A DNA stretch of 64,000 bases from Rhizopus arrhizus (Eukaryota; Mucoromycota; Mucoromycetes; Mucorales; Rhizopodaceae): assembly GCA_024220505.1 (NCBI GenBank), contig JAKZZE010000004.1:1-64000 (forward strand), given 5' to 3'. The position numbers and the translations under genes were made by a program. This document shows positions 1-64,000 of the stretch, one piece after another. Within the stretch, counting starts at the first letter, position 1; the number at the start of each line of letters is the position of its first letter. The notes beneath the pieces were generated by a model. The model had not been told where the DNA came from, searched no databases, and saw only the letters and a program-made list of their open reading frames with translations.

Positions 1-178
1 AACTTTTGGAACAGAAGAAGCGTGTAAGCAGTAAGTATAAAAGTATAACAAAATACTCTTGTATACAATATTGGTAACTCTATTTTTTTCATAAAGTGGA
101 TTTTTTATTAATAATGGAATTTATTATGGAGGCAACATTGTTTACCATTGCAATGTTGCTGAAGGAAGTATTACCTAC

Positions 179-1077
179 ATGGAACAAACAAGAACTACTA
201 AACATTGGAGATGTAATGACATGATAGTTAATCAGGAAACCGGTGAAAAATGTTGTAATGGACGTCAAATAGCTGTACGAAATGCTTCCTTTTTTGGTCA
301 TCGGAACTTACCAAGCTATGACACTTTATCCATTCTTTACTTTTGGAGTTTAAAAATACGCCGCATGACAATATCTACCATGGTTGGATGCTCTCCTAAG
401 GCAGTACGTAAAACATTAACAGATTGGTACCACGTCTTACAAGAAGATTTGCAGCAAAATGACCGTAACATTGGAGGCTATGATGCTGATGGAAATCCAA
501 TCGTGGTAGAAATTGATGAATCAAAGTTTGGAAAAAGAAAATATCATCGTGGACACCGTGTGGAGAGTGTTTGGGTGGTTGGTGGTGTGGAAAAGACACC
601 TGAACGAAAGTGTTTTCTTGTTGTAGTTAATAGCAGAAACACGGAAACGACGGATACAATTATTCAAAATATTGTTGCAGATGGATCCATAGTACATACA
701 GACTGTTGGCGAGCCTATGAAAATATGGTAAACCTTGGAATGAACTTAACACATCGAACTGTCAACCATAATGTAACATTTTGTGATGGCAATCGGCATA
801 CTAACACTATCGAGAGTAACAATAACATTACTATATACAAATGTTTATAGTTCAAGATCATTCTAAAATTTCTTTAGGAACTTGGAATGGAATAAAAATG
901 AATGCAACTCCTGCCCTCAGAACAAAGAAAATGATACCTTGGTTGCTTATTGAATTTATTTGGCAAAGGAAGCACCATAACAATATCTTTAACGGTATAA
1001 TAAGTTGCCTTAAGAACTTTAGCATCGATCGAGTTCAACGTAATCCAGCCTGGTTAGCAGAACTTGCTGCAGAATAA
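179..1077 (+). CDS. Merlin/IS1595-type DDE transposase with one intron
   Basis: Two exons, 179-815 and 878-1077, join in frame to about 278 aa. The proposed 62-nt intron (816-877) starts GTAACA, has CTAAA upstream and ends TTTCTTTAG. Without splicing the frame stops at 850. Seen: catalytic-type motifs VEIDESKFGKRKYHRGH (D113), GSIVHTDCWRAY (D175) and HTNTIE (E212), then TWNGIK and a C-terminal segment typical of ISXO2-like (IS1595/IS1016, Merlin) transposases. Known: these cut and paste DNA with a DDE RNase H-fold core in the nucleus. The ATG at 179 is the first in frame; the frame is open upstream to 95 without another ATG, so an upstream exon is possible. I saw no terminal inverted repeats, so element borders are not given. 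The alternative to the intron is a short insertion that broke the gene. Confidence 0.75.
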
Positions 1078-1779
1078 TAATAATAATAAGAAATAAAAAT
1101 AAAAATAAAAATGTTTGTTGAAATGTTGTTGTTAATATTATCTGCAGCAACCATTATAAATACTTTACGTAAAAAAAATAGCCAAAGTGTTAAGATAATC
1201 AATCAAACAAAAGATATTGTGATAATATTCGTTTTTGTGGGTCTACAATATTAAATACGTTCATTTTAAGACGATTAGATGCTGAACCAATAGTCTTAAC
1301 AAGATTGATTCCAAAACAAATAGAACAGTATTGAGCACAATTTCGGTTTTAAACTGTTATGACCAGCTTTTGCTGTATAAATCAAGCTTATTACAGAATA
1401 GTAATAAAAACGTCAAAACAAAAAAGGGAATACAATGAAGTACGAGCTTCAAGGGAGTTGTTCATGAGAAGAAAACAAGTATTCAATCCAAAAAAAATAT
1501 TGTACAGAAAAAAAGTGAAGTAAATTATACGTTTCCATTGTTGTAATCGCAAGATTAAGTAAAAAAAAAAATAAACAAAAAAACAATAGCAGCAATATAA
1601 AATTAAAATCCTTCTTTATTGCAGATTTCTTTATATTGCGAAAGGGACTCGCTTTATGGATAAAAAGTTGGCATCTATTTATATTCTTTGTGAGCGTAGA
1701 TATAAAAGATATAGACTCGGTCACGATGTCGTGCTGAAGAACCAATGATTAAGCTAAAGCTTGTCAATGATCTAATATA
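1078..1779. other. AT-rich DNA, nothing recognised
   Basis: This stretch opens with TAA/AAAAT microsatellite sequence after the Merlin stop codon. A 98-codon minus-strand ORF at 1449-1745 is low-complexity and Phe/Leu-rich, and I do not regard it as a gene. Confidence 0.5.
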
Positions 1780-2002
1780 TGCATCTGATATTGAACAATA
1801 GAAATAAAAACCAGTCAATTAACTTTGATCTAAGTACTTTTGGAGTTGACAATTGATTAGACGCTCTAGGATGACAGATATTGATCTTATTGTTCTAAAT
1901 TTGGAAAAGTGTCGAATTGTTCAATTATAGTTTAGTCTTTTGTGTATCGTTATTTATTTTAATACAACTGATATCATATAGAAAATAACTATGTTTACAA
2001 CA
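1780..2002. repeat. 223-bp dispersed repeat, copy 1 (possible solo LTR)
   Basis: About 90% matched to 48903-49125 by eye. Both copies are exactly 223 bp, begin TGCATCTGA and end TTTACAACA, the TG...CA form of an LTR. No target duplication is visible at either copy, so a truncated or rearranged LTR or another repeat type is possible. Confidence 0.5.
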
Positions 2003-3594
2003 ACCATAAGAAAATATAATATCAATAATCCTTTTTCTACCTTGTTATATGGCCCCTTATAACCCTCATGATTAAATAGTATAGCGAAAAAGAAATAATC
2101 TGGTATTGTTATTGGTTTTTCAAATAGATTATTTTTAATTTCGTCAACTTTATTAATAGGAGTAGGTCCTTTTGTTTTCAAACTTATTTTTCACTAATTA
2201 CTGACCAACCGTAATTTAAGAATTTCTAGTATTCATTTGTTAAACTATAATATTGTCTTACTAAGTTATCTTTAATATTCATAGTTTTCATTTTTTATCT
2301 AGTAAAATTCAATTCTGTATATTAAGATAAAAATTAGAATAATAGTTTTTCATCATTATACAGTAATGAGTAATAGATGAATATATATGATTATTGTTTA
2401 GGAAAGGGGAGTTTTAGGTAAATATAATATAGCAATCAAAGATAAAGAAATACTGTTAGAACTTGGTATCTCTTTATTAAGTTAAGATAACTATGATTAA
2501 GATTAAAAAATAAATTCTACATGTAAAAAGTGAGAGTATTTATAGACATGATACGGATAAAGAATTAGGACAGATTTATAATCAATTTGACAGAATAGAT
2601 GATTACTATTTCTAATTATTAGTTTAGCCTGTTCCTAGCTTGTATTGTCAATTATGCTATTGGGATGGTTTCAGATATAACTATTTAAGGAGACGGTACG
2701 GATGAATATAAAGACTTTTAGTTCCGTGATTGGATATCATTGCTAACAATAATATCTCAGTCAGGATAAATGTTTTCATGACTAATGATGATCCGGTAGG
2801 TAATCCTCATTCCTTATTCAACATGCTCATACTATCACTAAACTATATTACAACCATGTCATCTTATTTGACTATGTGAAGTTAATATGAATAAAGCTTA
2901 ATATAAAAATCTAATCAAAGTATTTTATTGATCTGTGTTGGGAATAATATTATAAATGATTCCAAGTTATGTCAACATATTATTTAGGATCATATCTGAT
3001 TCCTTTTACTAAAATAAAGTGACTATAATCTTATGTATCCTTAACAATTATTAGATCATTTTTATTTTTGATACAAGACGACATTTCCTTTCTACATCCA
3101 CAATTTTGATGTTCCATTAACTTTCATTACAAATAAGAAATGATTATTATAAAACAAAATCATCATCAAGAAGGCAATTATTCCATGATGCATGAAAAAG
3201 AGACTTTTTATTATTGCTTTCTCCTAAAAAACATATAAATTTGATATCAAATCTGATATCGATCGAAGGAAGAAAAACCCCATACCTTATAAGCAATTAC
3301 ATAATGGGCTTTAAGCAGGTTACATCTTACATTTTCGCACAAAGATATCAGAGGGCAAGATGGCATATTACTTTCCGTTACAATCACTGGAATCCTTCTA
3401 ATCATAATATGCAAAAATAAATTTTGTTGGCCAAACGTTTTTCCAATTTTCTACTGAATGTACTCCAGTTCCCTCAATGGTTAGACTTTTGTTTGACCTA
3501 GTAGCAACATGATGGTCATGCTAGCTATTAGGCGGGAGCTCGTATCCAGTAGCCGATATCAATCTTACTTCCAAACAGTTAGGTGGTTTTGCTC
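2003..3594. other. AT-rich DNA, nothing recognised
   Basis: No coding pattern, RNA gene or repeat shared with the rest of the window was seen. Short ORFs here (for example 1954-2181 minus and 3214-3420 plus) lack recognisable motifs. Confidence 0.5.
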
Positions 3595-4319
3595 CATTTA
3601 GCGATGGATGGGGTGCGGCTAGTGTTTCTACCACAATTCTGAAATTAAGCGGGCAACCACAGGATTTTAGGGTTTAACCATAGCGATAGAAATAATCAGA
3701 GATCCAAGCTTAACTTTAGTCATAGGCCAAATTTTAGCTATAAGCCTATCCATAGGCATAAACATAGTGAGCTATGTGTGAAAATGGCTTTGTGTGATTT
3801 ATAGAGCAAATGGGGTGCACTTAGTATTGGTTATCACTCCGCTTAACTTTAGCCATAAGCCAAATTTTAGCTATAAGCCTAGCCATAGGCACAAAAATAG
3901 TGGACTATGTGTAAAAATCTCTTTGTATGATTTGCATACCAAATGGGGTATGTCTAGTGTTGGTTATTACTCCGCTTAACTTTAGCCATAAGCCAAATTT
4001 TAACTATAAGCCTATCCATAGGCGTAAACATAGAAGGCTATGTGTAAAAATCGCTCTATTTCGTTTCTATGCCCAATGGGGTGCGGCTAGTGTTTCTACC
4101 ACAACTCTGAAATTAAGCGGGCAACCACAGGATTTTAGGGTACAACCTTGAAAATAATCAGAGATTTCAGCTTAACTTTAGCGATAGGCCAAATTTTAGC
4201 TATAAGCCTATCCATAGGCGTAAACATAGTGAGCTATGTGTAAAAATGGCTTTATCGCATTTATAGAGCAAATGGGGTGCATTTAGTGTTGATTATCACT
4301 CCGCTTAACTTTAGCCATA
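3595..4319. repeat. Satellite-like tandem repeat with higher-order structure
   Basis: A unit of about 133 bp recurs (for example from 3839 and again from 3972), each with CCGCTTAACTTTAGCCATA followed by a small palindrome around CCTATCCATAGG. A longer variant with GTGCGGCTAGTGTTTCTACC recurs at 3613 and 4081, a period near 468 bp. Short plus-strand ORFs here (3794-3979, 3927-4151) are by-products of the repetition. The X1 element breaks the array at 4320. Confidence 0.75.
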
Positions 4320-7300
4320 CACTACGGCGCAAAAAATCTCCGCATAACACTCATTGTAGGCGCGGATTAATAAAATAAAGATGCTAAAAATGTCGAATTT
4401 AGCATAATTTAGAATAAAATTGGAATAACATTGGAGTAAAACATGATGCTACATGAACTCTCATACGCTTTCACATAACAATTTAATTGGATGAGGCAAA
4501 ATTGGAGTAAAATGGAGTAAAATTGGTCTAAAGTATAACAATTTAATTGGACGAGGCAGACATTAGCTGTTCTGTATATAAGCAGAGTATGGCTATGTTT
4601 AATCAATTATGTCCAGTAAAATGGGTAGGTTTATTATTGTATAGGGCAGTATAAATGGACAAATTTAAATGATTTAATAATACGATGCTTTATTTATTTT
4701 ATTATTCATTTAATATACATTTGAATAAAAAAAAAAGTAATAACAAAAAAAAAGGAATAATAAAAGAAAAGGAATAACAAAAGAAAAGGAATACAGAATG
4801 AACAGATCCAATATAATTGTACGTCATTACTTACCTGTCCTCGACAATATTCAATGCAACCCATTTAGCAGATTTAATCACTTTCAACAATCTACATTGT
4901 AATCTACATTCAACAGGATGATTAATATTTAAACACATGCAATTTTATTTCTATTTACCAAAATTGTTTTTCTTTTTTTTTTTATCATGTGATGGATAAT
5001 TGTCTTATACAACCATTGTTACTTTTCCTCAAGTCCGTGCGCCTATGCTTTATTGGGTTTCATAATACTCTATCATCATTGCTGTTATCGTTAATATCAT
5101 CACAGTCGCTTCATACAAAATCCACATTGCAAAATAAAACAAAGTATTAAAATCTAATAAATAAAAACATCAGTTAAGAAAAAATAACAAGCAAACAAAT
5201 TATACCTTTTGTCTTGTTTAAACATACTATCTATACAATATGTTGTTGGTTAAGGTTCAATCTATCTGAAGCAGCATAGAGTATAATTTTACCTAATATC
5301 AACAGCATACACAATATGAAACAACACACCAAGCATAGTATACAAAAGCAGAGGATGAATAGTTGCGACAAACTGGTCTACAGCATGATAGAGTATTCAT
5401 TATACAGCTAGGTTGCACACTACAGATAGAGTCAGTAAGGTGTCAAGGTAAGTAGCGGAAAGGAATACAAATAATGATATAAAGAGCAAGGGTTGTTGCA
5501 TGTTGTAATGTAGCTATAAATAAGTTTTCTTTTAATTAGTGAACCATTCGTTAAAAACATCATGTTTGACTAAAGCTCTCGCAATATTTGAAGTAAAAGA
5601 ATACTAGAGCTTACTATAAGCAAAGATAAAAAGAAATAGTTAAAAGGAATACAACATTCAACAACTTTATACCCATGCAACATAACTTTTTTTTTTTTCG
5701 TTTGTAATGCATAAACTTTTTGAGCTGATTTAGTTTTAGCTATTTTGTTCTCAAAACATGATGCATATCAGCAATAAGTAAAAGTATCAAAAACTGTTAA
5801 CAAAGTAGAGTAATAATGAATATACGAAAAAAAAAAAAAAAAAAAAAAGAAAAAAAAAGAAAAGAGCCATAAAAAAAAAAAAAAATAATGCTTTAAAATC
5901 CATGCAAGTTTATTTCGTATAATTAACGTCATAGGACCAATGGCATTGAAGAATAATAACTAAGCTATATAAAAAAGTACCAACATTACCATCATGGAGA
6001 TCTAGTCATGACAAGACAATTCTAAACGACATTTAACAAACAATAGTAGAATTTATTTAACAAAGATAAAACAATAAAAGGAAAAAGAAACAATTCTATT
6101 CTTCTCTTTTTATTTTGACGACGAGAAGTAGGACGAGTGCCAGAACGGGTGGTAGACATAATAGTATGCTTTCCGATCTTTAATGCCTTTTTCTTCATTT
6201 CATTTATGTAGCCTTCTTTTTTTTTTTATTTTTTTATGCTTTTATGCCTATGTCTATGATTTAATAACTTCTTTTTCCATGTTCCTTTTTTTTTTTTTAA
6301 TTATCATCAAAACTCCATCCAAAATATATATCTAATCTTCTCTTATGTATTGCTGTATTCACGTAAATCACTCTTCGACTATAGTCCAAATAAATTCTAT
6401 GCATATGTTTCTATGCTTAAAACCTTTTACAAGAAACTGTTTTCATACCTTTTGTAGCTGTAATAAAAAAAATCGTTTTAAGAGCTTTTAAACAAAGCTT
6501 CAGGTTTTGTATCCGTTAACAAGTTACACTGCAAAATGATATGTTATTTGACACCTCCCATTATCTCTACAGTGCTACGTTGTTGTTAAAGGAATTTATA
6601 ACCTTATATCCAATATGCTAATCAAAATAAGATTTTTTTCATTATGAGTACTGAATTTGTATGCTTTTTTTTTCCTACCAAATAAAGACTTTTTTCTACT
6701 AAATATTTCATAAAGCATAGGACTAAACAAAATGTAGCTCATATTCTGTAAACATACATTAGACACAATGTATATCAACAAACGATCACTATTTACCTTA
6801 AAAAAAAAGCTAATTCTTGTTAAATAATTGTAAAAGTATGTTGTTCAAGTTTCTTCTATAAATCATTAGAATCAAAGGTAAACGGGTTTTTCTTTACCAT
6901 AACTATTTACTTTTACACTTTCACGGAGCCATGTATTAATCGACCATGGTATAATTATAATTCAGGATAAAAGAACAATTTTGATGCAAAGGGGCAAATA
7001 ACTAGATTAAGGTGCAAGATAAATAGTAATAGTTTAATTGTTAGCAAGTGTTTAAAATAGTAAAAATAATTATGAGCCGTAAGAATTTCGTTAGCAGGAT
7101 TACATGAAGAAAGAAAAGAAGTACAATCGGAAGTTTCTTGTACTTTTTGAAACACTTGTAAGTTATAACGACGTCATCCCAGAGCATTTGCAAACTCGTT
7201 TTTTTTATTATTATTATTATTTTTGAAATTCGGTTTATTTTAATTCATGATTACAACAATTATTAGTAGTCAAACAGATTGAATTCCTTTGGCTTCAATT

Positions 7301-8348
7301 AAACTGACTATAACAGAGAAAAAGTATAATAACAAAGGTCAACCTACTCAAATCAATATTTTTACCCGATGAGGAAGTAATTTATAAACAAATTACTTTA
7401 TTGTATATGATCTGAATTTGATAATAGTTTATACAACTCTTTTTTATATCTATTACGCATTTATATTCTTCAGTTTATTCCTCCATATTTAATACAAAAA
7501 AATAAAGATTCACAACTATGACAAATTACTCTCAGTTCAATTAACATAAAAAGTTTGTAATGTAACTCACTAGTAAAAGTATAATGAAGCAGTACTACAA
7601 TTGTATACAAAGAAAAGTTACAGCAATCAAAAAATATCTTGTTTAAATTTGCTAAAATAAATAGAACTAACGGTACAGGCGCATTACTGACTTTTTGCCA
7701 TAATGTTTACATGTCTTCTTTTTTACATTTTAAGTTTTCATTAAAAACATATCAGCTAGAGCACAAGATGTGGAAGTGGTTTAAGATACGACAATTGACA
7801 GAGGCATAAAAAAACGTAAGCTTTGTTCTTTTTTTTTATATTTTTGGCAGTAATGGAGTTATAAGTTATCTCTTTCTTTGTTGTTGCAAATTATCTATTT
7901 TAAAAACAACCACAAAATATAGTTCAAGAAAGAAACAAAAAAGAGAGTCGCAGAACATTTTTTTTTTTAAAAAAATAAAAAATTGTACACAATCTACTTT
8001 CTTTGTAATTGCTTAAAAAACTAATGAAAAGGAATCTTTTTTTACGACCATTACAATCATAATGCAGAAAAATGCAAGTTGTGTAATATCGGTTCGTTAC
8101 GTCTTTTAACAGCAAAACTCAGGTTTTATATAGTTTAAAAAGTGATTTTGCCAAGTAGATCCAGCCCATTTCAATATTTACCTGCAAAAAAAAAAAAAAA
8201 AAGTGGAGCAATAAAAATGAATGGAGCATTTAAAAAAAAAATGCGGAGAACAACCAAAAAATAAACTCAAAAATACACCAGAAGCGCTGTAAAAAAATGC
8301 TGCAACGAGTATTCGTATCCTTCAAGCAGGATTCTTTGCGCCGTAGTG
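4320..8348. mobile_element. X1: non-autonomous CACTA-type DNA transposon
   Basis: The left end is CACTACGGCGCAAA and the right end is its inverse (TTTGCGCCGTAGTG), the CACTA terminus of the EnSpm superfamily. Both sides show TA, but no clear 3-bp target duplication. The right 2.1 kb (about 6175-8348) matches 32770-34960 in inverted orientation, where it adjoins a decayed Tnp2-type gene. Here only the last codons of that gene survive, ending GGRHNSMLSDL and TAA at 6181-6183. The rest, including 4320-6060, is AT-rich and non-coding with many homopolymer runs. X1 is therefore an internally deleted derivative that would need a transposase supplied from elsewhere. Confidence 0.75.
6118..6183 (+). 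pseudogene. C-terminal stub of an X-family Tnp2-type transposase
   Basis: The plus frame reads ...RTGGRHNSMLSDL stop. The same end, VGGRHNGMLSDL stop, closes the longer transposase remnant at 34959 on the minus strand. Upstream coding sequence is absent, which fits an internal deletion. Confidence 0.6.
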
Positions 8349-8959
8349 TATATATACAAAAAAATAGGGATTTTGTTTATAAAAAACAGATTTTTTTATT
8401 TAAATAAAATAGTAATAACAATACATAGTATTTCTTTGCTTGTAACGTTTTAAAAGTGTATTTGACTTACCTAATGTCACCAGAATAGCAGCATCTAATC
8501 TAAAAATACATCAATTAGTCTCGTGGAACTCAAAAAGTTCTCAAAAGAAAAAAAGAAAAAAAAAAGAAAAAAAGAAAAAAAAAAAGGAAAAAAAAAAAAA
8601 AGCCAAGCTCAAGGATTCAAAGACACAAGGATTCAAGGATTAAAGGACTTGGGCACTTAAAGCAAAAGAAAAAAGACATCAGTACTTCAGAACCAAAGCA
8701 AAGACAGAAAAGAGATAGAAGAGGCCAAAGCAAAGCAGCATTCATCTATAATAGATGTTAGCTATCGTGTATATATAATAAAAGTAATAGTACCTTTCTT
8801 TAGATAGACCATGGGAAGAAAACTAGCTAAGCATATACAAGTGGCTAAAAAAGCAGCAGACATCTATAATATTTATTAGCTATTGAGTATATGTAGCAAA
8901 AGTAATAGTACCTTTCTTTAGATGGGCTAAGAGAAAAAACTAACTAAGCTTATACTAAT

Positions 8960-8996
<37 letters not shown>

Positions 8997-10756
8997 AAGC
9001 AGTACGCATCTATAGTAAATATTAGTTATCGAGTATATAGTAAAAGTAATAGTACCTTTCTTTAGATAGACCATGAAAAAAAAAAGAAAAGAAAAAAAGA
9101 CACCAGCCAAGCTTATACCAACAAGTAAAAGAAGAAGCAATGATAATCCTGGGAAAAAGGCTTTATAAAGACCATTTAAATCATAAACAAAGCAGCCAAC
9201 ACAGCTTTACTAAAGTACAAGTACCATTAGAGCAGGAATAGAATATATATAATATTAAGAACTTACCTTTTATAAAAAAGAGAAGAAAAAAAAAAGAAAA
9301 AAAAAAGTAAAGTGCTTTTTTTGTAGCCTTATTTTACTAATGTTACACTTATTCACTGTCTATCCATATTAGAAAACAAAAACAATTGCTTTTCATGTAG
9401 TTTACATTTAACGGTATCCCAAAAGATAACTTATACATTGCTTGAACAAGTTTTATTACTTAAATGCAATATATTTAGGAGGAAGGTTATTATTTTATTT
9501 TATTTTTACTTGAAATAAAAAAAAAAAAAAAAAAAAAAAAAAGATCGGTATCAACAAATTATAGCAGAAAAACAACTTCTTTTTTTTTCTCCCTTGTTTT
9601 GTTTCATGGAATACACTAAATGTCAAAGGTACAAAAGATAAAATAGAATGCTCAAGTATTGATCATATGTAAGTTTATAAAAAAAAAATAATAACAACCA
9701 AGTCTAATGTCGGTGTCTTTTTTTTTTTACATTAGGAATTCCTAATGGGACACATTCGGATGACGAACATGAGCCTCATGAGCAAAGTTGTTCTTTCCAA
9801 CATGATAAAACCATAAGAATATCAAACTTATATTGTTGCTTGTTGTCAAAAAGTCCTTTTTGATAAAGGAAGTTGGCAATGTTAACATCTCTAATGGCTA
9901 ATGGCTAATGGCAAATTACACCCATGTGCAAACATAAAGTAAGTAATGAACTAATATAAGCTTAAAAACATATATTCTATTATGTTATCTGTCATAAAAA
10001 ATAATAAAGCACTTTATTTACTTGAAAAACAAAAAACTGTGCATGTATCTATTAATTATCATTGCCTTGTAACAAGATGTTAACAAAGCTTCTTTTTTTT
10101 TTATTCTTTTTAGAATATACACGTATTCTTTTGTTATAATGTAAAAGCATTTGCATTTTTATAAAACATGTTTACTGTTAGGTTATTGTTTTCATTTGAA
10201 TAAGGAACCTTTTATTGCTATGCTCTCTTTTTTTTTTTTTTTTTTTCACTAGGTCTTTTTTTTAACTTTGTCTTTTTTTTTTACTTTTAATTTTCCAGCT
10301 TCTTTTTTTTCCCAAACACAACTATTTTGTTATGTTCTGTTACACGCTTCAAATGAACTAAGCTAATGATCACAGACTGCCTTCTTAATATGTATTCTTC
10401 TGATCAAAATAATCGCAGAGTGCTTTTGTTTTCCGCATTTTGCCCTCAAAAACAAAAAAAAGTAAATATCGGTCTTTCAACGATAGAGGAGAACAAGCTT
10501 TCCAAAAAAAGAGCATCTGTAAAAAAAGGCATTTCTTTAAAAATGTGAATAACTCCATGAATATTTACCCTACAAATAAAATAATAACATCGTTAAATTT
10601 CTTTATTTTTTTCGCATCTAAATCTTTTTTCAAAATTCGAAAATGATCAATACAGCAAGATTTAATTTTTTTCACGAAAAAAAGTAACAACTTGTTACCC
10701 AAACGAAGAGCAATCTTGCGCAATCCGGTACCTAATTGGAACGATTATTTGCAGTG
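8349..10756. mobile_element. R1: CACTG-ended DNA transposon, left-truncated and non-coding
   Basis: It matches R2 (15790-18534) from the TATATATACAAAAAAATAGGG segment to the right end ATTATTTGCAGTG at 10756. The left 430 bp and left terminus seen in R2 are missing, replaced by X1. It contains three to four copies of a roughly 110-bp subterminal repeat (8740-9130: TCTATAATAxxTATTAGCTAT ... AGTAATAGTACCTTTCTTTAGA), a layout typical of CACTA-type elements. There are long poly-A and poly-T runs and no transposase gene. It abuts a SINE head at 10757, so it probably inserted into that SINE. Confidence 0.7.
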
Positions 10757-10814
10757 AACCACAACCATAACCCATGCGGTAGCGCCTTGACCACTACGAA
10801 AAACACCCACACCT
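10757..10814 (-). mobile_element. S0: 5' head fragment of a tRNA-derived SINE
   Basis: 58 bp matching the 5' end of S1-S3 on the minus strand (AGGTGTGGGTGTTTxTCGTAGTGG...). The rest is lost at the R1 junction. It is the outermost and so the oldest preserved member of the stack on the tRNA-Ala gene. Confidence 0.7.
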
Positions 10815-10829
10815 GGGGAAATGGTGTAG
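10815..10829 (+). repeat. 15-bp tRNA-Ala target duplication
   Basis: GGGGAAATGGTGTAG, identical to nt 1-15 of the tRNA-Ala gene at 30307. It separates S0 from the 3' end of LINE1. Confidence 0.9.
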
Positions 10830-11093
10830 ACGAAAATTTTTATTAATATATATAAGGAGTATATTGACAAGCGATAAATATCATGATAGTCATACTCAAG
10901 AAACAAAAGAGAAGAGACAAGAAACAAAAAACACTCGCAGAGCACACAAGAGCGAAAAAAAGGAAGGAGAAAAGGCCAATGGAAGCGCTAACTACTGAGC
11001 AACTCGTCAACACCATGGACTCCTCCGCATCGTGCACTAGAATGGTTTGGCAGTGGGAGGTAGAAGCCAGAGGGTGGATCAGAGCGCTTGTCA

Positions 11094-14000
11094 TTATGGA
11101 ACAGCAGCAGCAGAGGACTTGTCAATCCAGACTTGACCTGGAACAGATGATGAGTTGTACTCGATGTCAGGATGACAGATCTTGTCAAAGTGACAGAGGA
11201 TCTGACAAAGAGCGGACCAGAAAGGCGGACACCGAGCAGAAGCAGAGACAGGAAGCAAGTTCAAGACATAATCTATGTGGTGACCCACATAGTCAGGCGG
11301 CGGAACAGGCAAGCAGCACCAGAGAGCAGAAGGAACCAAGGTACAGACCATAAGGTGCGAGCGAGAAGTATCGCCAAGACCACAAGAACAGGGAGCAGGC
11401 TTGCCTGGGATCCAACCCATGCGCCATCTGATGAGACGAGACCGGTCAGCACGGGAGGCAGGCAAGTACAGGATGGGATCCACCCGGAGAACAGGGCGAC
11501 AAGCGCGGATCAGAACCTGGGGGGTGGATTGTAAGAAGCTATGGAACTGGTCTTGACGATACCTTCGCAACCAAGAAGCAAGACGGGAAGATGAAGAGAC
11601 ATCTGAAGGGCAATCGAGGACGATACGCCGCTTACGGAGTCGAGACAGAAGAGACACTGGCACAGACTGAGACAGCAAAGACAAGAGACAGTCATCGGGT
11701 AGACCCTCAGAACGACGGCAGAACTTTAGCACCAGAGTGTCAGCACGGAAGGTCATCGAAGGCAGGTTGCAGATATGACGAAGTACAACAGTTGAGGCCG
11801 TTCGATGACCACCGACAAGCATTCGTAAGCATCGGTCTTGCGCACGATTGAGTTCGTCATAGTCCTTTTTTGTAAGCTGAGCAATGGCTAGGCCATACTC
11901 AAGCTTAGGACGTATGAACGCAGCGAACAGACGAGAAGAGAGCAGCAGAGTAAAGCCTTGACGGTTAAGACCCATTGAGTGAAGCTGAGCCATAGCCGCC
12001 AAGGTACTTGAAGAGCGATGTTTTATCATGGCAGAGACAGAGATACCCTTACCATCAAAGGGCACACCAAGATAAGTAAACTCCTCAACAGAGGGAAGGT
12101 CTTGATCATAAAGAGACATTGGAACATACCGACTTGATGTAGCAGTAGGTGCATTAAGGACGGCACACTTTGGTGGACTCCACTTGTAACCAAGAGTCAA
12201 GGAGTGGATCTGCGCTAGGTCCAGCATATGCCGAACTTCGCTAGCAGACCCAACCAGCGCCACATCATCCGCATACAACAGACTGTTGATGGGTGTGGGC
12301 GACAGAGACGAGGAAGACAAAGCAGCAGTACCAACCAAAGGACCAAAGGGAAGACCAGAAGGAGACCAGAGCACCAGAACCAGGAGGACCAGAAGGAGAC
12401 ACCGATAGCACCGAGGTGGTTGTTGCAGAAGCAGCAGAACGAAGCAGAGCTGGTAATGTGTTGACATAGATCGAGTACAGGTGAGGACTCAAGACAGAGC
12501 CCTGAAGGACACCTGTACTCGGCACAAACGGATCAGAGACATTGTTCTGCAACAACACAGACACCGAGACATCATCAAACATGTTGGCCAACAAGGACAC
12601 CAAGGACAGAGGAGCAGAAGAGGCGAGCATCGATTGCCATATGATACGACGATCGACTGTATCATAGGCTGACTTGATGTCCAGGAAAGCGACCACAGGA
12701 TAATGATTGTGTCGGCGTCGGTAAGAGTGCATCAGATCATGAAGACAGAGAGCTTGATCCAATGCACTACGCTGGTGACGGAAACCACCTTGAACTACAT
12801 CGAGCGGAGGAGAGACATCTTCAACAAAGGGAAAGAGACACATCTCAAAGAGCTTGCGGACGATGGAGGTCAAGGAGATTGGACGATAGTTCCCTGGCGA
12901 GGTAGGATCACCCTTTTTGTGGATGGGGACCACCTGTGCTTGACGCCAGAGAGAAGGGGTATATGACCACTGGTAGCAGATACTGAAAAGCAAAGAGAGC
13001 AGTGGGTCCAGAACAGACTTGATGGGGAGGAGCATCTCCGTACGCAAGTGGTCAGGACCAGGAGCCTTACGCAGAGGGAGACGTCGCATCAGTGAACCCA
13101 CACTGTCAGCAGAGAACGAGGGCATACCAGGGTCTTGACTATCGAGGTCAAAAGGCACCATACCAGAGACAGAGGGCAGAGGGTCAGGACGCCTTGACGG
13201 AAGACCGTCACCAGAGTAGACCGAGGCAAGGTGTTGACGCATCGCGTTCGCACCTGTAGCAGGGCCGTCAGGATAAGTAAACCCAACCTGTCGACGTCGT
13301 CGGTTCCGAATCACCTTCACCTTCGACATCGCACGAGCAAGTTCGCCACGGGCCAGAGAGTCACAGAAAGCACGCCAAGAGAGACGTTTGGCAGACTTGA
13401 GAGCACTACGGAAACGGGCTTGAGCAACCTGATGTCGATCCCACCACAAGGCCTTGTCGATGCCAATGGCTCGACGCCACTTGCGGTAATGGTGTTCACG
13501 AACATCGGCGAGTTCTTGCAAGTGCGCATTCCAGAATGGCTTCCATTGGGAAGGTCGAGAAGAGCGAGAGCCAACCGACTTGTCGAGTGCACTATAGATC
13601 GCCTCATTCAAAGTGTCATTGAGAGCGTCTATAGGCGGAGCAGCAGAAGGAGGACTTGACTTTAGAGCTTTGAGCTGATCAACCAATGGAGAGGCCAAGG
13701 ACTGGAATGTGGCCACGTACAGACTACAGACATCAGGTTCCTTCAACCGAGAGAGGTTCCATAGCCGACGGGCAGAAGAAGAAGCAGAAGAGAGAACGGG
13801 CTGCGATGGATAACCGTCAGGGACTGCATAGTCAAAGGACAAGGACAACAGTTTGTGGTCAGAGCCAAGAGAGAGATCACTGTAGACTTGCATCCGAGGG
13901 GACCTAAGGACAGAGGTCATGTTGGTCAAGAAGTAGTCGATCATACTTTGCTTGACTTGACCACCACGAAAGGACAAGAAGGTAGGCACCCCAGGAGCGA

Positions 14001-14661
14001 GAGTCGAGTTCAGAACAGAGAGACCATGTTCTTCACACCAGCGAAGCAGCACCGAACCTCGAGCATTGGCAACGGAATCACCCGTTAGTGCACCAAGACG
14101 CGCGTTCAGATCACCACAGATGATCGTGTCGTCTGTCAAGGGCAACGAAACCAACACAGAAGAGACCTCGTCGTTGGACAAGGAAGGGGGCAAATACAGG
14201 CAGATGAGACGCAAGGAGCGACCCAACCGCAGACCCAGAGCATACTTGGTATGAACCGGGAACTGTACCACAGCCATCGGACACCGAGGAGACACCAGAG
14301 CAGAGACACCTTGAGAGCCACGATAGCTGTTGATCACAGGAGAGCCATACAGGTTGAACTGGGTCCAAGAGGTACGGATCCTGTGGGGCGGAAGCAACCA
14401 GGTTTCGGTGATAAAGACCAAGGAAAACGACTGGCAGTGACGAAGAAGATCCTCGGCTGTGGATTCTTGAAGCCCATTGGCATTCCACAAGCCGATTGTA
14501 AGCGGTATAGATGATGATGACGATGGTAAAGGAGAGGATGGACCATGGGAGCCATGAGAACCAAGAGAGACCAAAGGAGAGGAAGGAGTTGACTGATCTG
14601 GAACCATACCAGATGTAGAGACCGAGGATGCATTATAACGACAAGTATTACTACCCATCAT
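11094..14661 (-). pseudogene. LINE1 ORF2: APE/reverse transcriptase, one frameshift
   Basis: Frame A (12265-14661) holds the apurinic-endonuclease domain and most of the reverse transcriptase; frame B (11094-12467) holds the YADD box and C-terminus. Compared with LINE2, there is one extra base near 12357, in the stretch corresponding to ALVSDGLPFGPLVG of the intact copies, which puts the YADD motif out of frame. Otherwise it is collinear with the intact copies. The ATG at 14661 overlaps the ORF1 stop as TAATG. Confidence 0.9.
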
Positions 14662-15668
14662 TATAATGATCCAAAGCTTGAACGAGAGGCAGGACGGTGA
14701 TGCTCATAGTCATCAAGAGCCATGTCTTCGGCCATATCATCGTAATGGCGGGTAGTCTTGGGTCTATCTTCCTTAGCAGACAGAACTTCAGATACTGTCT
14801 CATCAGAGACAAGGGCTTGCGCCAACAAGTAACGGGAGACAGAGACAGCAACAGGATAGCGCAAGCGCTCTAAAGCCTTGCGAGAGCGGTCGTCATTGAT
14901 GAGCGAGATGGCATGGCTACGCTCTTCAGCAGAAACAGAGTCGAACTTGGGGTCGGCAAGGTTAGCAGGATCGAGTGGATCAAAGGTATCCAAGGTGGGG
15001 ACCTTGGCCTTTTCCAACAAGGACAGAAGAGCAGGCTTGTACTGCAGATGTACGAGCAGACCGACAACAGAGTGAGCAGGATAGCACACATCCAAGATGC
15101 GCCAGCTATCCACACCAAGACGAGAGAGACGACGACGAGCTTCAGTGTAGGTCATCCTACGAGAGCGAGGTATGTAAACATACTCGAAGCCTTGTTCACC
15201 AGACACAGGCTGGAAACCACGAGCAGCGGCAGCACGACGACGGAGTTTGTTCTTTGCAGAACGAGAAACAACAGTAGCCCAAGAAGAGGCAGCAGTACCC
15301 AAGGAGGGCGAAGAGACGGTCTCTTTAGCACCATTTTGAGGAGCAGGAGAAGAAGCAGCGGCATTTGAAATTGGGGTGCTTGTAGGGACCCCGGCAGATT
15401 GTGCGGCCAGTTGGGCACGCAGGGAAGCGATCTCATTGGCTTGAGACTGATTTGTTTCGGCAAGGCGAGCGTTCTCACCTCGCAAAGTTTCGAGCTCTAG
15501 CTTGAGCTGCTCTAAGGCAGAGAGACGAGCAGTGACAGCTTCTAGTGCGTGACTGAGACTTTGGACTGTGACTTCTGGGTCGGACGAATTGGGTCCGGCG
15601 GCGGCATTCAGGATTTTAGATCCTCTTGTATTTCTTGTTGATGACATTTGGATGCAAACTTTCAGCAA
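14661..15668 (-). CDS. LINE1 ORF1 protein (coiled coil, 335 aa)
   Basis: 335 aa, no Gag-type CCHC. Residues about 30-95 have coiled-coil character (VTARLSALEQLKLELETLRG and following heptads); a Ser/Ala/Pro-rich linker follows, then a basic stretch near NKLRRRAAAARG and a conserved globular half with PRSRRMTYTEARRRLSRLG. By analogy with LINE ORF1 proteins it should bind element RNA and form the RNP, but no RRM could be recognised by eye. The first ATG is used; MSSTRN eight codons in is an alternative. The stop overlaps the ORF2 start. Confidence 0.85.
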   Translation of the reverse strand: MLKVCIQMSSTRNTRGSKILNAAAGPNSSDPEVTVQSLSHALEAVTARLSALEQLKLELETLRGENARLAETNQSQANEIASLRAQLAAQSAGVPTSTPISNAAASSPAPQNGAKETVSSPSLGTAASSWATVVSRSAKNKLRRRAAAARGFQPVSGEQGFEYVYIPRSRRMTYTEARRRLSRLGVDSWRILDVCYPAHSVVGLLVHLQYKPALLSLLEKAKVPTLDTFDPLDPANLADPKFDSVSAEERSHAISLINDDRSRKALERLRYPVAVSVSRYLLAQALVSDETVSEVLSAKEDRPKTTRHYDDMAEDMALDDYEHHRPASRSSFGSL

Positions 15669-15789
15669 CGATTAAGCAACAAGTATGTAAGATATCGAGA
15701 TAAGAGTTGAACCAAATAAAAGTATAGATCCAAAGGAATCGATTGATGTAAAAATTGTTGATGGATGGATAGATTTGACAGAGATATCG

Positions 15790-17469
15790 CACTGCAAATA
15801 ATCGTGCAAACTCTGCACACTGTTAATTTTTAGCAATATGCTTTTCTGTTTAACGATGCCAAAAGCTGTGATTGAATGGGTATTTATGCCGACGTCAATA
15901 TCGGCACCCTTTAAGGACCTAAATGTCTGTCAATATATTCTGCGTCTCTGTATGGTGCCGATATTAACGAAAATGATGATCCATAGCTCTAAGTAGATTT
16001 ATACAGACCCAATTGTCATTCTGCGAAGGCGTCTCTCTTGTTAGCTGCTTTACATAGTCTATTCTACGTTATAAATAATTTGGCAACCAATGATACTTTT
16101 TAAATTATTACTTTATTTGTCTTTTTACTCTTTATAAACCATTCATATTGCCTTATATACTTTTTTATGAACCACTCATATTGCTTTATATACTTCTTTA
16201 CCGACCATTCATATTGAAATAAATATTGCTTTATATATACAAAAAAATAGGGATTTTGTTTATAAAAAATACTTTTTTTTATTTAAATAAAATAATAATA
16301 ATACATAGTATTTCTTTGCTTGTAGCGTTTTAACTGTGTACTTGACTTACCTAATGTCACCAGAATAGCAGCATCTAATCTAAAAATACATCAATTAATC
16401 TCGTGGAACTCAAAAAGAAAAAAAAAAAAGCCAAGCTCAAGGATTCAGAGACACAAGGATTCAAGGATTCAAGGATTCAAGGACTTGGGTAATTAAAGCA
16501 AAAGAAGGAAATACATCAGTACTTAAGAACTAAAGTAAAAACCATGATAGAAACAGAAAGAGGCCAAAGTAGAGCAGCACTCATCTATAATGATTATTAG
16601 CTATCGTGTATGTATCGTAAAAGCAATAGTACCTTTCTTTAGATAGACAAGGGGAAGAAAACTTGCTGAGCTTTTACCAATAAGTAAAAAAAAGGAAGCA
16701 GTACGTATCTATAATAATTATTAGCTATGATGGATATGTAATAAAAGTAATAGTACCTTTAGATGGGCTAAGAGAAAAAAACTAGCTAAGCGTATACTCA
16801 CAAGTAAAAAAAGCAGCAGGCATCTATAATAATTATTAGCTATGATGGATATGTAATAAAAGTAATAGTACCTTGCTTTAGATGGACCATGAAAAAAAAA
16901 AGAAAAGAAAAAAAGATACCAGTCAAGCCTATACCAACAAGTAAAAGAAGAAGCAATAATAATCCTGGGAAAAAGACTTTATAAAGGCCATTTAGACTAT
17001 AAAGAAAGAAATCAATACAATATTACTAAAGTACAAGTACCGTTAGAACAGGAATACAATTTATATAATATTAAGAACTTACCTTTTATAAAAAGAGAAG
17101 AAAAAAAAAAGAAAAAAAAAAAAAAGAGAAGTGCTTTTTTGTAGCCTTATTTTACCAATGTTACACTTATTCACTGTCTATCCATATTAGAAAACAAAAA
17201 CAGTTGCTTTTCATGTAGTCTGTATTTAATGGTATCCCAAAAGATAACTTATACATTGCTTGAGTAAGTTTTATTACTTGCGTGCAATATCTTTAACGTG
17301 GAGGATATTATTTTTTCTTTTCTTTTTTTTTTTTTTTTTTTTTTCTCCCTTGTTTTGTTTCATGGAATACACTAAATGTCAAAGGTACAAAAGATAAAAT
17401 AGAATGCTCAAGTATTGATCATATGTAAGTTTATAAAAAAAAAATAATAACAACCAAGTCTAATGTCGG

Positions 17470-17509
<40 letters not shown>

Positions 17510-18534
17510 TTAGGAATTCCTAATGGGACACATTCGGATGACGAACATGAACCTCATGAGCAAAGTTGTTCTTTCCAACACGATAAAACTATAAGAATGT
17601 CAAACTTATATTACTGCTTGTTGTTGAAAAGTTTTTTTTGGTAAAGGAAGTTGGCAATGTTAACATCTCTAATGGCTAATGGCTAATGGCAAATTACACC
17701 CATGTGCAAACATAAAGTAAGTAATGAACTAGTATAAGCTTAAAAACATATATTCTTTTATATTATTTGTCATAAAAAAAATAATAAAGCACTTTATTTA
17801 CTTGAAAAACAAAAAAAAACTGTGCATGTATCTATTAATTATAACTGCCTTGTAACAAGATGTTAACAAAGCCTCTTTTTTTTTTATTCTTTTTAGAATA
17901 TACACATAATCTTTTGTTACAATGTAAAAGCATTTGTATTTTTATAAAACATGTTTACTGTTAGGTTATTGTTTTCATTTGAATAAGTAACATTTTATTG
18001 CTATGCCCTTTTTTTTTTTTCACTAGGTCTTTTTTTTTAACTTTGTCTTTTTTTTTTACTTTTAATTTTCCAGCTTCTTTTTTTTCCCAAACGCAACTAT
18101 TTTGTTAAGTTCTGTTACACGCTTCAAATGAACTAAGCTAAAGATCATAGACTGCCTTCCTAATATGTATTCTTTTGATCAAAATAATCACAATGTGTTT
18201 TTGTTTTCCGCATTTTGCCCTCAAAAATAAAAAAAAGAAGCTATCGGTCTTTCAACGATAGAGGAGAACAAGCTTTCCAAAAAAAGATCATCTGTAAAAA
18301 AAAAAGTCATTTTTTTAAAACGTGAATAACTTTATGAATATTTACCTTACAATGAAAAAAATAACATTACTTAATTTCTTTATTTTTTTCGCATCTAAAT
18401 CTTTTTTCATATTTCGAAAATGACCAATACAGCAAGATATAATGTTTTTTTAAAAAAAAACTTTAAAATCTGTGGACCTATGACTGTCACCGATATCAGA
18501 ATTCTACGTCAAAGGTGCAACATTATTTGCAGTG
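15790..18534. mobile_element. R2: complete non-autonomous CACTG-ended DNA transposon
   Basis: 2745 bp, from CACTGCAAATAATCGTGCAAA to its inverse end ATTATTTGCAGTG. It is flanked by the 3-bp duplication TCG (15787-15789 and 18535-18537). The uninterrupted site GATATCGGCTT is seen in LINE2 (near 24119) and LINE3 (near 29130). CACT-type ends with a 3-bp duplication are characteristic of the CACTA/EnSpm superfamily. Inside are the roughly 110-bp subterminal repeats (16580-16930) and many homopolymer runs; no gene was found. Its non-coding arms match those around the two-gene element R3. Confidence 0.85.
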
Positions 18535-18590
18535 TCGGCTTTCCAAAAACGAGTCGAATTTACCTTTTTAACCAAAAGCGAAAGAAAAGT

Positions 18591-18605
18591 TCTTCGGTAG
18601 TATAG
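18591..18605 (+). repeat. Decayed 15-bp tRNA-Ala target copy
   Basis: TCTTCGGTAGTATAG occupies exactly the 15 positions expected for GGGGAAATGGTGTAG between the 5' end of LINE1 and the 3' end of S1. Only the right half still resembles the target, so the assignment rests mainly on position. Confidence 0.6.
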
Positions 18606-19148
18606 ACGAAAGTTTTTTTTTATTTTTTATTGGTCAAATATGCAGGCGACATATGTGTCATTAATTGCTTGACCACAGAACGAACTGGGAAAGCATACAA
18701 ACTGTTAAGGGGGAAGGGAAGGGAGGGTAAGCAGGGCAATTATTTGGCTGAAGCGACAGACGAAGACTTGGAACAGAGAGAGAGAGACATGCTTCATTAA
18801 GCCCGAGGTGGGCATCCTTGCAACGCTGATAATGCTGCTCACCAAACAGCACACAACACAGACCGACCAGAACAGCAGCGGCGTCAAAACCCAGGGAGGA
18901 AAGAGAGAACAGAAAGGAATGCGAACGGGGACACCGAAAGGGAGGGAAGGTGGACCAGATACCCAGCTGGCACGCAACGCAACACACAGGCGGGACACAC
19001 CGAAAGCCAGAGACAACGCACGTTAAGGAAGTCATGTGACCGTGCGTGGAAGAGACGGTGCGAGGAAGGCAGGATTCGAACCTGCATGTCCAAAGGACAC
19101 TCAACCCATACGGTAGCGCCTTAACCACTACGACAAACACCCACACCT
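18606..19148 (-). mobile_element. S1: tRNA-derived SINE (543 bp)
   Basis: On the minus strand it starts AGGTGTGGGTGTTTGTCGTAGTGG, with a tRNA-like head: an A-box-like TCGTAGTGGTTAAGG, a variable-arm-like hairpin with a TGTCC stem, and a perfect B box GGTTCGAATCC near 19077. A non-tRNA body follows, ending CCAATAAAAAATA...CTTTCGT, the LINE-like 3' end. The long variable arm suggests a class II (Ser/Leu-like) tRNA origin. A 161-codon minus-strand ORF across it is incidental. Confidence 0.85.
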
Positions 19149-19164
19149 GGGGGAAATGGTGTAG
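19149..19164 (+). repeat. 16-bp tRNA-Ala target duplication
   Basis: GGGGGAAATGGTGTAG, the first 15 nt of tRNA-Ala plus one extra G, between the 5' end of S1 and the 3' end of LINE2. Confidence 0.9.
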
Positions 19165-19431
19165 ACGAAAATTTTTTTTTATTAATATATATTAGGAGTA
19201 TATTGACAAGCGATAAATATCATGATAGTCATACTCAAGAAACAAAAAGAAGAGACAAGAATCAAAAAACACTCGCAGAGCACACAAGAGCGAAAAAAAG
19301 GAAAGAGAAAAGGCCAATGGAGACGCTAACTACTGAGCAACTCGTCAACACCATGGTCTCCTCCGCATCGTGCACTAAAATGGTTTGGCAGTGGGAGGTA
19401 GAAGCCAGAGGGTGGATCAGAGCGCTTGTCA

Positions 19432-22400
19432 TTAGGGAGTAGTAGCAGCAGCGGACTTGTCAATCCAGACTTGACCTGGAGCAGATGATGAGTGGTACTC
19501 GATGTCAGGATGACAGATCTTGTCAAAGTGACAGAGGATCTGACAAAGAGCGGACCAGAAAGGCGGACACCGAGCAGAAGCAGAGACAGGAAGCAAGTTC
19601 AAGACATAATCTATGTGGTGACCCACATAGTCAGGCGGCGGACCAGGCAAGCAGCACCAGAGAGCAGAAGGAACCAAGGTACAGACCATAAGGTGCGAGC
19701 GAGAAGTATCGCCAAGACCACAAGAACAGGGAGCAGGCTTGCCTGGGATCCAACCCATGCGCCATCTGATGAGACGAGACCGGTCAGCACGGGAGGCAGG
19801 CAAGTAGAGGATGGGATCCACCCGAAGAACAGGACGACAAGCGCGGATCAGAACCTGGGGGGTGGACTGTAGGAAGCTTTGAAATTGATCTTGACGATAC
19901 CTTCGCAGCCAAGAAGCAAGACGAGAAGTCGAATGAGGGGCATCCGAAGGGTAGTCGAGTACGATTTGCCGCTTACGGAGCTGTGTCAATAGTGAAGAAG
20001 AGACAGAGGAAGACAGCAGAGACAAGAGACAGTCATCAGGAAGACCCTCGAAACGCAGACAAAACTTGAGGACCAAGGTATCAGCTCTAAAGGTCATCGA
20101 CGGCAAATTGGTAATATGACGGAGAACCACAGTTGAGGCAGTTCGATGGCCACCAACAAGCATTCTTAAACACCGGTCTTGAGCACGGTTGAGCTCTTCA
20201 CCGTCCTTTCTTGTAAGTCGAGCAATAGCAAGGCCATACTCGAGCTTAGGACGGATGAAGGCAGCAAAGAGACGAGAAGAAAGAAGCAGAGTAAAGCCTT
20301 GACGGTTAAGACCCATAGAGTGAAGCTGAGCCATAGCCGCCAAGGTACTTGAAGAGCGATGCTTTATCATGGCAGACACCGAGATACCTTTACCATCAAA
20401 AGGGACACCAAGATAAGTAAACTCCTCAGTTGTAGGAAGATCTTGACCGTACAACGACATTGACACAAAGCGACTTGATGTAGCAGTAGGTGCATTTAGG
20501 ACGGCACACTTTGGTGGACTCCACTTGTAACCAAGAGTCAGAGAATGGATCTGCGCTAGGTCCAGCATATGCCGAACTTCGCTAGCAGACCCAACCAGCG
20601 CCACATCATCCGCATACAACAGGCTGTTGATGGGTGTGGGCGACAGGGACGAGGAAGACAAAGCAGCAGTACCAACCAAAGGACCAAAGGGAAGACCATC
20701 GGAGACCAGAGCACCAGGACCAGGAGGACCAGAAGGAGACACCGATAACACCGAGGTGGTTGTTGCAGAAGCAGCAGAACGAAGCAGAGCTGGCAATGTG
20801 TTGACATAGATAGAGTACAGGTGAGGACTCAAGACAGAGCCCTGAAGGACACCTGTACTCGGCACAAACGGATCAGAGACATTGTTCTGCAACAACACAG
20901 ACACCGAGACATCATCAAACATGTTGGCCAACAAGGACACCAAGGACAGAGGAGCAGAAGAGGCGAGCATCGATTGCCATATGATACGACGATCGACTGT
21001 ATCATAGGCTGACTTGATGTCCAGGAAAGCGACCACAGGATAATGATTGTGTCGGCGTCGGTAAGAGTGCATCAGATCATGAAGACAGAGAGCTTGATCC
21101 AATGCACTACGCTGGTGACGGAAACCACCTTGAACTACATCGAGCGGAGGAGAGACATCTTCAACAAAGGGAAAGAGACACATCTCAAAGAGCTTGCGGA
21201 CGATGGAGGTCAAGGAGATTGGACGATAGTTCCCTGGCGAGGTAGGATCACCCTTTTTGTGGATGGGGACCACCTGAGCTTGACGCCAGAGAGAAGGGGT
21301 ATATGACCACTGGTAGCAGATACTGAAAAGCAAGGAGAGCAGTGGGGCCAGAACAGACTTGATGGGGAGGAGCATCTCCGTACGCAAGTGGTCAGGACCA
21401 GGAGCCTTACGCAGAGGGAGACGTCGCATCAGTGAACCCACACTGTCAGCAGAGAACGAGGGCATACCAGGGTCTTGACTATCGAGGTCAAAAGGCACCA
21501 TACCAGAGACAGAGGGCAGAGGGTCAGGACGCCTTGACGGAAGACCGTCACCAGAGTAGACCGAGGCAAGGTGTTGACGCATCGCGTTCGCACCTGCAGC
21601 AGGGCCGTCAGGATGAGTAAATCCAACCTGTTGACGTCGTCGGTTCCGAATCACCTTCACCTTCGACATCGCACGAGCAAGTTCGCCACGGGCCAGAGAG
21701 TCACAGAAAGCACGCCAAGAGAGACGTTTGGCAGACTTGAGAGCACTACGGAAACGGGCTTGAGCAACCTGATGTCGATCCCACCACAAGGCCTTGTCAA
21801 TGCCAATGGCTCGACGCCACTTGCGGTAATGGTGTTCACGAACATCGGCGAGTTCTTGCAAGTGCGCATTCCAGAATGGCTTCCATTGGGAAGGTCGAGA
21901 AGAGCGAGAGCCAACCGACTTGTCGAGTGCACTATAGATCGCCTCATTCAGAGTGTCATTGAGAGCGTCTATAGGCGGAGCAGCAGAAGGAGGACTTGAC
22001 TTCAGAGCTTTGAGCTGATCAACCAATGGAGAGACCAAGGACTGGAATGTGGCCACGTACAGACTACAGACATCAGGTTCCTTCAACCGAGAGAGGTTCC
22101 ATAGCCGACGGGCAGAAGAAGAAGAAGAAGAGAGAACGGGCTGCGATGGATAACCATCAGGGACTGCATAGTCAAAGGACAAGGACAACAGTTTGTGGTC
22201 AGAGCCAAGAGAGAGATCACTGTAGACTTGCATCCGAGGGGACCTAAGGACAGAGGTCATGTTGGTCAAGAAGTAGTCGATCATACTTTGCTTGACTTGA
22301 CCACCACGAAAGGACAAGAAGGTAGGTACCCCAGGAGCGAGGGTCGAGTTCAGAACAGAGAGACCATGTTCTTCACACCAGCGAAGCAGCACCGAACCTC

Positions 22401-22995
22401 GAGTATTGGCAACGGAATCACCCGTTAGTGCACCAAGACGCGCGTTCAGATCACCACAGATGATCGTGTCGTCTGTCAAGGGCAACGAAACCAACACAGA
22501 AGAGACCTCGTCGTTGGACAAGGAAGGGGGCAAATACAGGCAGATGAGACGCAAGGAGCGACCCAACCGCAGACCCAGAGCATACTTGGTATGAACCGGG
22601 AACTGTACCACAGCCATCGGACACCGAGGAGACACCAGAGCAGAAACACCTTGAGAGCCACGATAGCTGTTGATCACAGGAGAGCCATACAGGTTGAACT
22701 GGGTCCAAGAGGTACGGATCCTGTGAGGCGGAAGCAACCAGGTTTCAGTGATGAAAACCAAAGAGAACGACTGGCAGTGACGGAGGAGATCCTCGGCTGT
22801 GGATTCTTGAAGCCCATTGGCATTCCACAAGCCGATGGTGAGCGGAATAGAAGATGATGAAGAGGATGATGATGGACCATGGGAGCCATGAGAACCAGAG
22901 GAAACCAAAGGAGAGGAAGGTGTTGACTGATCTGGGACCATACCAGATGTAGAGACCGAGGATGCATTATAACGACAAGTATTACTACTCATCAT
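19432..22995 (-). CDS. LINE2 ORF2: APE endonuclease-reverse transcriptase (1187 aa)
   Basis: Intact. Residues about 50-275 form an apurinic-endonuclease-like domain (IGLWNANGLQES, FITETWLLPP, IICGDLNARLG, SMIDYFLTN, GSDHKLLSLS), which would nick the target. Residues about 530-850 form the reverse transcriptase (RKAPGPDHLRTEM, VPIHKKGDPTSPGNYRPISL, VQGGFRHQRSALDQ, VAFLDIKSAYDTVDR, STGVLQGSVLSP, LLYADD near 794). Near residues 1080-1100 a CCHC-type knuckle, CSCGLGDTSRSHLMVC, closes the protein. No RNase H domain was seen. The ATG lies in the TAATG overlap with ORF1, which suggests termination-reinitiation. The target specificity inferred from the flanks would reside mainly in the endonuclease. 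Confidence 0.93.
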   Translation of the reverse strand: MMSSNTCRYNASSVSTSGMVPDQSTPSSPLVSSGSHGSHGPSSSSSSSSIPLTIGLWNANGLQESTAEDLLRHCQSFSLVFITETWLLPPHRIRTSWTQFNLYGSPVINSYRGSQGVSALVSPRCPMAVVQFPVHTKYALGLRLGRSLRLICLYLPPSLSNDEVSSVLVSLPLTDDTIICGDLNARLGALTGDSVANTRGSVLLRWCEEHGLSVLNSTLAPGVPTFLSFRGGQVKQSMIDYFLTNMTSVLRSPRMQVYSDLSLGSDHKLLSLSFDYAVPDGYPSQPVLSSSSSSARRLWNLSRLKEPDVCSLYVATFQSLVSPLVDQLKALKSSPPSAAPPIDALNDTLNEAIYSALDKSVGSRSSRPSQWKPFWNAHLQELADVREHHYRKWRRAIGIDKALWWDRHQVAQARFRSALKSAKRLSWRAFCDSLARGELARAMSKVKVIRNRRRQQVGFTHPDGPAAGANAMRQHLASVYSGDGLPSRRPDPLPSVSGMVPFDLDSQDPGMPSFSADSVGSLMRRLPLRKAPGPDHLRTEMLLPIKSVLAPLLSLLFSICYQWSYTPSLWRQAQVVPIHKKGDPTSPGNYRPISLTSIVRKLFEMCLFPFVEDVSPPLDVVQGGFRHQRSALDQALCLHDLMHSYRRRHNHYPVVAFLDIKSAYDTVDRRIIWQSMLASSAPLSLVSLLANMFDDVSVSVLLQNNVSDPFVPSTGVLQGSVLSPHLYSIYVNTLPALLRSAASATTTSVLSVSPSGPPGPGALVSDGLPFGPLVGTAALSSSSLSPTPINSLLYADDVALVGSASEVRHMLDLAQIHSLTLGYKWSPPKCAVLNAPTATSSRFVSMSLYGQDLPTTEEFTYLGVPFDGKGISVSAMIKHRSSSTLAAMAQLHSMGLNRQGFTLLLSSRLFAAFIRPKLEYGLAIARLTRKDGEELNRAQDRCLRMLVGGHRTASTVVLRHITNLPSMTFRADTLVLKFCLRFEGLPDDCLLSLLSSSVSSSLLTQLRKRQIVLDYPSDAPHSTSRLASWLRRYRQDQFQSFLQSTPQVLIRACRPVLRVDPILYLPASRADRSRLIRWRMGWIPGKPAPCSCGLGDTSRSHLMVCTLVPSALWCCLPGPPPDYVGHHIDYVLNLLPVSASARCPPFWSALCQILCHFDKICHPDIEYHSSSAPGQVWIDKSAAATTP

Positions 22996-24002
22996 TATAA
23001 TGATCCAAAGCTTGAACGAGAGGCAGGACGGTGATGCTCATAGTCATCAAGAGCCATGTCTTCAGCCATATCATCGTAATGACGAGCAGTCTTGGGTCGA
23101 TCTTCCTTGACAGACAGAACTTCAGATACTGTCTCATCAGAGACAAGGGCTTGCGCCAACAAGTAACGAGAGACAGAGACAGCAACAGGATAGCGCAAGC
23201 GCTCTAAAGCCTTGCGAGAACGATCATCATTAATCAGCGAGATGGCATGGCTACGCTCTTCAGCAGAAACAGAGTCAAACTTGGGATCGGCCAGGTTAGC
23301 AGGATCAAGAGGGTCGAACGTATCCAAGGTGGGGATCTTGGCCTTTTCCAACAAGGACAGAAGAGCAGGCTTGTACTGAAGATGTACCAGAAGACCGACA
23401 ACAGAGTGGGCAGGATAGCAAACATCCAAGATGCGCCAGCTATCCACACCAAGACGAGAGAGACGACGACGAGCTTCAGTGTAGGTCATCCTACGAGAGC
23501 GAGGTATATAGACATACTCGAAGCCTTGTTCACCAGAAACGGGCTGGAAACCACGAGCAGCGGCAGCACGACGACGAAGCTTGTTCTTGGTGGAACGAGA
23601 AACAACAGTAGCCCAAGAAGAGGCAGCAGTACCCAAGGTGGGCGAAGAAACGGTATCTTTAGCACCGTTAGGAGCGGCAGCAGAAGAAAGAGCGGCATTT
23701 GAATTGGGGGTGCTTGTAGGGGCCCCGGCAGTTTGTGCGGCCAGTTGGGCCCGCAAAGAAGCAATCTCATTGGCTTGAGATTGGTTAGTTTCGGCAAGGC
23801 GAGCATTCTCACCTCGTAAATTTTCAAGCTCTAGCTTAAGCTGTTCTAGAGCAGAGAGACGAGCAGTGACCGCTTCAAGTGCGTGACTGAGATTCTGAAC
23901 TGTGTCTTCGAGGTCGGACGAATTGGGTCCGGCGGCGGCATTCAGGATTTTAGATCCTCTTGTATTTCTTGTTGAAGACATTTGGATGCAAACTTTCAGC
24001 AA
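22995..24002 (-). CDS. LINE2 ORF1 protein (coiled coil, 335 aa)
   Basis: 335 aa, the same layout and length as in LINE1: N-terminal heptads (residues about 30-95), a variable Ser/Ala/Pro linker (the main site of difference between the three copies), a basic cluster and a conserved C-terminal half. The stop TAA shares its last A with the ORF2 ATG at 22995. Confidence 0.85.
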   Translation of the reverse strand: MLKVCIQMSSTRNTRGSKILNAAAGPNSSDLEDTVQNLSHALEAVTARLSALEQLKLELENLRGENARLAETNQSQANEIASLRAQLAAQTAGAPTSTPNSNAALSSAAAPNGAKDTVSSPTLGTAASSWATVVSRSTKNKLRRRAAAARGFQPVSGEQGFEYVYIPRSRRMTYTEARRRLSRLGVDSWRILDVCYPAHSVVGLLVHLQYKPALLSLLEKAKIPTLDTFDPLDPANLADPKFDSVSAEERSHAISLINDDRSRKALERLRYPVAVSVSRYLLAQALVSDETVSEVLSVKEDRPKTARHYDDMAEDMALDDYEHHRPASRSSFGSL

Positions 24003-24176
24003 CGATTAAGCAACAAGTATGAAAGATATCGAGATATGAGTTGAACCAAATAAAAGTATAGATCAAAAGGAGTCGATTGATGTAAAAATTGTTGATGGAT
24101 GGATAGATTTGACAGAGATATCGGCTTGCAAAAAAAGAGTCAAGTTTACCTTTTGAACCAAAAGCGAAAGAAAAGT

Positions 24177-24192
24177 GGGGGAAATGGTGTAG
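24177..24192 (+). repeat. 16-bp tRNA-Ala target duplication
   Basis: GGGGGAAATGGTGTAG between the 5' end of LINE2 and the 3' end of LINE3. Confidence 0.9.
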
Positions 24193-24455
24193 ACGAAGAT
24201 TTTTATTAATATATATAACGAGTATATTGACAAGCGATAAATATCATAATAGTCATACTCAAGAACGAAAAGAAAAGACAAGAAGCAAAAAACACTCGCT
24301 GAGCACACAAGAGCGAAAAAAAGGAAAGAGAAAAAGGCCAATGGATACGCTAACTACTGAGCAACTCGTCAACACCATGGTCTCCTCCGCATCGTGCACT
24401 AAAATGGTTTGGCAGTGGGAGGTAGAAGCCAGAGGGTGGATCAGAGCGCTTGTCA

Positions 24456-27400
24456 TCATGGAACAGCAGCAGCAGAGGACTTGTCAATCCAGACTTGACC
24501 TGGAGCAGAAGAAGAATTGTACTCGATGTCAGGATGACAGATCTTGTCAAAGTGACAGAGGATCTGACAAAGAGCGGACCAAAAGGGCGGACACCGAGCA
24601 GAAGCAGAGACAGGCAGCAAGTTCAAGACATAGTCGATGTGGTGACCCATATAATCAGACGGCGGAACAGGTAAGCAGCACCAAAGAGCAGAAGGAACCA
24701 AGGTACAGACCATGAGATGCGAGCGAGAAGTATCGCCAAGACCACAGGAACAGGGAGCAGGCTTGCCTGGGATCCAACCCATGCGCCATCTGATGAGACG
24801 AGAACGGTCAGCACGGGAGGCAGGCAAGTACAGGATGGGATCCACCCTAAGAACAGGACGACAAGCGCGAATCAGAACCTGGGGGGTGGACTGTAAGAAG
24901 CTATGAAACTGGTCTTGACGATACCTTCGCAACCAAGAAGCAAGACGAGAAGAAGAGATAGGAGCATCCGAAGGGTAATCAAGAACGATTTGCCGCTTAC
25001 GGAGCTGTGTCAGCAATGACGACGAAACAGAAGAAGACAGCAGAGACAAGAGACAGTCATCAGGAAGACCTTCGAAACGCAGACAGAACTTCAGAACCAA
25101 GGTATCAGCCCTAAATGTCATTGATGGCAGATTGGTGATATGGCGGAGGACCACAGTCGAAGCAGTTCGGTGACCACCGACAAGCATTCGAAGACACCGG
25201 TCTTGGGCACGGTTGAGCTCTTCACCGTCCTTTCTTGTAAGTCGAGCAATAGCAAGGCCATACTCGAGCTTAGGACGGATGAAGGCAGCAAAGAGACGAG
25301 AAGAAAGAAGCAGAGTAAAGCCTTGACGGTTGAGACCCATCGAATGGAGCTGAGCCATAGCCGCCAAGGTACTTGAAGAGCGATGCTTGACCATAGCAGT
25401 GACAGAAATACCCTTACCATCAAAGGGCACACCAAGATAAGTAAACTCTTCAACAGTAGGAAGATCTTGACCATATAGAGACATTTGAACATACCGACTT
25501 GAAGTGGCAGTAGGTGCATTAAGAACAGCACACTTTGGTGGACTCCACTTGTAACCAAGAGTCAGAGAATGGGTCTGCGCTAGGTCCAGCATATGCCGAA
25601 CTTCGCTAGCAGACCCAACCAGCGCCACATCATCCGCATACAACAGACTGTTGATGGGTGTGGGCGACAGAGACGAGGAAGACAAAGCAGCAGTACCAAC
25701 CAAAGGACCAAAGGGAAGACCATCAGCGACCAGAGCACCAGGACCAGGAGGACCAGAAGGAGACACCGATAACACCGAGGTGGTTGTTGCAGAAGCAGCA
25801 GAACGAAGCAGAGCTGGCAATGTGTTGACATAGATAGAGTACAGGTGAGGACTCAAGACAGAGCCCTGAAGGACACCTGTACTCGGCACAAACGGATCAG
25901 AGACATTGTTCTGCAACAACACAGACACCGAGACATCATCAAACATGTTGGCCAACAAGGACACCAAGGACAGAGGAGCAGAAGAGGCGAGCATCGATTG
26001 CCATATGATACGACGATCGACTGTATCATAGGCTGACTTGATGTCCAGAAAAGCGACCACAGGATAATGATTGTGTCGGCGTCGGTAAGAGTGCATTAGA
26101 TCATGAAGACAGAGGGCTTGATCCAATGCACTACGCTGGTGACGAAAACCACCTTGAACTACATCGAGCGGAGGAGAGACATCTTCAACAGAGGGAAAGA
26201 GACACATCTCAAAGAGCTTGCGGACGATGGAGGTCAAGGAGATTGGACGATAGTTCCCTGGCGAGGTAGGATCACCCTTTTTGTGGATGGGGACCACCTG
26301 TGCTTGACGCCAGAGAGAAGGGGTATACGACCACTGGTAGCAGATACTGAAGAGCAAAGAGAGCAGTGGGGCCAGGACAGACTTGATGGGGAGGAGCATC
26401 TCCGTACGCAAGTGGTCAGGACCAGGAGCCTTACGCAGAGGGAGACGTCGCATCAGTGAACCCACACTGTCAGCAGTGAACGAGGGCATACCAGGGTCTT
26501 GACTATCGAGGTCAAAAGGCACCATACCAGAGACAGAGGGCAGAGGGTCAGGACGCCTTGACGGAAGACCGTCACCAGAGTAGACCGAGGCAAGGTGTTG
26601 ACGCATCGCGTTCGCACCTGCAGCAGGGCCGTCAGGATGGGTAAATCCAACCTGTTGACGTCGTCGGTTCCGAATCACCTTCACCTTCGACATCGCACGA
26701 GCAAGTTCGCCACGGGCCAGGGAGTCACAGAAAGCACGCCAAGAGAGACGTTTAGCAGACTTGAGAGCACTACGGAAACGGGCTTGAGCAACCTGATGTC
26801 GATCCCACCACAAGGCCTTGTCGATGCCAGTGGCACGACGCCACTTGCGATAGTGGTGTTCACGAACATCGGCGAGTTCTTGCAAGTGCGCATTCCAGAA
26901 TGGCTTCCATTGGGAAGGTCGAGAAGAGCGAGAGCCAACCGACTTGTCGAGTGCATTATAGATCGCCTCGTTCAGAGTGTCGTTGAGAGCGTCTATAGGC
27001 GGAGCAGCAGAAGGAGGACTTGACTTCAGAGACTTGAGCTGATCAACCAATGGAGAGACCAAGGACTGGAATGTGGCCACGTACAGACTACAGACATCAG
27101 GTTCCTTCAACCGAGAGAGGTTCCATAGCCGACGGGCAGAAGAAGAAGAGAGAACGGGCTGCGATGGATAACCATCAGGGACTGCATAGTCAAAGGACAA
27201 GGACAACAGTTTGTGGTCAGAGCCAAGAGAGAGATCACTGTAGACTTGCATCCGAGGGGACCGAAGAGCAGAGGTCGTGTTGGTCAAGAAGTAGTCGATC
27301 ATACTTTGCTTGACTTGACCACCACGAAAGGACAAGAAGGTAGGCACCCCAGGAGCGAGAGTCGAGTTCAGAACAGAGAGAGCATGTTCTTCACACCAGC

Positions 27401-28007
27401 GAAGCAGCACCGAACCTCGAGCATTGGCAACGGAATCACCCGTTAGTGCACCAAGACGCGCGTTCAGATCACCACAGATGATCGTGTCGTCTGTCAAGGG
27501 CAACGAAACCAACACAGAAGAGACCTCGTCGTTGGACAAGGAAGGGGGCAAATACAGGCAGATGAGACGCAAGGAGCGACCCAACCGCAGACCTAGAGCA
27601 TACTTGGTATGAACCGGAAACTGTACCACAGCCATCGGACACCGAGGAGACACCAGAGCAGAGACACCTTGAGAGCCACGATAGCTGTTGATCACAGGAG
27701 AGCCATACAGATTGAACTGGGTCCAAGAGGTACGGATCCTGTGAGGCGGAAGCAACCAGGTTTCGGTGATGAACACCAGAGAGAACGACTGGCAGTGACG
27801 AAGTAGATCCTCGGCTGTGGATTCTTGAAGCCCATTGGCATTCCACAAGCCGATTGTGAGCGGGATAGAAGATGATGAGAATGAAGGAGAGGATGGACCA
27901 TGGGAGCCATGAGAACCAGAGGAAACCAAAGGAGAGGAAGGGACTGGGACCATACCAGTAGTAGAGACCGAGGATGCATTATAACGACAAGTATTACTAC
28001 TCATCAT
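24456..28007 (-). CDS. LINE3 ORF2: APE endonuclease-reverse transcriptase (1183 aa)
   Basis: Intact and collinear with LINE2 ORF2 (same endonuclease, RT and CCHC motifs). The four-residue length difference is the net of small indels in Ser-rich stretches, including near residues 20-45 and around SSSSARRLWNLSRL. Most differences between copies look synonymous or conservative, which suggests the family evolved under coding constraint before these copies inserted. The start is in the TAATG overlap at 28007. Confidence 0.93.
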   Translation of the reverse strand: MMSSNTCRYNASSVSTTGMVPVPSSPLVSSGSHGSHGPSSPSFSSSSIPLTIGLWNANGLQESTAEDLLRHCQSFSLVFITETWLLPPHRIRTSWTQFNLYGSPVINSYRGSQGVSALVSPRCPMAVVQFPVHTKYALGLRLGRSLRLICLYLPPSLSNDEVSSVLVSLPLTDDTIICGDLNARLGALTGDSVANARGSVLLRWCEEHALSVLNSTLAPGVPTFLSFRGGQVKQSMIDYFLTNTTSALRSPRMQVYSDLSLGSDHKLLSLSFDYAVPDGYPSQPVLSSSSARRLWNLSRLKEPDVCSLYVATFQSLVSPLVDQLKSLKSSPPSAAPPIDALNDTLNEAIYNALDKSVGSRSSRPSQWKPFWNAHLQELADVREHHYRKWRRATGIDKALWWDRHQVAQARFRSALKSAKRLSWRAFCDSLARGELARAMSKVKVIRNRRRQQVGFTHPDGPAAGANAMRQHLASVYSGDGLPSRRPDPLPSVSGMVPFDLDSQDPGMPSFTADSVGSLMRRLPLRKAPGPDHLRTEMLLPIKSVLAPLLSLLFSICYQWSYTPSLWRQAQVVPIHKKGDPTSPGNYRPISLTSIVRKLFEMCLFPSVEDVSPPLDVVQGGFRHQRSALDQALCLHDLMHSYRRRHNHYPVVAFLDIKSAYDTVDRRIIWQSMLASSAPLSLVSLLANMFDDVSVSVLLQNNVSDPFVPSTGVLQGSVLSPHLYSIYVNTLPALLRSAASATTTSVLSVSPSGPPGPGALVADGLPFGPLVGTAALSSSSLSPTPINSLLYADDVALVGSASEVRHMLDLAQTHSLTLGYKWSPPKCAVLNAPTATSSRYVQMSLYGQDLPTVEEFTYLGVPFDGKGISVTAMVKHRSSSTLAAMAQLHSMGLNRQGFTLLLSSRLFAAFIRPKLEYGLAIARLTRKDGEELNRAQDRCLRMLVGGHRTASTVVLRHITNLPSMTFRADTLVLKFCLRFEGLPDDCLLSLLSSSVSSSLLTQLRKRQIVLDYPSDAPISSSRLASWLRRYRQDQFHSFLQSTPQVLIRACRPVLRVDPILYLPASRADRSRLIRWRMGWIPGKPAPCSCGLGDTSRSHLMVCTLVPSALWCCLPVPPSDYMGHHIDYVLNLLPVSASARCPPFWSALCQILCHFDKICHPDIEYNSSSAPGQVWIDKSSAAAVP

Positions 28008-29014
28008 TATAATGATCCAAAGCTTGAACGAGAGGCAGGACGGTGATGCTCATAGTCATCAAGAGCCATGTCTTCATCCATATCATCGTAATGGCGGACA
28101 GTCTTGGGTCGATCTTGTTTGGTAGACAGAACTTCGGATACTGTCTCATCTGAGACCAAGGCTTGTGCTAATAGGTAGCGAGAGACGGAGACAGCAACAG
28201 GATAGCGCAAGCGCTCTAAAGCCTTGCGAGAGCGGTCATCGTTGATCAGCGAGATAGCATGACTACGCTCTTCAGCAGAAACAGAGTCAAACTTGGGATC
28301 AGCAAGGTTTGCAGGGTCAAGAGGATCAAAGGTATCCAAGGTGGGAATCTTGGCCTTTTCCAACAAGGACAGAAGAGCGGGCTTGTACTGAAGGTGTACA
28401 AGAAGACCGACAACAGAGTGAGCAGGATAGCACACATCTAAGATGCGCCAGCTATCCACACCAAGGCGAGAGAGACGACGACGAGCTTCAGTGTAGGTCA
28501 TCCTACGAGAGCGAGGTATGTAAACATACTCAAAGCCTTGTTCACCAGACACAGGCTGGAATCCACGAGCAGCGGCAGCACGGCGACGGAGTTTGTTCTT
28601 GGCAGAACGAGAGACAACGGTAGCCCAAGACGAGGCAGCAGTACCCAAGGAGGGCGAAGGAACGGACTCTTTAGCACCATTAAAAGGAGCAGCAGAAGAA
28701 AGAGCGGCATTTGAATTGGGGGTGCTTGTAGGGGCCCCGGCAGTTTGTGCGGCCAGTTGGGCCCGCAAAGAAGCAATCTCATTGGCTTGAGATTGGTTAG
28801 TTTCGGCAAGGCGAGCATTCTCACCTCGTAAATTTTCAAGCTCTAGCTTAAGCTGTTCTAGAGCAGAGAGACGAGCAGTAACGGCTTCTAGTGCGTGACT
28901 TAGATTCTGAACAGTGACTTCGAGGTCGGACGAATTGGGTCCGGCGGCGGCATTCAGGATTTTAGATCCTCTAGTATTTCTTGTTGTTGACATTTGGATG
29001 CAAACTTTCAGCAA
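28007..29014 (-). CDS. LINE3 ORF1 protein (coiled coil, 335 aa)
   Basis: 335 aa. The N-terminal half is closer to LINE2 than to LINE1 (shared LELENLRG and QTAGAPTSTPNSNAALSSA segments). Layout as in LINE1 and LINE2: coiled coil, variable linker, basic cluster, conserved C-terminal half and an acidic-basic tail ending SRSSFGSL. Confidence 0.85.
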   Translation of the reverse strand: MLKVCIQMSTTRNTRGSKILNAAAGPNSSDLEVTVQNLSHALEAVTARLSALEQLKLELENLRGENARLAETNQSQANEIASLRAQLAAQTAGAPTSTPNSNAALSSAAPFNGAKESVPSPSLGTAASSWATVVSRSAKNKLRRRAAAARGFQPVSGEQGFEYVYIPRSRRMTYTEARRRLSRLGVDSWRILDVCYPAHSVVGLLVHLQYKPALLSLLEKAKIPTLDTFDPLDPANLADPKFDSVSAEERSHAISLINDDRSRKALERLRYPVAVSVSRYLLAQALVSDETVSEVLSTKQDRPKTVRHYDDMDEDMALDDYEHHRPASRSSFGSL

Positions 29015-29188
29015 CGATTAAACAACAAGTAGCAAAGATATCAGAATAAGAGTTGAACCAAATAAAAGTATAGATCAAAAGGAGTCGGTTGATGTAAAAA
29101 TTGTTGACGGATGGATAGATTTGACAGAGATATCGGCTTTCCAAAAAAGAGTCGAATTTACCTTTTTAACCAAAAGCGAAAGAAAAGT

Positions 29189-29213
29189 GGGGGAAATGGG
29201 GGAAATGGTGTAG
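29189..29213 (+). repeat. tRNA-Ala target duplication with partial repeat
   Basis: GGGGGAAAT followed directly by GGGGGAAATGGTGTAG, between the 5' end of LINE3 and the 3' end of S2. The partial doubling may be a second-strand synthesis slip or a failed insertion. Confidence 0.85.
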
Positions 29214-29753
29214 ACGAAACTTTTTATTTTTTTATTGGTCATATATGCAGGCGACATATGTGTCATTAATTGCTTGACCACAGAACGAACTGGGAAAGCA
29301 TACAAACTGTAATGGGGGAAGGGAAGGGAGGGTAAGCAGGGCAATTATTTGGCTGAAGCGACAGACGAAGACTTGGGACAGAGAGAGAGAGACATGCTTC
29401 ATTAAGCCCGAGGTGGGCATCCTTGCAACGCTGATAATGCTGCTCACCAAACAGCACACAACGCAGACCGACCAGAACAGCAGCGGCGTCAAAACCCAGG
29501 GAGGAAAGAGAGAACAGAAAGGGATGCCAACGGGGACACCGAAAGGGAGGGAAGGTGGACCAGATACCCAGCTGGCACGCAACGCAACACACAGGCGGGA
29601 CACACCGAAAGCCAGAGACGACGCACGTTAAGGAAGTCATGTGACCGTGCGTGGAAGAGACGGTGCGAGGAAGGCAGGATTCGAACCTGCATGTCCAGAG
29701 GACACTCAACCCATACGGTAGCGCCTTAACCACTACGACAAACACCCACACCT
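29214..29753 (-). mobile_element. S2: tRNA-derived SINE (540 bp)
   Basis: Nearly identical to S3 and close to S1. The head at the high-coordinate side has a perfect B box (GGTTCGAATCC on the minus strand). The 3' end ...AAAAAGTTTCGT adjoins the target copy at 29213. Open reading frames across the body are not conserved as protein-like sequence. Confidence 0.88.
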
Positions 29754-29768
29754 GGGGAAATGGTGTAG
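29754..29768 (+). repeat. 15-bp tRNA-Ala target duplication
   Basis: GGGGAAATGGTGTAG between the 5' end of S2 and the 3' end of S3. Confidence 0.92.
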
Positions 29769-30306
29769 ACGAAACTTTTTATTTTTTATTGGTCAAATAT
29801 GCAGGCGACATATGTGTCATTAATTGCTTGACCACAGAACGAACTGGGAAAGCATACAAACTGTTAAGGGGGAAGGGAAGGGAGGGTAAGCAGGGCAATT
29901 ATTTTGGCTGAAGCGACAGACGAAGACTTGGAACAGAGAGAGAGACATGCTTCATTAAGCCCGGGGTGGGCATCCTTGCAACGCTGATAATGCTGCTCAC
30001 CAAACAGCACACAACGCAGACCGACCAGAACAGCAGCGGCGTCAAAACCCAGGGAGGAAAGAGAGAACAGAAAGGAATACCAACGGGGACACCGAAAGGG
30101 AGGGAAGGTGGACCAGATACCCAGCTGGCACGCAACGCAACACACAGGCGGGACACACCGAAAGCCAGAAACGACGCACGTTAAGGAAGTCATGTGACCG
30201 TGCGTGGAAGAGACGGTGCGAGGAAGGCAGGATTCGAACCTGCATGTCCAGAGGACACTCAACCCATACGGTAGCGCCTTAACCACTACGACAAACACCC
30301 ACACCT
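29769..30306 (-). mobile_element. S3: tRNA-derived SINE (538 bp), adjacent to tRNA-Ala
   Basis: Its 5' end directly abuts nucleotide 1 of the intact tRNA-Ala gene, so the SINE and the tRNA face away from each other. On the stacking model it is the most recent insertion. Structure as in S2, with B box GGTTCGAATCC (complement of 30230-30240). Confidence 0.88.
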
Positions 30307-30379
30307 GGGGAAATGGTGTAGTGGCTATCACATCCGCTTTGCATGCGGAAGGCCCCGGGTTCAAACCCCGGTTTCTCCA
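30307..30379 (+). tRNA. tRNA-Ala (anticodon TGC)
   Basis: 73 nt without CCA. The acceptor stem GGGGAAA pairs with TTTCTCC and includes G3-U70, the alanine identity pair. The anticodon arm TCCGC-TTTGCAT-GCGGA gives TGC. The T arm is CCGGG-TTCAAAC-CCCGG. Internal promoters: A box TGGTGTAGTGG and B box GGTTCAAACCC. No intron. No T-run terminator follows immediately; T-runs appear some 60 nt downstream. The gene is the target of the LINE/SINE stack: its nt 1-15 are repeated at each junction to the left. Its upstream DNA is now SINE S3, so expression would depend on the internal boxes. Confidence 0.95.
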
Positions 30380-30508
30380 ATGTCGTTGGAAGTGAAATTT
30401 CCCATGAAATTTGTTCTCTTCCTTATTTTTTTTGGATTAATCATTATTGTAACACAATTTGTGTTGTTGAAAGAAGACACAGTAAATATTTTTTTTTTTG
30501 TACTGTAG

Positions 30509-31026
30509 TGTAGCACAAATGATGAAGTTTTGGATCCGGAGAACAATGATGATCACAAGAACAAATTTTGATGTCCAGCGACATTGATGTCGTTCGACAT
30601 AGATTGTAACCAACAATAAGCCACGCCTTTTTTTATATAAATAAGATGAATATTTTTAACCAAATAACAGACAGAAAATAAATAAAATCTTCTCGCGCTT
30701 AAAAAGCAATCTTTTCTTACTGGGTCACAAGTACCTTTTCCTTTCTTCTTATTTTTACTTATTCTTTCTGATCTGATACCTGAGTTATCACTAATCAAGA
30801 AAGACCCCTTTTATTTTTTTAATTTTTATAAAACAATCTCACTCTTAACCTTATTAATCTATAAAGATCTGGTGGTCACTACTTAAAACCAAATTACTTT
30901 ATCAAAGGAACTGTTAAACGATCAATCAAGTTAATCAAATTCAAGTCATTCAAGGCTTCTAACCTCAAATCAAACAAATCTACAACACTTTAATACAATC
31001 CAAATCCCAAGTACTAACAAGTTACA
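30509..31026. repeat. LTR-like unit 1 (518 bp)
   Basis: Begins TGTAGCACAAATGATGAA and ends AACAAGTTACA; contains TATATAAATAAGATG (TATA-like) and GATCTGGTGGTCACTAC. It is followed directly by a second, diverged copy. TG...CA ends and promoter-like content suggest an LTR, but no coding sequence or target duplication was found. Confidence 0.55.
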
Positions 31027-31570
31027 GTAGCACAAATGATGAAATTTTGGATCCTGAGAACAATGATGATCACAAGAACCAATTTTGATGTCCAGCGACA
31101 TTAATGTCCAGCAACATTGATGTTCAGCGACATAGATAGCAAAAAAACATAAACAATAAGCCACGCCATATTTTATATAAATAAGATGAATATTTTTAAA
31201 CAAAATAAAAAGGACATTCAATAAACAAAATCTTCTCGCGCTTAAAAAAAAAGCAATTGTTTCTTATTGGGTCACAATTACCTTTTCTTTTCTTTTTATT
31301 TCTACTTATTCTTTCTGATCTGATACCTGAATTATCACGAATCAAGAAAGATCCCTTTTATTTTTATCTTTTATTAAACAATCTTACTCTTAACCTTATT
31401 GATCTATAAAGATCTGGTGGTCACTACTTAAAACCAAATTACTATATCAGAAGAACTGTTAAACGTTCACTCAAGTAATCAAACTCCAGTCATTCAAGGC
31501 TTCAAACTTCAAACTAAACAAATCTTCAACACATTAACACAATCCAAATCCCAAGTACTAACAAGTTACA
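31027..31570. repeat. LTR-like unit 2 (544 bp), tandem to unit 1
   Basis: Direct repeat of 30509-31026 with small insertions, starting GTAGCACAAATGATGAAA and ending AACAAGTTACA. Tandem LTRs can arise by unequal recombination between elements. Confidence 0.55.
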
Positions 31571-32560
31571 GTACCACGCCAGTTAGAAAATTAACTTCTG
31601 CGTAACAATCTATTTGAAAACGGAGTATCAACTCTTTTGCTTGAAAACCAAAAACAACACAAAATCATAAAAACCAAAAAACATATAAATACCCTCATAT
31701 CTTATCCCTATTTTTACTTCACTTCACTTCACTTTTACTTTTCTTTATTACAGAATATTATATTCTTTTTATCTTTTCTTTATTTTATAAACCAATAAAA
31801 CCATCAAGCGTTCAAAAGAAACCCTTTGGTCTGTGTTCTATTCAAAATACTGAAGTCCCTTGAAGCTAAATCAACTTCATTGTAAACCTATTCCTAAACC
31901 TCAAGAGTTTAGCCTATTTTAACAAGTTTGATCTACTTAACAAGATCTGGTGGTCACTACCGACAATACTTATTTACTTACAAAAGTAAGCCCGCAAACA
32001 AGCTATACACATAAAAAGAAAAATTAACATTGTAACGAGAATGATGAAGACATCTATAAAATTTTGGACAGTACAACTGACTTTGAAATCGACTTACTTC
32101 AGTAATTTAACTGAGATACACAACATCGACTCAAGTAAAAATATCAACCTTATTTCCTTTTCTTTTTTCTCTATCATTTTTATATAAGTATGTCTATATC
32201 TTTTATTTCAATTCACTTTAGTTCACTTAAATTCACTTCTATTCAAAAACCTATTTTTACTTTGAATAAATAGTCTCTTAAAAGACATAATCTATTTTTC
32301 TTATTTTATAACAAACAAGTCGAATTCCCTTGAAGCAAATTATCTTCATTGTATCCATTTTATATTTTTATTATATTTCTTTACATTTTACTTTACAAAT
32401 CAAGTTTGATCCACTTAACAAGATCTGGTGGTCATTATATACAAGCAAGCCTATAATTCAAATCACTTACTCTTATTGGATCTCAATTGACCTAATACTT
32501 TATCTCAACAACTTATATCGAACCTTACAGTGTAACTTTTGTGGAGGAGAGACTCTGTCC
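31571..32560. repeat. Two further diverged LTR-like units
   Basis: Unit 3 (about 31571-32030) and unit 4 (about 32031-32560, starting TGTAACGAGAATGATGAAGA) share the order: ATATAAATA or TATATAAGTATG box, AATAAA-type signals, CCCTTGAAGC, then AACAAGATCTGGTGGTCA (31941, 32421). They are much more diverged from units 1 and 2 than those are from each other. Ends are approximate. Confidence 0.4.
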
Positions 32561-32612
32561 TTGAACAACAACAAAAAAAAAAAAGAAAAAGAAAAGAATT
32601 ATTAAATATGTA

Positions 32613-32769
32613 CAGTAGGTGAAAAAATACGAACAACCTCTGTTCGATTTGTCTTCATATCTTTTTTTTTTTCGTGTGTACATTCGCCAGAGCTTTGATA
32701 TCACACAAACTAATTAAGGCAACAAAGATACATACAATACACTAAAGAGATTGACTGTACTTGAAGTAT
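32613..32769. mobile_element. End fragment of a Tc1-G family element
   Basis: Starts CAGTAGGTGAAAAAATACG after TA and matches the inverse of the right end of Tc1-G (42180-42325) over about 150 bp. It is cut by the start of X2 at 32770. Confidence 0.75.
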
Positions 32770-34958
32770 CACTACGGCGCAAAGAATGCTTGTAGAAGGA
32801 TACGAATACTGCTTGAAGCATTTTTTTACAGTGCTTCTGGTGTATTTTTGAGTTTATTTTTTGGTTGTTCTCCGCATTTTTTTTTAAAACGCTCCATTCA
32901 TTTTTAGTGCTCCACTTTTTTTTTTTGCAGGTAAATATTGAAATGGGCTGGATCTACTTGGCAAAATCACTTTTTAAACTATATAAAACCTGAGTTTTGC
33001 TGTTAAAAGACGTAACGAATCGATATTATACAACTTGCATTTTTCTGCATTATGATTGTAATGGTCGTAAAAAAGATTCCTTTTCATTGGTTTTTTTAAG
33101 CAATTACAAAGAAAGTAGATTATGTACAATTTTTTATTTTTTTAAAAAAAACGTTCTGCGACTCTCTTTTTTGTTTCTTTCTTGAACTATATTTTATGGT
33201 TGTTTTTAGAATAGATAATTTGCAACAACAAAAAAAGAGACAACTTATAACTCCATTACTGCCAAAAATATAAAAAAAAAGAACAAAGCTTACGTTTTTT
33301 TTATGCCTCTGTCAATTGTCGTATCTTAAACCACTTCCACATCTTGTGCTCTAGCTGATATGTTTTTAATAGAAATTTAAAATGTGAAAAAGAAGACATG
33401 TAAACATTATGGCAAAAAGTCAGTAATGCACCTGTACCGTTAGTTCTATTTATTTTAGCAAATTTAAACAAGATATTTTTTGATTGCTGTAACTTTTTTT
33501 TGTATCCAATTGTAGTACTGCTTCATTATACTTTTACTAGTCAAGTTACATTACAAACATTTTATGTTAATTGAACTGAGAGTGATTTGTCATAGTTGTG
33601 AATCTTTATTTTTTTGTATTAAATATGGAGAAATAAACTGAAGAATATAAATGCGTAATAGATATAAAAAAGAGTTGTATAAACTATTATCAAGTTCAGA
33701 CCATATACAATAAAGTAATTTGTTTATAAATTACTTCTTCATTGGGTAAAAATATTGATTTGAGTAGGTTGTCCTTTGTTATTATACTTTTTCTCTGTTA
33801 TATTCAGTTTAATTGAAGCCAAAGGAATTCAATCTGTTTGACTACTAAAGAACGATAGACCTAACAATTGTTGTAATCATGAATTAAACAAACTGAATTT
33901 CAAAAATAATAATTATAAAAGAAAAAAAAAAAAAAAAAAAAAAAAAAACGAGTTTGCAAGTGCTCTGGGATGACGTCGTTATAACTTACAAGTGTTTCAA
34001 AAAGTACAAGAAGCTTCCAATTGTACTTCTTTTCTTTCTTCATGTAATCCTGCTACGAAATTCTTACGGTTCGTAATTATTTTTACTATTCTAAACACTT
34101 GCTAACAATTAAATTCTTATTATTTATCTTGTACCTTAATCTAGTTATTGGCCCCTTTGCATCAAAATTGTTCTTTTATCCTGAATTATAATTATACCAT
34201 GGTCGATTAATACATGGCTCCGTGAAAGTGTAAAAGTAAATAGTTATGGTAAAGAAAAACCCGTTTACCTTTGATTCTAATGATTTATAGAAGAAACTTG
34301 AACAACATACCTTTACAAATATTTAACAAGAATTAGCTTTTTTTTAAGGTAAATAGTGATCGTTTGTTGATATACACTGTGTCTAATGTATGTTCACAGA
34401 ATATGAACTACATTCTGTTTAGTCCTATGCTTTATGGAATATTTAGTAGAAAAAAGTCTTTATTTGGTAGGAAAAAAAAAACATACAAGTTCAGTACTCA
34501 TAATGAAAAAAATCTAATCTTGATTAGCATATTGGATATAAGGTTATAAATTCCTTTAACAACAACGTAACACTGTAGAGATAATGGAAAGTGTCAAATA
34601 ACATATCATTTTGCAGTGTAACTTGTTAACAGATACAAAACCTGAAGCTTTGTTTAAAAACTCTTAAAATGATTATTTTTTATTACAGCTACAAAAGGTA
34701 TAAAAATAGTTTCTTGTAAAAGGTTTTAAGCATAGAAACATATGCATAGAATTTGTTTGCGCTATAGTCGAAGAGTGATTTACGTGAATACAGCAATACA
34801 TAAGAGAAGTTTAAATATATATTTTGGATGGAGTTTTGATGGTAATTAAAAAAAAAAAGAAACGTGGAAAAAGAAGTTATTAAATCATAGACATAGGCAT
34901 AAAAGCATAAAAAAATTAAAAAAAAGAAAGTTGCATAAATAAAATGAAGAAAAAGGCA

Positions 34959-36719
34959 TTAAAGATCGGAAAGCATACCATTGTGTCTACCACCAACTTT
35001 GTCATCATAACGCATATACGGCCATATAATTTTGAATTTGTTTTTTGTTGTAGAATACTGTAGTAACCCAACGCATTCCAAGATGTCTGCTACATCCAAT
35101 ACAGCAAAATGCTTGCGCTCTGTATCCTTTTCAACCATCGGTATATTAAATTCATTGAGCTTGTGATTTTTCATCACATTTACAACTGCAAGGAAGCGTG
35201 TTTCATTATCATACGTATGTTCAAAGTACGCGTAGACTTCTCCAACAAACCAGCACTTTCTCAAGCTTAAAAGGAAAAGGTTAGTTAATTTTATATTTAG
35301 TGTTTATATAAAATTATTTACCTTCGATATCGACCAGTGTCATGTTTTGATATGTCAATAAGATACAGTCTTATCATTCAGGACTAAATCTTTACAAATG
35401 GGTTTGAATAAGAATAGAACCTGATAATTATCACTGCCCTAAACATCCAAGTTTCGCTTTCATTTCAACAGTTGATTATTAACATCAGTCTATAAAATTT
35501 TTCTTATACATGTCAAATCATATCGGTCGTAACTATTTTTGTCATCTAATCTCAGGTCTTGCTCAACTAATATAAATAGCCTTGAAATCTTTCTTTAATA
35601 AAAGTATTCGACTTTAGAACTATTGTTCGTTCTCGTTAATTGTTCTTTGTCCTATTTTTTATACTTAAAACACTTCAACCAGCTTCAAATAAGACGAAAT
35701 TATCGGCTGCTGTGGTCAATCTTTTTTTTCTGCGATATAGCAAGGAAGAAACGACCATAGAGTCGGTCCAAAGCCGTTCAGCAAACAAAACAGGGTTAGC
35801 TTCAATATCGATGATGCTTTGATCTCCATAAAGTCGCCTGTAATAGGAACGAAGCGCAACAACAAGATCTTGATTTCGCATGTCAGGGGTGATCAATCCG
35901 TTTGATAACAAATATACTTGATCAGCAGGATCCCATAGCTGTGGATACTGATCGTTGCCTGAAGGATGGGAGATGAACGATGCAGGAGAACCTTGATCTA
36001 AATTCATTCGATCGTTGTTGGTTAAAGATGTAGTAATACCATACTGTTGTAGATTGATGGTATTCAACAAAACGTTGGAGCTGTTAACTCCAGGCTTTGT
36101 TGTGGACTTAATTTTGTTGGTAAACTCTTTTATAGTCCTTTCCGTTGATCTACAGCTATAATGTTTTAGGGGTCCAAGCTGTCTAGTCATGTGGCCAAGA
36201 TGACCCAGATAATGGTTGTTGACTGTGAAAACTTTGACTGATAAGTTACCGACATTGATCTCGTCACGTATATATTTGTGCCATGCTTCTACGTCACTAT
36301 GTTGAATGATAAAATACCGTTAGTAAGTAAAGTATAATAACGAACCGCTGCTACTTTGTATTCACCTTTCCATTCTTCTTACATCCTCTTCCTTCAACGT
36401 TCGACGGAGTGCCAGATTACAACCATTCACCAGGCGCATCAACGCTTTCTTTGCTTCATATTCAACTAGATATGGCAAGACGATGTTTGGTACAATCACA
36501 CAAAGAAAATTTTGCCAATCTACAGCTCTGTAACAACCAAACGAAGCATGGAAGGAACCTTCAAATATTTGGGGAATTTTGGAGGCACATACTTCCATCT
36601 GGCGCTGCACTATACTCATACCATTGACTCTTCGAAGTGGATCCTTTAATCTGAAGCTGTAGCTTGAACCTGAGTCAATTATGTACGATCCATTACAACT
36701 GGTGTTAAGAATATTAAAA
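34959..36719 (-). pseudogene. X2 Tnp2-type transposase, C-terminal part, interrupted
   Basis: Minus-strand exons inferred: 36719-36366, 36296-35678, 35337-35322 and 35265-34959. Introns of 69 nt (36365-36297, GTGAAT...CATAG) and 56 nt (35321-35266, GTAAAT...TTAAG) keep the frame. Seen: DWQNFLCVIVPNIVLPYL, NHYLGHLGHMTRQLGPLKHY and STERTIKEFTNKIKST, which resemble the C-terminal part of Tnp2/Plavaka-like (CACTA) transposases. The last exon ends GGRHNGMLSDL. A solo LTR (35338-35677) sits in the coding sequence, and the N-terminal half with the catalytic core is missing beyond Tc1-D1. Not functional. Confidence 0.75.
35338..35677 (+). mobile_element. Solo LTR (340 bp) with 5-bp target duplication ACCAG
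   Basis: TGTCATGTTTTGATATG ... AAAACACTTCA, flanked by ACCAG on both sides (35333-35337, 35678-35682). Same family as 44840-45182 and 50516-50853. Contains TATAAATAG and AATAAAAG, consistent with LTR promoter and polyadenylation signals. Confidence 0.9.
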
Positions 36720-36777
36720 ATACAGTTGTTGGAATAATTGTTCGGATGTTTTGCAATTTTATACGTTCTGCTTTGTA

Positions 36778-38374
36778 CAGTGCCCCACAAAACCCTTCAA
36801 GTGTTTTGCTTTTTTTCGTTTTTTGCTTGTCACGAAGCATTGAGTACTACAATTGGTAGCATGCTATACCTCATTTGAAAGCTGCGGTGGCAGGGTATTT
36901 GGATAATATTTAAACTCCGCGCTCCATGCAATGACCGCGGAGTAATGACATTTTAAAAACAGATACACACTTGAAGGGTTTTGTGGAATTTTTATTTAAC
37001 AACAATTAATATTTAGTATGTCCTCCTTTTGCGTTGTAAACTGCTTTAATGCGTTTATGTATACTTTCTATGAGCTTTTGACACTCATTCTGAGTAATTG
37101 ATTCCCAAACGTTCTCTACTCTTGACCATAATTCGAGCATTCCGTCAGGCTGCTTTTCATATGGTAATAAACGACGTTTTACGATTGACCATAGATTCTC
37201 AATAGGATTTAAGTCAGGAGAGTGAGGAGGCGATCTTAATACAGTAATATTATTGTTTTCCAGCCATTCAGAGACTTTTTTGGCAGTATGGATACTAGCA
37301 TTGTCTTGCTGAGACATAATATCTTCTTTTTGAAGCTCATACCAATCAATTGTTTTCATTAATTCATCTTCCAAAACACCAATATAAAAGTCAGAACTAA
37401 TGCTTCCCTTGATATTCGATAGGTATCCAACGCCATGCCATGTTAAACAGTCCCACAGCATCAATAAACCTTCTCCATGCTTGATCATATGCTGAACCTG
37501 AAAGTCTTTTAACTTGTCACCATTTGTCCAAGTCCATTGTAAACGATCTGAACCAATTCTATTCACTTTAGTTTCGTCGCTGAAAATGACCTTTTCCAGT
37601 CCTCGATGGTCCATGATAGATGTGCACGTGCAAATTCATATCTTTCCTTCATACGGTGCTTAGTTAAAGGAAGGACTTTAAGCTTGTGAATTGCTGCATA
37701 ACCTGACTCTTTTAAAAAATGTCTTATAGTCTCAGCACTAATATTTTCACCATCTTCTAAAAACTTTCTAGCAGCGTCTGAAGCATTTTTGTAATTGCCA
37801 GAGTTGAAATTTCGCAAGATTCGACGACCTAGTAATGTCGAGATTACGAATGGCTTGCCTTCATTAGTTTTCAAATCTCCCAAATCATGGTTTTTTCGAA
37901 TTTTTGAAATAGTTCCAGTACTGACACCAGTCTTTGTTGATATTTCTTCTCCAGAAACTCCCTCTTTAAGAAGTTGAACGATTCTGTTCTGCATGTCATT
38001 GCTAATTGGTTGCATGTCACTTAATTAGATTATGCTATAAAAAAAAGGCAAAAAAAATATAAAAAGTTGTAGATAAACAGAAAATTTTATATAAAACATT
38101 TATAAGTCACATTTCTGTGACGTTTATGATGATTTTTACGACATTAACATGAGATTTTTTAAATTCCACAAAACCCTTCAAGTGTGTATCTGTTTTTAAA
38201 ATGTCATTACTCCGCGGTCATTGCATGGAGCGCGGAGTTTAAATATTATCCAAATACCTTGCCACCGCAGCTTTCAAATGAGGTATAGCATGCTACCAAT
38301 TGTAGTACTCAATGCTTCGTGACAAGCAAAAAACGAAAAAAAGCAAAACACTTGAAGGGTTTTGTGGGGCACTG
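36778..38374 (-). mobile_element. Tc1-C: complete Tc1/mariner element (1597 bp)
   Basis: Terminal repeats CAGTGCCCCACAAAACCC and inverse, with TA on both sides (36776-36777, 38375-38376). The inverted repeats are about 210 bp long, and each carries a second, inverted copy of the end motif (CACTTGAAGGGTTTTGTGG) at its inner edge. The host sequence is the inverted repeat of Tc1-D1, whose uninterrupted form is seen at 54904. Confidence 0.92.
37006..38015 (-). pseudogene. Tc1-C transposase (DD34E), one frameshift
   Basis: The N-terminal frame (37563-38015) has a helix-turn-helix, GVSGEEISTKTGVSTGTISKI. The C-terminal frame (37006-37614) has FSDETK, QQDNASIHTA and SPDLNPIENLW with 34 residues between the second Asp and the Glu. 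The frames part at WTIEDWKR near 37590, where one base appears lost from an AAAAGG run. A single indel therefore separates this copy from an open frame of about 335 codons. Confidence 0.85.
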
Positions 38375-38547
38375 TATCTCTGCAGTCAGACAGGATAGAG
38401 CTACTTACAATACCTCATTAGAAAGCGACAGCTGTCATGTATAGCATATAAAAATTTAAGGTTATGAGATTACTTCCATATATAGTAAGGTCAAATTGCG
38501 TCAAGCATGTGCATTCGAACAATTTTTCCAACTGAATCATCTTTTAT

Positions 38548-39447
38548 TTAATATCGTGTATAACCGCCTTTAGCTTTAATGACTGCTCTACAACGAGCTG
38601 GCATACTCTTGATATATGCTTGGCATTGCTCTTTAGTAAAAGAGTTCCATTCTTTCTCGATTCTAGACCAGAGATCATGCACTCCTTTAGCCCTACCTTC
38701 ATACAAACTCAGCCTCAACTTCAAATGGTGCCAGAGATGCTCTATAGGATTCAAATCAGGACTTTGAGCTGGCCAATTGAAGGTGTGCTCTTCTTTAAAC
38801 CCATTTTCTTTAAACCAAGCACGAGCAAGCTTCGATGTGTGTTTAGGATCGTTATCTTGTTGAAAATAGATAGCCTCCTGCTTGTAGCCATAGTAGTTCA
38901 GGCTGTCCATCAGTGTAGTTGACAGGATATGAACATAATCTGATGCTTTCATAGTACCGTCCTCAATTGCACAGGCATATCCAGGACCATCACATGTCAT
39001 ACAACCCCAAAGCATCACACTGCCAGCTCCTCCTTTGACTGTAAGGTCAAGATGATGAAGTTGCAATTTGTCACCAGGTCTTCTCCAAAAGTATTTACAA
39101 CCATCCGAGCCCCAAACATTAATCTTGGTCTCATCAGAAAACACCATACGCCTCCAGTCATCTTCAGTCCAATCTTTGTGAGCTTTAGCCCATTTTAGTG
39201 TAGCTTCCATGTGTGATTTTTTGAGGAGAGGCTTTTTCTTCTTAATTTAGGTACTGAAACCCATGTTGTGAAACATTTTTACTGTACCAAAATAGCCTAT
39301 TTGATAGCCAATACTGTTTAAATATGACCATACGCTCTTTGCAGTCTGAAGTGAGCCATTTATAAGCTCTCTCTTCAAGTAATTCTTTGTCGTTGAGCTT
39401 ATAGTAGTCTTTCTACCAGCATGACCTCGAGTACGTTTAGGTGCATA
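38548..39447 (-). pseudogene. Tc1-D1 transposase, 5'-truncated with one stop
   Basis: From LYAPKRTRG-like sequence at the Tc1-E junction to GGYTRY stop at 38548. One in-frame TAA near 39247 replaces the CAA codon present in D2 and D3. The last 220 codons are open and carry FSDETKINVWGSDG, QQDNDPKHTS and SPDLNPIEHLW, with 37 residues between Asp and Glu. About 46 N-terminal residues, part of the DNA-binding domain, are missing. Confidence 0.85.
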
Positions 39448-40687
39448 CAGTTGCCGTCAAAACTGGTCGCATGTTTTCATATTTTGCCTAAACCCGTTGC
39501 GGTCTACTTCATTTCTTAGTTTATAGCAATGTAGTATACACCATTTGAAAGAGCAAACTCTGGGTAACTCTATGGTAGTACAAATATTGCAGTAGAGCCA
39601 ATGTATCGGTAATAACTGGCCCTCAAATTCCGACGGTACATGCGACCAGTTTTGACGGCGTTTACAAGTGACATAATATAGTCACAAAAATGTGACTTAA
39701 TTGTAAATTTTTTATATTTTTTTCTTCTCTTTCTTCTATTATTATAATATTGTTTACATGTAAGTGTTTTTTTGCTACATTACGACACCCCATTAAGAAA
39801 TTACACCATTGCAGATTCGACATGCGTGCAATTTCAACTGACAAAGTAAACAGCATTTCCTCATTGCTAAGATCCCAGAAGTCAAACAGCAAAGTAGCAA
39901 AACAAGTTGGTGTTAGTCGTACTACTGTTCAGAAATACCGCTCATCTCTGAAGATGAGTGAAAATGTTGATGAAGGCGGTCGTCCATCTCTAATTAGTCA
40001 TCGCATGGTAAGCTACATCCGGAGATTAGTCACCTTGGGAAGAAAAAATAATGCTGTAGAGATCCAAAAAGCTCTAAAAGAAGAATTTGGAATGTCTGTA
40101 AGTGACAGTACCGTACGCCGCGTCCTCAAAAAAGCTGGCTTTATAGCATTTGTCAAGCCTCAAAAACCATTGCTACGAAGCCAAAACATCATGAAACGCC
40201 TTCAATGGGCCAAATCGCACCAACATTGGACTGTGGACGACTGGAAACGGGTCATATTCTCAGATGAGACCAAAATAAATCGTTTTGGATCCGATGGAAG
40301 GGCTTATGCATGGAAACTACCCCATGAGGAATTGAACTCGCGACATGTACAGCAGACCGTCAAGCATGGGGGTGGCAATATCATGGTCTGGAGCTGCATT
40401 ACATGGGAAGGTGTTGGGTGGATAGTTGATGTAGGTCATCGTATGAATAGTGAGGCCTATTTTGAGGTCTTAAAAGATGACTTACTGAAGACAATGGAAA
40501 GTTATGGCTTGGATTCTTCCAAAATAGTGTTTCAGCAGGATAATGATCCGAAGCATACATCGAAGGTAGTGAAAGAATGGATTGACCAGCAGCCTTTCGA
40601 AGCATTGGAATGGCCTCCTCAGTCCCCAGACCTAAATCACATAGAGCATATGTGGGCACATTTAAAGAGAGAGCTATTTCATAGCTA

Positions 40688-42325
40688 CAGTAGGTGAAAA
40701 AATACGAGCAACCTTTTGGCAAAATCGACTTTTTTCGCTATATCAAAAGGTGCATGCCAACTACCGGCTTGAGACTCCTATGGTATATTTTCGGGGTCAT
40801 GTGTCTTGAAACAGTAAAGGTCTCATGTAGCAATACTGGAAATTGAGAGAGGAATGAGAATCCGAATTTAAAAATTTGACTTCCGACCAGCTTAAATTAT
40901 GTACCGTATTAATATGTTTACATTTAAATCAACAAAGAACATATCGGAAGAATATATAGCGTACTTATATGGAACTGTGAGTGTTCCTCATTGTATTCAT
41001 ATAAAAGCAAGTGCAACTTCAGGAGCCCTTGGTTTCTTTTTTTTTACTCAACTTCTCTCACTACTTCTCATCATCATGCCTAAATCTATACCAATGGAAA
41101 AGCAATCCAGAAATAAAAGATATATCACTAAATAGTATGAAGCTAGAGGATATCGCAGATAAATATTACGTTCATTCTCGCACAGTTAAAAGGTATACTA
41201 GGAAGCTTTTTCCATGAAATTCACACCTGTCTGCTGGAAGACATGCTATTGTCTCTTCTGCCATGAAGTACTATATCGAGCTGCGTATTATTACTGGTCA
41301 TCGAACAATAGCGAAAGAGCTATTTAGGGTGTTGGATAAGTTTGGTTACTTGTTGATGTACCATTCAGGAGTAAACGCGCTGAGATCCATAAAGTGCCAC
41401 CGAGAGCTAAAAAAAAAGAAGGCATTTTTAAAAAAGGATCATTGAAAAAAGCAGATGACCTGAGCAAAAAGGCATCGCAACTGGTCAAGTCAAGAGTGAC
41501 GACCAGTAGCGTTCTCAGCTGAAGCAAAGATTAGCATCTAGTGATCAGATGGAGTAAAATACTATAGGGTAGTATCAAATGACATTTTGCTCCCTCATCA
41601 CATCGACATTACAGTAAAGCACTGCAGCCGTAGGACCAACATATGCGGTCACATAGCTAATCCGGGACCAGCCTAGACATGTCAGCTTTATGGTGGTAAC
41701 ATAAACTCAACGACTTGTCTGCATATACTTAGCATTATTTACATGTATACGTTAGAGTACTATTATTTGAAGACGTCCGATGTATACCTTCAGAGTGATA
41801 GCGGCGTAAAGTATAAATTAAAATTCATAACTCCATAGGTACGCGGTATCAGTGTAAGGTATATAAGTTATTGGTATGCTCAAAGTCTGGATTTAAATCA
41901 TATAAAGCATGTTTAGCATCAGCTCAAACTTAATCTGACACCACATGAAGTCGGAGAAAGAGGTGTCAGAAAGCTTTAGCCATTTGTGGATGTAGAGCGA
42001 AATAAACTCAATGCAAATGCTTGCAAGAGGTCCATCAATAGTATGCCAGCCAAAGTAGAAGCACTATTTAAAGCAAAGGGAAGATATAGAAAATATTAAA
42101 TAAACATAGCGAATTTTGAAAAATCATCATTGGCTTTTTTATGACTGTCTTTCCCTTTTTAAAAAGCTTGTACTTCAAGTAGAGTCAATCTCTTTAGTGT
42201 ATTGTATGGATCTTTGTTGTCTTAATTAGTTTGTGTGATATCAAAGCTCTGGCGAATGTACACACGAAAATAAAAAGATATGAAGACAAATCGAACAGAG
42301 GTTGCTCGTATTTTTTCACCTACTG
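40688..42325 (+). mobile_element. Tc1-G: Tc1/mariner element (1638 bp)
   Basis: Ends CAGTAGGTGAAAAAATACG and inverse, with TA at 40686-40687 and 42326-42327. Inserted in the coding sequence of Tc1-E. A second end fragment of the family lies at 32613. Confidence 0.88.
41073..42100 (+). pseudogene. Tc1-G transposase, heavily decayed
   Basis: Scattered fragments in changing frames: MPKSIPMEKQSRN, LEDIADKYYVHSRTVKRYTRKLF (HTH-like), and near the end SINSMPAKVEALFKAKGRYRKY stop. Many stops and frameshifts; catalytic residues are not preserved in one frame. Confidence 0.7.
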
Positions 42326-42878
42326 TATGAGGCACCACCAAGTAGTATGCATGAGCTATGGGAGCGTATAGGTCAGACCTGGTATGCCATTTCTAAAGAG
42401 GAATGCCAGAAATACATCGAAAGTATGCCTAAAAGGTGTGCTGCGGTTATTAAAGCAAAAGGTCGTTGGACTAAGTATTGATTTTTGTAAATAAAGTGTG
42501 TCAAAATGTTTACTTATAAACGCCGTCAAAACTGGTCGCATGTACCGTCGGAATTTGAGGGCCAGTTATCACCGATACATTGGCTCTACTGCAATATTTG
42601 TACTACCATAGAGTTACCCAGAGTTTGCTCTTTCAAATGGTGTATACTACATTGCTATAAACTAAGAAATGAAGTAGACCGCAACGGGTTTAGGCAAAAT
42701 ATGAAAACATGCGACCAGTTTTGACGGCAACTGTAACCTTAAATTTTTATATGCTATACATGACAGCTGTCGCTTTCTAATGAGGTATTGTAAGTAGCTC
42801 TATCCTGTCTGACTGCAGAGATACAAAGCAGAACGTATAAAATTGCAAAACATCCGAACAATTATTCCAACAACTGTA

Positions 42879-43096
42879 TGTAAACGAGTAGAAAATGCCG
42901 GATGTTTATAACATTCCCTTTAACAATATCAAACTCCACCAATAACCATTGCCCATATGAGATAGTCAACGAATAAATGCCCTTTCCAGTGATGTACAAA
43001 CAATCAAAGTTTGAGATAGTTTCGTGCAGTATCCATAGACAACCATCTGTAAAACCGGTATTTTGCAATTCCTTGCAGCAGTTTTTTGACCTACTG
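42879..43096. mobile_element. Right-end fragment of a Tc1-B family element
   Basis: About 90% identical by eye to 46684-46901, the right end of Tc1-B, ending TTTTTTGACCTACTG then TA. The transposase part is absent; Tc1-D1 adjoins on the left. Confidence 0.8.
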
Positions 43097-43129
43097 TACT
43101 TAAAAGACGGTTGTTTAGAAACGATGACT

Positions 43130-43278
43130 GTCCTCCATGTGGTATACATGAGCTATGGGACCGTATAGGACACGCTTGGTACCAAATCACAGCTGAAGAA
43201 TGCCAAAAGTTTATTAAAAGTATGCCAGATTGATGCCGTGCAGTTATTGAGGCTGATGGCTATTATATTGAATATTAA
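43130..43278 (+). pseudogene. C-terminal fragment of a further Tc1 transposase
   Basis: Frame with HELWDRIGHAW, ITAEECQKFIKSMP, an internal TGA, then CRAVIEADGYYIEY stop at 43278. Upstream coding sequence is missing. Confidence 0.65.
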
Positions 43279-43315
43279 ATAGACATATTTTAACACATTT
43301 TGAATTTAAAACATA

Positions 43316-43519
43316 CGGCCGCAAAACCGTTCGAATGTACCTTTGAGTTTTGATTGTCCGTAGTACTATTTAGGGTGACGTATTATACGTCATCAGAAGG
43401 CCAAGAGTTTGTACTTTTAGGCAATATGTGTTATACGAAGCGCTTAATAGAAGTAATATGTCGTAAAAGGCACAAAAAGAAAAAAATACGTTTTGTGCGA
43501 ACGGTTTTGCTGGCCACTG
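43316..43519. mobile_element. MITE-like Tc1/mariner relic, end split by a gypsy element
   Basis: Left end CGGCCGCAAAACCGTTCG after TA (43314-43315); right end ...CGAACGGTTTTGCTGGCC then ACTG. The right ACTG is duplicated by the gypsy insertion, and its second copy at 48897-48900 is followed by the expected TA. No coding capacity. The left end has lost a few bases compared with the right. Confidence 0.75.
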
Positions 43520-43608
43520 TGTGAGATAAAACATATCTGAATATCAAATTTAATAAAATTATCTTTTGCTCTTATAAATATTTGTATCACTTCATTTTAA
43601 ACACTACA
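43520..43608 (+). repeat. 5' LTR of Gypsy1 (89 bp)
   Basis: TGTGAGATAAAAC to AAACACTACA. Contains CTTATAAATA, a TATA-like box. Followed directly by TGG. Confidence 0.85.
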
Positions 43609-43625
43609 TGGTGAGGCTACCAGCC
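43609..43625 (+). promoter_or_regulatory. Candidate primer-binding site of Gypsy1
   Basis: TGGTGAGGCTACCAGCC begins with the TGG complementary to a tRNA CCA end directly after the LTR. I could not name the tRNA. Confidence 0.5.
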
Positions 43626-43962
43626 TATATTTATAATTAAGAGATCACACAGCAATACACATCCGTCAGCATCAAAACACCTTCGCAGAGCATCTGCACC
43701 AAATATCTTATTTCCAACACTTCTCAACGAATCACAACTTTTATCGTTCGAAGAACTCACACTACTTATACGACAACGTTCTCGTAGGAACTCGGATAGT
43801 TCCATATCAACTTCACTTTCCTATCACACAGCTCCCACCGAATTTATGTCAGGTTCACAGACATCATTTAACAGGAATCTCGACGATGAACGTTCCTCTG
43901 CTGCTCCCGCAGCCACACCCCCTATTTCGGGCCCAACATACAATGCTTCAGATTTTCACATA
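43626..43962 (+). pseudogene. Possible 5' gag remnant of Gypsy1
   Basis: Position after the primer site suggests a gag leader or start. Ser-, Pro- and Ala-rich codons occur, but no motif such as a CCHC knuckle is visible before Tc1-A cuts in at 43965. Confidence 0.3.
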
Positions 43963-44839
43963 TACAGTGGGTGAAAAAACTCTAAAAACGTTATGATATT
44001 ATTAGCGTTTTTGGTTGTTCTGTATTACCAAATTGGTATATCACCGTGAAATTTTGCACATATGTAGCACTAATAGTAACATATCGTATGCTACAATTTC
44101 AATCTCATATGATAAATATTGATCTGGAATCAACTGCTAAAAGAAGACTGGCTTATTTTTAGAGTTTTTTCACTTCCATAAACTTCGGATACACGGACCG
44201 ACCGACAGACTTTGCGGACTTTTATTGACATATTATGAGTCATAAGGACTCCAAAAGTATAAAAAAAGTCATTTTTCTCTTTTTCTTCACATTTTTCCAT
44301 TTAATTCTTTAAATTTCCTAAACGCTTGAATCATGCCGAAATCTCTCTCGGCTGACATTAAAAACGATATAAAGTCCGCTCTACTTGCCGGAAAAGACTC
44401 TATGGATGTTGCAAATCGCTTCGGAGTTACGTATGCAACGGTTAATAATTATGCGAGCAAGTTTTCCCTAACCGACAGAGTTGGACTTGGTGGTAGACAG
44501 ATGGTTGTGTCCGCTCAGACGAAGAGATTCATCAAACTTCAGGCTTTACATGGTCAACTCAAGACTGCGAGGGAAGTACATGACAAGCTCATGGAGCTGG
44601 GGTACTCCATATCATACGAAACTGCCATAAACGTATTAAAATCGATGGACTTCTTTTCTGCGATTAAGGTCAAGAAGCCTTTGTTAGCCACAAAACACAT
44701 GAAGAGACGGCTAGCATGGGCCAAAAAGTACCAAAACTGGACTACAGATGACTGGCGAGGTGTAGTGTTCTCTGATAAACAAAAGTCAACATTTGGGGCT
44801 CTGACGGATGTAAGTACTATTGGCCAAGACCAGGGGACC

Positions 44840-45182
44840 TGTCATGTTTTAATATGTCAATAAGATACAGTCTTATCATTCTGGACTAAATCTTTACAAA
44901 TGAGCTTGAATAGGAATAGATCCTGATAATTATCACTGCCCTAAACAGCCAAGTTTTACTTTCATCTCAACAGTTGGTTATTAATATCAGTTTATAAAAT
45001 TTTTCTTCTACATGTCAAATCATATCGGCCGTAACTATTTTTTGTCATCTAATCTCTGGTCTTGCTCAAACTAATATAAATAGCCTTGAAATCTTTCTTT
45101 AATAAAAGTATTCGATTTTAGAACTATTGTTCGGTCTCGTTAATTCTTCTTTGTCCTATTTTTGAATACTTAAAACACTTCA
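44840..45182 (+). mobile_element. Solo LTR (343 bp) with 5-bp target duplication GGACC
   Basis: TGTCATGTTTTAATATG ... AAAACACTTCA between GGACC copies (44835-44839, 45183-45187), inside the Tc1-A transposase. Same family as 35338-35677. Confidence 0.92.
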
Positions 45183-45263
45183 GGACCCTTTTAAGCCTCA
45201 CCATATCGACGTAACAGTCAAGCATGGAGGCGGTAGTTTAATGATGTGGGGGTGCATGACCTA

Positions 45264-46901
45264 CAGTAGGTCAAAAAATTGCTGCAAGGAATCCATTTTT
45301 CTCAGTTTTTGTAGCGTACATCCTGTCACAATGGTACAAACTGCTTCTGTTTCTACACAGTAGATTTCCTACATGTCTTGAAAAATCCGAAAGAGTTTAA
45401 GCCCCATTGGATAAGTATTGAAGGAAGTATGAGGCGCGCAATTTGAAAATTTGAAAAAACGAAAATTTGAACGAAATGGGTTTATGTATTAATATTTAGT
45501 TGGTCCTCCTTTTTTATTAATAACCTCTTGAATTCTTGCCGGCATGCTATCGATGTACCTTTGGCAAAGTTCTTTATCAAATTCATTCCATGCTTTTTCT
45601 ACTCGTTCCCAAAGCTCATCCGTATTCTTTGCTCTACGTTCGTAACAGCTGAGCTTTAACTTCAGTTGATGCCATACATGTTCTATTGGATTTAAGTCCG
45701 GACTCTGAGCTGGCCAATCGCTAATATAGCGCACTTGATGATTATCTAACCAGGCTATTGTGGATTTTGCCTTGTGCTTTGGATCATTATCATGCTGAAA
45801 GTAAATGTTGGACCAGTTGAAATTGTAGTACTCCATAGTATCACGAAGTGTAGTGTCTAATATATGCTGATAAACATCCGCGTTCATGTTCCCATCGTAA
45901 ATTTGACAAGCATATCCTGGTCCTTCAGATGTTATGCAGCCCCACATCATCAACTTGCCGCCTCCATGCTTGACTGTAAACTCTAGATGATGCGGTTGAA
46001 GAGGATCACTTGGTCTTTTCCAATAATACTTACAACCATCAGAGCCCCATACGTTGATCTTGGTTTCATCAGAAAAGACGACTTTTCGCCATTCTTCCAC
46101 TGTCCAATCCTGGTGCTTCTTGGCCCATTCTAATCGATGCTGCATATGAGCTTTTGTCAGAAACGGCTTCTTTTTTTTTATTGAAGAATGGAACTCCATT
46201 GATTTCAGGACGTTAATTGCTGACTGGTATGAGATATCATAGCCAAGTTGAACCAGCTCCCGGTGTACCTCTTTGGCAGTCTTTAGAACCCCTTCAATGA
46301 CTTTTCTTTTGATTAGCCGTTTCGTCACTTTGGAGACTAATGTAGGTCTACCAGCTGAGCCCATTGTCCTATTTGAAAACAACCGCCTAGAGTATCTACT
46401 AACAGTTGATTCATGTACTCCAACCTCCTTAGCAATATCGTACGTTGATGTGGATCCAGTTAATGCTTGCTTGAGATCGTTTACTTTTTCTTCTGGCAGT
46501 CGTTTAGGCATGCGATTGGTAATAAGGTAAAAAGAGAAATAATTTAAATAAGAAAATTTAAAATTTAGAATAAAGGAATTGTAAGCGCTTTTATATACTG
46601 GCAACATTCTAATCATGTCAAGAATGTGAAAAATTATGATAGCAACCGGTTGGGTCGTATTAAAATTTGTTATTCCAAACATATGTAAACAAGTAAAAAA
46701 TGCCGGATGTTTATAAAATTCCCTTTAACAATATCAAATTCCACCAATAACTATTGCCCATATCAGATAATCGACGAATAAATGCCCCTTCTAGTGAGGT
46801 ACAAACAATCAATGTTTGAGATAGTTTCATGCAGTATCCATAGACAACCAGCTGTAAAACCGGTATTTTGCAATTCCTTGCAGCAATTTTTTGACCTACT
46901 G
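45264..46901 (-). mobile_element. Tc1-B: Tc1/mariner element with intact transposase (1638 bp)
   Basis: Ends CAGTAGGTCAAAAAATTGC and inverse, with TA at 45262-45263 and 46902-46903. Inserted in Tc1-A between codons that rejoin in frame on removal. It is the only Tc1 copy here whose transposase is fully open. A related right-end fragment lies at 42879-43096. Confidence 0.92.
45489..46511 (-). CDS. Tc1-B transposase, intact (340 aa)
   Basis: Cut-and-paste DDE transposase acting at TA sites. The ATG at 46511 (MPKRLPEEKVNDL) matches starts in sister copies; the frame is open further upstream without family similarity. Residues about 1-60 hold an HTH, TYDIAKEVGVHESTVSRYSRR, and a GRP motif follows at SAGRPTLV. 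Catalytic motifs: VVFSDETKINVWGSDG, YFQHDNDPKHKAKST, SPDLNPIEHVW. By count 35 residues separate the second Asp from the Glu, one more than the Tc1 standard. Ends SMPARIQEVINKKGGPTKY at about the usual family length. No stops or frameshifts. Confidence 0.93.
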   Translation of the reverse strand: MPKRLPEEKVNDLKQALTGSTSTYDIAKEVGVHESTVSRYSRRLFSNRTMGSAGRPTLVSKVTKRLIKRKVIEGVLKTAKEVHRELVQLGYDISYQSAINVLKSMEFHSSIKKKKPFLTKAHMQHRLEWAKKHQDWTVEEWRKVVFSDETKINVWGSDGCKYYWKRPSDPLQPHHLEFTVKHGGGKLMMWGCITSEGPGYACQIYDGNMNADVYQHILDTTLRDTMEYYNFNWSNIYFQHDNDPKHKAKSTIAWLDNHQVRYISDWPAQSPDLNPIEHVWHQLKLKLSCYERRAKNTDELWERVEKAWNEFDKELCQRYIDSMPARIQEVINKKGGPTKY

Positions 46902-47582
46902 TATGAGGGACCTGGGTACGCCTGTCAAATATACGATGGAACTATGAATTCGGATCTTTACCAACATATATTGGACACAACACTTCGGGAAACAATGGAA
47001 TACTATGATATGGATTGGTCTACAGTATATTTTCAGCACGATGGTGATCCAAAGCATCGTTCCAAGTCAACCATCCAATGGCTAAATGCTAATAGAGTCA
47101 ACTATATTGATGACTGGCTCCCAGCCCAAATTCCTGATCTTAACCCAATTGAGCACCTTTGGCATCATTTGAAGTTGAAGCTATCGTTATATGACAAGAG
47201 AGCCAAAGGTGTTCATGAATTGTGGGAAAGAGTTGAAAAGGAATGGAGCTCCTTTGACAAAGAAGTTTGCAGAAGGTATATTGACAATATGCCTGCGCGT
47301 ATTAAGGCAGTAATCGATGCCAATGGTGGATCTACGAAGTATTAAGTCATCTATAACATAATAAAAGTAAAAGGAAAAAACTCTAAAAATAAACCTACAG
47401 CACTTCCATCGCTTTTGCGGGCTGTTAAATAATATTCTGAGATTAAAAGTTTCATGAGATGTAACAGAAAGTCAAACAAGCATGTCATAAAGTTGTTGTA
47501 TCATCTAAGTCACTATACATGCTCACAGAGGCTAAAAACAGAAAAAATGTCTGACGTTTTTAGAGTTTTTTCACCCACTGTA

Positions 47583-48677
47583 GTTGTTCCAAAGGAGAAA
47601 ATACAAGACATCATAAAAGAATTTCACGATTCTGAATTCGCTGGGCACTTTGGGTATATAAAAACAAAAACAAAAATTTTTCAAAACAAGTTTTGGTGGA
47701 AGGACATGGATCAACAGATTAAACAACACTGCTCGAACTGCAAGCATTGTCAAGAAGTCAAAGGTTCAAAAAACAAAAATATCGAAAAATTGGGTAAAAC
47801 TAACGGTGTCTATCCTTTTTAACGTGTTGCAATGGATTTTTGGGGACCATTACCTGAAGCACTCTGTGATAACAAGAAGCATAGATATATCTTGGTAATC
47901 ATTGACACGTACACAAAATTTGTCGAGTTATATACAGTATCATCCACAAGTAGCGAAGAAGTAGCAAGAACTTTTCATTATAATTTTATTCTCAAACACG
48001 GTGTACCTGAAGAAGTATTGCAAGACAATGGCCCTCCATTTTCAAGCATTTTCCATGCTCATTTAACAGAACTTCTTGGCTCAAAAAACCTCTACACTCC
48101 TGCCTACCATCCACAATCAAACGGAATCGTTGAGCGGTTTATGTTAACACTTAGACGAATGATACTGTCATATACGGAACAAGACATGATCAAAGATGAA
48201 TGGAATAAACACCTGAGACTGATACAGTTTGTTTACAATAATACAGTACATTCAAGCACTAGATTTACTCCTTTCTTTTTGGTCGACGGTAGACATCCAA
48301 GAACGCCTCTAATCACAGCAAAAGAAAACCAAATCTATGATCATTACAAGTCACTACCACAAGAACTTGCAACTGACCTTCAGCAACGACTAAACTGTGC
48401 ATTCAAAATGGTCGACCAATTCCTCAACGATAAGCAAACACAAACTCAAGCAAATCCATTTCAAGCAGGTCAAAAAGTCTTGGTGTTCAATTAGTCATTA
48501 TCAACAAAGAAGAAGCCTAGAAAATTAATGTTTGACTGGATTGGTCCTTTTGTGGTTACAAACATAAATTCAAAGCCTTCTGTCGATTTAGAAAATATCA
48601 ACTCTAACAAGATTATCATGAACATCCATATTTCAAGAATCAAGATATTCAAAGAGTCAAATCTTGCACAAACTTAA
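47583..48677 (+). pseudogene. Gypsy1 integrase, two in-frame stops
   Basis: The HHCC zinc-binding region is EFHDSEFAGHFG followed by CSNCKHCQEVKG. The DDE core follows: AMDFWGPLP, LQDNGPPFSS and YHPQSNGIVERFMLTLRRM. The C-terminal part reads FDWIGPFVVTNI. In-frame stops lie at 47820-47822 (TAA after GVYPF, where CAA/Gln is expected) and 48492-48494 (TAG after VLVFN). The 5' side is cut by Tc1-A at 47580. Known role: strand transfer of retrotransposon cDNA. Not functional here. Confidence 0.85.
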
Positions 48678-48807
48678 CTATCATCTATATACACAAGCTT
48701 TTCCCACTGGGTTTTTAATGCGTGTTTAAATCTTATATTTTATCCTCTATAGTTATCCTTTATAGTATTATCTTTATTATCATAGTAGCTCAATCTCAGT
48801 AGTGGGA

Positions 48808-48896
48808 TGTGAGATAAAACATATCTGAATATCAAATTTAATAAAATTATCTTTTACTCTTACAAATATTTGTATCACTTCATTTTAAACATTACA
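48808..48896 (+). repeat. 3' LTR of Gypsy1 (89 bp), preceded by a purine tract
   Basis: TGTGAGATAAAAC to AAACATTACA. AGTGGGA just upstream (48801-48807) is a plausible polypurine tract. Confidence 0.85.
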
Positions 48897-48902
48897 ACTG
48901 TA

Positions 48903-49125
48903 TGCATCTGAAGTTGAACAATAGAAATAATAACCAGTCAATTAACTTTGATCTAATTACTTTTGGGGTTGACAATTGATTAGACTCTCTAGGATGACAG
49001 ATATTGATCTTATTGTTCTAAATTTGGAAAAGTGTGGAATTGTTCAATCATAGTTTAATCTTTTGTGTATCGTTATTTATTTTAATACAACTGATATCAT
49101 ATAGAAAATAACTATGTTTACAACA
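48903..49125. repeat. 223-bp dispersed repeat, copy 2
   Basis: Matches 1780-2002 at equal length with TG...CA ends. Left edge adjoins the TA of the MITE relic; right edge adjoins reverse-transcriptase sequence at 49126. Confidence 0.5.
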
Positions 49126-50483
49126 CACTCAAAGGTTGCCCATTTGGCCTCAAGCTATTGCTTCACGTTATCAAAGAGTTATTAATTCTATCCTAGTTGA
49201 TGTTCTTTATGCTCTTGCATTTGTGGATGATATTATCTTTTTTTGAAATCTTATGAAGAACATATTATTCATGTACAAAATGTCATCAAGAAGCTCGCCA
49301 ATGCTAACTTAATCCTGAATGTTCACAAACGTCACTTTGCTCAAACATCTGTTTACCTACTTGGTTTTTGTGTTGATGCCAAAGGATCTCGACTCAATCC
49401 ACGCAAGGTTATAAACGCACTTTCTTGGGAAAAGCCATGCGCAGGGAAAAATACTCAACGCCTCTTAGGGTTGATAAACTACTTCAGGAAATACTTGCTC
49501 AACTTATCCGAAGTTACAGCTCCATTGGATAAATTGCGTTTTGGAGGCAAACTCACCAGCAAGGTTTGGGGTCAAGAACAAGACAACGCATTCACAAAAA
49601 TTAAACAATCACTTGCTTCTGCTCCAGTCTTATATCATCCTGATCTTAATGAATCATTCTATGTTGCAACGGATCCCAGCAATTATTCCATCGGTGCTGT
49701 TCTCTACCAGATCATTGATAAGCAAATCTGTCATCTTGGTTTCATGGCTCATGCTTTATCCATATTTAAAAAAAGTACTCAACCACTAAATGAGAACTAC
49801 TTGCTATCGTTTTCGCTCTCAAAGGTTTCTGATGTATCCATTGTTCATAACTCGATATGAAAACAGTATTAATAAGCTACATGTAAGATATATCCAATAG
49901 ATAGGCTACAGGTTAATTTGGATAATCTTTATTAAGAATAAGATGCTGCGTAATTGCACGGTTAAATTGTATTAAATCCAGGATTAAATCACAGTCAATC
50001 GCAGTCAATCATATACGAGTATTCTATGGATAAATGCTTATGATGACAAAGATAACAATGGAGGAACACGTAACCATTAGCTACTTGTCATCGGTTATAT
50101 CATACTCATTAATTATTAATCCATGACATGAAATATTATCCGTGTATGAAAAGTATAAATAGAGTATCATTTTCTTATTAAATAAAGAAATCTCTTTATC
50201 GAGTCTCGTCCTCTCTTGTTCCTTTCTATTCTTGGATAAATCAGTTTCATCCATTTTTATGGGTAATCATTTCACTCTTTACACTGATCACAAACTCCTT
50301 CCTTACATTCACACTCAACCTGTCGCCAATTCTATGATGATACAATGGCTAGACACAATATTGGATTACGGCTTCAAAATAATTCAAAGACATGTTATTC
50401 AAAACATACTACCAGACATGTTATCGCGTCTCTTCGAAACCGAAAGAATGCTGATGGGTGATAAGAACCAACATAGAACCTGA
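49126..50483 (+). pseudogene. Gypsy2 reverse transcriptase-RNase H fragment, split by a solo LTR
   Basis: Begins inside the RT fingers/palm with a frameshifted LPFGLK-like segment, then QRVINSILVD and FVDDII (the catalytic xxDD box), a stop, then HVQNVIKKLANANLILN, LGFCVDAKG and LLGLINYFRKY. RNase H begins with FYVATDPSNYSIGAVLYQ and resumes after the LTR with FTLYTDHKLLPYI. No other part of this element adjoins it. It probably belongs to a different gypsy copy from Gypsy1, which lacks this region, but exchange between them cannot be excluded. Confidence 0.75.
49830..50243 (+). mobile_element. Solo LTR (414 bp) with 5-bp target duplication GTTTC
   Basis: TGATGTATCCATTG ... TTGGATAAATCA between GTTTC copies (49825-49829, 50244-50248). 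TATAAATAG near 50155 and AATAAAG near 50183 fit an LTR promoter and polyadenylation signal. Removal restores the RNase H frame. No other copy in the window. Confidence 0.9.
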
Positions 50484-50515
50484 ATCACACATCACATAAT
50501 TAATTCCAAAAACGC

Positions 50516-50853
50516 TGAAGTGTTTTAAGTATTAAAAATAGGACAAAAAATTAACGAGACCGAACAATAGTTCTAAAGTCAAATACTTTTATTAAAGAAA
50601 GATTTCAAGGCTATTCATATTAGTTGAGCAAGACCAGAGATTAGATGACAAAAAATAGTTACGACCGATATGATTTGACATGTAGAAGAAAAATTTTATA
50701 AACTGATATTAATAACCAACTGTTGAGATGAAAGCAAAACTTGGCTGTTTAGGGCAGTGATAATTATCAGGATCTACTCCTATTTAAACTCATTTGCAAT
50801 GATTTAGTCCAGAATGATAAGACTGCATCGCATTGACACGTCAAAACATAACA
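50516..50853 (-). mobile_element. Solo LTR (338 bp), inverted copy of the 340-bp family
   Basis: TGAAGTGTTTTAAGTATT ... CATAACA is the inverse of the LTRs at 35338 and 44840. No target duplication is visible (AACGC left, GTTAG right), so it may have formed by recombination between elements. Confidence 0.8.
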
Positions 50854-51733
50854 GTTAGTCGATAAAAAATATTTATAAACAAGCTGCATATTAAGATGAT
50901 TCTATGAATTAGACTGCACAATGAGATGTTTTTTTTTCTGTAACTCGTCTTTGCACTCTTTCTGTTGGCTTTTTTAAGGTAGCAAAGCAATTCCTTTATT
51001 AACATAATGAAACCGAAAGATGATGAAGAAAACAAAGTTTACATACAGTTTGTTTCGTGCACGGACAGTGTTTTCGCCCACATATATTTGTTGTGCGCCA
51101 TTACATGTAAATATTTTTGGTCTACAATAAATATTTATTTTACAAAAAGTAATCTTAATAATACACCATTATGTTTGTTTAAACGTAATGATTATTTTTA
51201 CATAAATATATATACTGAACAAAATAATATATAATCCGGAGCAAATCATTTAAGGCACTTATTTTAAAAAAAGTGGGCTGCTTCAGCGTAGGTCGTCGTA
51301 TAACACCGCCTTCATAAAACTGTCATAACTCCGGCATATTCTGAAGTATTTTCATGAAAACATCAAAAATCAAGCGTAGGCACGCATTTATACTCACTGT
51401 CATAAAAGTACTTCGCCATAATAAATTAAAGTTTAATATTTAATGTTTGGTTAGTTTTTGGAATTATTTCAAAGCTTTTGCTGATACATTCTACCTCAAA
51501 TTATCATAGAAGCTATTCATTCACAAGGTCGTGGAAAAGAAAATATCCAGGAATTTTACTTACATAAAAGTAACAGTAACTGCTTTTTCTAAAGCATAAC
51601 TTTTCCTTCTTATTCCTAACTATACTTCCGAGAGGGTAGGCAACTGCAGTAGCGGACAGAATTGGTGCTCAAAGCTTTTTTTTAGCTTTTAACCACTGTT
51701 ACTTGCTCATGCTATTTATGAAAGCCGTTAAGC
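50854..51733. other. AT-rich DNA, nothing recognised
   Basis: No repeat shared with the window, no RNA gene and no convincing ORF. The 75-codon plus-strand ORF at 51007-51234 has no recognisable motif. Confidence 0.5.
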
Positions 51734-51735
51734 TA

Positions 51736-52320
51736 CAGTGGATGGACTAATTGTCCCATTGTTTGGACATTTTTTACTTTCGACCTTTGTAACTCGACTA
51801 ATTCTTAGGTTAGGTGACTAGTTCTATGCTCATTAGAATGGTCGCACTTTGTATTACATAGTGACAGAAATCTAGTGCTAGGAGGTTATACAACTTTTTC
51901 CGTTTAAATATAAATTCTATTTAATAACGGGTATGTCCCTCTTTAGTATTAATAACTGCTTTATAACGATCCGACATGCTATCTATATGTCTTCTACACT
52001 CACCCATTGCAAAAGTATTCCATTCTTTTTCTATTCTTTCCCATAACTCATGTACTCCTTTAGCCTTAGTGTCATATATGCTCAGCTTGAGCTTAAGGTT
52101 ATTCCATACGTGTTCAATTGGGTTTAAATCGGGACTTTGGGCTGGCCAGCTAAAGATATGATCACTCTTGAAGTTATTATCCACAAATCATTGCTTAGCA
52201 AGCTTCGAAGTGTGCTTAGGATCCTTATTGTCGTATTTACTCTAATAATTTCCTTAATGTCGTGTGAGATCACTCAAAAGATTCTTAAAATTAATAATTT
52301 GACTGTATATCATATATAGC
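51736..52320 (-). mobile_element. Tc1-J: partial Tc1 element
   Basis: Left end CAGTGGATGGACTAATTG after TA (51734-51735), then the 3' part of a transposase on the minus strand. The N-terminal half and opposite end are missing. The end found at 52584 belongs to another family. Confidence 0.65.
51921..52260 (-). pseudogene. Tc1-J transposase, C-terminal fragment
   Basis: The last 87 codons are open (HIFSWPAQSPDLNPIEHVW, VHELWERIEKEWN, ending GHTRY stop). Upstream, KHTSKLAKQ-like sequence with a stop and frameshifts can be followed to about 52260. Confidence 0.75.
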
Positions 52321-52549
52321 ACGAAGTGCTATGTGCAATAAACGGCCCACACAATTTATACCGTACTACCTCGGACCCTAAATCATATTGTTATATTCTA
52401 AGACGTAGTTTGTATTGAATGGGCTCTCTCTCTCTCGTCCTTACTCAATAAAGAGGTTCAAGAGACTCATCGATTATTTGATTTATTGTTAATTTTATTA
52501 ATCGAGAGAAACAACACGCCTATTCCACATGAACTACAAAAACCAAGAA

Positions 52550-52584
52550 AAATGGATTTCTTGCAGTAGTTTTTTGACCCACTG
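52550..52584. mobile_element. Terminal fragment of a Tc1-B-like element
   Basis: ...TTGCAGTAGTTTTTTGACCC then ACTG and TA at 52585-52586, a variant of the Tc1-B end. How far it extends to the left is unclear. Confidence 0.5.
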
Positions 52585-52590
52585 TATCTA

Positions 52591-52809
52591 CAGTTGTAGT
52601 GGAAAAATGGTTCCAATATTGGTTTTTGTACTTAATATTAGTTTATTTCCGATTGTGTAACGGTGCAAGCAAAATATTTTTCCACTGATATTAACTGCAA
52701 AAGCGCTACAAAATGCATGGTTTTGTGAGTCGTTACCATTTGTAGTTCAAAAGTTATAAAGCGTTAAAGTTGTAAGACGAAAACATCAGAACCATTTTTC
52801 CATCTTCTG
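52591..52809. mobile_element. MITE (219 bp) with Tc1-type ends
   Basis: Left end CAGTTGTAGTGGAAAAATGG, right end inverse AACCATTTTTCCATCTTCTG, TA at 52589-52590 and 52810-52811. No coding capacity. Confidence 0.75.
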
Positions 52810-52811
52810 TA

Positions 52812-54161
52812 TATTGGAAAACAAAAACAATTGCTTTTCATGTAGTTTGTATTTAATGATATCCCGAAAGATAACTAATACATTGCTTGAACAAATTTTA
52901 TTACTTGATTGCAATATGTTTAGGACGAAGGTTATTATTTTTTCCTTTTTTTTTTACTTGGAATAAAAAGATCGGTTTGAACAAATTATAGCAGAAAAAC
53001 GACTTCTTTTTTTCTCCCTTGTTTTTTTTCATGGAATACACTAGATGCCAAAAGCACAAAAGATAGGAAAGAAAGCTCAAGTATTGGTCATATGTAAGTT
53101 CATAAAAAAAATGGTAATAACCAAGTCTAATATCGGTTTCTTTTTTTTTTACATTAGGATTCCTAATGGGACACATTGGGATGACGAATATGAACCTCGT
53201 TAGCAAAGTTGTTCTTTCCAACATGATAAAACTATAAGAATATCAGACTTATATTGTTGCTTGTTGCTGAAAAGTCCTTTTTGGTAAAGGAAGTTGGCAA
53301 TGTTAACATCTCTAATGGCTAATGGCTAATGGCTAATTGCAAATTACACCCATGTGCAAACATAAAGTAAGTAATAAACCAGTGCAAGCTTAAAATATAT
53401 ATTTCTTTACATTGTATGTCATGAAAAATAAAAAAATTGTGCTTGTATCTATTAATTATAATTGCCTTGTAACAAGATGTTAACAAAGCTTCTTTTTTTT
53501 TTTTATTCTTTTTAGAATATACAAGTATTTTTTGTTATAATGTAAAAGCATTTGTATTTTCATAAAACATGTTTACTGTTAGGTTATTGTTTTCATTTGA
53601 ATAAGGAACCTTTTATTGCTATGCTCTTTTTTTTTTCTTTTTTTCACTAGGTCTTTTTTTTTTAACTTTGTCTTTTTTTTTTACTTTTAATTTTTCAGCT
53701 TCTTTTTTTTTCCCAAACGCAACTATTTTGTTACGTTCTGTTACACGCTTCAAATGAACTAAGCTAAAGATCACAGACTGCCTTCCTAATATGTATTCTT
53801 CTGATCAAAATAATCGCATGGTGCTTTTGATTTCCGCATTTTGCCCTCAAAAATAAAAAAAAAAGAAGATATCGGTCTTTCAACGATAGAGGAGAACAAG
53901 CTTTCCAAAAAAAGATCATCTGTAAAAAAAAAGACATTTTTTTAAAACGTGAATAACTTTATGAATATTTACCCTACAAATAAAATAATAACATCGTTAA
54001 ATTTCTTTATTTTTTTCGCATCTAAATCTTTTTTCATATTTCGAAAATGACCAATACAGCAAGATATAATGCTTTTTTAAAAAAAAACTTTAAAATCTGT
54101 GGACCTATGATTGTCACCGATGTCAGAATTCTACGTCAAAGGTGAAAAATTATTTGCAGTG
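52812..54161. mobile_element. R3': right arm of a CACTG-ended element
   Basis: Matches the right half of R1 and R2 from GGAAAACAAAAACAATTGC to the end ATTATTTGCAGTG at 54161. Left half missing. Separated from the next element of the family by only GTC. Confidence 0.75.
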
Positions 54162-54903
54162 GTCCACTGCAAATAATAGTGTAAATTGGGTAACCAATTG
54201 TTTACCAATCTTGCGAAAAAATTGACATTCGTGTACAATCAGGTAAGAGATTTATCCACGCACAGCCTCCTGTCTCTGCCACAAATCGTGTAAGTTATTG
54301 TCCGCCCTTTGGTTATGTGATGGTGCAAGATTTGTGGCCAACACAGGAGACTGTTGAGAGACTTTTTCGTTAACTGATCTTGCAAGATGAATCTTTCATC
54401 AGTTACGTTGTGGCTCTTGTTTATTATCAATTTGATATGTAATGGTGCTTGGCAACCAATCACGCTTTTTAAATCATTACTTTATTTGTCTTTTTACTCT
54501 TTATAAACCACTCATATTGCCTTATATACTTCTTTATGAACCACTCATATTGCCTTATATATTTCTTTATGAACCACTTATATTGCTTTATATACTTCTT
54601 TATTAACCATTCATATTGCAATAAATATTGCTCTATATATACAAAAAAATAGGGATTTTGTTTATAAAAAATAGCTTTTTTTTTATTTGAATAAAATAAT
54701 AATAACAAAATATGATATTTCTTTGCTTATAGCGTTTTAAAAGTGTACTTGACTTACCTAATGTCACCAGAATAGCAGCATCTAATCTAAAAATACATCG
54801 ATTAATCTCGTGGAACTCAAGAAGTTCTCAAAAGAAAAAAAAAAAAAAAAGCCAAGCTCAAGGATTAAAGAAATTGGGCACTTAAAGCAAAAGAAAAAAG
54901 ATA

Positions 54904-56550
54904 CAGTTGTTGGAATAATTGTTCGGATGTTTTGCAATTTTATACTTTTTGCTTTGTATCTCTGCAGTCAGACAGGATAGAGCTACGTACGATACCTCAT
55001 TAGAAAGCGACAGCTGTCATGTACAACATATAAAAAGTTAAGGTTATGAGATTACTTCCATATATAGTAAGGTCAAGTTGCGTCAAGCATGTGCATTCGA
55101 ACAATTTTTCCAACTCAATGCATTCTATAATGATGATATCATTGACGTTTCTGACGTCACAAATACAGTATTACAAAATGACGTAATAATGAAATAGCGC
55201 TTTTGCTCTTAGTAAGAGCTTAAAATATATAAATAAGGCTGGATTTTGCAGTGTTTCCCTTCTATCTCGTACAGCCTATACTTATTTATATCATGGTACA
55301 CCCTTTATCTCGTAGCAAGCAAGAAATTATCCGGTCGTTGTTGAAAAAGGGTTTATCATACTCAAAAATTATGAAACGTGTTTCAGGAGTATCAAGGTCC
55401 ACTTTAAGCAAGTACAAGAACTTGTATGCACCTAAACGTACTCGAGGTCATGCTGGTAGAAAGACTACTATAAGCTCAACAACAAAGAATTACTTGAAGA
55501 GAGAGCTTATAAATGGCTCACTTCAGACTGCAAAGAGCGTATGGTCATATTTAAACAGTATTGGCTATAAGATAGGCTACTTTGGTACAGTAAAAATGCT
55601 TCACAACATGGGTTTCAGTACCCAAATTAAGAAGAAAAAGCCTCTCCTCAAAAAATCACACATGGAAGCTAGACTAAAATGGGCTAAAGCTCACAAAGAT
55701 TGGACGGAAGATGACTGGAGGCGTATGGTGTTTTCTGATGAGACCAAGATTAATGTTTGGGGCTCGGATGGTTGTAAATACTTTTGGAGAAGACCTGATG
55801 ACAAATTGCAACCTCATCATCTTGACCTTACAGTCAAAGGAGGATCTGGCAGTGTGATGCTTTGGGGTTGTATGACATGGGATGGTCCTGGATATGCCTG
55901 CACAATTGAGGACGGTACTATGAAAGCATCAGATTATGTTCATATCCTGTCAACTACACTGATGGACAGCCTGAACTACTATGGCTACAAGCAGGAGGCT
56001 ATCTATTTTTAACAAGATAACAATCCTAAGCACACATCGAAGCTTGCTCGTGCTTGGTTTAAAGAAAATGGGTTTAACGAAGAGCACACCTTCAATTGGC
56101 CAGCTCAAAGTCCTGATTTGAATCCTATAGAGCATCTCTGGCACCATTTGAAGTTGAGGCTGAGTTTGTATGAAGGTAGGGCTAAAGGAGTGCATGATCT
56201 CTGGTCTAGAATCGAGAAAGAATGAAACCCTTTTACTAAAGAGCAATGTCAAGCATATATCAAGAGTATGGCAGCTCGTTGTAGAGCAGTCATTAAAGCT
56301 AAAGGCGGTTATACACGATATTAAATAAAAGATGATTCAGTTGGAAAAATTGTTCGAATGCACATGCTTGACGCAACTTGACCTTACTATATATGGAAGT
56401 AATCTCATAACCTTAACTTTTTATATGTTGTACATGACAACCGTCGCTTTCTAATGAGGTATTGTACGTAGCTCTATCCTGTCTGACTGCAGAGATACAA
56501 AGCAAAAAGTATAAAATTGCAAAACATCCGAACAATTATTCCAACAACTG
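54904..56550 (+). mobile_element. Tc1-D2: complete Tc1 element (1647 bp) with about 220-bp inverted repeats
   Basis: Ends CAGTTGTTGGAATAATTG and inverse, TA at 54902-54903 and 56551-56552. Each terminal repeat has an opposed second copy of the end motif at its inner edge (CATTCGAACAATTTTTCCAAC). Uninterrupted target sequence is seen in R1 and R2. Confidence 0.92.
55293..56324 (+). pseudogene. Tc1-D2 transposase (343 codons), two stops
   Basis: MVHPLSRSKQE start, HTH at SYSKIMKRVSGVSRSTLSKYK, GHAGRK, FSDETKINVWGSDG. TAA at 56010-56012 replaces the Gln before the catalytic QDN motif; TGA replaces Trp in EKEWN near 56223. Otherwise collinear with D1 and D3 to GGYTRY. 37 residues lie between the second Asp and the Glu. 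Confidence 0.88.
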
Positions 56551-57452
56551 TATCAGTACTTCAGAACCAAAGCAAAGACAGAAAAGAGATAGAAGAGGCC
56601 AAAGCAAAGCAGCATTCATCTATAATAGATGTTAGATATCGTGTATATATAATACAAGCAATAGTACCTTTCATTACGTAGACCATAGGAAAAAAAACTA
56701 GCTAAGCGTATACAAACGACTAAAAAAGCAGCAGACATCTATAATAATTATTAGCTATTGAGTATATGTAGCAAAAGTAATAGTACCTTTCTTTAGATGG
56801 GCTAAGAGAAAAAAACTAGCTAAGCTTATACGAACAAGTAAAAAAAAAGGAAGCAGTACGCATCTATAATAAATATTAGTTATGGAGTATATAGTAAAAG
56901 TAATAGTACCTTGCTTTAGACGAACCACGAGATAAAAGAAGAAAAAAAGACACCAGCCAAGCTTATACCAACAAGTAAAAGAAGAAGCAACTATAATCTT
57001 GGGAAAAAGACTTTATAAAGACAATTTAAACTATAAAGAAAGCAACCAACACAAATTTACTAAAGTACAAGTACCATTAGAACAATAATAGAATATATAT
57101 AATATTAAGAACTTACCTTTTAGAAAGAATGTTTTTTTAAAAAAAGAAAAAAAAAAAGGAAAAAAAAGTACTTTTTTTATAGCCTCATTTTACCAGTGTT
57201 ACAGTTACCCACTATCGATTAAAAATAAGTCTTCTTTAATACTGTTTAACTATTGAAGCATTCACAGAGGCTATTCATAAACAGTTTAAATTCTTTTTTT
57301 TATTTAAATATAATATCTTTAACACCAAAGACTTTTTTTTTCTTTGCTTTTTTTGTAAAATAAATGAAAGTATCACCTTGTTTTGTATTCATCTTCAATT
57401 TATTTTGTACTCTTGTTTTTTTTTTTCTTTCTTATATAATTTGTTTTAAAAA

Positions 57453-57581
57453 ATGTCTCGTCGTGCTGCCACCCCCATCAACGTTCCCAGCAATGCTCCC
57501 AAGAGAGCAAGAATTTCCATGAGCATTGCTGGATTATCATCCACTGTTGTTCCTGTTTCTGCTGCTGCTGCTCCGGCTCCG

Positions 57582-57621
<40 letters not shown>

Positions 57622-58720
57622 TTGCTCTTGCTCCTGTTCCTGTTGCAAGCTTCAGTAGCTTTACAGCTCCTCGCTTGGAGAGCCCTGTTGGTACTGAAGC
57701 CATCAGAGCAGCCTCTGGTCTCGCACCAGAGATAATAGCTGCTCAGATACAGCAATTACAACAATTGCTGCAGCAACAGCAACAGCAGCAGCAACAGCAG
57801 CAGCAGCAACACCGAGCTTCAGAAGCTGAGGTCGACGCGGCCAAAAAAGAATGCAGTGTAAGTTTAGGACATATTTATTAAATTAGTAATTGTAATTTAA
57901 TAACTATATTTTATACCTTTCTGTGTCATATAGAGTTATTTAGCAGAATACTACCGTGATTACGTTGTTGGTCGCAGAAGCGAATTTGACTAGGACGTTA
58001 CCTTTGCCCACAAAAACAACAGAAAGGTCAAGGCGTTGTTGTATGAGCAAGCCAGAAAGCACCATCGTTTTGATTTGCTCACCACCTCACAAATAAATGC
58101 TATAATTAGGAGCAAGTATTCCTACATGATGAGCAAGGCCAAGGGGAAGACAGTTGTTTCACCAAAAACTACCTGTCGTAGCCGTATAAATACGGTGAGT
58201 ATTTAATATTTTGAAGATTATACTATAAAATATAGGAAATACTTACATTGATACCTTACAATAGAAACTCTCTAACAGGAGATCTGTTTATATGGCTAAC
58301 CCTTCCGCGTTCGACGCCCGTTTCCCGTTCGCTGGTAAAATTCTGACTGTTGACTGGACGTCAGATGAAGAAGATGGGCCAGAGGACGAGAACGGTCGTA
58401 CGTTCGTGGTCAAACGGCCATCCTTTAGAAGCAACGAAGTAAGCAAAATGTTGTTGACAAATTTCATCTTCTAATATACCTTAATTAATCTATAGGTGGT
58501 GCAATTCCACGAAGAGTTGCAAAAACGATACAAGGAGTCGATGAAGAAAAAGGGGGCTCCACCAACTATTAGAAGAATAATAGAAAGCGTTGAGGTGGAG
58601 TTCCCTGACAGACTTGACGATGCCGATTTTCCTTCCTGGGCTTTTTCTTCCCCTGCTCTTGGCTTTCCGACTTCTGTTCCTGGTTCTTCCTCCTTTGCCG
58701 CCGTCAACCCAATGCCATAG
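57453..58720 (+). pseudogene. R3 accessory gene: Ala-Pro/Gln-rich protein, one internal stop
   Basis: Four exons, 57453-57857, 57934-58194, 58265-58438 and 58496-58720, with GTAAGT, GTGAGT and GTAAGC donors and TATAG, AATAG and CTATAG acceptors; all joins are phase 0, 354 codons plus stop. TAG at 57991 breaks exon 2. Residues about 1-30 are basic (NVPSNAPKRARIS, possible nuclear signal); then an (Ala-Pro) repeat, a Gln run near residues 102-122, and a conserved-looking basic part (YLAEYYRDYVVGRRSEF, NNRKVKALLYEQARKHHRF). No domain recognised. By position beside a Tnp2 gene it may play a TnpA-like DNA-binding role; this is inference. The TAG may be a recent mutation or lie in an unrecognised intron. 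Confidence 0.65.
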
Positions 58721-58892
58721 GCATTCACTTTTTTTCCTTTCCTTTTTGCTCCTTGTTTTGCTGTCGCTTTTCAAATTGAATAAACATTTGATAAAAAAAA
58801 AGCTAGTCTATTGTATGATTCTTTAGTAAAATATATAATAAAACAATAATAATAATAATAATAATAAATGAATGAACGCTTCAACATATTTT

Positions 58893-61800
58893 TTACATAT
58901 AGATCCGTCTTGGGAGAGAAAGTGTAAGAATATGATTGTCTAAATATGACTTCACTGCTACTGGATTGTGAATTTTGTGAACAGGAAGTATATTTTGTTG
59001 TGAGACCGGGTCAAATTGGTTTTTCCACACTTGAATACCAGTATCATCAAAGGAGGGAAAGTGATGGGTCGCATGGCTGTACCAATTGACAAATGCAAAA
59101 TAATGAGTGTAGTTGTTAAATGAATGTGTGAAAAGATAAGAAATTTGACCAATGCGTATTTCATTGTTGATAATAGCTTGGATGATGCAGGAGGATGAAG
59201 AAGTTGAATTATTATTTGATGATGTATATTTTTGTCCAAGCAAGTTTATATTTTTAAATGAATGAATAATATTGCTGATAAACGTGCCAGGGATGAGTGC
59301 ATAGGTGTAGGTGTAGTAATTAATCAATTGTTCATAGTGTTCTGGGCATATAAGTTGGGTTCGATTGTCGAAATTTAAGGGAAAGGATGTGGGTGGCAGA
59401 GGCTCACTACCAGTTATTGTTGAATTGAATAAGCTAGGTCCGTCTATAAAACGAGAGTAATCAAATGGCGTTAAACCACTCTCGTCATTCGTAACCTCAC
59501 CAATCTCTTCTATAAATTTAATTAGTAGGAGTATGTCTTCGTTTGTTGAATTTATAAATGAATGTAAAGAATAAACTAGATCTTGTGTGTGAACACTTTG
59601 AATGAACATAGTAGCATAAGTTGTTTCAAATCCAGTCTTAAAATTGATATTGATATGTTTCATATCGCCATTGAGACGTTCAAAGCCATAAAGCCAAAAA
59701 GAGTATGAGGGACCAAAGTCCAGGAAGCTTTCTTTTAAATGAAGATGCATATGCATATTTGGGGTGGGCATAGATTCACCATACAGCTCGACACAGGTCT
59801 TGCCAAAGTTTTTCATCAATAGATGTGCGGTATCTATGTCTTCTACTGTGATAGAAGGGCCAGTGACCAGCTTCACAGCATCGACATACCGCAACCAGTT
59901 CGTAAAATGTTCACCTGCCAGTTTTTGTTTGAGAAGGAAAGGTGACAGCACAACAACCCAAGTTCTCCACTCATCTGATTTCATATTGGCAAAAGCACCA
60001 GAGATTTTTCCTATTTTTTTTAAAAAAAAGAAAAAAAATAAGTATTTTGCTCCACCATGAAATAAAGCTTTATTCCATGTATATATAAACACAATCAAGC
60101 AGTATTACATACCTTCAGATAGCTTAGCGTATTGCTGAGGAATGATGATAGTAGTCGACTCTGTTGCCATTGCTGGAAAATCAGAAGAAACAAGCAAGCC
60201 GAAATCCTGCCAGACTTCAATCATTTTTTTGGGTGTTCCAAGAAACAAGTTATGCATTGGATCGACAGTTACATATCTCACCACATCAAAGTAAGGAAGT
60301 CGGTGTACTTCACTCCACTTTGTGCCAGAACTTGCCTGTTTTTCTTCTTGTTGTGCCTTGTGCGTAGCAGTCAACCAGTCGTACGCATCAAATCTTTGCT
60401 GTTCCCACGTTCTTTGCACCCAGTTTTCATCGTTGAAATCAGAAAAATTTGGCTTTGAAGATCTGGTACCAGTTGATAGACGGCCAAAAGCAGTTGAGCA
60501 CTTATTACATGCTTTAGTAGCCATGGCGCCCATGTATCCAGCTACTTTTCTTGCTGCAGGCATATCACAGTTGATGGACATTAATGCCACACGAACTAGT
60601 TCTCCGTTAGGATTTTCGTAAGTGGGCATTATAACACCATTGTACAGTACAAGCAATTCATCTACTAATGGCTTCAAGAAATTTTGAATTTGATCATCGT
60701 TGGGCTCATGTGGTCCAGGAATAACACCTGCCAAAACGATGTTGGAAAACTTCATACGTGTATTTCTTGGCAGATTGTTGATTGCAAGGTAAATGGCACC
60801 ACTAGAATGCTTCATGTTGTCACTTGGCTGGAACCAATCCACATTCAAGGATACCATCAATGATCTTGGTTGACTGGTAAAAACTTGCCCGTTTGAATCC
60901 ACAAGCTGATTCCAAACTCTGCCATCGTATATGTCGAACATAACATCTTCATCAACTGATCTTCTTCTCCATTGCTCAATTTGTTGTTCAAAACTGGGTC
61001 GCATAAAGAACTTTTTTAAAGTCTCAGTAATTGAGTTGTAGGGATACTCAAGCACTGGCTTTAAACAGCTGCCTACAAAAAGAGCATTTCCACATGGTTG
61101 TGCTTGTCGATAAGGGTTGTTAGGGAAGCGTACATAACCACAGGAGCGAGAATGCAAGCTTCCAGAAGTGTAAACGCTTCGACAAGCAGAGCAAACAAGA
61201 AAACGGGACAAACCATTACTGGCAGAGGAATAATTGACCATAGTACGGGCAGTAGAGATCTTTGTAGGAATCTCCATACCATGGCCAAGAGAACGGACAA
61301 AGAAGGAAAGAAAGGCCAACAAGTCTTCACCGGCTTTCACCGAGAGGTGCTTTGCTTGAAAAAGCACAATGAACAACAGCAAGAGGTGACGAATCTGTTC
61401 TTCATTACTCATTCCTTCCTCTTCGTCAACATTCATTCCGTCTAACAAGTTGCAAAATACATTTCAATAAATAAAACCTTTCTTATATTAAATACTTTGT
61501 TGATTAAAAATATACCTTCAGTTTCTGGCTCAGGAATGGCTGATGAGTATTCGACAGTTTCCTCCCCGTTGTCGTTAGCTTCAGATACTCTTCTCGATTC
61601 TATTTTGTTTTTTTTTTTTTTTTGAAAATTAGCACGTTTGGATTTCTATTGAAAAATAAAACAAAAAAACCTCTATTTCTAACTCTGTCGATAAGTTCAT
61701 GACCTCTTACAGTTCTCTTTGCAAGCATTCTGAATCCATTGGGATGGTTGCTGCATTCAGAACAGGTACAAATAATTTTGGTGGTGTTGAAGTTGTTCAT
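58893..61800 (-). CDS. R3 Tnp2-type (CACTA-like) transposase, apparently intact, 886 aa
   Basis: Four minus-strand exons, 61800-61671, 61599-61517, 61441-60113 and 60011-58893, total 2661 nt with no stop. Introns: 71, 75 and 101 nt; the first donor is GTTTTT, the others GTATAT and GTATGT, acceptors AATAG, GTTAG and AATAG. Seen: N-terminal Cys motif CTCSECSNHPNGFRMLAKRT; the family signature YFDVVRYVTVDPMHNLFLGT; a putative DDE core (SLNVDWFQPSD, ALMSINCDMPAARKVAGYMG with KACNKCS after it); and in exon 4 GEHFTNWLRYVDAVKLV, NMHMHLHLKESFLDFGPSYSFWLYGFERLNGDMK. Known: Tnp2 proteins mobilise CACTA elements. It converges on the accessory gene with 172 bp between stops. It could drive R1, R2 and R3'. 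Confidence 0.85.
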
Positions 61801-62384
61801 GTTTATATTTTTTAAATTTGGAAATAGCAAAGAAAATTGGTAGAAAGAGAAAATATGCCTGATAAAAAAAAACATGTTAAATTTAAAAAACAAAGTCGGT
61901 GCTTAAAGTAACGTTTTTTTTTTCCCTCGTTTTGTTTCATGGAATACTCTAGATACCAAAGGCGTAAGAAAAAAGGAAAGCTCAAGCACTGGTCAAATGT
62001 AAGTTTATTAAAAAAAATAACAACCAAGTCTAATGTCGATTTCTTTTTTTTTTTTTTTTTTTTTTTTTTACAGTAGGAATTCCTAATGGGACACATTCGG
62101 ATGATGAACATTAACCTCATGAGAGAAGCTGTTCTTTCCAACATGACAAAGCTATAAGAATATCAAACTTTTATTACTGCTTGCTGCTGAAAATTCCTCT
62201 TTGGTAACGGAAGTTGGCAATGTTAACATCTCTAATGGCTAATGGCCTAATGGCTAATTACACCCATGTGTAAACATGATGTAAGTAATGAACCAGTGTA
62301 AGCTTAAAAACATATATTCTCTTGTATTATTTGTCATAAAAAATAATAAAGCCATCTATTTACTTGAAAAACAAAAACGCTGTA

Positions 62385-64000
62385 CAGTTGTTGGAATAAT
62401 TGTTCGGATGTTTTGCAATTTTATACTTTTCGCCTTGTATCTCTGCAGTCAGATAAGATACAGCTGCTTACAATACCTCATTAGAAAGCGACAGTTGTCA
62501 TGTATAACATATAAAAATTTAAGGTTATGGGATTACTTCCATATATAGTAAGGTCAATTTGCGTCAAGCATATGCATTCGAACAATTTTTCCAACTCAAT
62601 GCATTCTATAATGATGATATCATTGACGTTTCTGACGTCACAAATACAGCATTACAAAATGACGTAATAATGAAATAGCGCTTTTGCTTTTAGTCAGAGC
62701 TTAAAATATAGAAATAAGGCTGGATTTTGCAGTGTTTCCCTTCTATCTCGTACAGCCTATACTTTTTTATATCATGGTACACCCTTTATCTCGTAGCAAG
62801 CAAGAAAGAATCCGGTCGTTGTTAAAAAAGGGTTTATCATACTCAGAAATTATGAAACGTGTTCCAGGAGTATCAAGGTCCACTTTGAGCAAGTACAAGA
62901 ACTTGTATGCACCTAAACGTACTCGAGGTCATGCTGGTAGAAAGATTACTATAAGCTCAATAACAAAGAATTACCTGAAGAGAGAGCTTATAAATGGTTC
63001 ACTTCAGACAGCAAAGAGCATATGGTCATAATTAAGCAGCATTGGTTATAATGTTGGCTATTTTGATACAGTAAAAATGCTTCACAGCATGGGTTTCAGT
63101 ACCCAAATTAAGAAGAAAAAGCCTCTCCTCAAAAAATCACACATGGAAGCTAGACTAAAATAGGCTAAAGCTTACAAAGATTGGACTGAAGATGACTGGA
63201 GACGTATGGTGTTTTCTGATGAGACCAAGATTAATGTTTGGGGCTCAGATGGTTGTAAATACTTTTGGAGAAGACCTGGTGATAAATTGCAACCTCATCA
63301 TCTTGACCTTACAGTCAAAGGAGGAGCTGGCAGTGTAATGCTTTGGGGTTGTATGACGTGGGATGGTCCTGGATATGCCTGCACGATTGAGGACGGTACT
63401 ATGAAAGCATCAGATTATGTTCATATCCTGTCAACTACACTGATGGACAGCCTGAACTACTGTGGCTACAAGCAGGAGGCTATCTATTTTCAACAAGATA
63501 ACGATCCTAAACACATATCGAAGCTTGCTCGTGCTTGGTTTAAAGAAAATGGGTTTAAAGAAGAGCACACCTTCAATTGGCCAGCTCAAAGTCCTGATTT
63601 GAGTTCTATAGAGCATCTCTGGCACCATTTGAAGTTGAGGCTGAGTTTATATGAAGGTAGGGCTAAAGGAGTGCATGATCTCTGGTCTAGAATCGAGAAA
63701 GAATGGAACTTTTTTACTAAAGAGTAGTGCCAAGCATATATCAAGAGTATGCCAGCTCGTTGTAGAGCAGTCATTAAAGCTAAAGGCGGTTATACACGAT
63801 ATTAAATAAAAGATGATTCAGTTGGAAAAATTGTTCGAATGCATATGCTTGACGCAAATTGACCTTACTATATATGGAAGTAATCCCATAACCTTAAATT
63901 TTTATATGTTATACATGACAACTGTCGCTTTCTAATGAGGTATTGTAAGCAGCTGTATCTTATCTGACTGCAGAGATACAAGGCGAAAAGTATAAAATTG
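62385..64000 (+). mobile_element. Tc1-D3: Tc1 element cut by the window end
   Basis: Starts CAGTTGTTGGAATAATTG after TA (62383-62384). The right inverted repeat runs to the window edge, lacking about the last 30 bp. Inserted in the right arm of R3. Confidence 0.88.
62774..63805 (+). pseudogene. Tc1-D3 transposase (343 codons), several stops
   Basis: Same start and end as D2 (MVHPLSRSKQE ... GGYTRY). In-frame stops near 63030 (after SIWS), near 63163 (Trp codon in LKWAKA changed to TAG) and 63725-63727 (TAG after FTKE). Catalytic motifs FSDETKINVWGSDG, QQDNDPKH and SPDLSSIEHLW are in one frame. Confidence 0.88.

Follow-up and report, generated by a model that had tools for sequence, protein, structure and literature searches.

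We find that an L1-type LINE, together with tRNA-headed SINEs that have the same 3' tail, very probably inserts site-specifically in the A box of tRNA genes. In the window, the whole stretch of 64,000 nucleotides that was analysed, three LINEs, three SINEs and a SINE head fragment follow one another in a single stack, all antisense to a tRNA-Ala(TGC) gene and each with its 3' end at a copy of a tRNA start (Table 1). The window alignments agreed with the initial annotation, which had described three LINEs, three full SINEs and one SINE fragment lined up antisense to the tRNA, with their 3' ends at the copies, and an intact tRNA-Ala at the right end. The 3' junction lies after tRNA nt 14, nt 1-14 are duplicated, and the 5' end falls at or a few bases from nt 1; because the duplication ends at nt 1, an uninterrupted tRNA gene remains next to the last element. 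The word GGGGAAATGGTGTAG occurs exactly six times in the window, always on the plus strand (at 10815, 19150, 24178, 29199, 29754 and 30307), with five copies at element junctions and the sixth (30307) forming the start of the intact tRNA. When up to three mismatches were allowed, seven sites were found in the window against 1.0 expected, the seventh overlapping the copy at 29199, and none of 100 shuffles reached seven. A CACTG-type TIR transposon ending at 10756 truncates the SINE head fragment.

Table 1. Features of the stack at the tRNA-Ala(TGC) gene, in window coordinates
Feature	Position	Strand	Remark
SINE 5' head fragment	10757..10814	-	Alignable from 10769
tRNA-Ala nt 1-14 copy	10815..10828	+	Next base G, read as element
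LINE1, 3' end at left	10829..18590	-	Split by TIR transposon 15790-18534
2.7-kb TIR DNA transposon within LINE1	15790..18534		TIR CACTGCAAATAAT; 3-bp duplication TCG
tRNA-Asp nt 1-14 copy, TCTTCGGTAGTATA	18591..18604	+	Called a decayed copy in the initial annotation
SINE-a, complete	18605..19149	-	Asp copy at left, Ala copy at right
tRNA-Ala nt 1-14 copy	19150..19163	+	
LINE2, complete	19164..24177	-	ORF1 22995-24002, ORF2 19432-22995
tRNA-Ala nt 1-14 copy	24178..24191	+	
LINE3, complete	24192..29188	-	ORF1 28007-29014, ORF2 24456-28007
Extra partial tRNA-start copy, LINE3 5' end	29189..29198	+	Read as co-transported donor flank
tRNA-Ala nt 1-14 copy	29199..29212	+	
SINE-b, complete	29213..29753	-	
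tRNA-Ala nt 1-14 copy	29754..29767	+	
SINE-c, complete	29768..30306	-	tRNA-like head; 3' end AATAAAAAGTTTCGT(C)
Intact tRNA-Ala(TGC)	30307..30379	+	Inferred cut nt 14 / nt 15 = 30320/30321

The LINE is of the APE type (L1-like), with the APE endonuclease and the reverse transcriptase (RT) in one ORF2. It encodes an ORF1 protein of 335 aa and an ORF2 protein of 1183 aa, which in LINE3 comprises the APE endonuclease, the RT and a C-terminal Cys/His motif, and of 22 full LINEs that could be read gap-free, 20 have both ORFs open. ORF2 matched the Pfam families RVT_1 (4e-25) and Exo_endo_phos_2 (2.3e-11), and human L1 ORF2p was the best match across APE and RT in a profile search (1.7e-34). Foldseek likewise placed L1 ORF2p first, with the TRAS1 endonuclease as the best endonuclease-only chain; the AlphaFold model behind this search (mean pLDDT 73.7, pTM 0.54) served for fold comparison only. 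Other Mucoromycota also have related LINEs. The SINE head is tRNA-Leu-like according to ARAGORN at a lowered threshold, while Rfam did not match any SINE in 18500-30500 to a tRNA. The 3' ends of the two element types are alike (AATAAAAATCTTCGT in LINE3, AATAAAAAGTTTCGT in SINE-c), and a tRNA-derived head, a common 3' tail and the same target, as for a SINE mobilised by a LINE, were all found. Target-primed reverse transcription is the presumed reaction, and it would agree with the 14-nt duplications and with one 5'-truncated copy.

The arrangement extends well beyond the window. A genome-wide search with a 3'-UTR marker found the LINE at 55 places, 51 of them with a readable 3' end; the markers tolerate up to three mismatches, which biases the sample to young copies, and the 3' end is lost at four LINE places and one SINE place. 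An exact copy of tRNA nt 1-14 precedes the element at 49 of the 51 LINE ends, and the two exceptions are one off-target copy and one incomplete Asp junction. The possibility raised earlier that other copies of the LINE sit in unrelated sequence was tested by this count and is limited to one off-tRNA copy. For the SINE, nt 1-14 were found at 35/35 readable ends, one copy carrying a mismatch and one being counted by eye. The proposal that tRNA-Ala alone is the target did not hold, since at least seven tRNA types carry insertions: Pro-AGG, Ala-TGC, Asp, Gly-TCC, His, Gly-GCC and Val. Elements lie at all three Ala and all seven Pro genes found by an 18-mer, these counts referring to genes found rather than to the tRNA total of the genome (63 of 2878 tRNA candidates scored). 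One Gly-GCC gene holds a clean single insertion.

The last element of a stack adjoins nt 1 with its 5' end, which taken alone resembles insertion just upstream of a tRNA gene, with the tRNA-like words at the 3' ends being chance element sequence. However, the word ahead of the 3' end varies with the tRNA that flanks the opposite side: the same tRNA type flanks both sides in 34/35 LINEs and 18/19 SINEs, and the two exceptions, one LINE and one SINE, are neighbours in this window. Upstream-only insertion was rejected on the LINE count, and we regard it as having next to no chance of being correct.

Within the A box, nt 14 is the most likely last base before the cut. All five Gly-TCC genes found have A15, whereas all 12 Gly-TCC junction copies have G (..TTTA-G-ACGAA), and for this reason we favour nt 14 over nt 15. 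The junction G can alternatively be read as a change in the copies instead of element sequence. The initial annotation was thus right to place the cut inside the A box and to have the duplication rebuild a whole tRNA, but the position given (between nt 15 and 16) and the length (15-16 bp) give way to a cut after nt 14 and a 14-bp duplication ending at nt 1. A prediction of A15 in the tRNAs of the junction words GGTTTCTTGGTGTA and GGTCCCGTGGCGTA failed, with 0 matches continuing in GTGG or ATGG; intact genes starting with these words continue in GTTGG (10 and 2, respectively), and GGTTTCTTGGTGTA belongs to tRNA-Val(AAC), the anticodon being read by eye.

With one exception, every readable target is a tRNA gene, as would also be expected if Pol III factors directed the element and its endonuclease had no sequence preference of its own. 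TRE5-A is targeted by Pol III factors: it depends on the B box, and its ORF1 protein binds to or otherwise interacts with TFIIIB, according to the available text of PMC5911963 and PMC5006619. We consider such targeting unlikely here: the insertion position is fixed to the nucleotide, and the sole off-tRNA copy, a 5'-truncated LINE of 195 bp at C18:416242, sits at an A-box-like sequence and also has a 14-nt duplication (15 counting G), at TAATGTA/GT (the slash marks the cut), which departs by a single base from the motif at nt 8-16. Occupancy also follows the motif, with elements at 22/32 genes of the five types that match TRGTNTA/RTGG and at 4/24 genes of the three deviating types (Fisher p = 1.4e-4), the classes having been drawn after the data were seen and the genes not being independent. 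The uneven occupancy may mean that chromatin or Pol III factors also matter.

Site-specific insertion in the A box suggests the following course. The endonuclease would nick the sense strand of the tRNA at the A14/R15 step, in a motif close to TRGTNTA/RTGG, and the resulting TA-3'OH would prime reverse transcription of an RNA ending in CGUC. Cleavage of the second strand would follow 14 bp away, at the first base of the gene, so that the rebuilt gene could be targeted again and elements would stack. The stacks support repeated use of the same gene, as had been proposed from the survival of the gene as a target. A start from a different tRNA is seen at the LINE 5' junction in 3/35 cases, plus one visible from the neighbouring side, and from these footprints it is suggested that the start of the element RNA can lie beyond the element by a few nucleotides, in antisense sequence of the tRNA at the donor site. 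A Gly-TCC LINE copy with a Pro footprint differs from a copy at a Pro gene at 0/4953 positions. We tentatively raise a further reading, possible but on balance doubtful, of a target-preserving parasite whose nt 14/15 nick and 14-bp stagger are fitted to the first base of the tRNA, combined with RNA-DNA-guided homing. Element RNA with antisense target copies on both flanks would then pair with the nicked gene, RNA-DNA complementarity would act besides endonuclease specificity, and the Pro-AGG and Ala-TGC genes found would all be landing pads for elements.

Stacks of this kind could also have arisen by tandem or segmental duplication, through unequal crossing-over between element copies. In line with this, much of 10824-19195 closely matches a stack at tRNA-Asp on contig C14 (99.6% over 10824-16781 and 98.5% over 18138-19195), and the divergence of one adjacent LINE pair on C40 is as low as 1.5%. 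However, adjacent LINEs differ on average by 6.5% (9 pairs), much like unlinked ones (6.9%, 207 pairs) and non-adjacent ones within 60 kb (6.2%, 15 pairs); the closest relatives of LINE2 and LINE3 come from C1 and C8, where they lie at Gly and Pro loci; and the same arrangement recurs at tRNA genes that are unlinked and belong to several types. Segmental duplication, which had been named as an objection to serial insertion, does not account for the stacks in the main: simple tandem duplication was rejected as a general cause, and we judge it very improbable that the stack is its product. No age gradient along the stacks is evident in terminal branch lengths, and insertion at an old junction would give the same topology.

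The supposedly decayed fourth Ala copy is nt 1-14 of tRNA-Asp(GTC), and decay was rejected. Because this copy lies within the tract common with the C14 Asp stack, LINE1 and SINE-a in their present form are probably not two separate insertions at the tRNA-Ala gene. Part of the stack in the window is attributed to recombination, and exchange of this kind between stacks of different tRNA genes (here Ala and Asp), after insertion, is read as also shaping the stacks.

Serial insertion in the A box suggests a way for a LINE to enter a tRNA gene with little harm, as the duplication leaves the gene whole. A conserved tRNA promoter motif seems to be what the APE endonuclease reads, which is relevant to site-directed insertion, and there are tRNA genes with a transposon as their immediate 5' flank. 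The footprints let individual jumps be followed from donor type to target.

The dictyostelid TRE5, TRE3, NLTR-A and NLTR-B resemble the LINE described here in being APE-type and tRNA-associated, and TRE5 also runs opposite to the tRNA. In the available text of PMC5911963 and PMC5006619 they lie outside the mature tRNA (NLTR-A 2-6 bp upstream), as the initial annotation had said of TREs, and duplication of tRNA nt 1-14 is not mentioned. Their insertion is at a set distance from the gene, in contrast to insertion between nt 14 and 15 here.

The NeSL clade uses a restriction-like endonuclease, whereas the LINE here has an APE domain. NeSL-1_TV (tRNA-Pro), LIN15_SM (tRNA-Arg) and LIN25_SM (tRNA-Glu) are described as NeSL-related non-LTR elements that, like the LINE here, are tRNA-gene-specific in the available part of PMC4640811, which gives no position of insertion inside the tRNA. 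Several lineages of Dada insert at tRNA nt 8-13, within the A box, but as far as the accessible text of PMC8869645 goes these are DNA transposons with short duplications that disrupt the tRNA gene, while the LINEs leave it whole. The portions available of PMC5014426, PMC10886601 and PMC4133162 make no mention of LINEs inside tRNA genes. In Rhizopus oryzae, probably a related fungus, Ty3-like elements co-localise with tRNA genes, and LINEs are tabulated with no tRNA target stated in the available part of PMC2699053. The Ty3-like elements are LTR elements, in contrast to the LINEs found here.

The arrays of R1, an APE-type element, in 28S genes are the closest precedent by analogy. In arthropod 28S rRNA genes R1 makes a rigid first cut, with a 14-bp target duplication as the ancestral type, and forms tandem arrays with a 14-bp copy between elements, whose transcripts are thought to include flanking 28S sequence (available text of PMC2718515). 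Both the 14-bp duplication and the tandem arrays split by it are present here. The target of R1 is the 28S gene, whereas here several tRNA types are hit in their A box. The 14-bp duplication of R1 would leave the 28S gene not rebuilt, whereas here a whole tRNA gene is restored.

Three LINEs and three SINEs, each antisense to tRNA-Ala(TGC) and lying between copies of its start, were seen again in the window, as the initial annotation had described them. The word formed by nt 1-15 of the tRNA has six exact matches here; five of them lie at element junctions and the sixth opens the intact gene, and the left end of the stack is a SINE head fragment. We take the transposons with CACTGCAAATAAT TIRs, listed with other features in the table, to be possible members of the EnSpm/CACTA superfamily.

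Coordinates of the intact target gene and of other features noted near it or at another tRNA gene
Feature	Location	Position	Remark
Intact tRNA-Ala(TGC)	window	30307-30379	begins with the sixth exact 15-nt word
Inverted repeat, 2.2 kb	window	6148-8348 / 32770-34994	either side of the stack; 93.5% identical
CACTGCAAATAAT-TIR DNA transposon, copy in LINE1	window	15790-18534	3-bp TCG duplication
CACTGCAAATAAT-TIR DNA transposon, other copy	window	about 8349-10756	
Several Tc1/mariner-like transposase ORFs, and repeats	window	38373-46682 and 54889-64000	
Transposase_21 ORF	window	60105-61448	
Second SINE family (529 nt)	L021, another stretch of the genome	about 5993-6524	tRNA-Pro A box; different tRNA-like head; 3' end CTTTAACC

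The LINE encodes an ORF1 of 335 aa and, in LINE3, an ORF2 of 1183 aa with APE endonuclease and RT domains, whose closest relatives of solved structure are human L1 ORF2p and R2. Both ORFs are open, counted stop to stop, in 20 of the 22 complete gap-free LINEs. Among 115 protein matches a Rhizopus delemar protein ranks first (89% identity over 90%), and Mucor, Phycomyces, Umbelopsis and Cokeromyces are among the other sources named. These matches make a Mucorales fungus the probable host.

The window's assembly (50.26 Mb, 41 contigs) was searched with a LINE 3' marker and a SINE marker at up to 3 mismatches, which gave 55 and 36 places, and the 3' flank was read at every one, though for 7 LINEs and 2 SINEs within stretches just 131-161 bases long. 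The 3' end is lost at four LINE places, and an exact copy of tRNA nt 1-14 precedes 49 of the 51 readable ends; the others are a partial Asp copy (C23:2431221) and a single LINE in sequence outside any tRNA (C18:416242). One SINE end is lost, and the 35 readable ones comprise 33 exact copies, one with one mismatch and one exact copy that stands before a duplicated tail and was counted by eye. tRNA-Ala, the type originally named as the target, accounts for 8 of the 49 LINEs, but the rest lie at other types: Pro most often (22), then Gly-TCC with 7, Asp with 6 and His with 3, and a single one at each of Gly-GCC, Val and a further tRNA without isotype (assigned by ARAGORN, Val by eye). Where both junctions are readable, 34 of 35 LINEs have the same tRNA at their two ends, as do 18 of 19 SINEs. 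The end spacing corresponds to a full copy in 29 of these LINEs, and the tRNA agrees in all 29, their interiors being partly read; in the other six, the ends are 6.5-8.3 kb apart, and some of these pairs may come from two elements.

The cut had been placed between nt 15 and 16, and the Gly-TCC genes are best read as placing it after nt 14. All five found read ..GTTTA-A-TGG, whereas their junction copies read ..GTTTA-G-ACGAA in 12 of 12 cases (7 LINE, 5 SINE), and because the genes have A and the copies G, the junction G is best read as part of the element. An A at nt 15 was predicted for two further target types and was not borne out, both having G. The off-target LINE C18:416242 is an independent measure of the duplication length: 195 bp of LINE are flanked on both sides by TGATAACTAATGTA, a duplication of 14 nt (15 counting the G) at an A-box-like site. 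Since this copy also shows 14, the stagger seems to belong to the element itself. With a cut after nt 14, the duplication reaches nt 1 and leaves the gene whole, and the rebuilding of a complete tRNA proposed in the initial annotation is seen cleanly at a single insertion in a Gly-GCC gene.

Insertion would begin with a nick in the tRNA sense strand after A14, the ..TA-OH end would prime on RNA ending in CGUC, and the second cut would fall at the first base of the gene. In both LINE3 and SINE-c, AATAAA is found near the 3' end, so that the RNA may, as a guess, continue at its 3' end into the antisense copy of the tRNA beside the element and there base-pair with the primer. The elements of a stack may have inserted in another order than that in which they now lie.

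A gene was counted as occupied when a marker element of the same type lay within 60 kb upstream, among genes listed by exact 18- or 19-mer matches, which miss variant genes and are all that is known of some: Ala 3/3, Pro-AGG 7/7, Gly-TCC 3/5, Asp 6/12 and His 3/5; Val 2/10, the tRNA without isotype 1/2 and Gly-GCC 1/12. Reading by letters added two Asp genes (C23:2423518 and one on C39) and one His gene (C8:1275231) adjoining a LINE or SINE end; 2 Gly-TCC, 4 Asp and 1 His genes that were read had no such end adjoining. The second SINE family adjoins the Pro gene at C8:221565, and another SINE-like element adjoins tRNA-His in stretch L046. Other repeated ends just upstream of tRNA-Asp genes, in stretches L096-L099 and the left flanks of several stacks, are possibly LTRs of Ty3-like elements, of the kind reported from Rhizopus.

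At 5 of 35 LINE 5' junctions, at least 6 extra bases are identical, or nearly so, to the beginning of a tRNA: a Pro start (five bases plus GC) where the target is Gly-TCC, Gly-TCC nt 1-8 where it is Pro, Pro nt 1-6 where it is Ala, and two Ala-like footprints where it is Ala as well, including that of window LINE3. An additional Pro footprint stands before an Asp copy on C23. The LINE at C1:2442129 (Gly-TCC target, Pro footprint) has 0 differences from that at C8:216041 (at a Pro gene) in 4953 aligned bases, which fits a recent jump from a Pro locus, a direction that we infer, by an RNA started outside the element.

The tRNA copies on the two sides are Ala and Asp for LINE1, and Asp and Ala for SINE-a. 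Window 10824-16781 shares 99.6% identity with a stack at tRNA-Asp on C14, with the TIR transposon starting at the same place, and 18138-19195 shares 98.5%, 950 bases of C14 between the two tracts being unread in the comparison. Set against the average LINE difference of 6.9%, this near-identity points to recombination or conversion between stacks, which explains the mismatched flanks; the first 260 bases of LINE1 are equally close to a C8 copy (98.5%) and to C14 (98.1%). Tandem duplication as the general cause of the stacks, akin to the segmental duplication that the initial annotation had raised against itself, was rejected: adjacent LINEs differ by a mean of 6.5% (9 pairs), against 6.2% for non-adjacent ones within 60 kb (15) and 6.9% for others (207), and window LINE2 and LINE3 have their nearest relatives in the tree on other contigs. 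To the contrary, two neighbouring LINEs on C40 are just 1.5% apart, and the window shares its tracts with C14.

Among the matches listed from the open-licence PMC literature, Repbase aside, no title or abstract start describes a fungal LINE inside tRNA A boxes. In the portions of the reports drawn on here, Rhizopus LTR elements are associated with tRNA genes (PMC2699053), tRNA-associated LINEs are located outside the mature tRNA (PMC5911963, PMC5006619), tRNA-specific elements related to NeSL are on record (PMC4640811) and Dada transposons insert at tRNA nt 8-13 (PMC8869645). The closest precedent among them is R1, which likewise has 14-bp duplications and forms arrays with 14-bp copies between its elements (PMC2718515).
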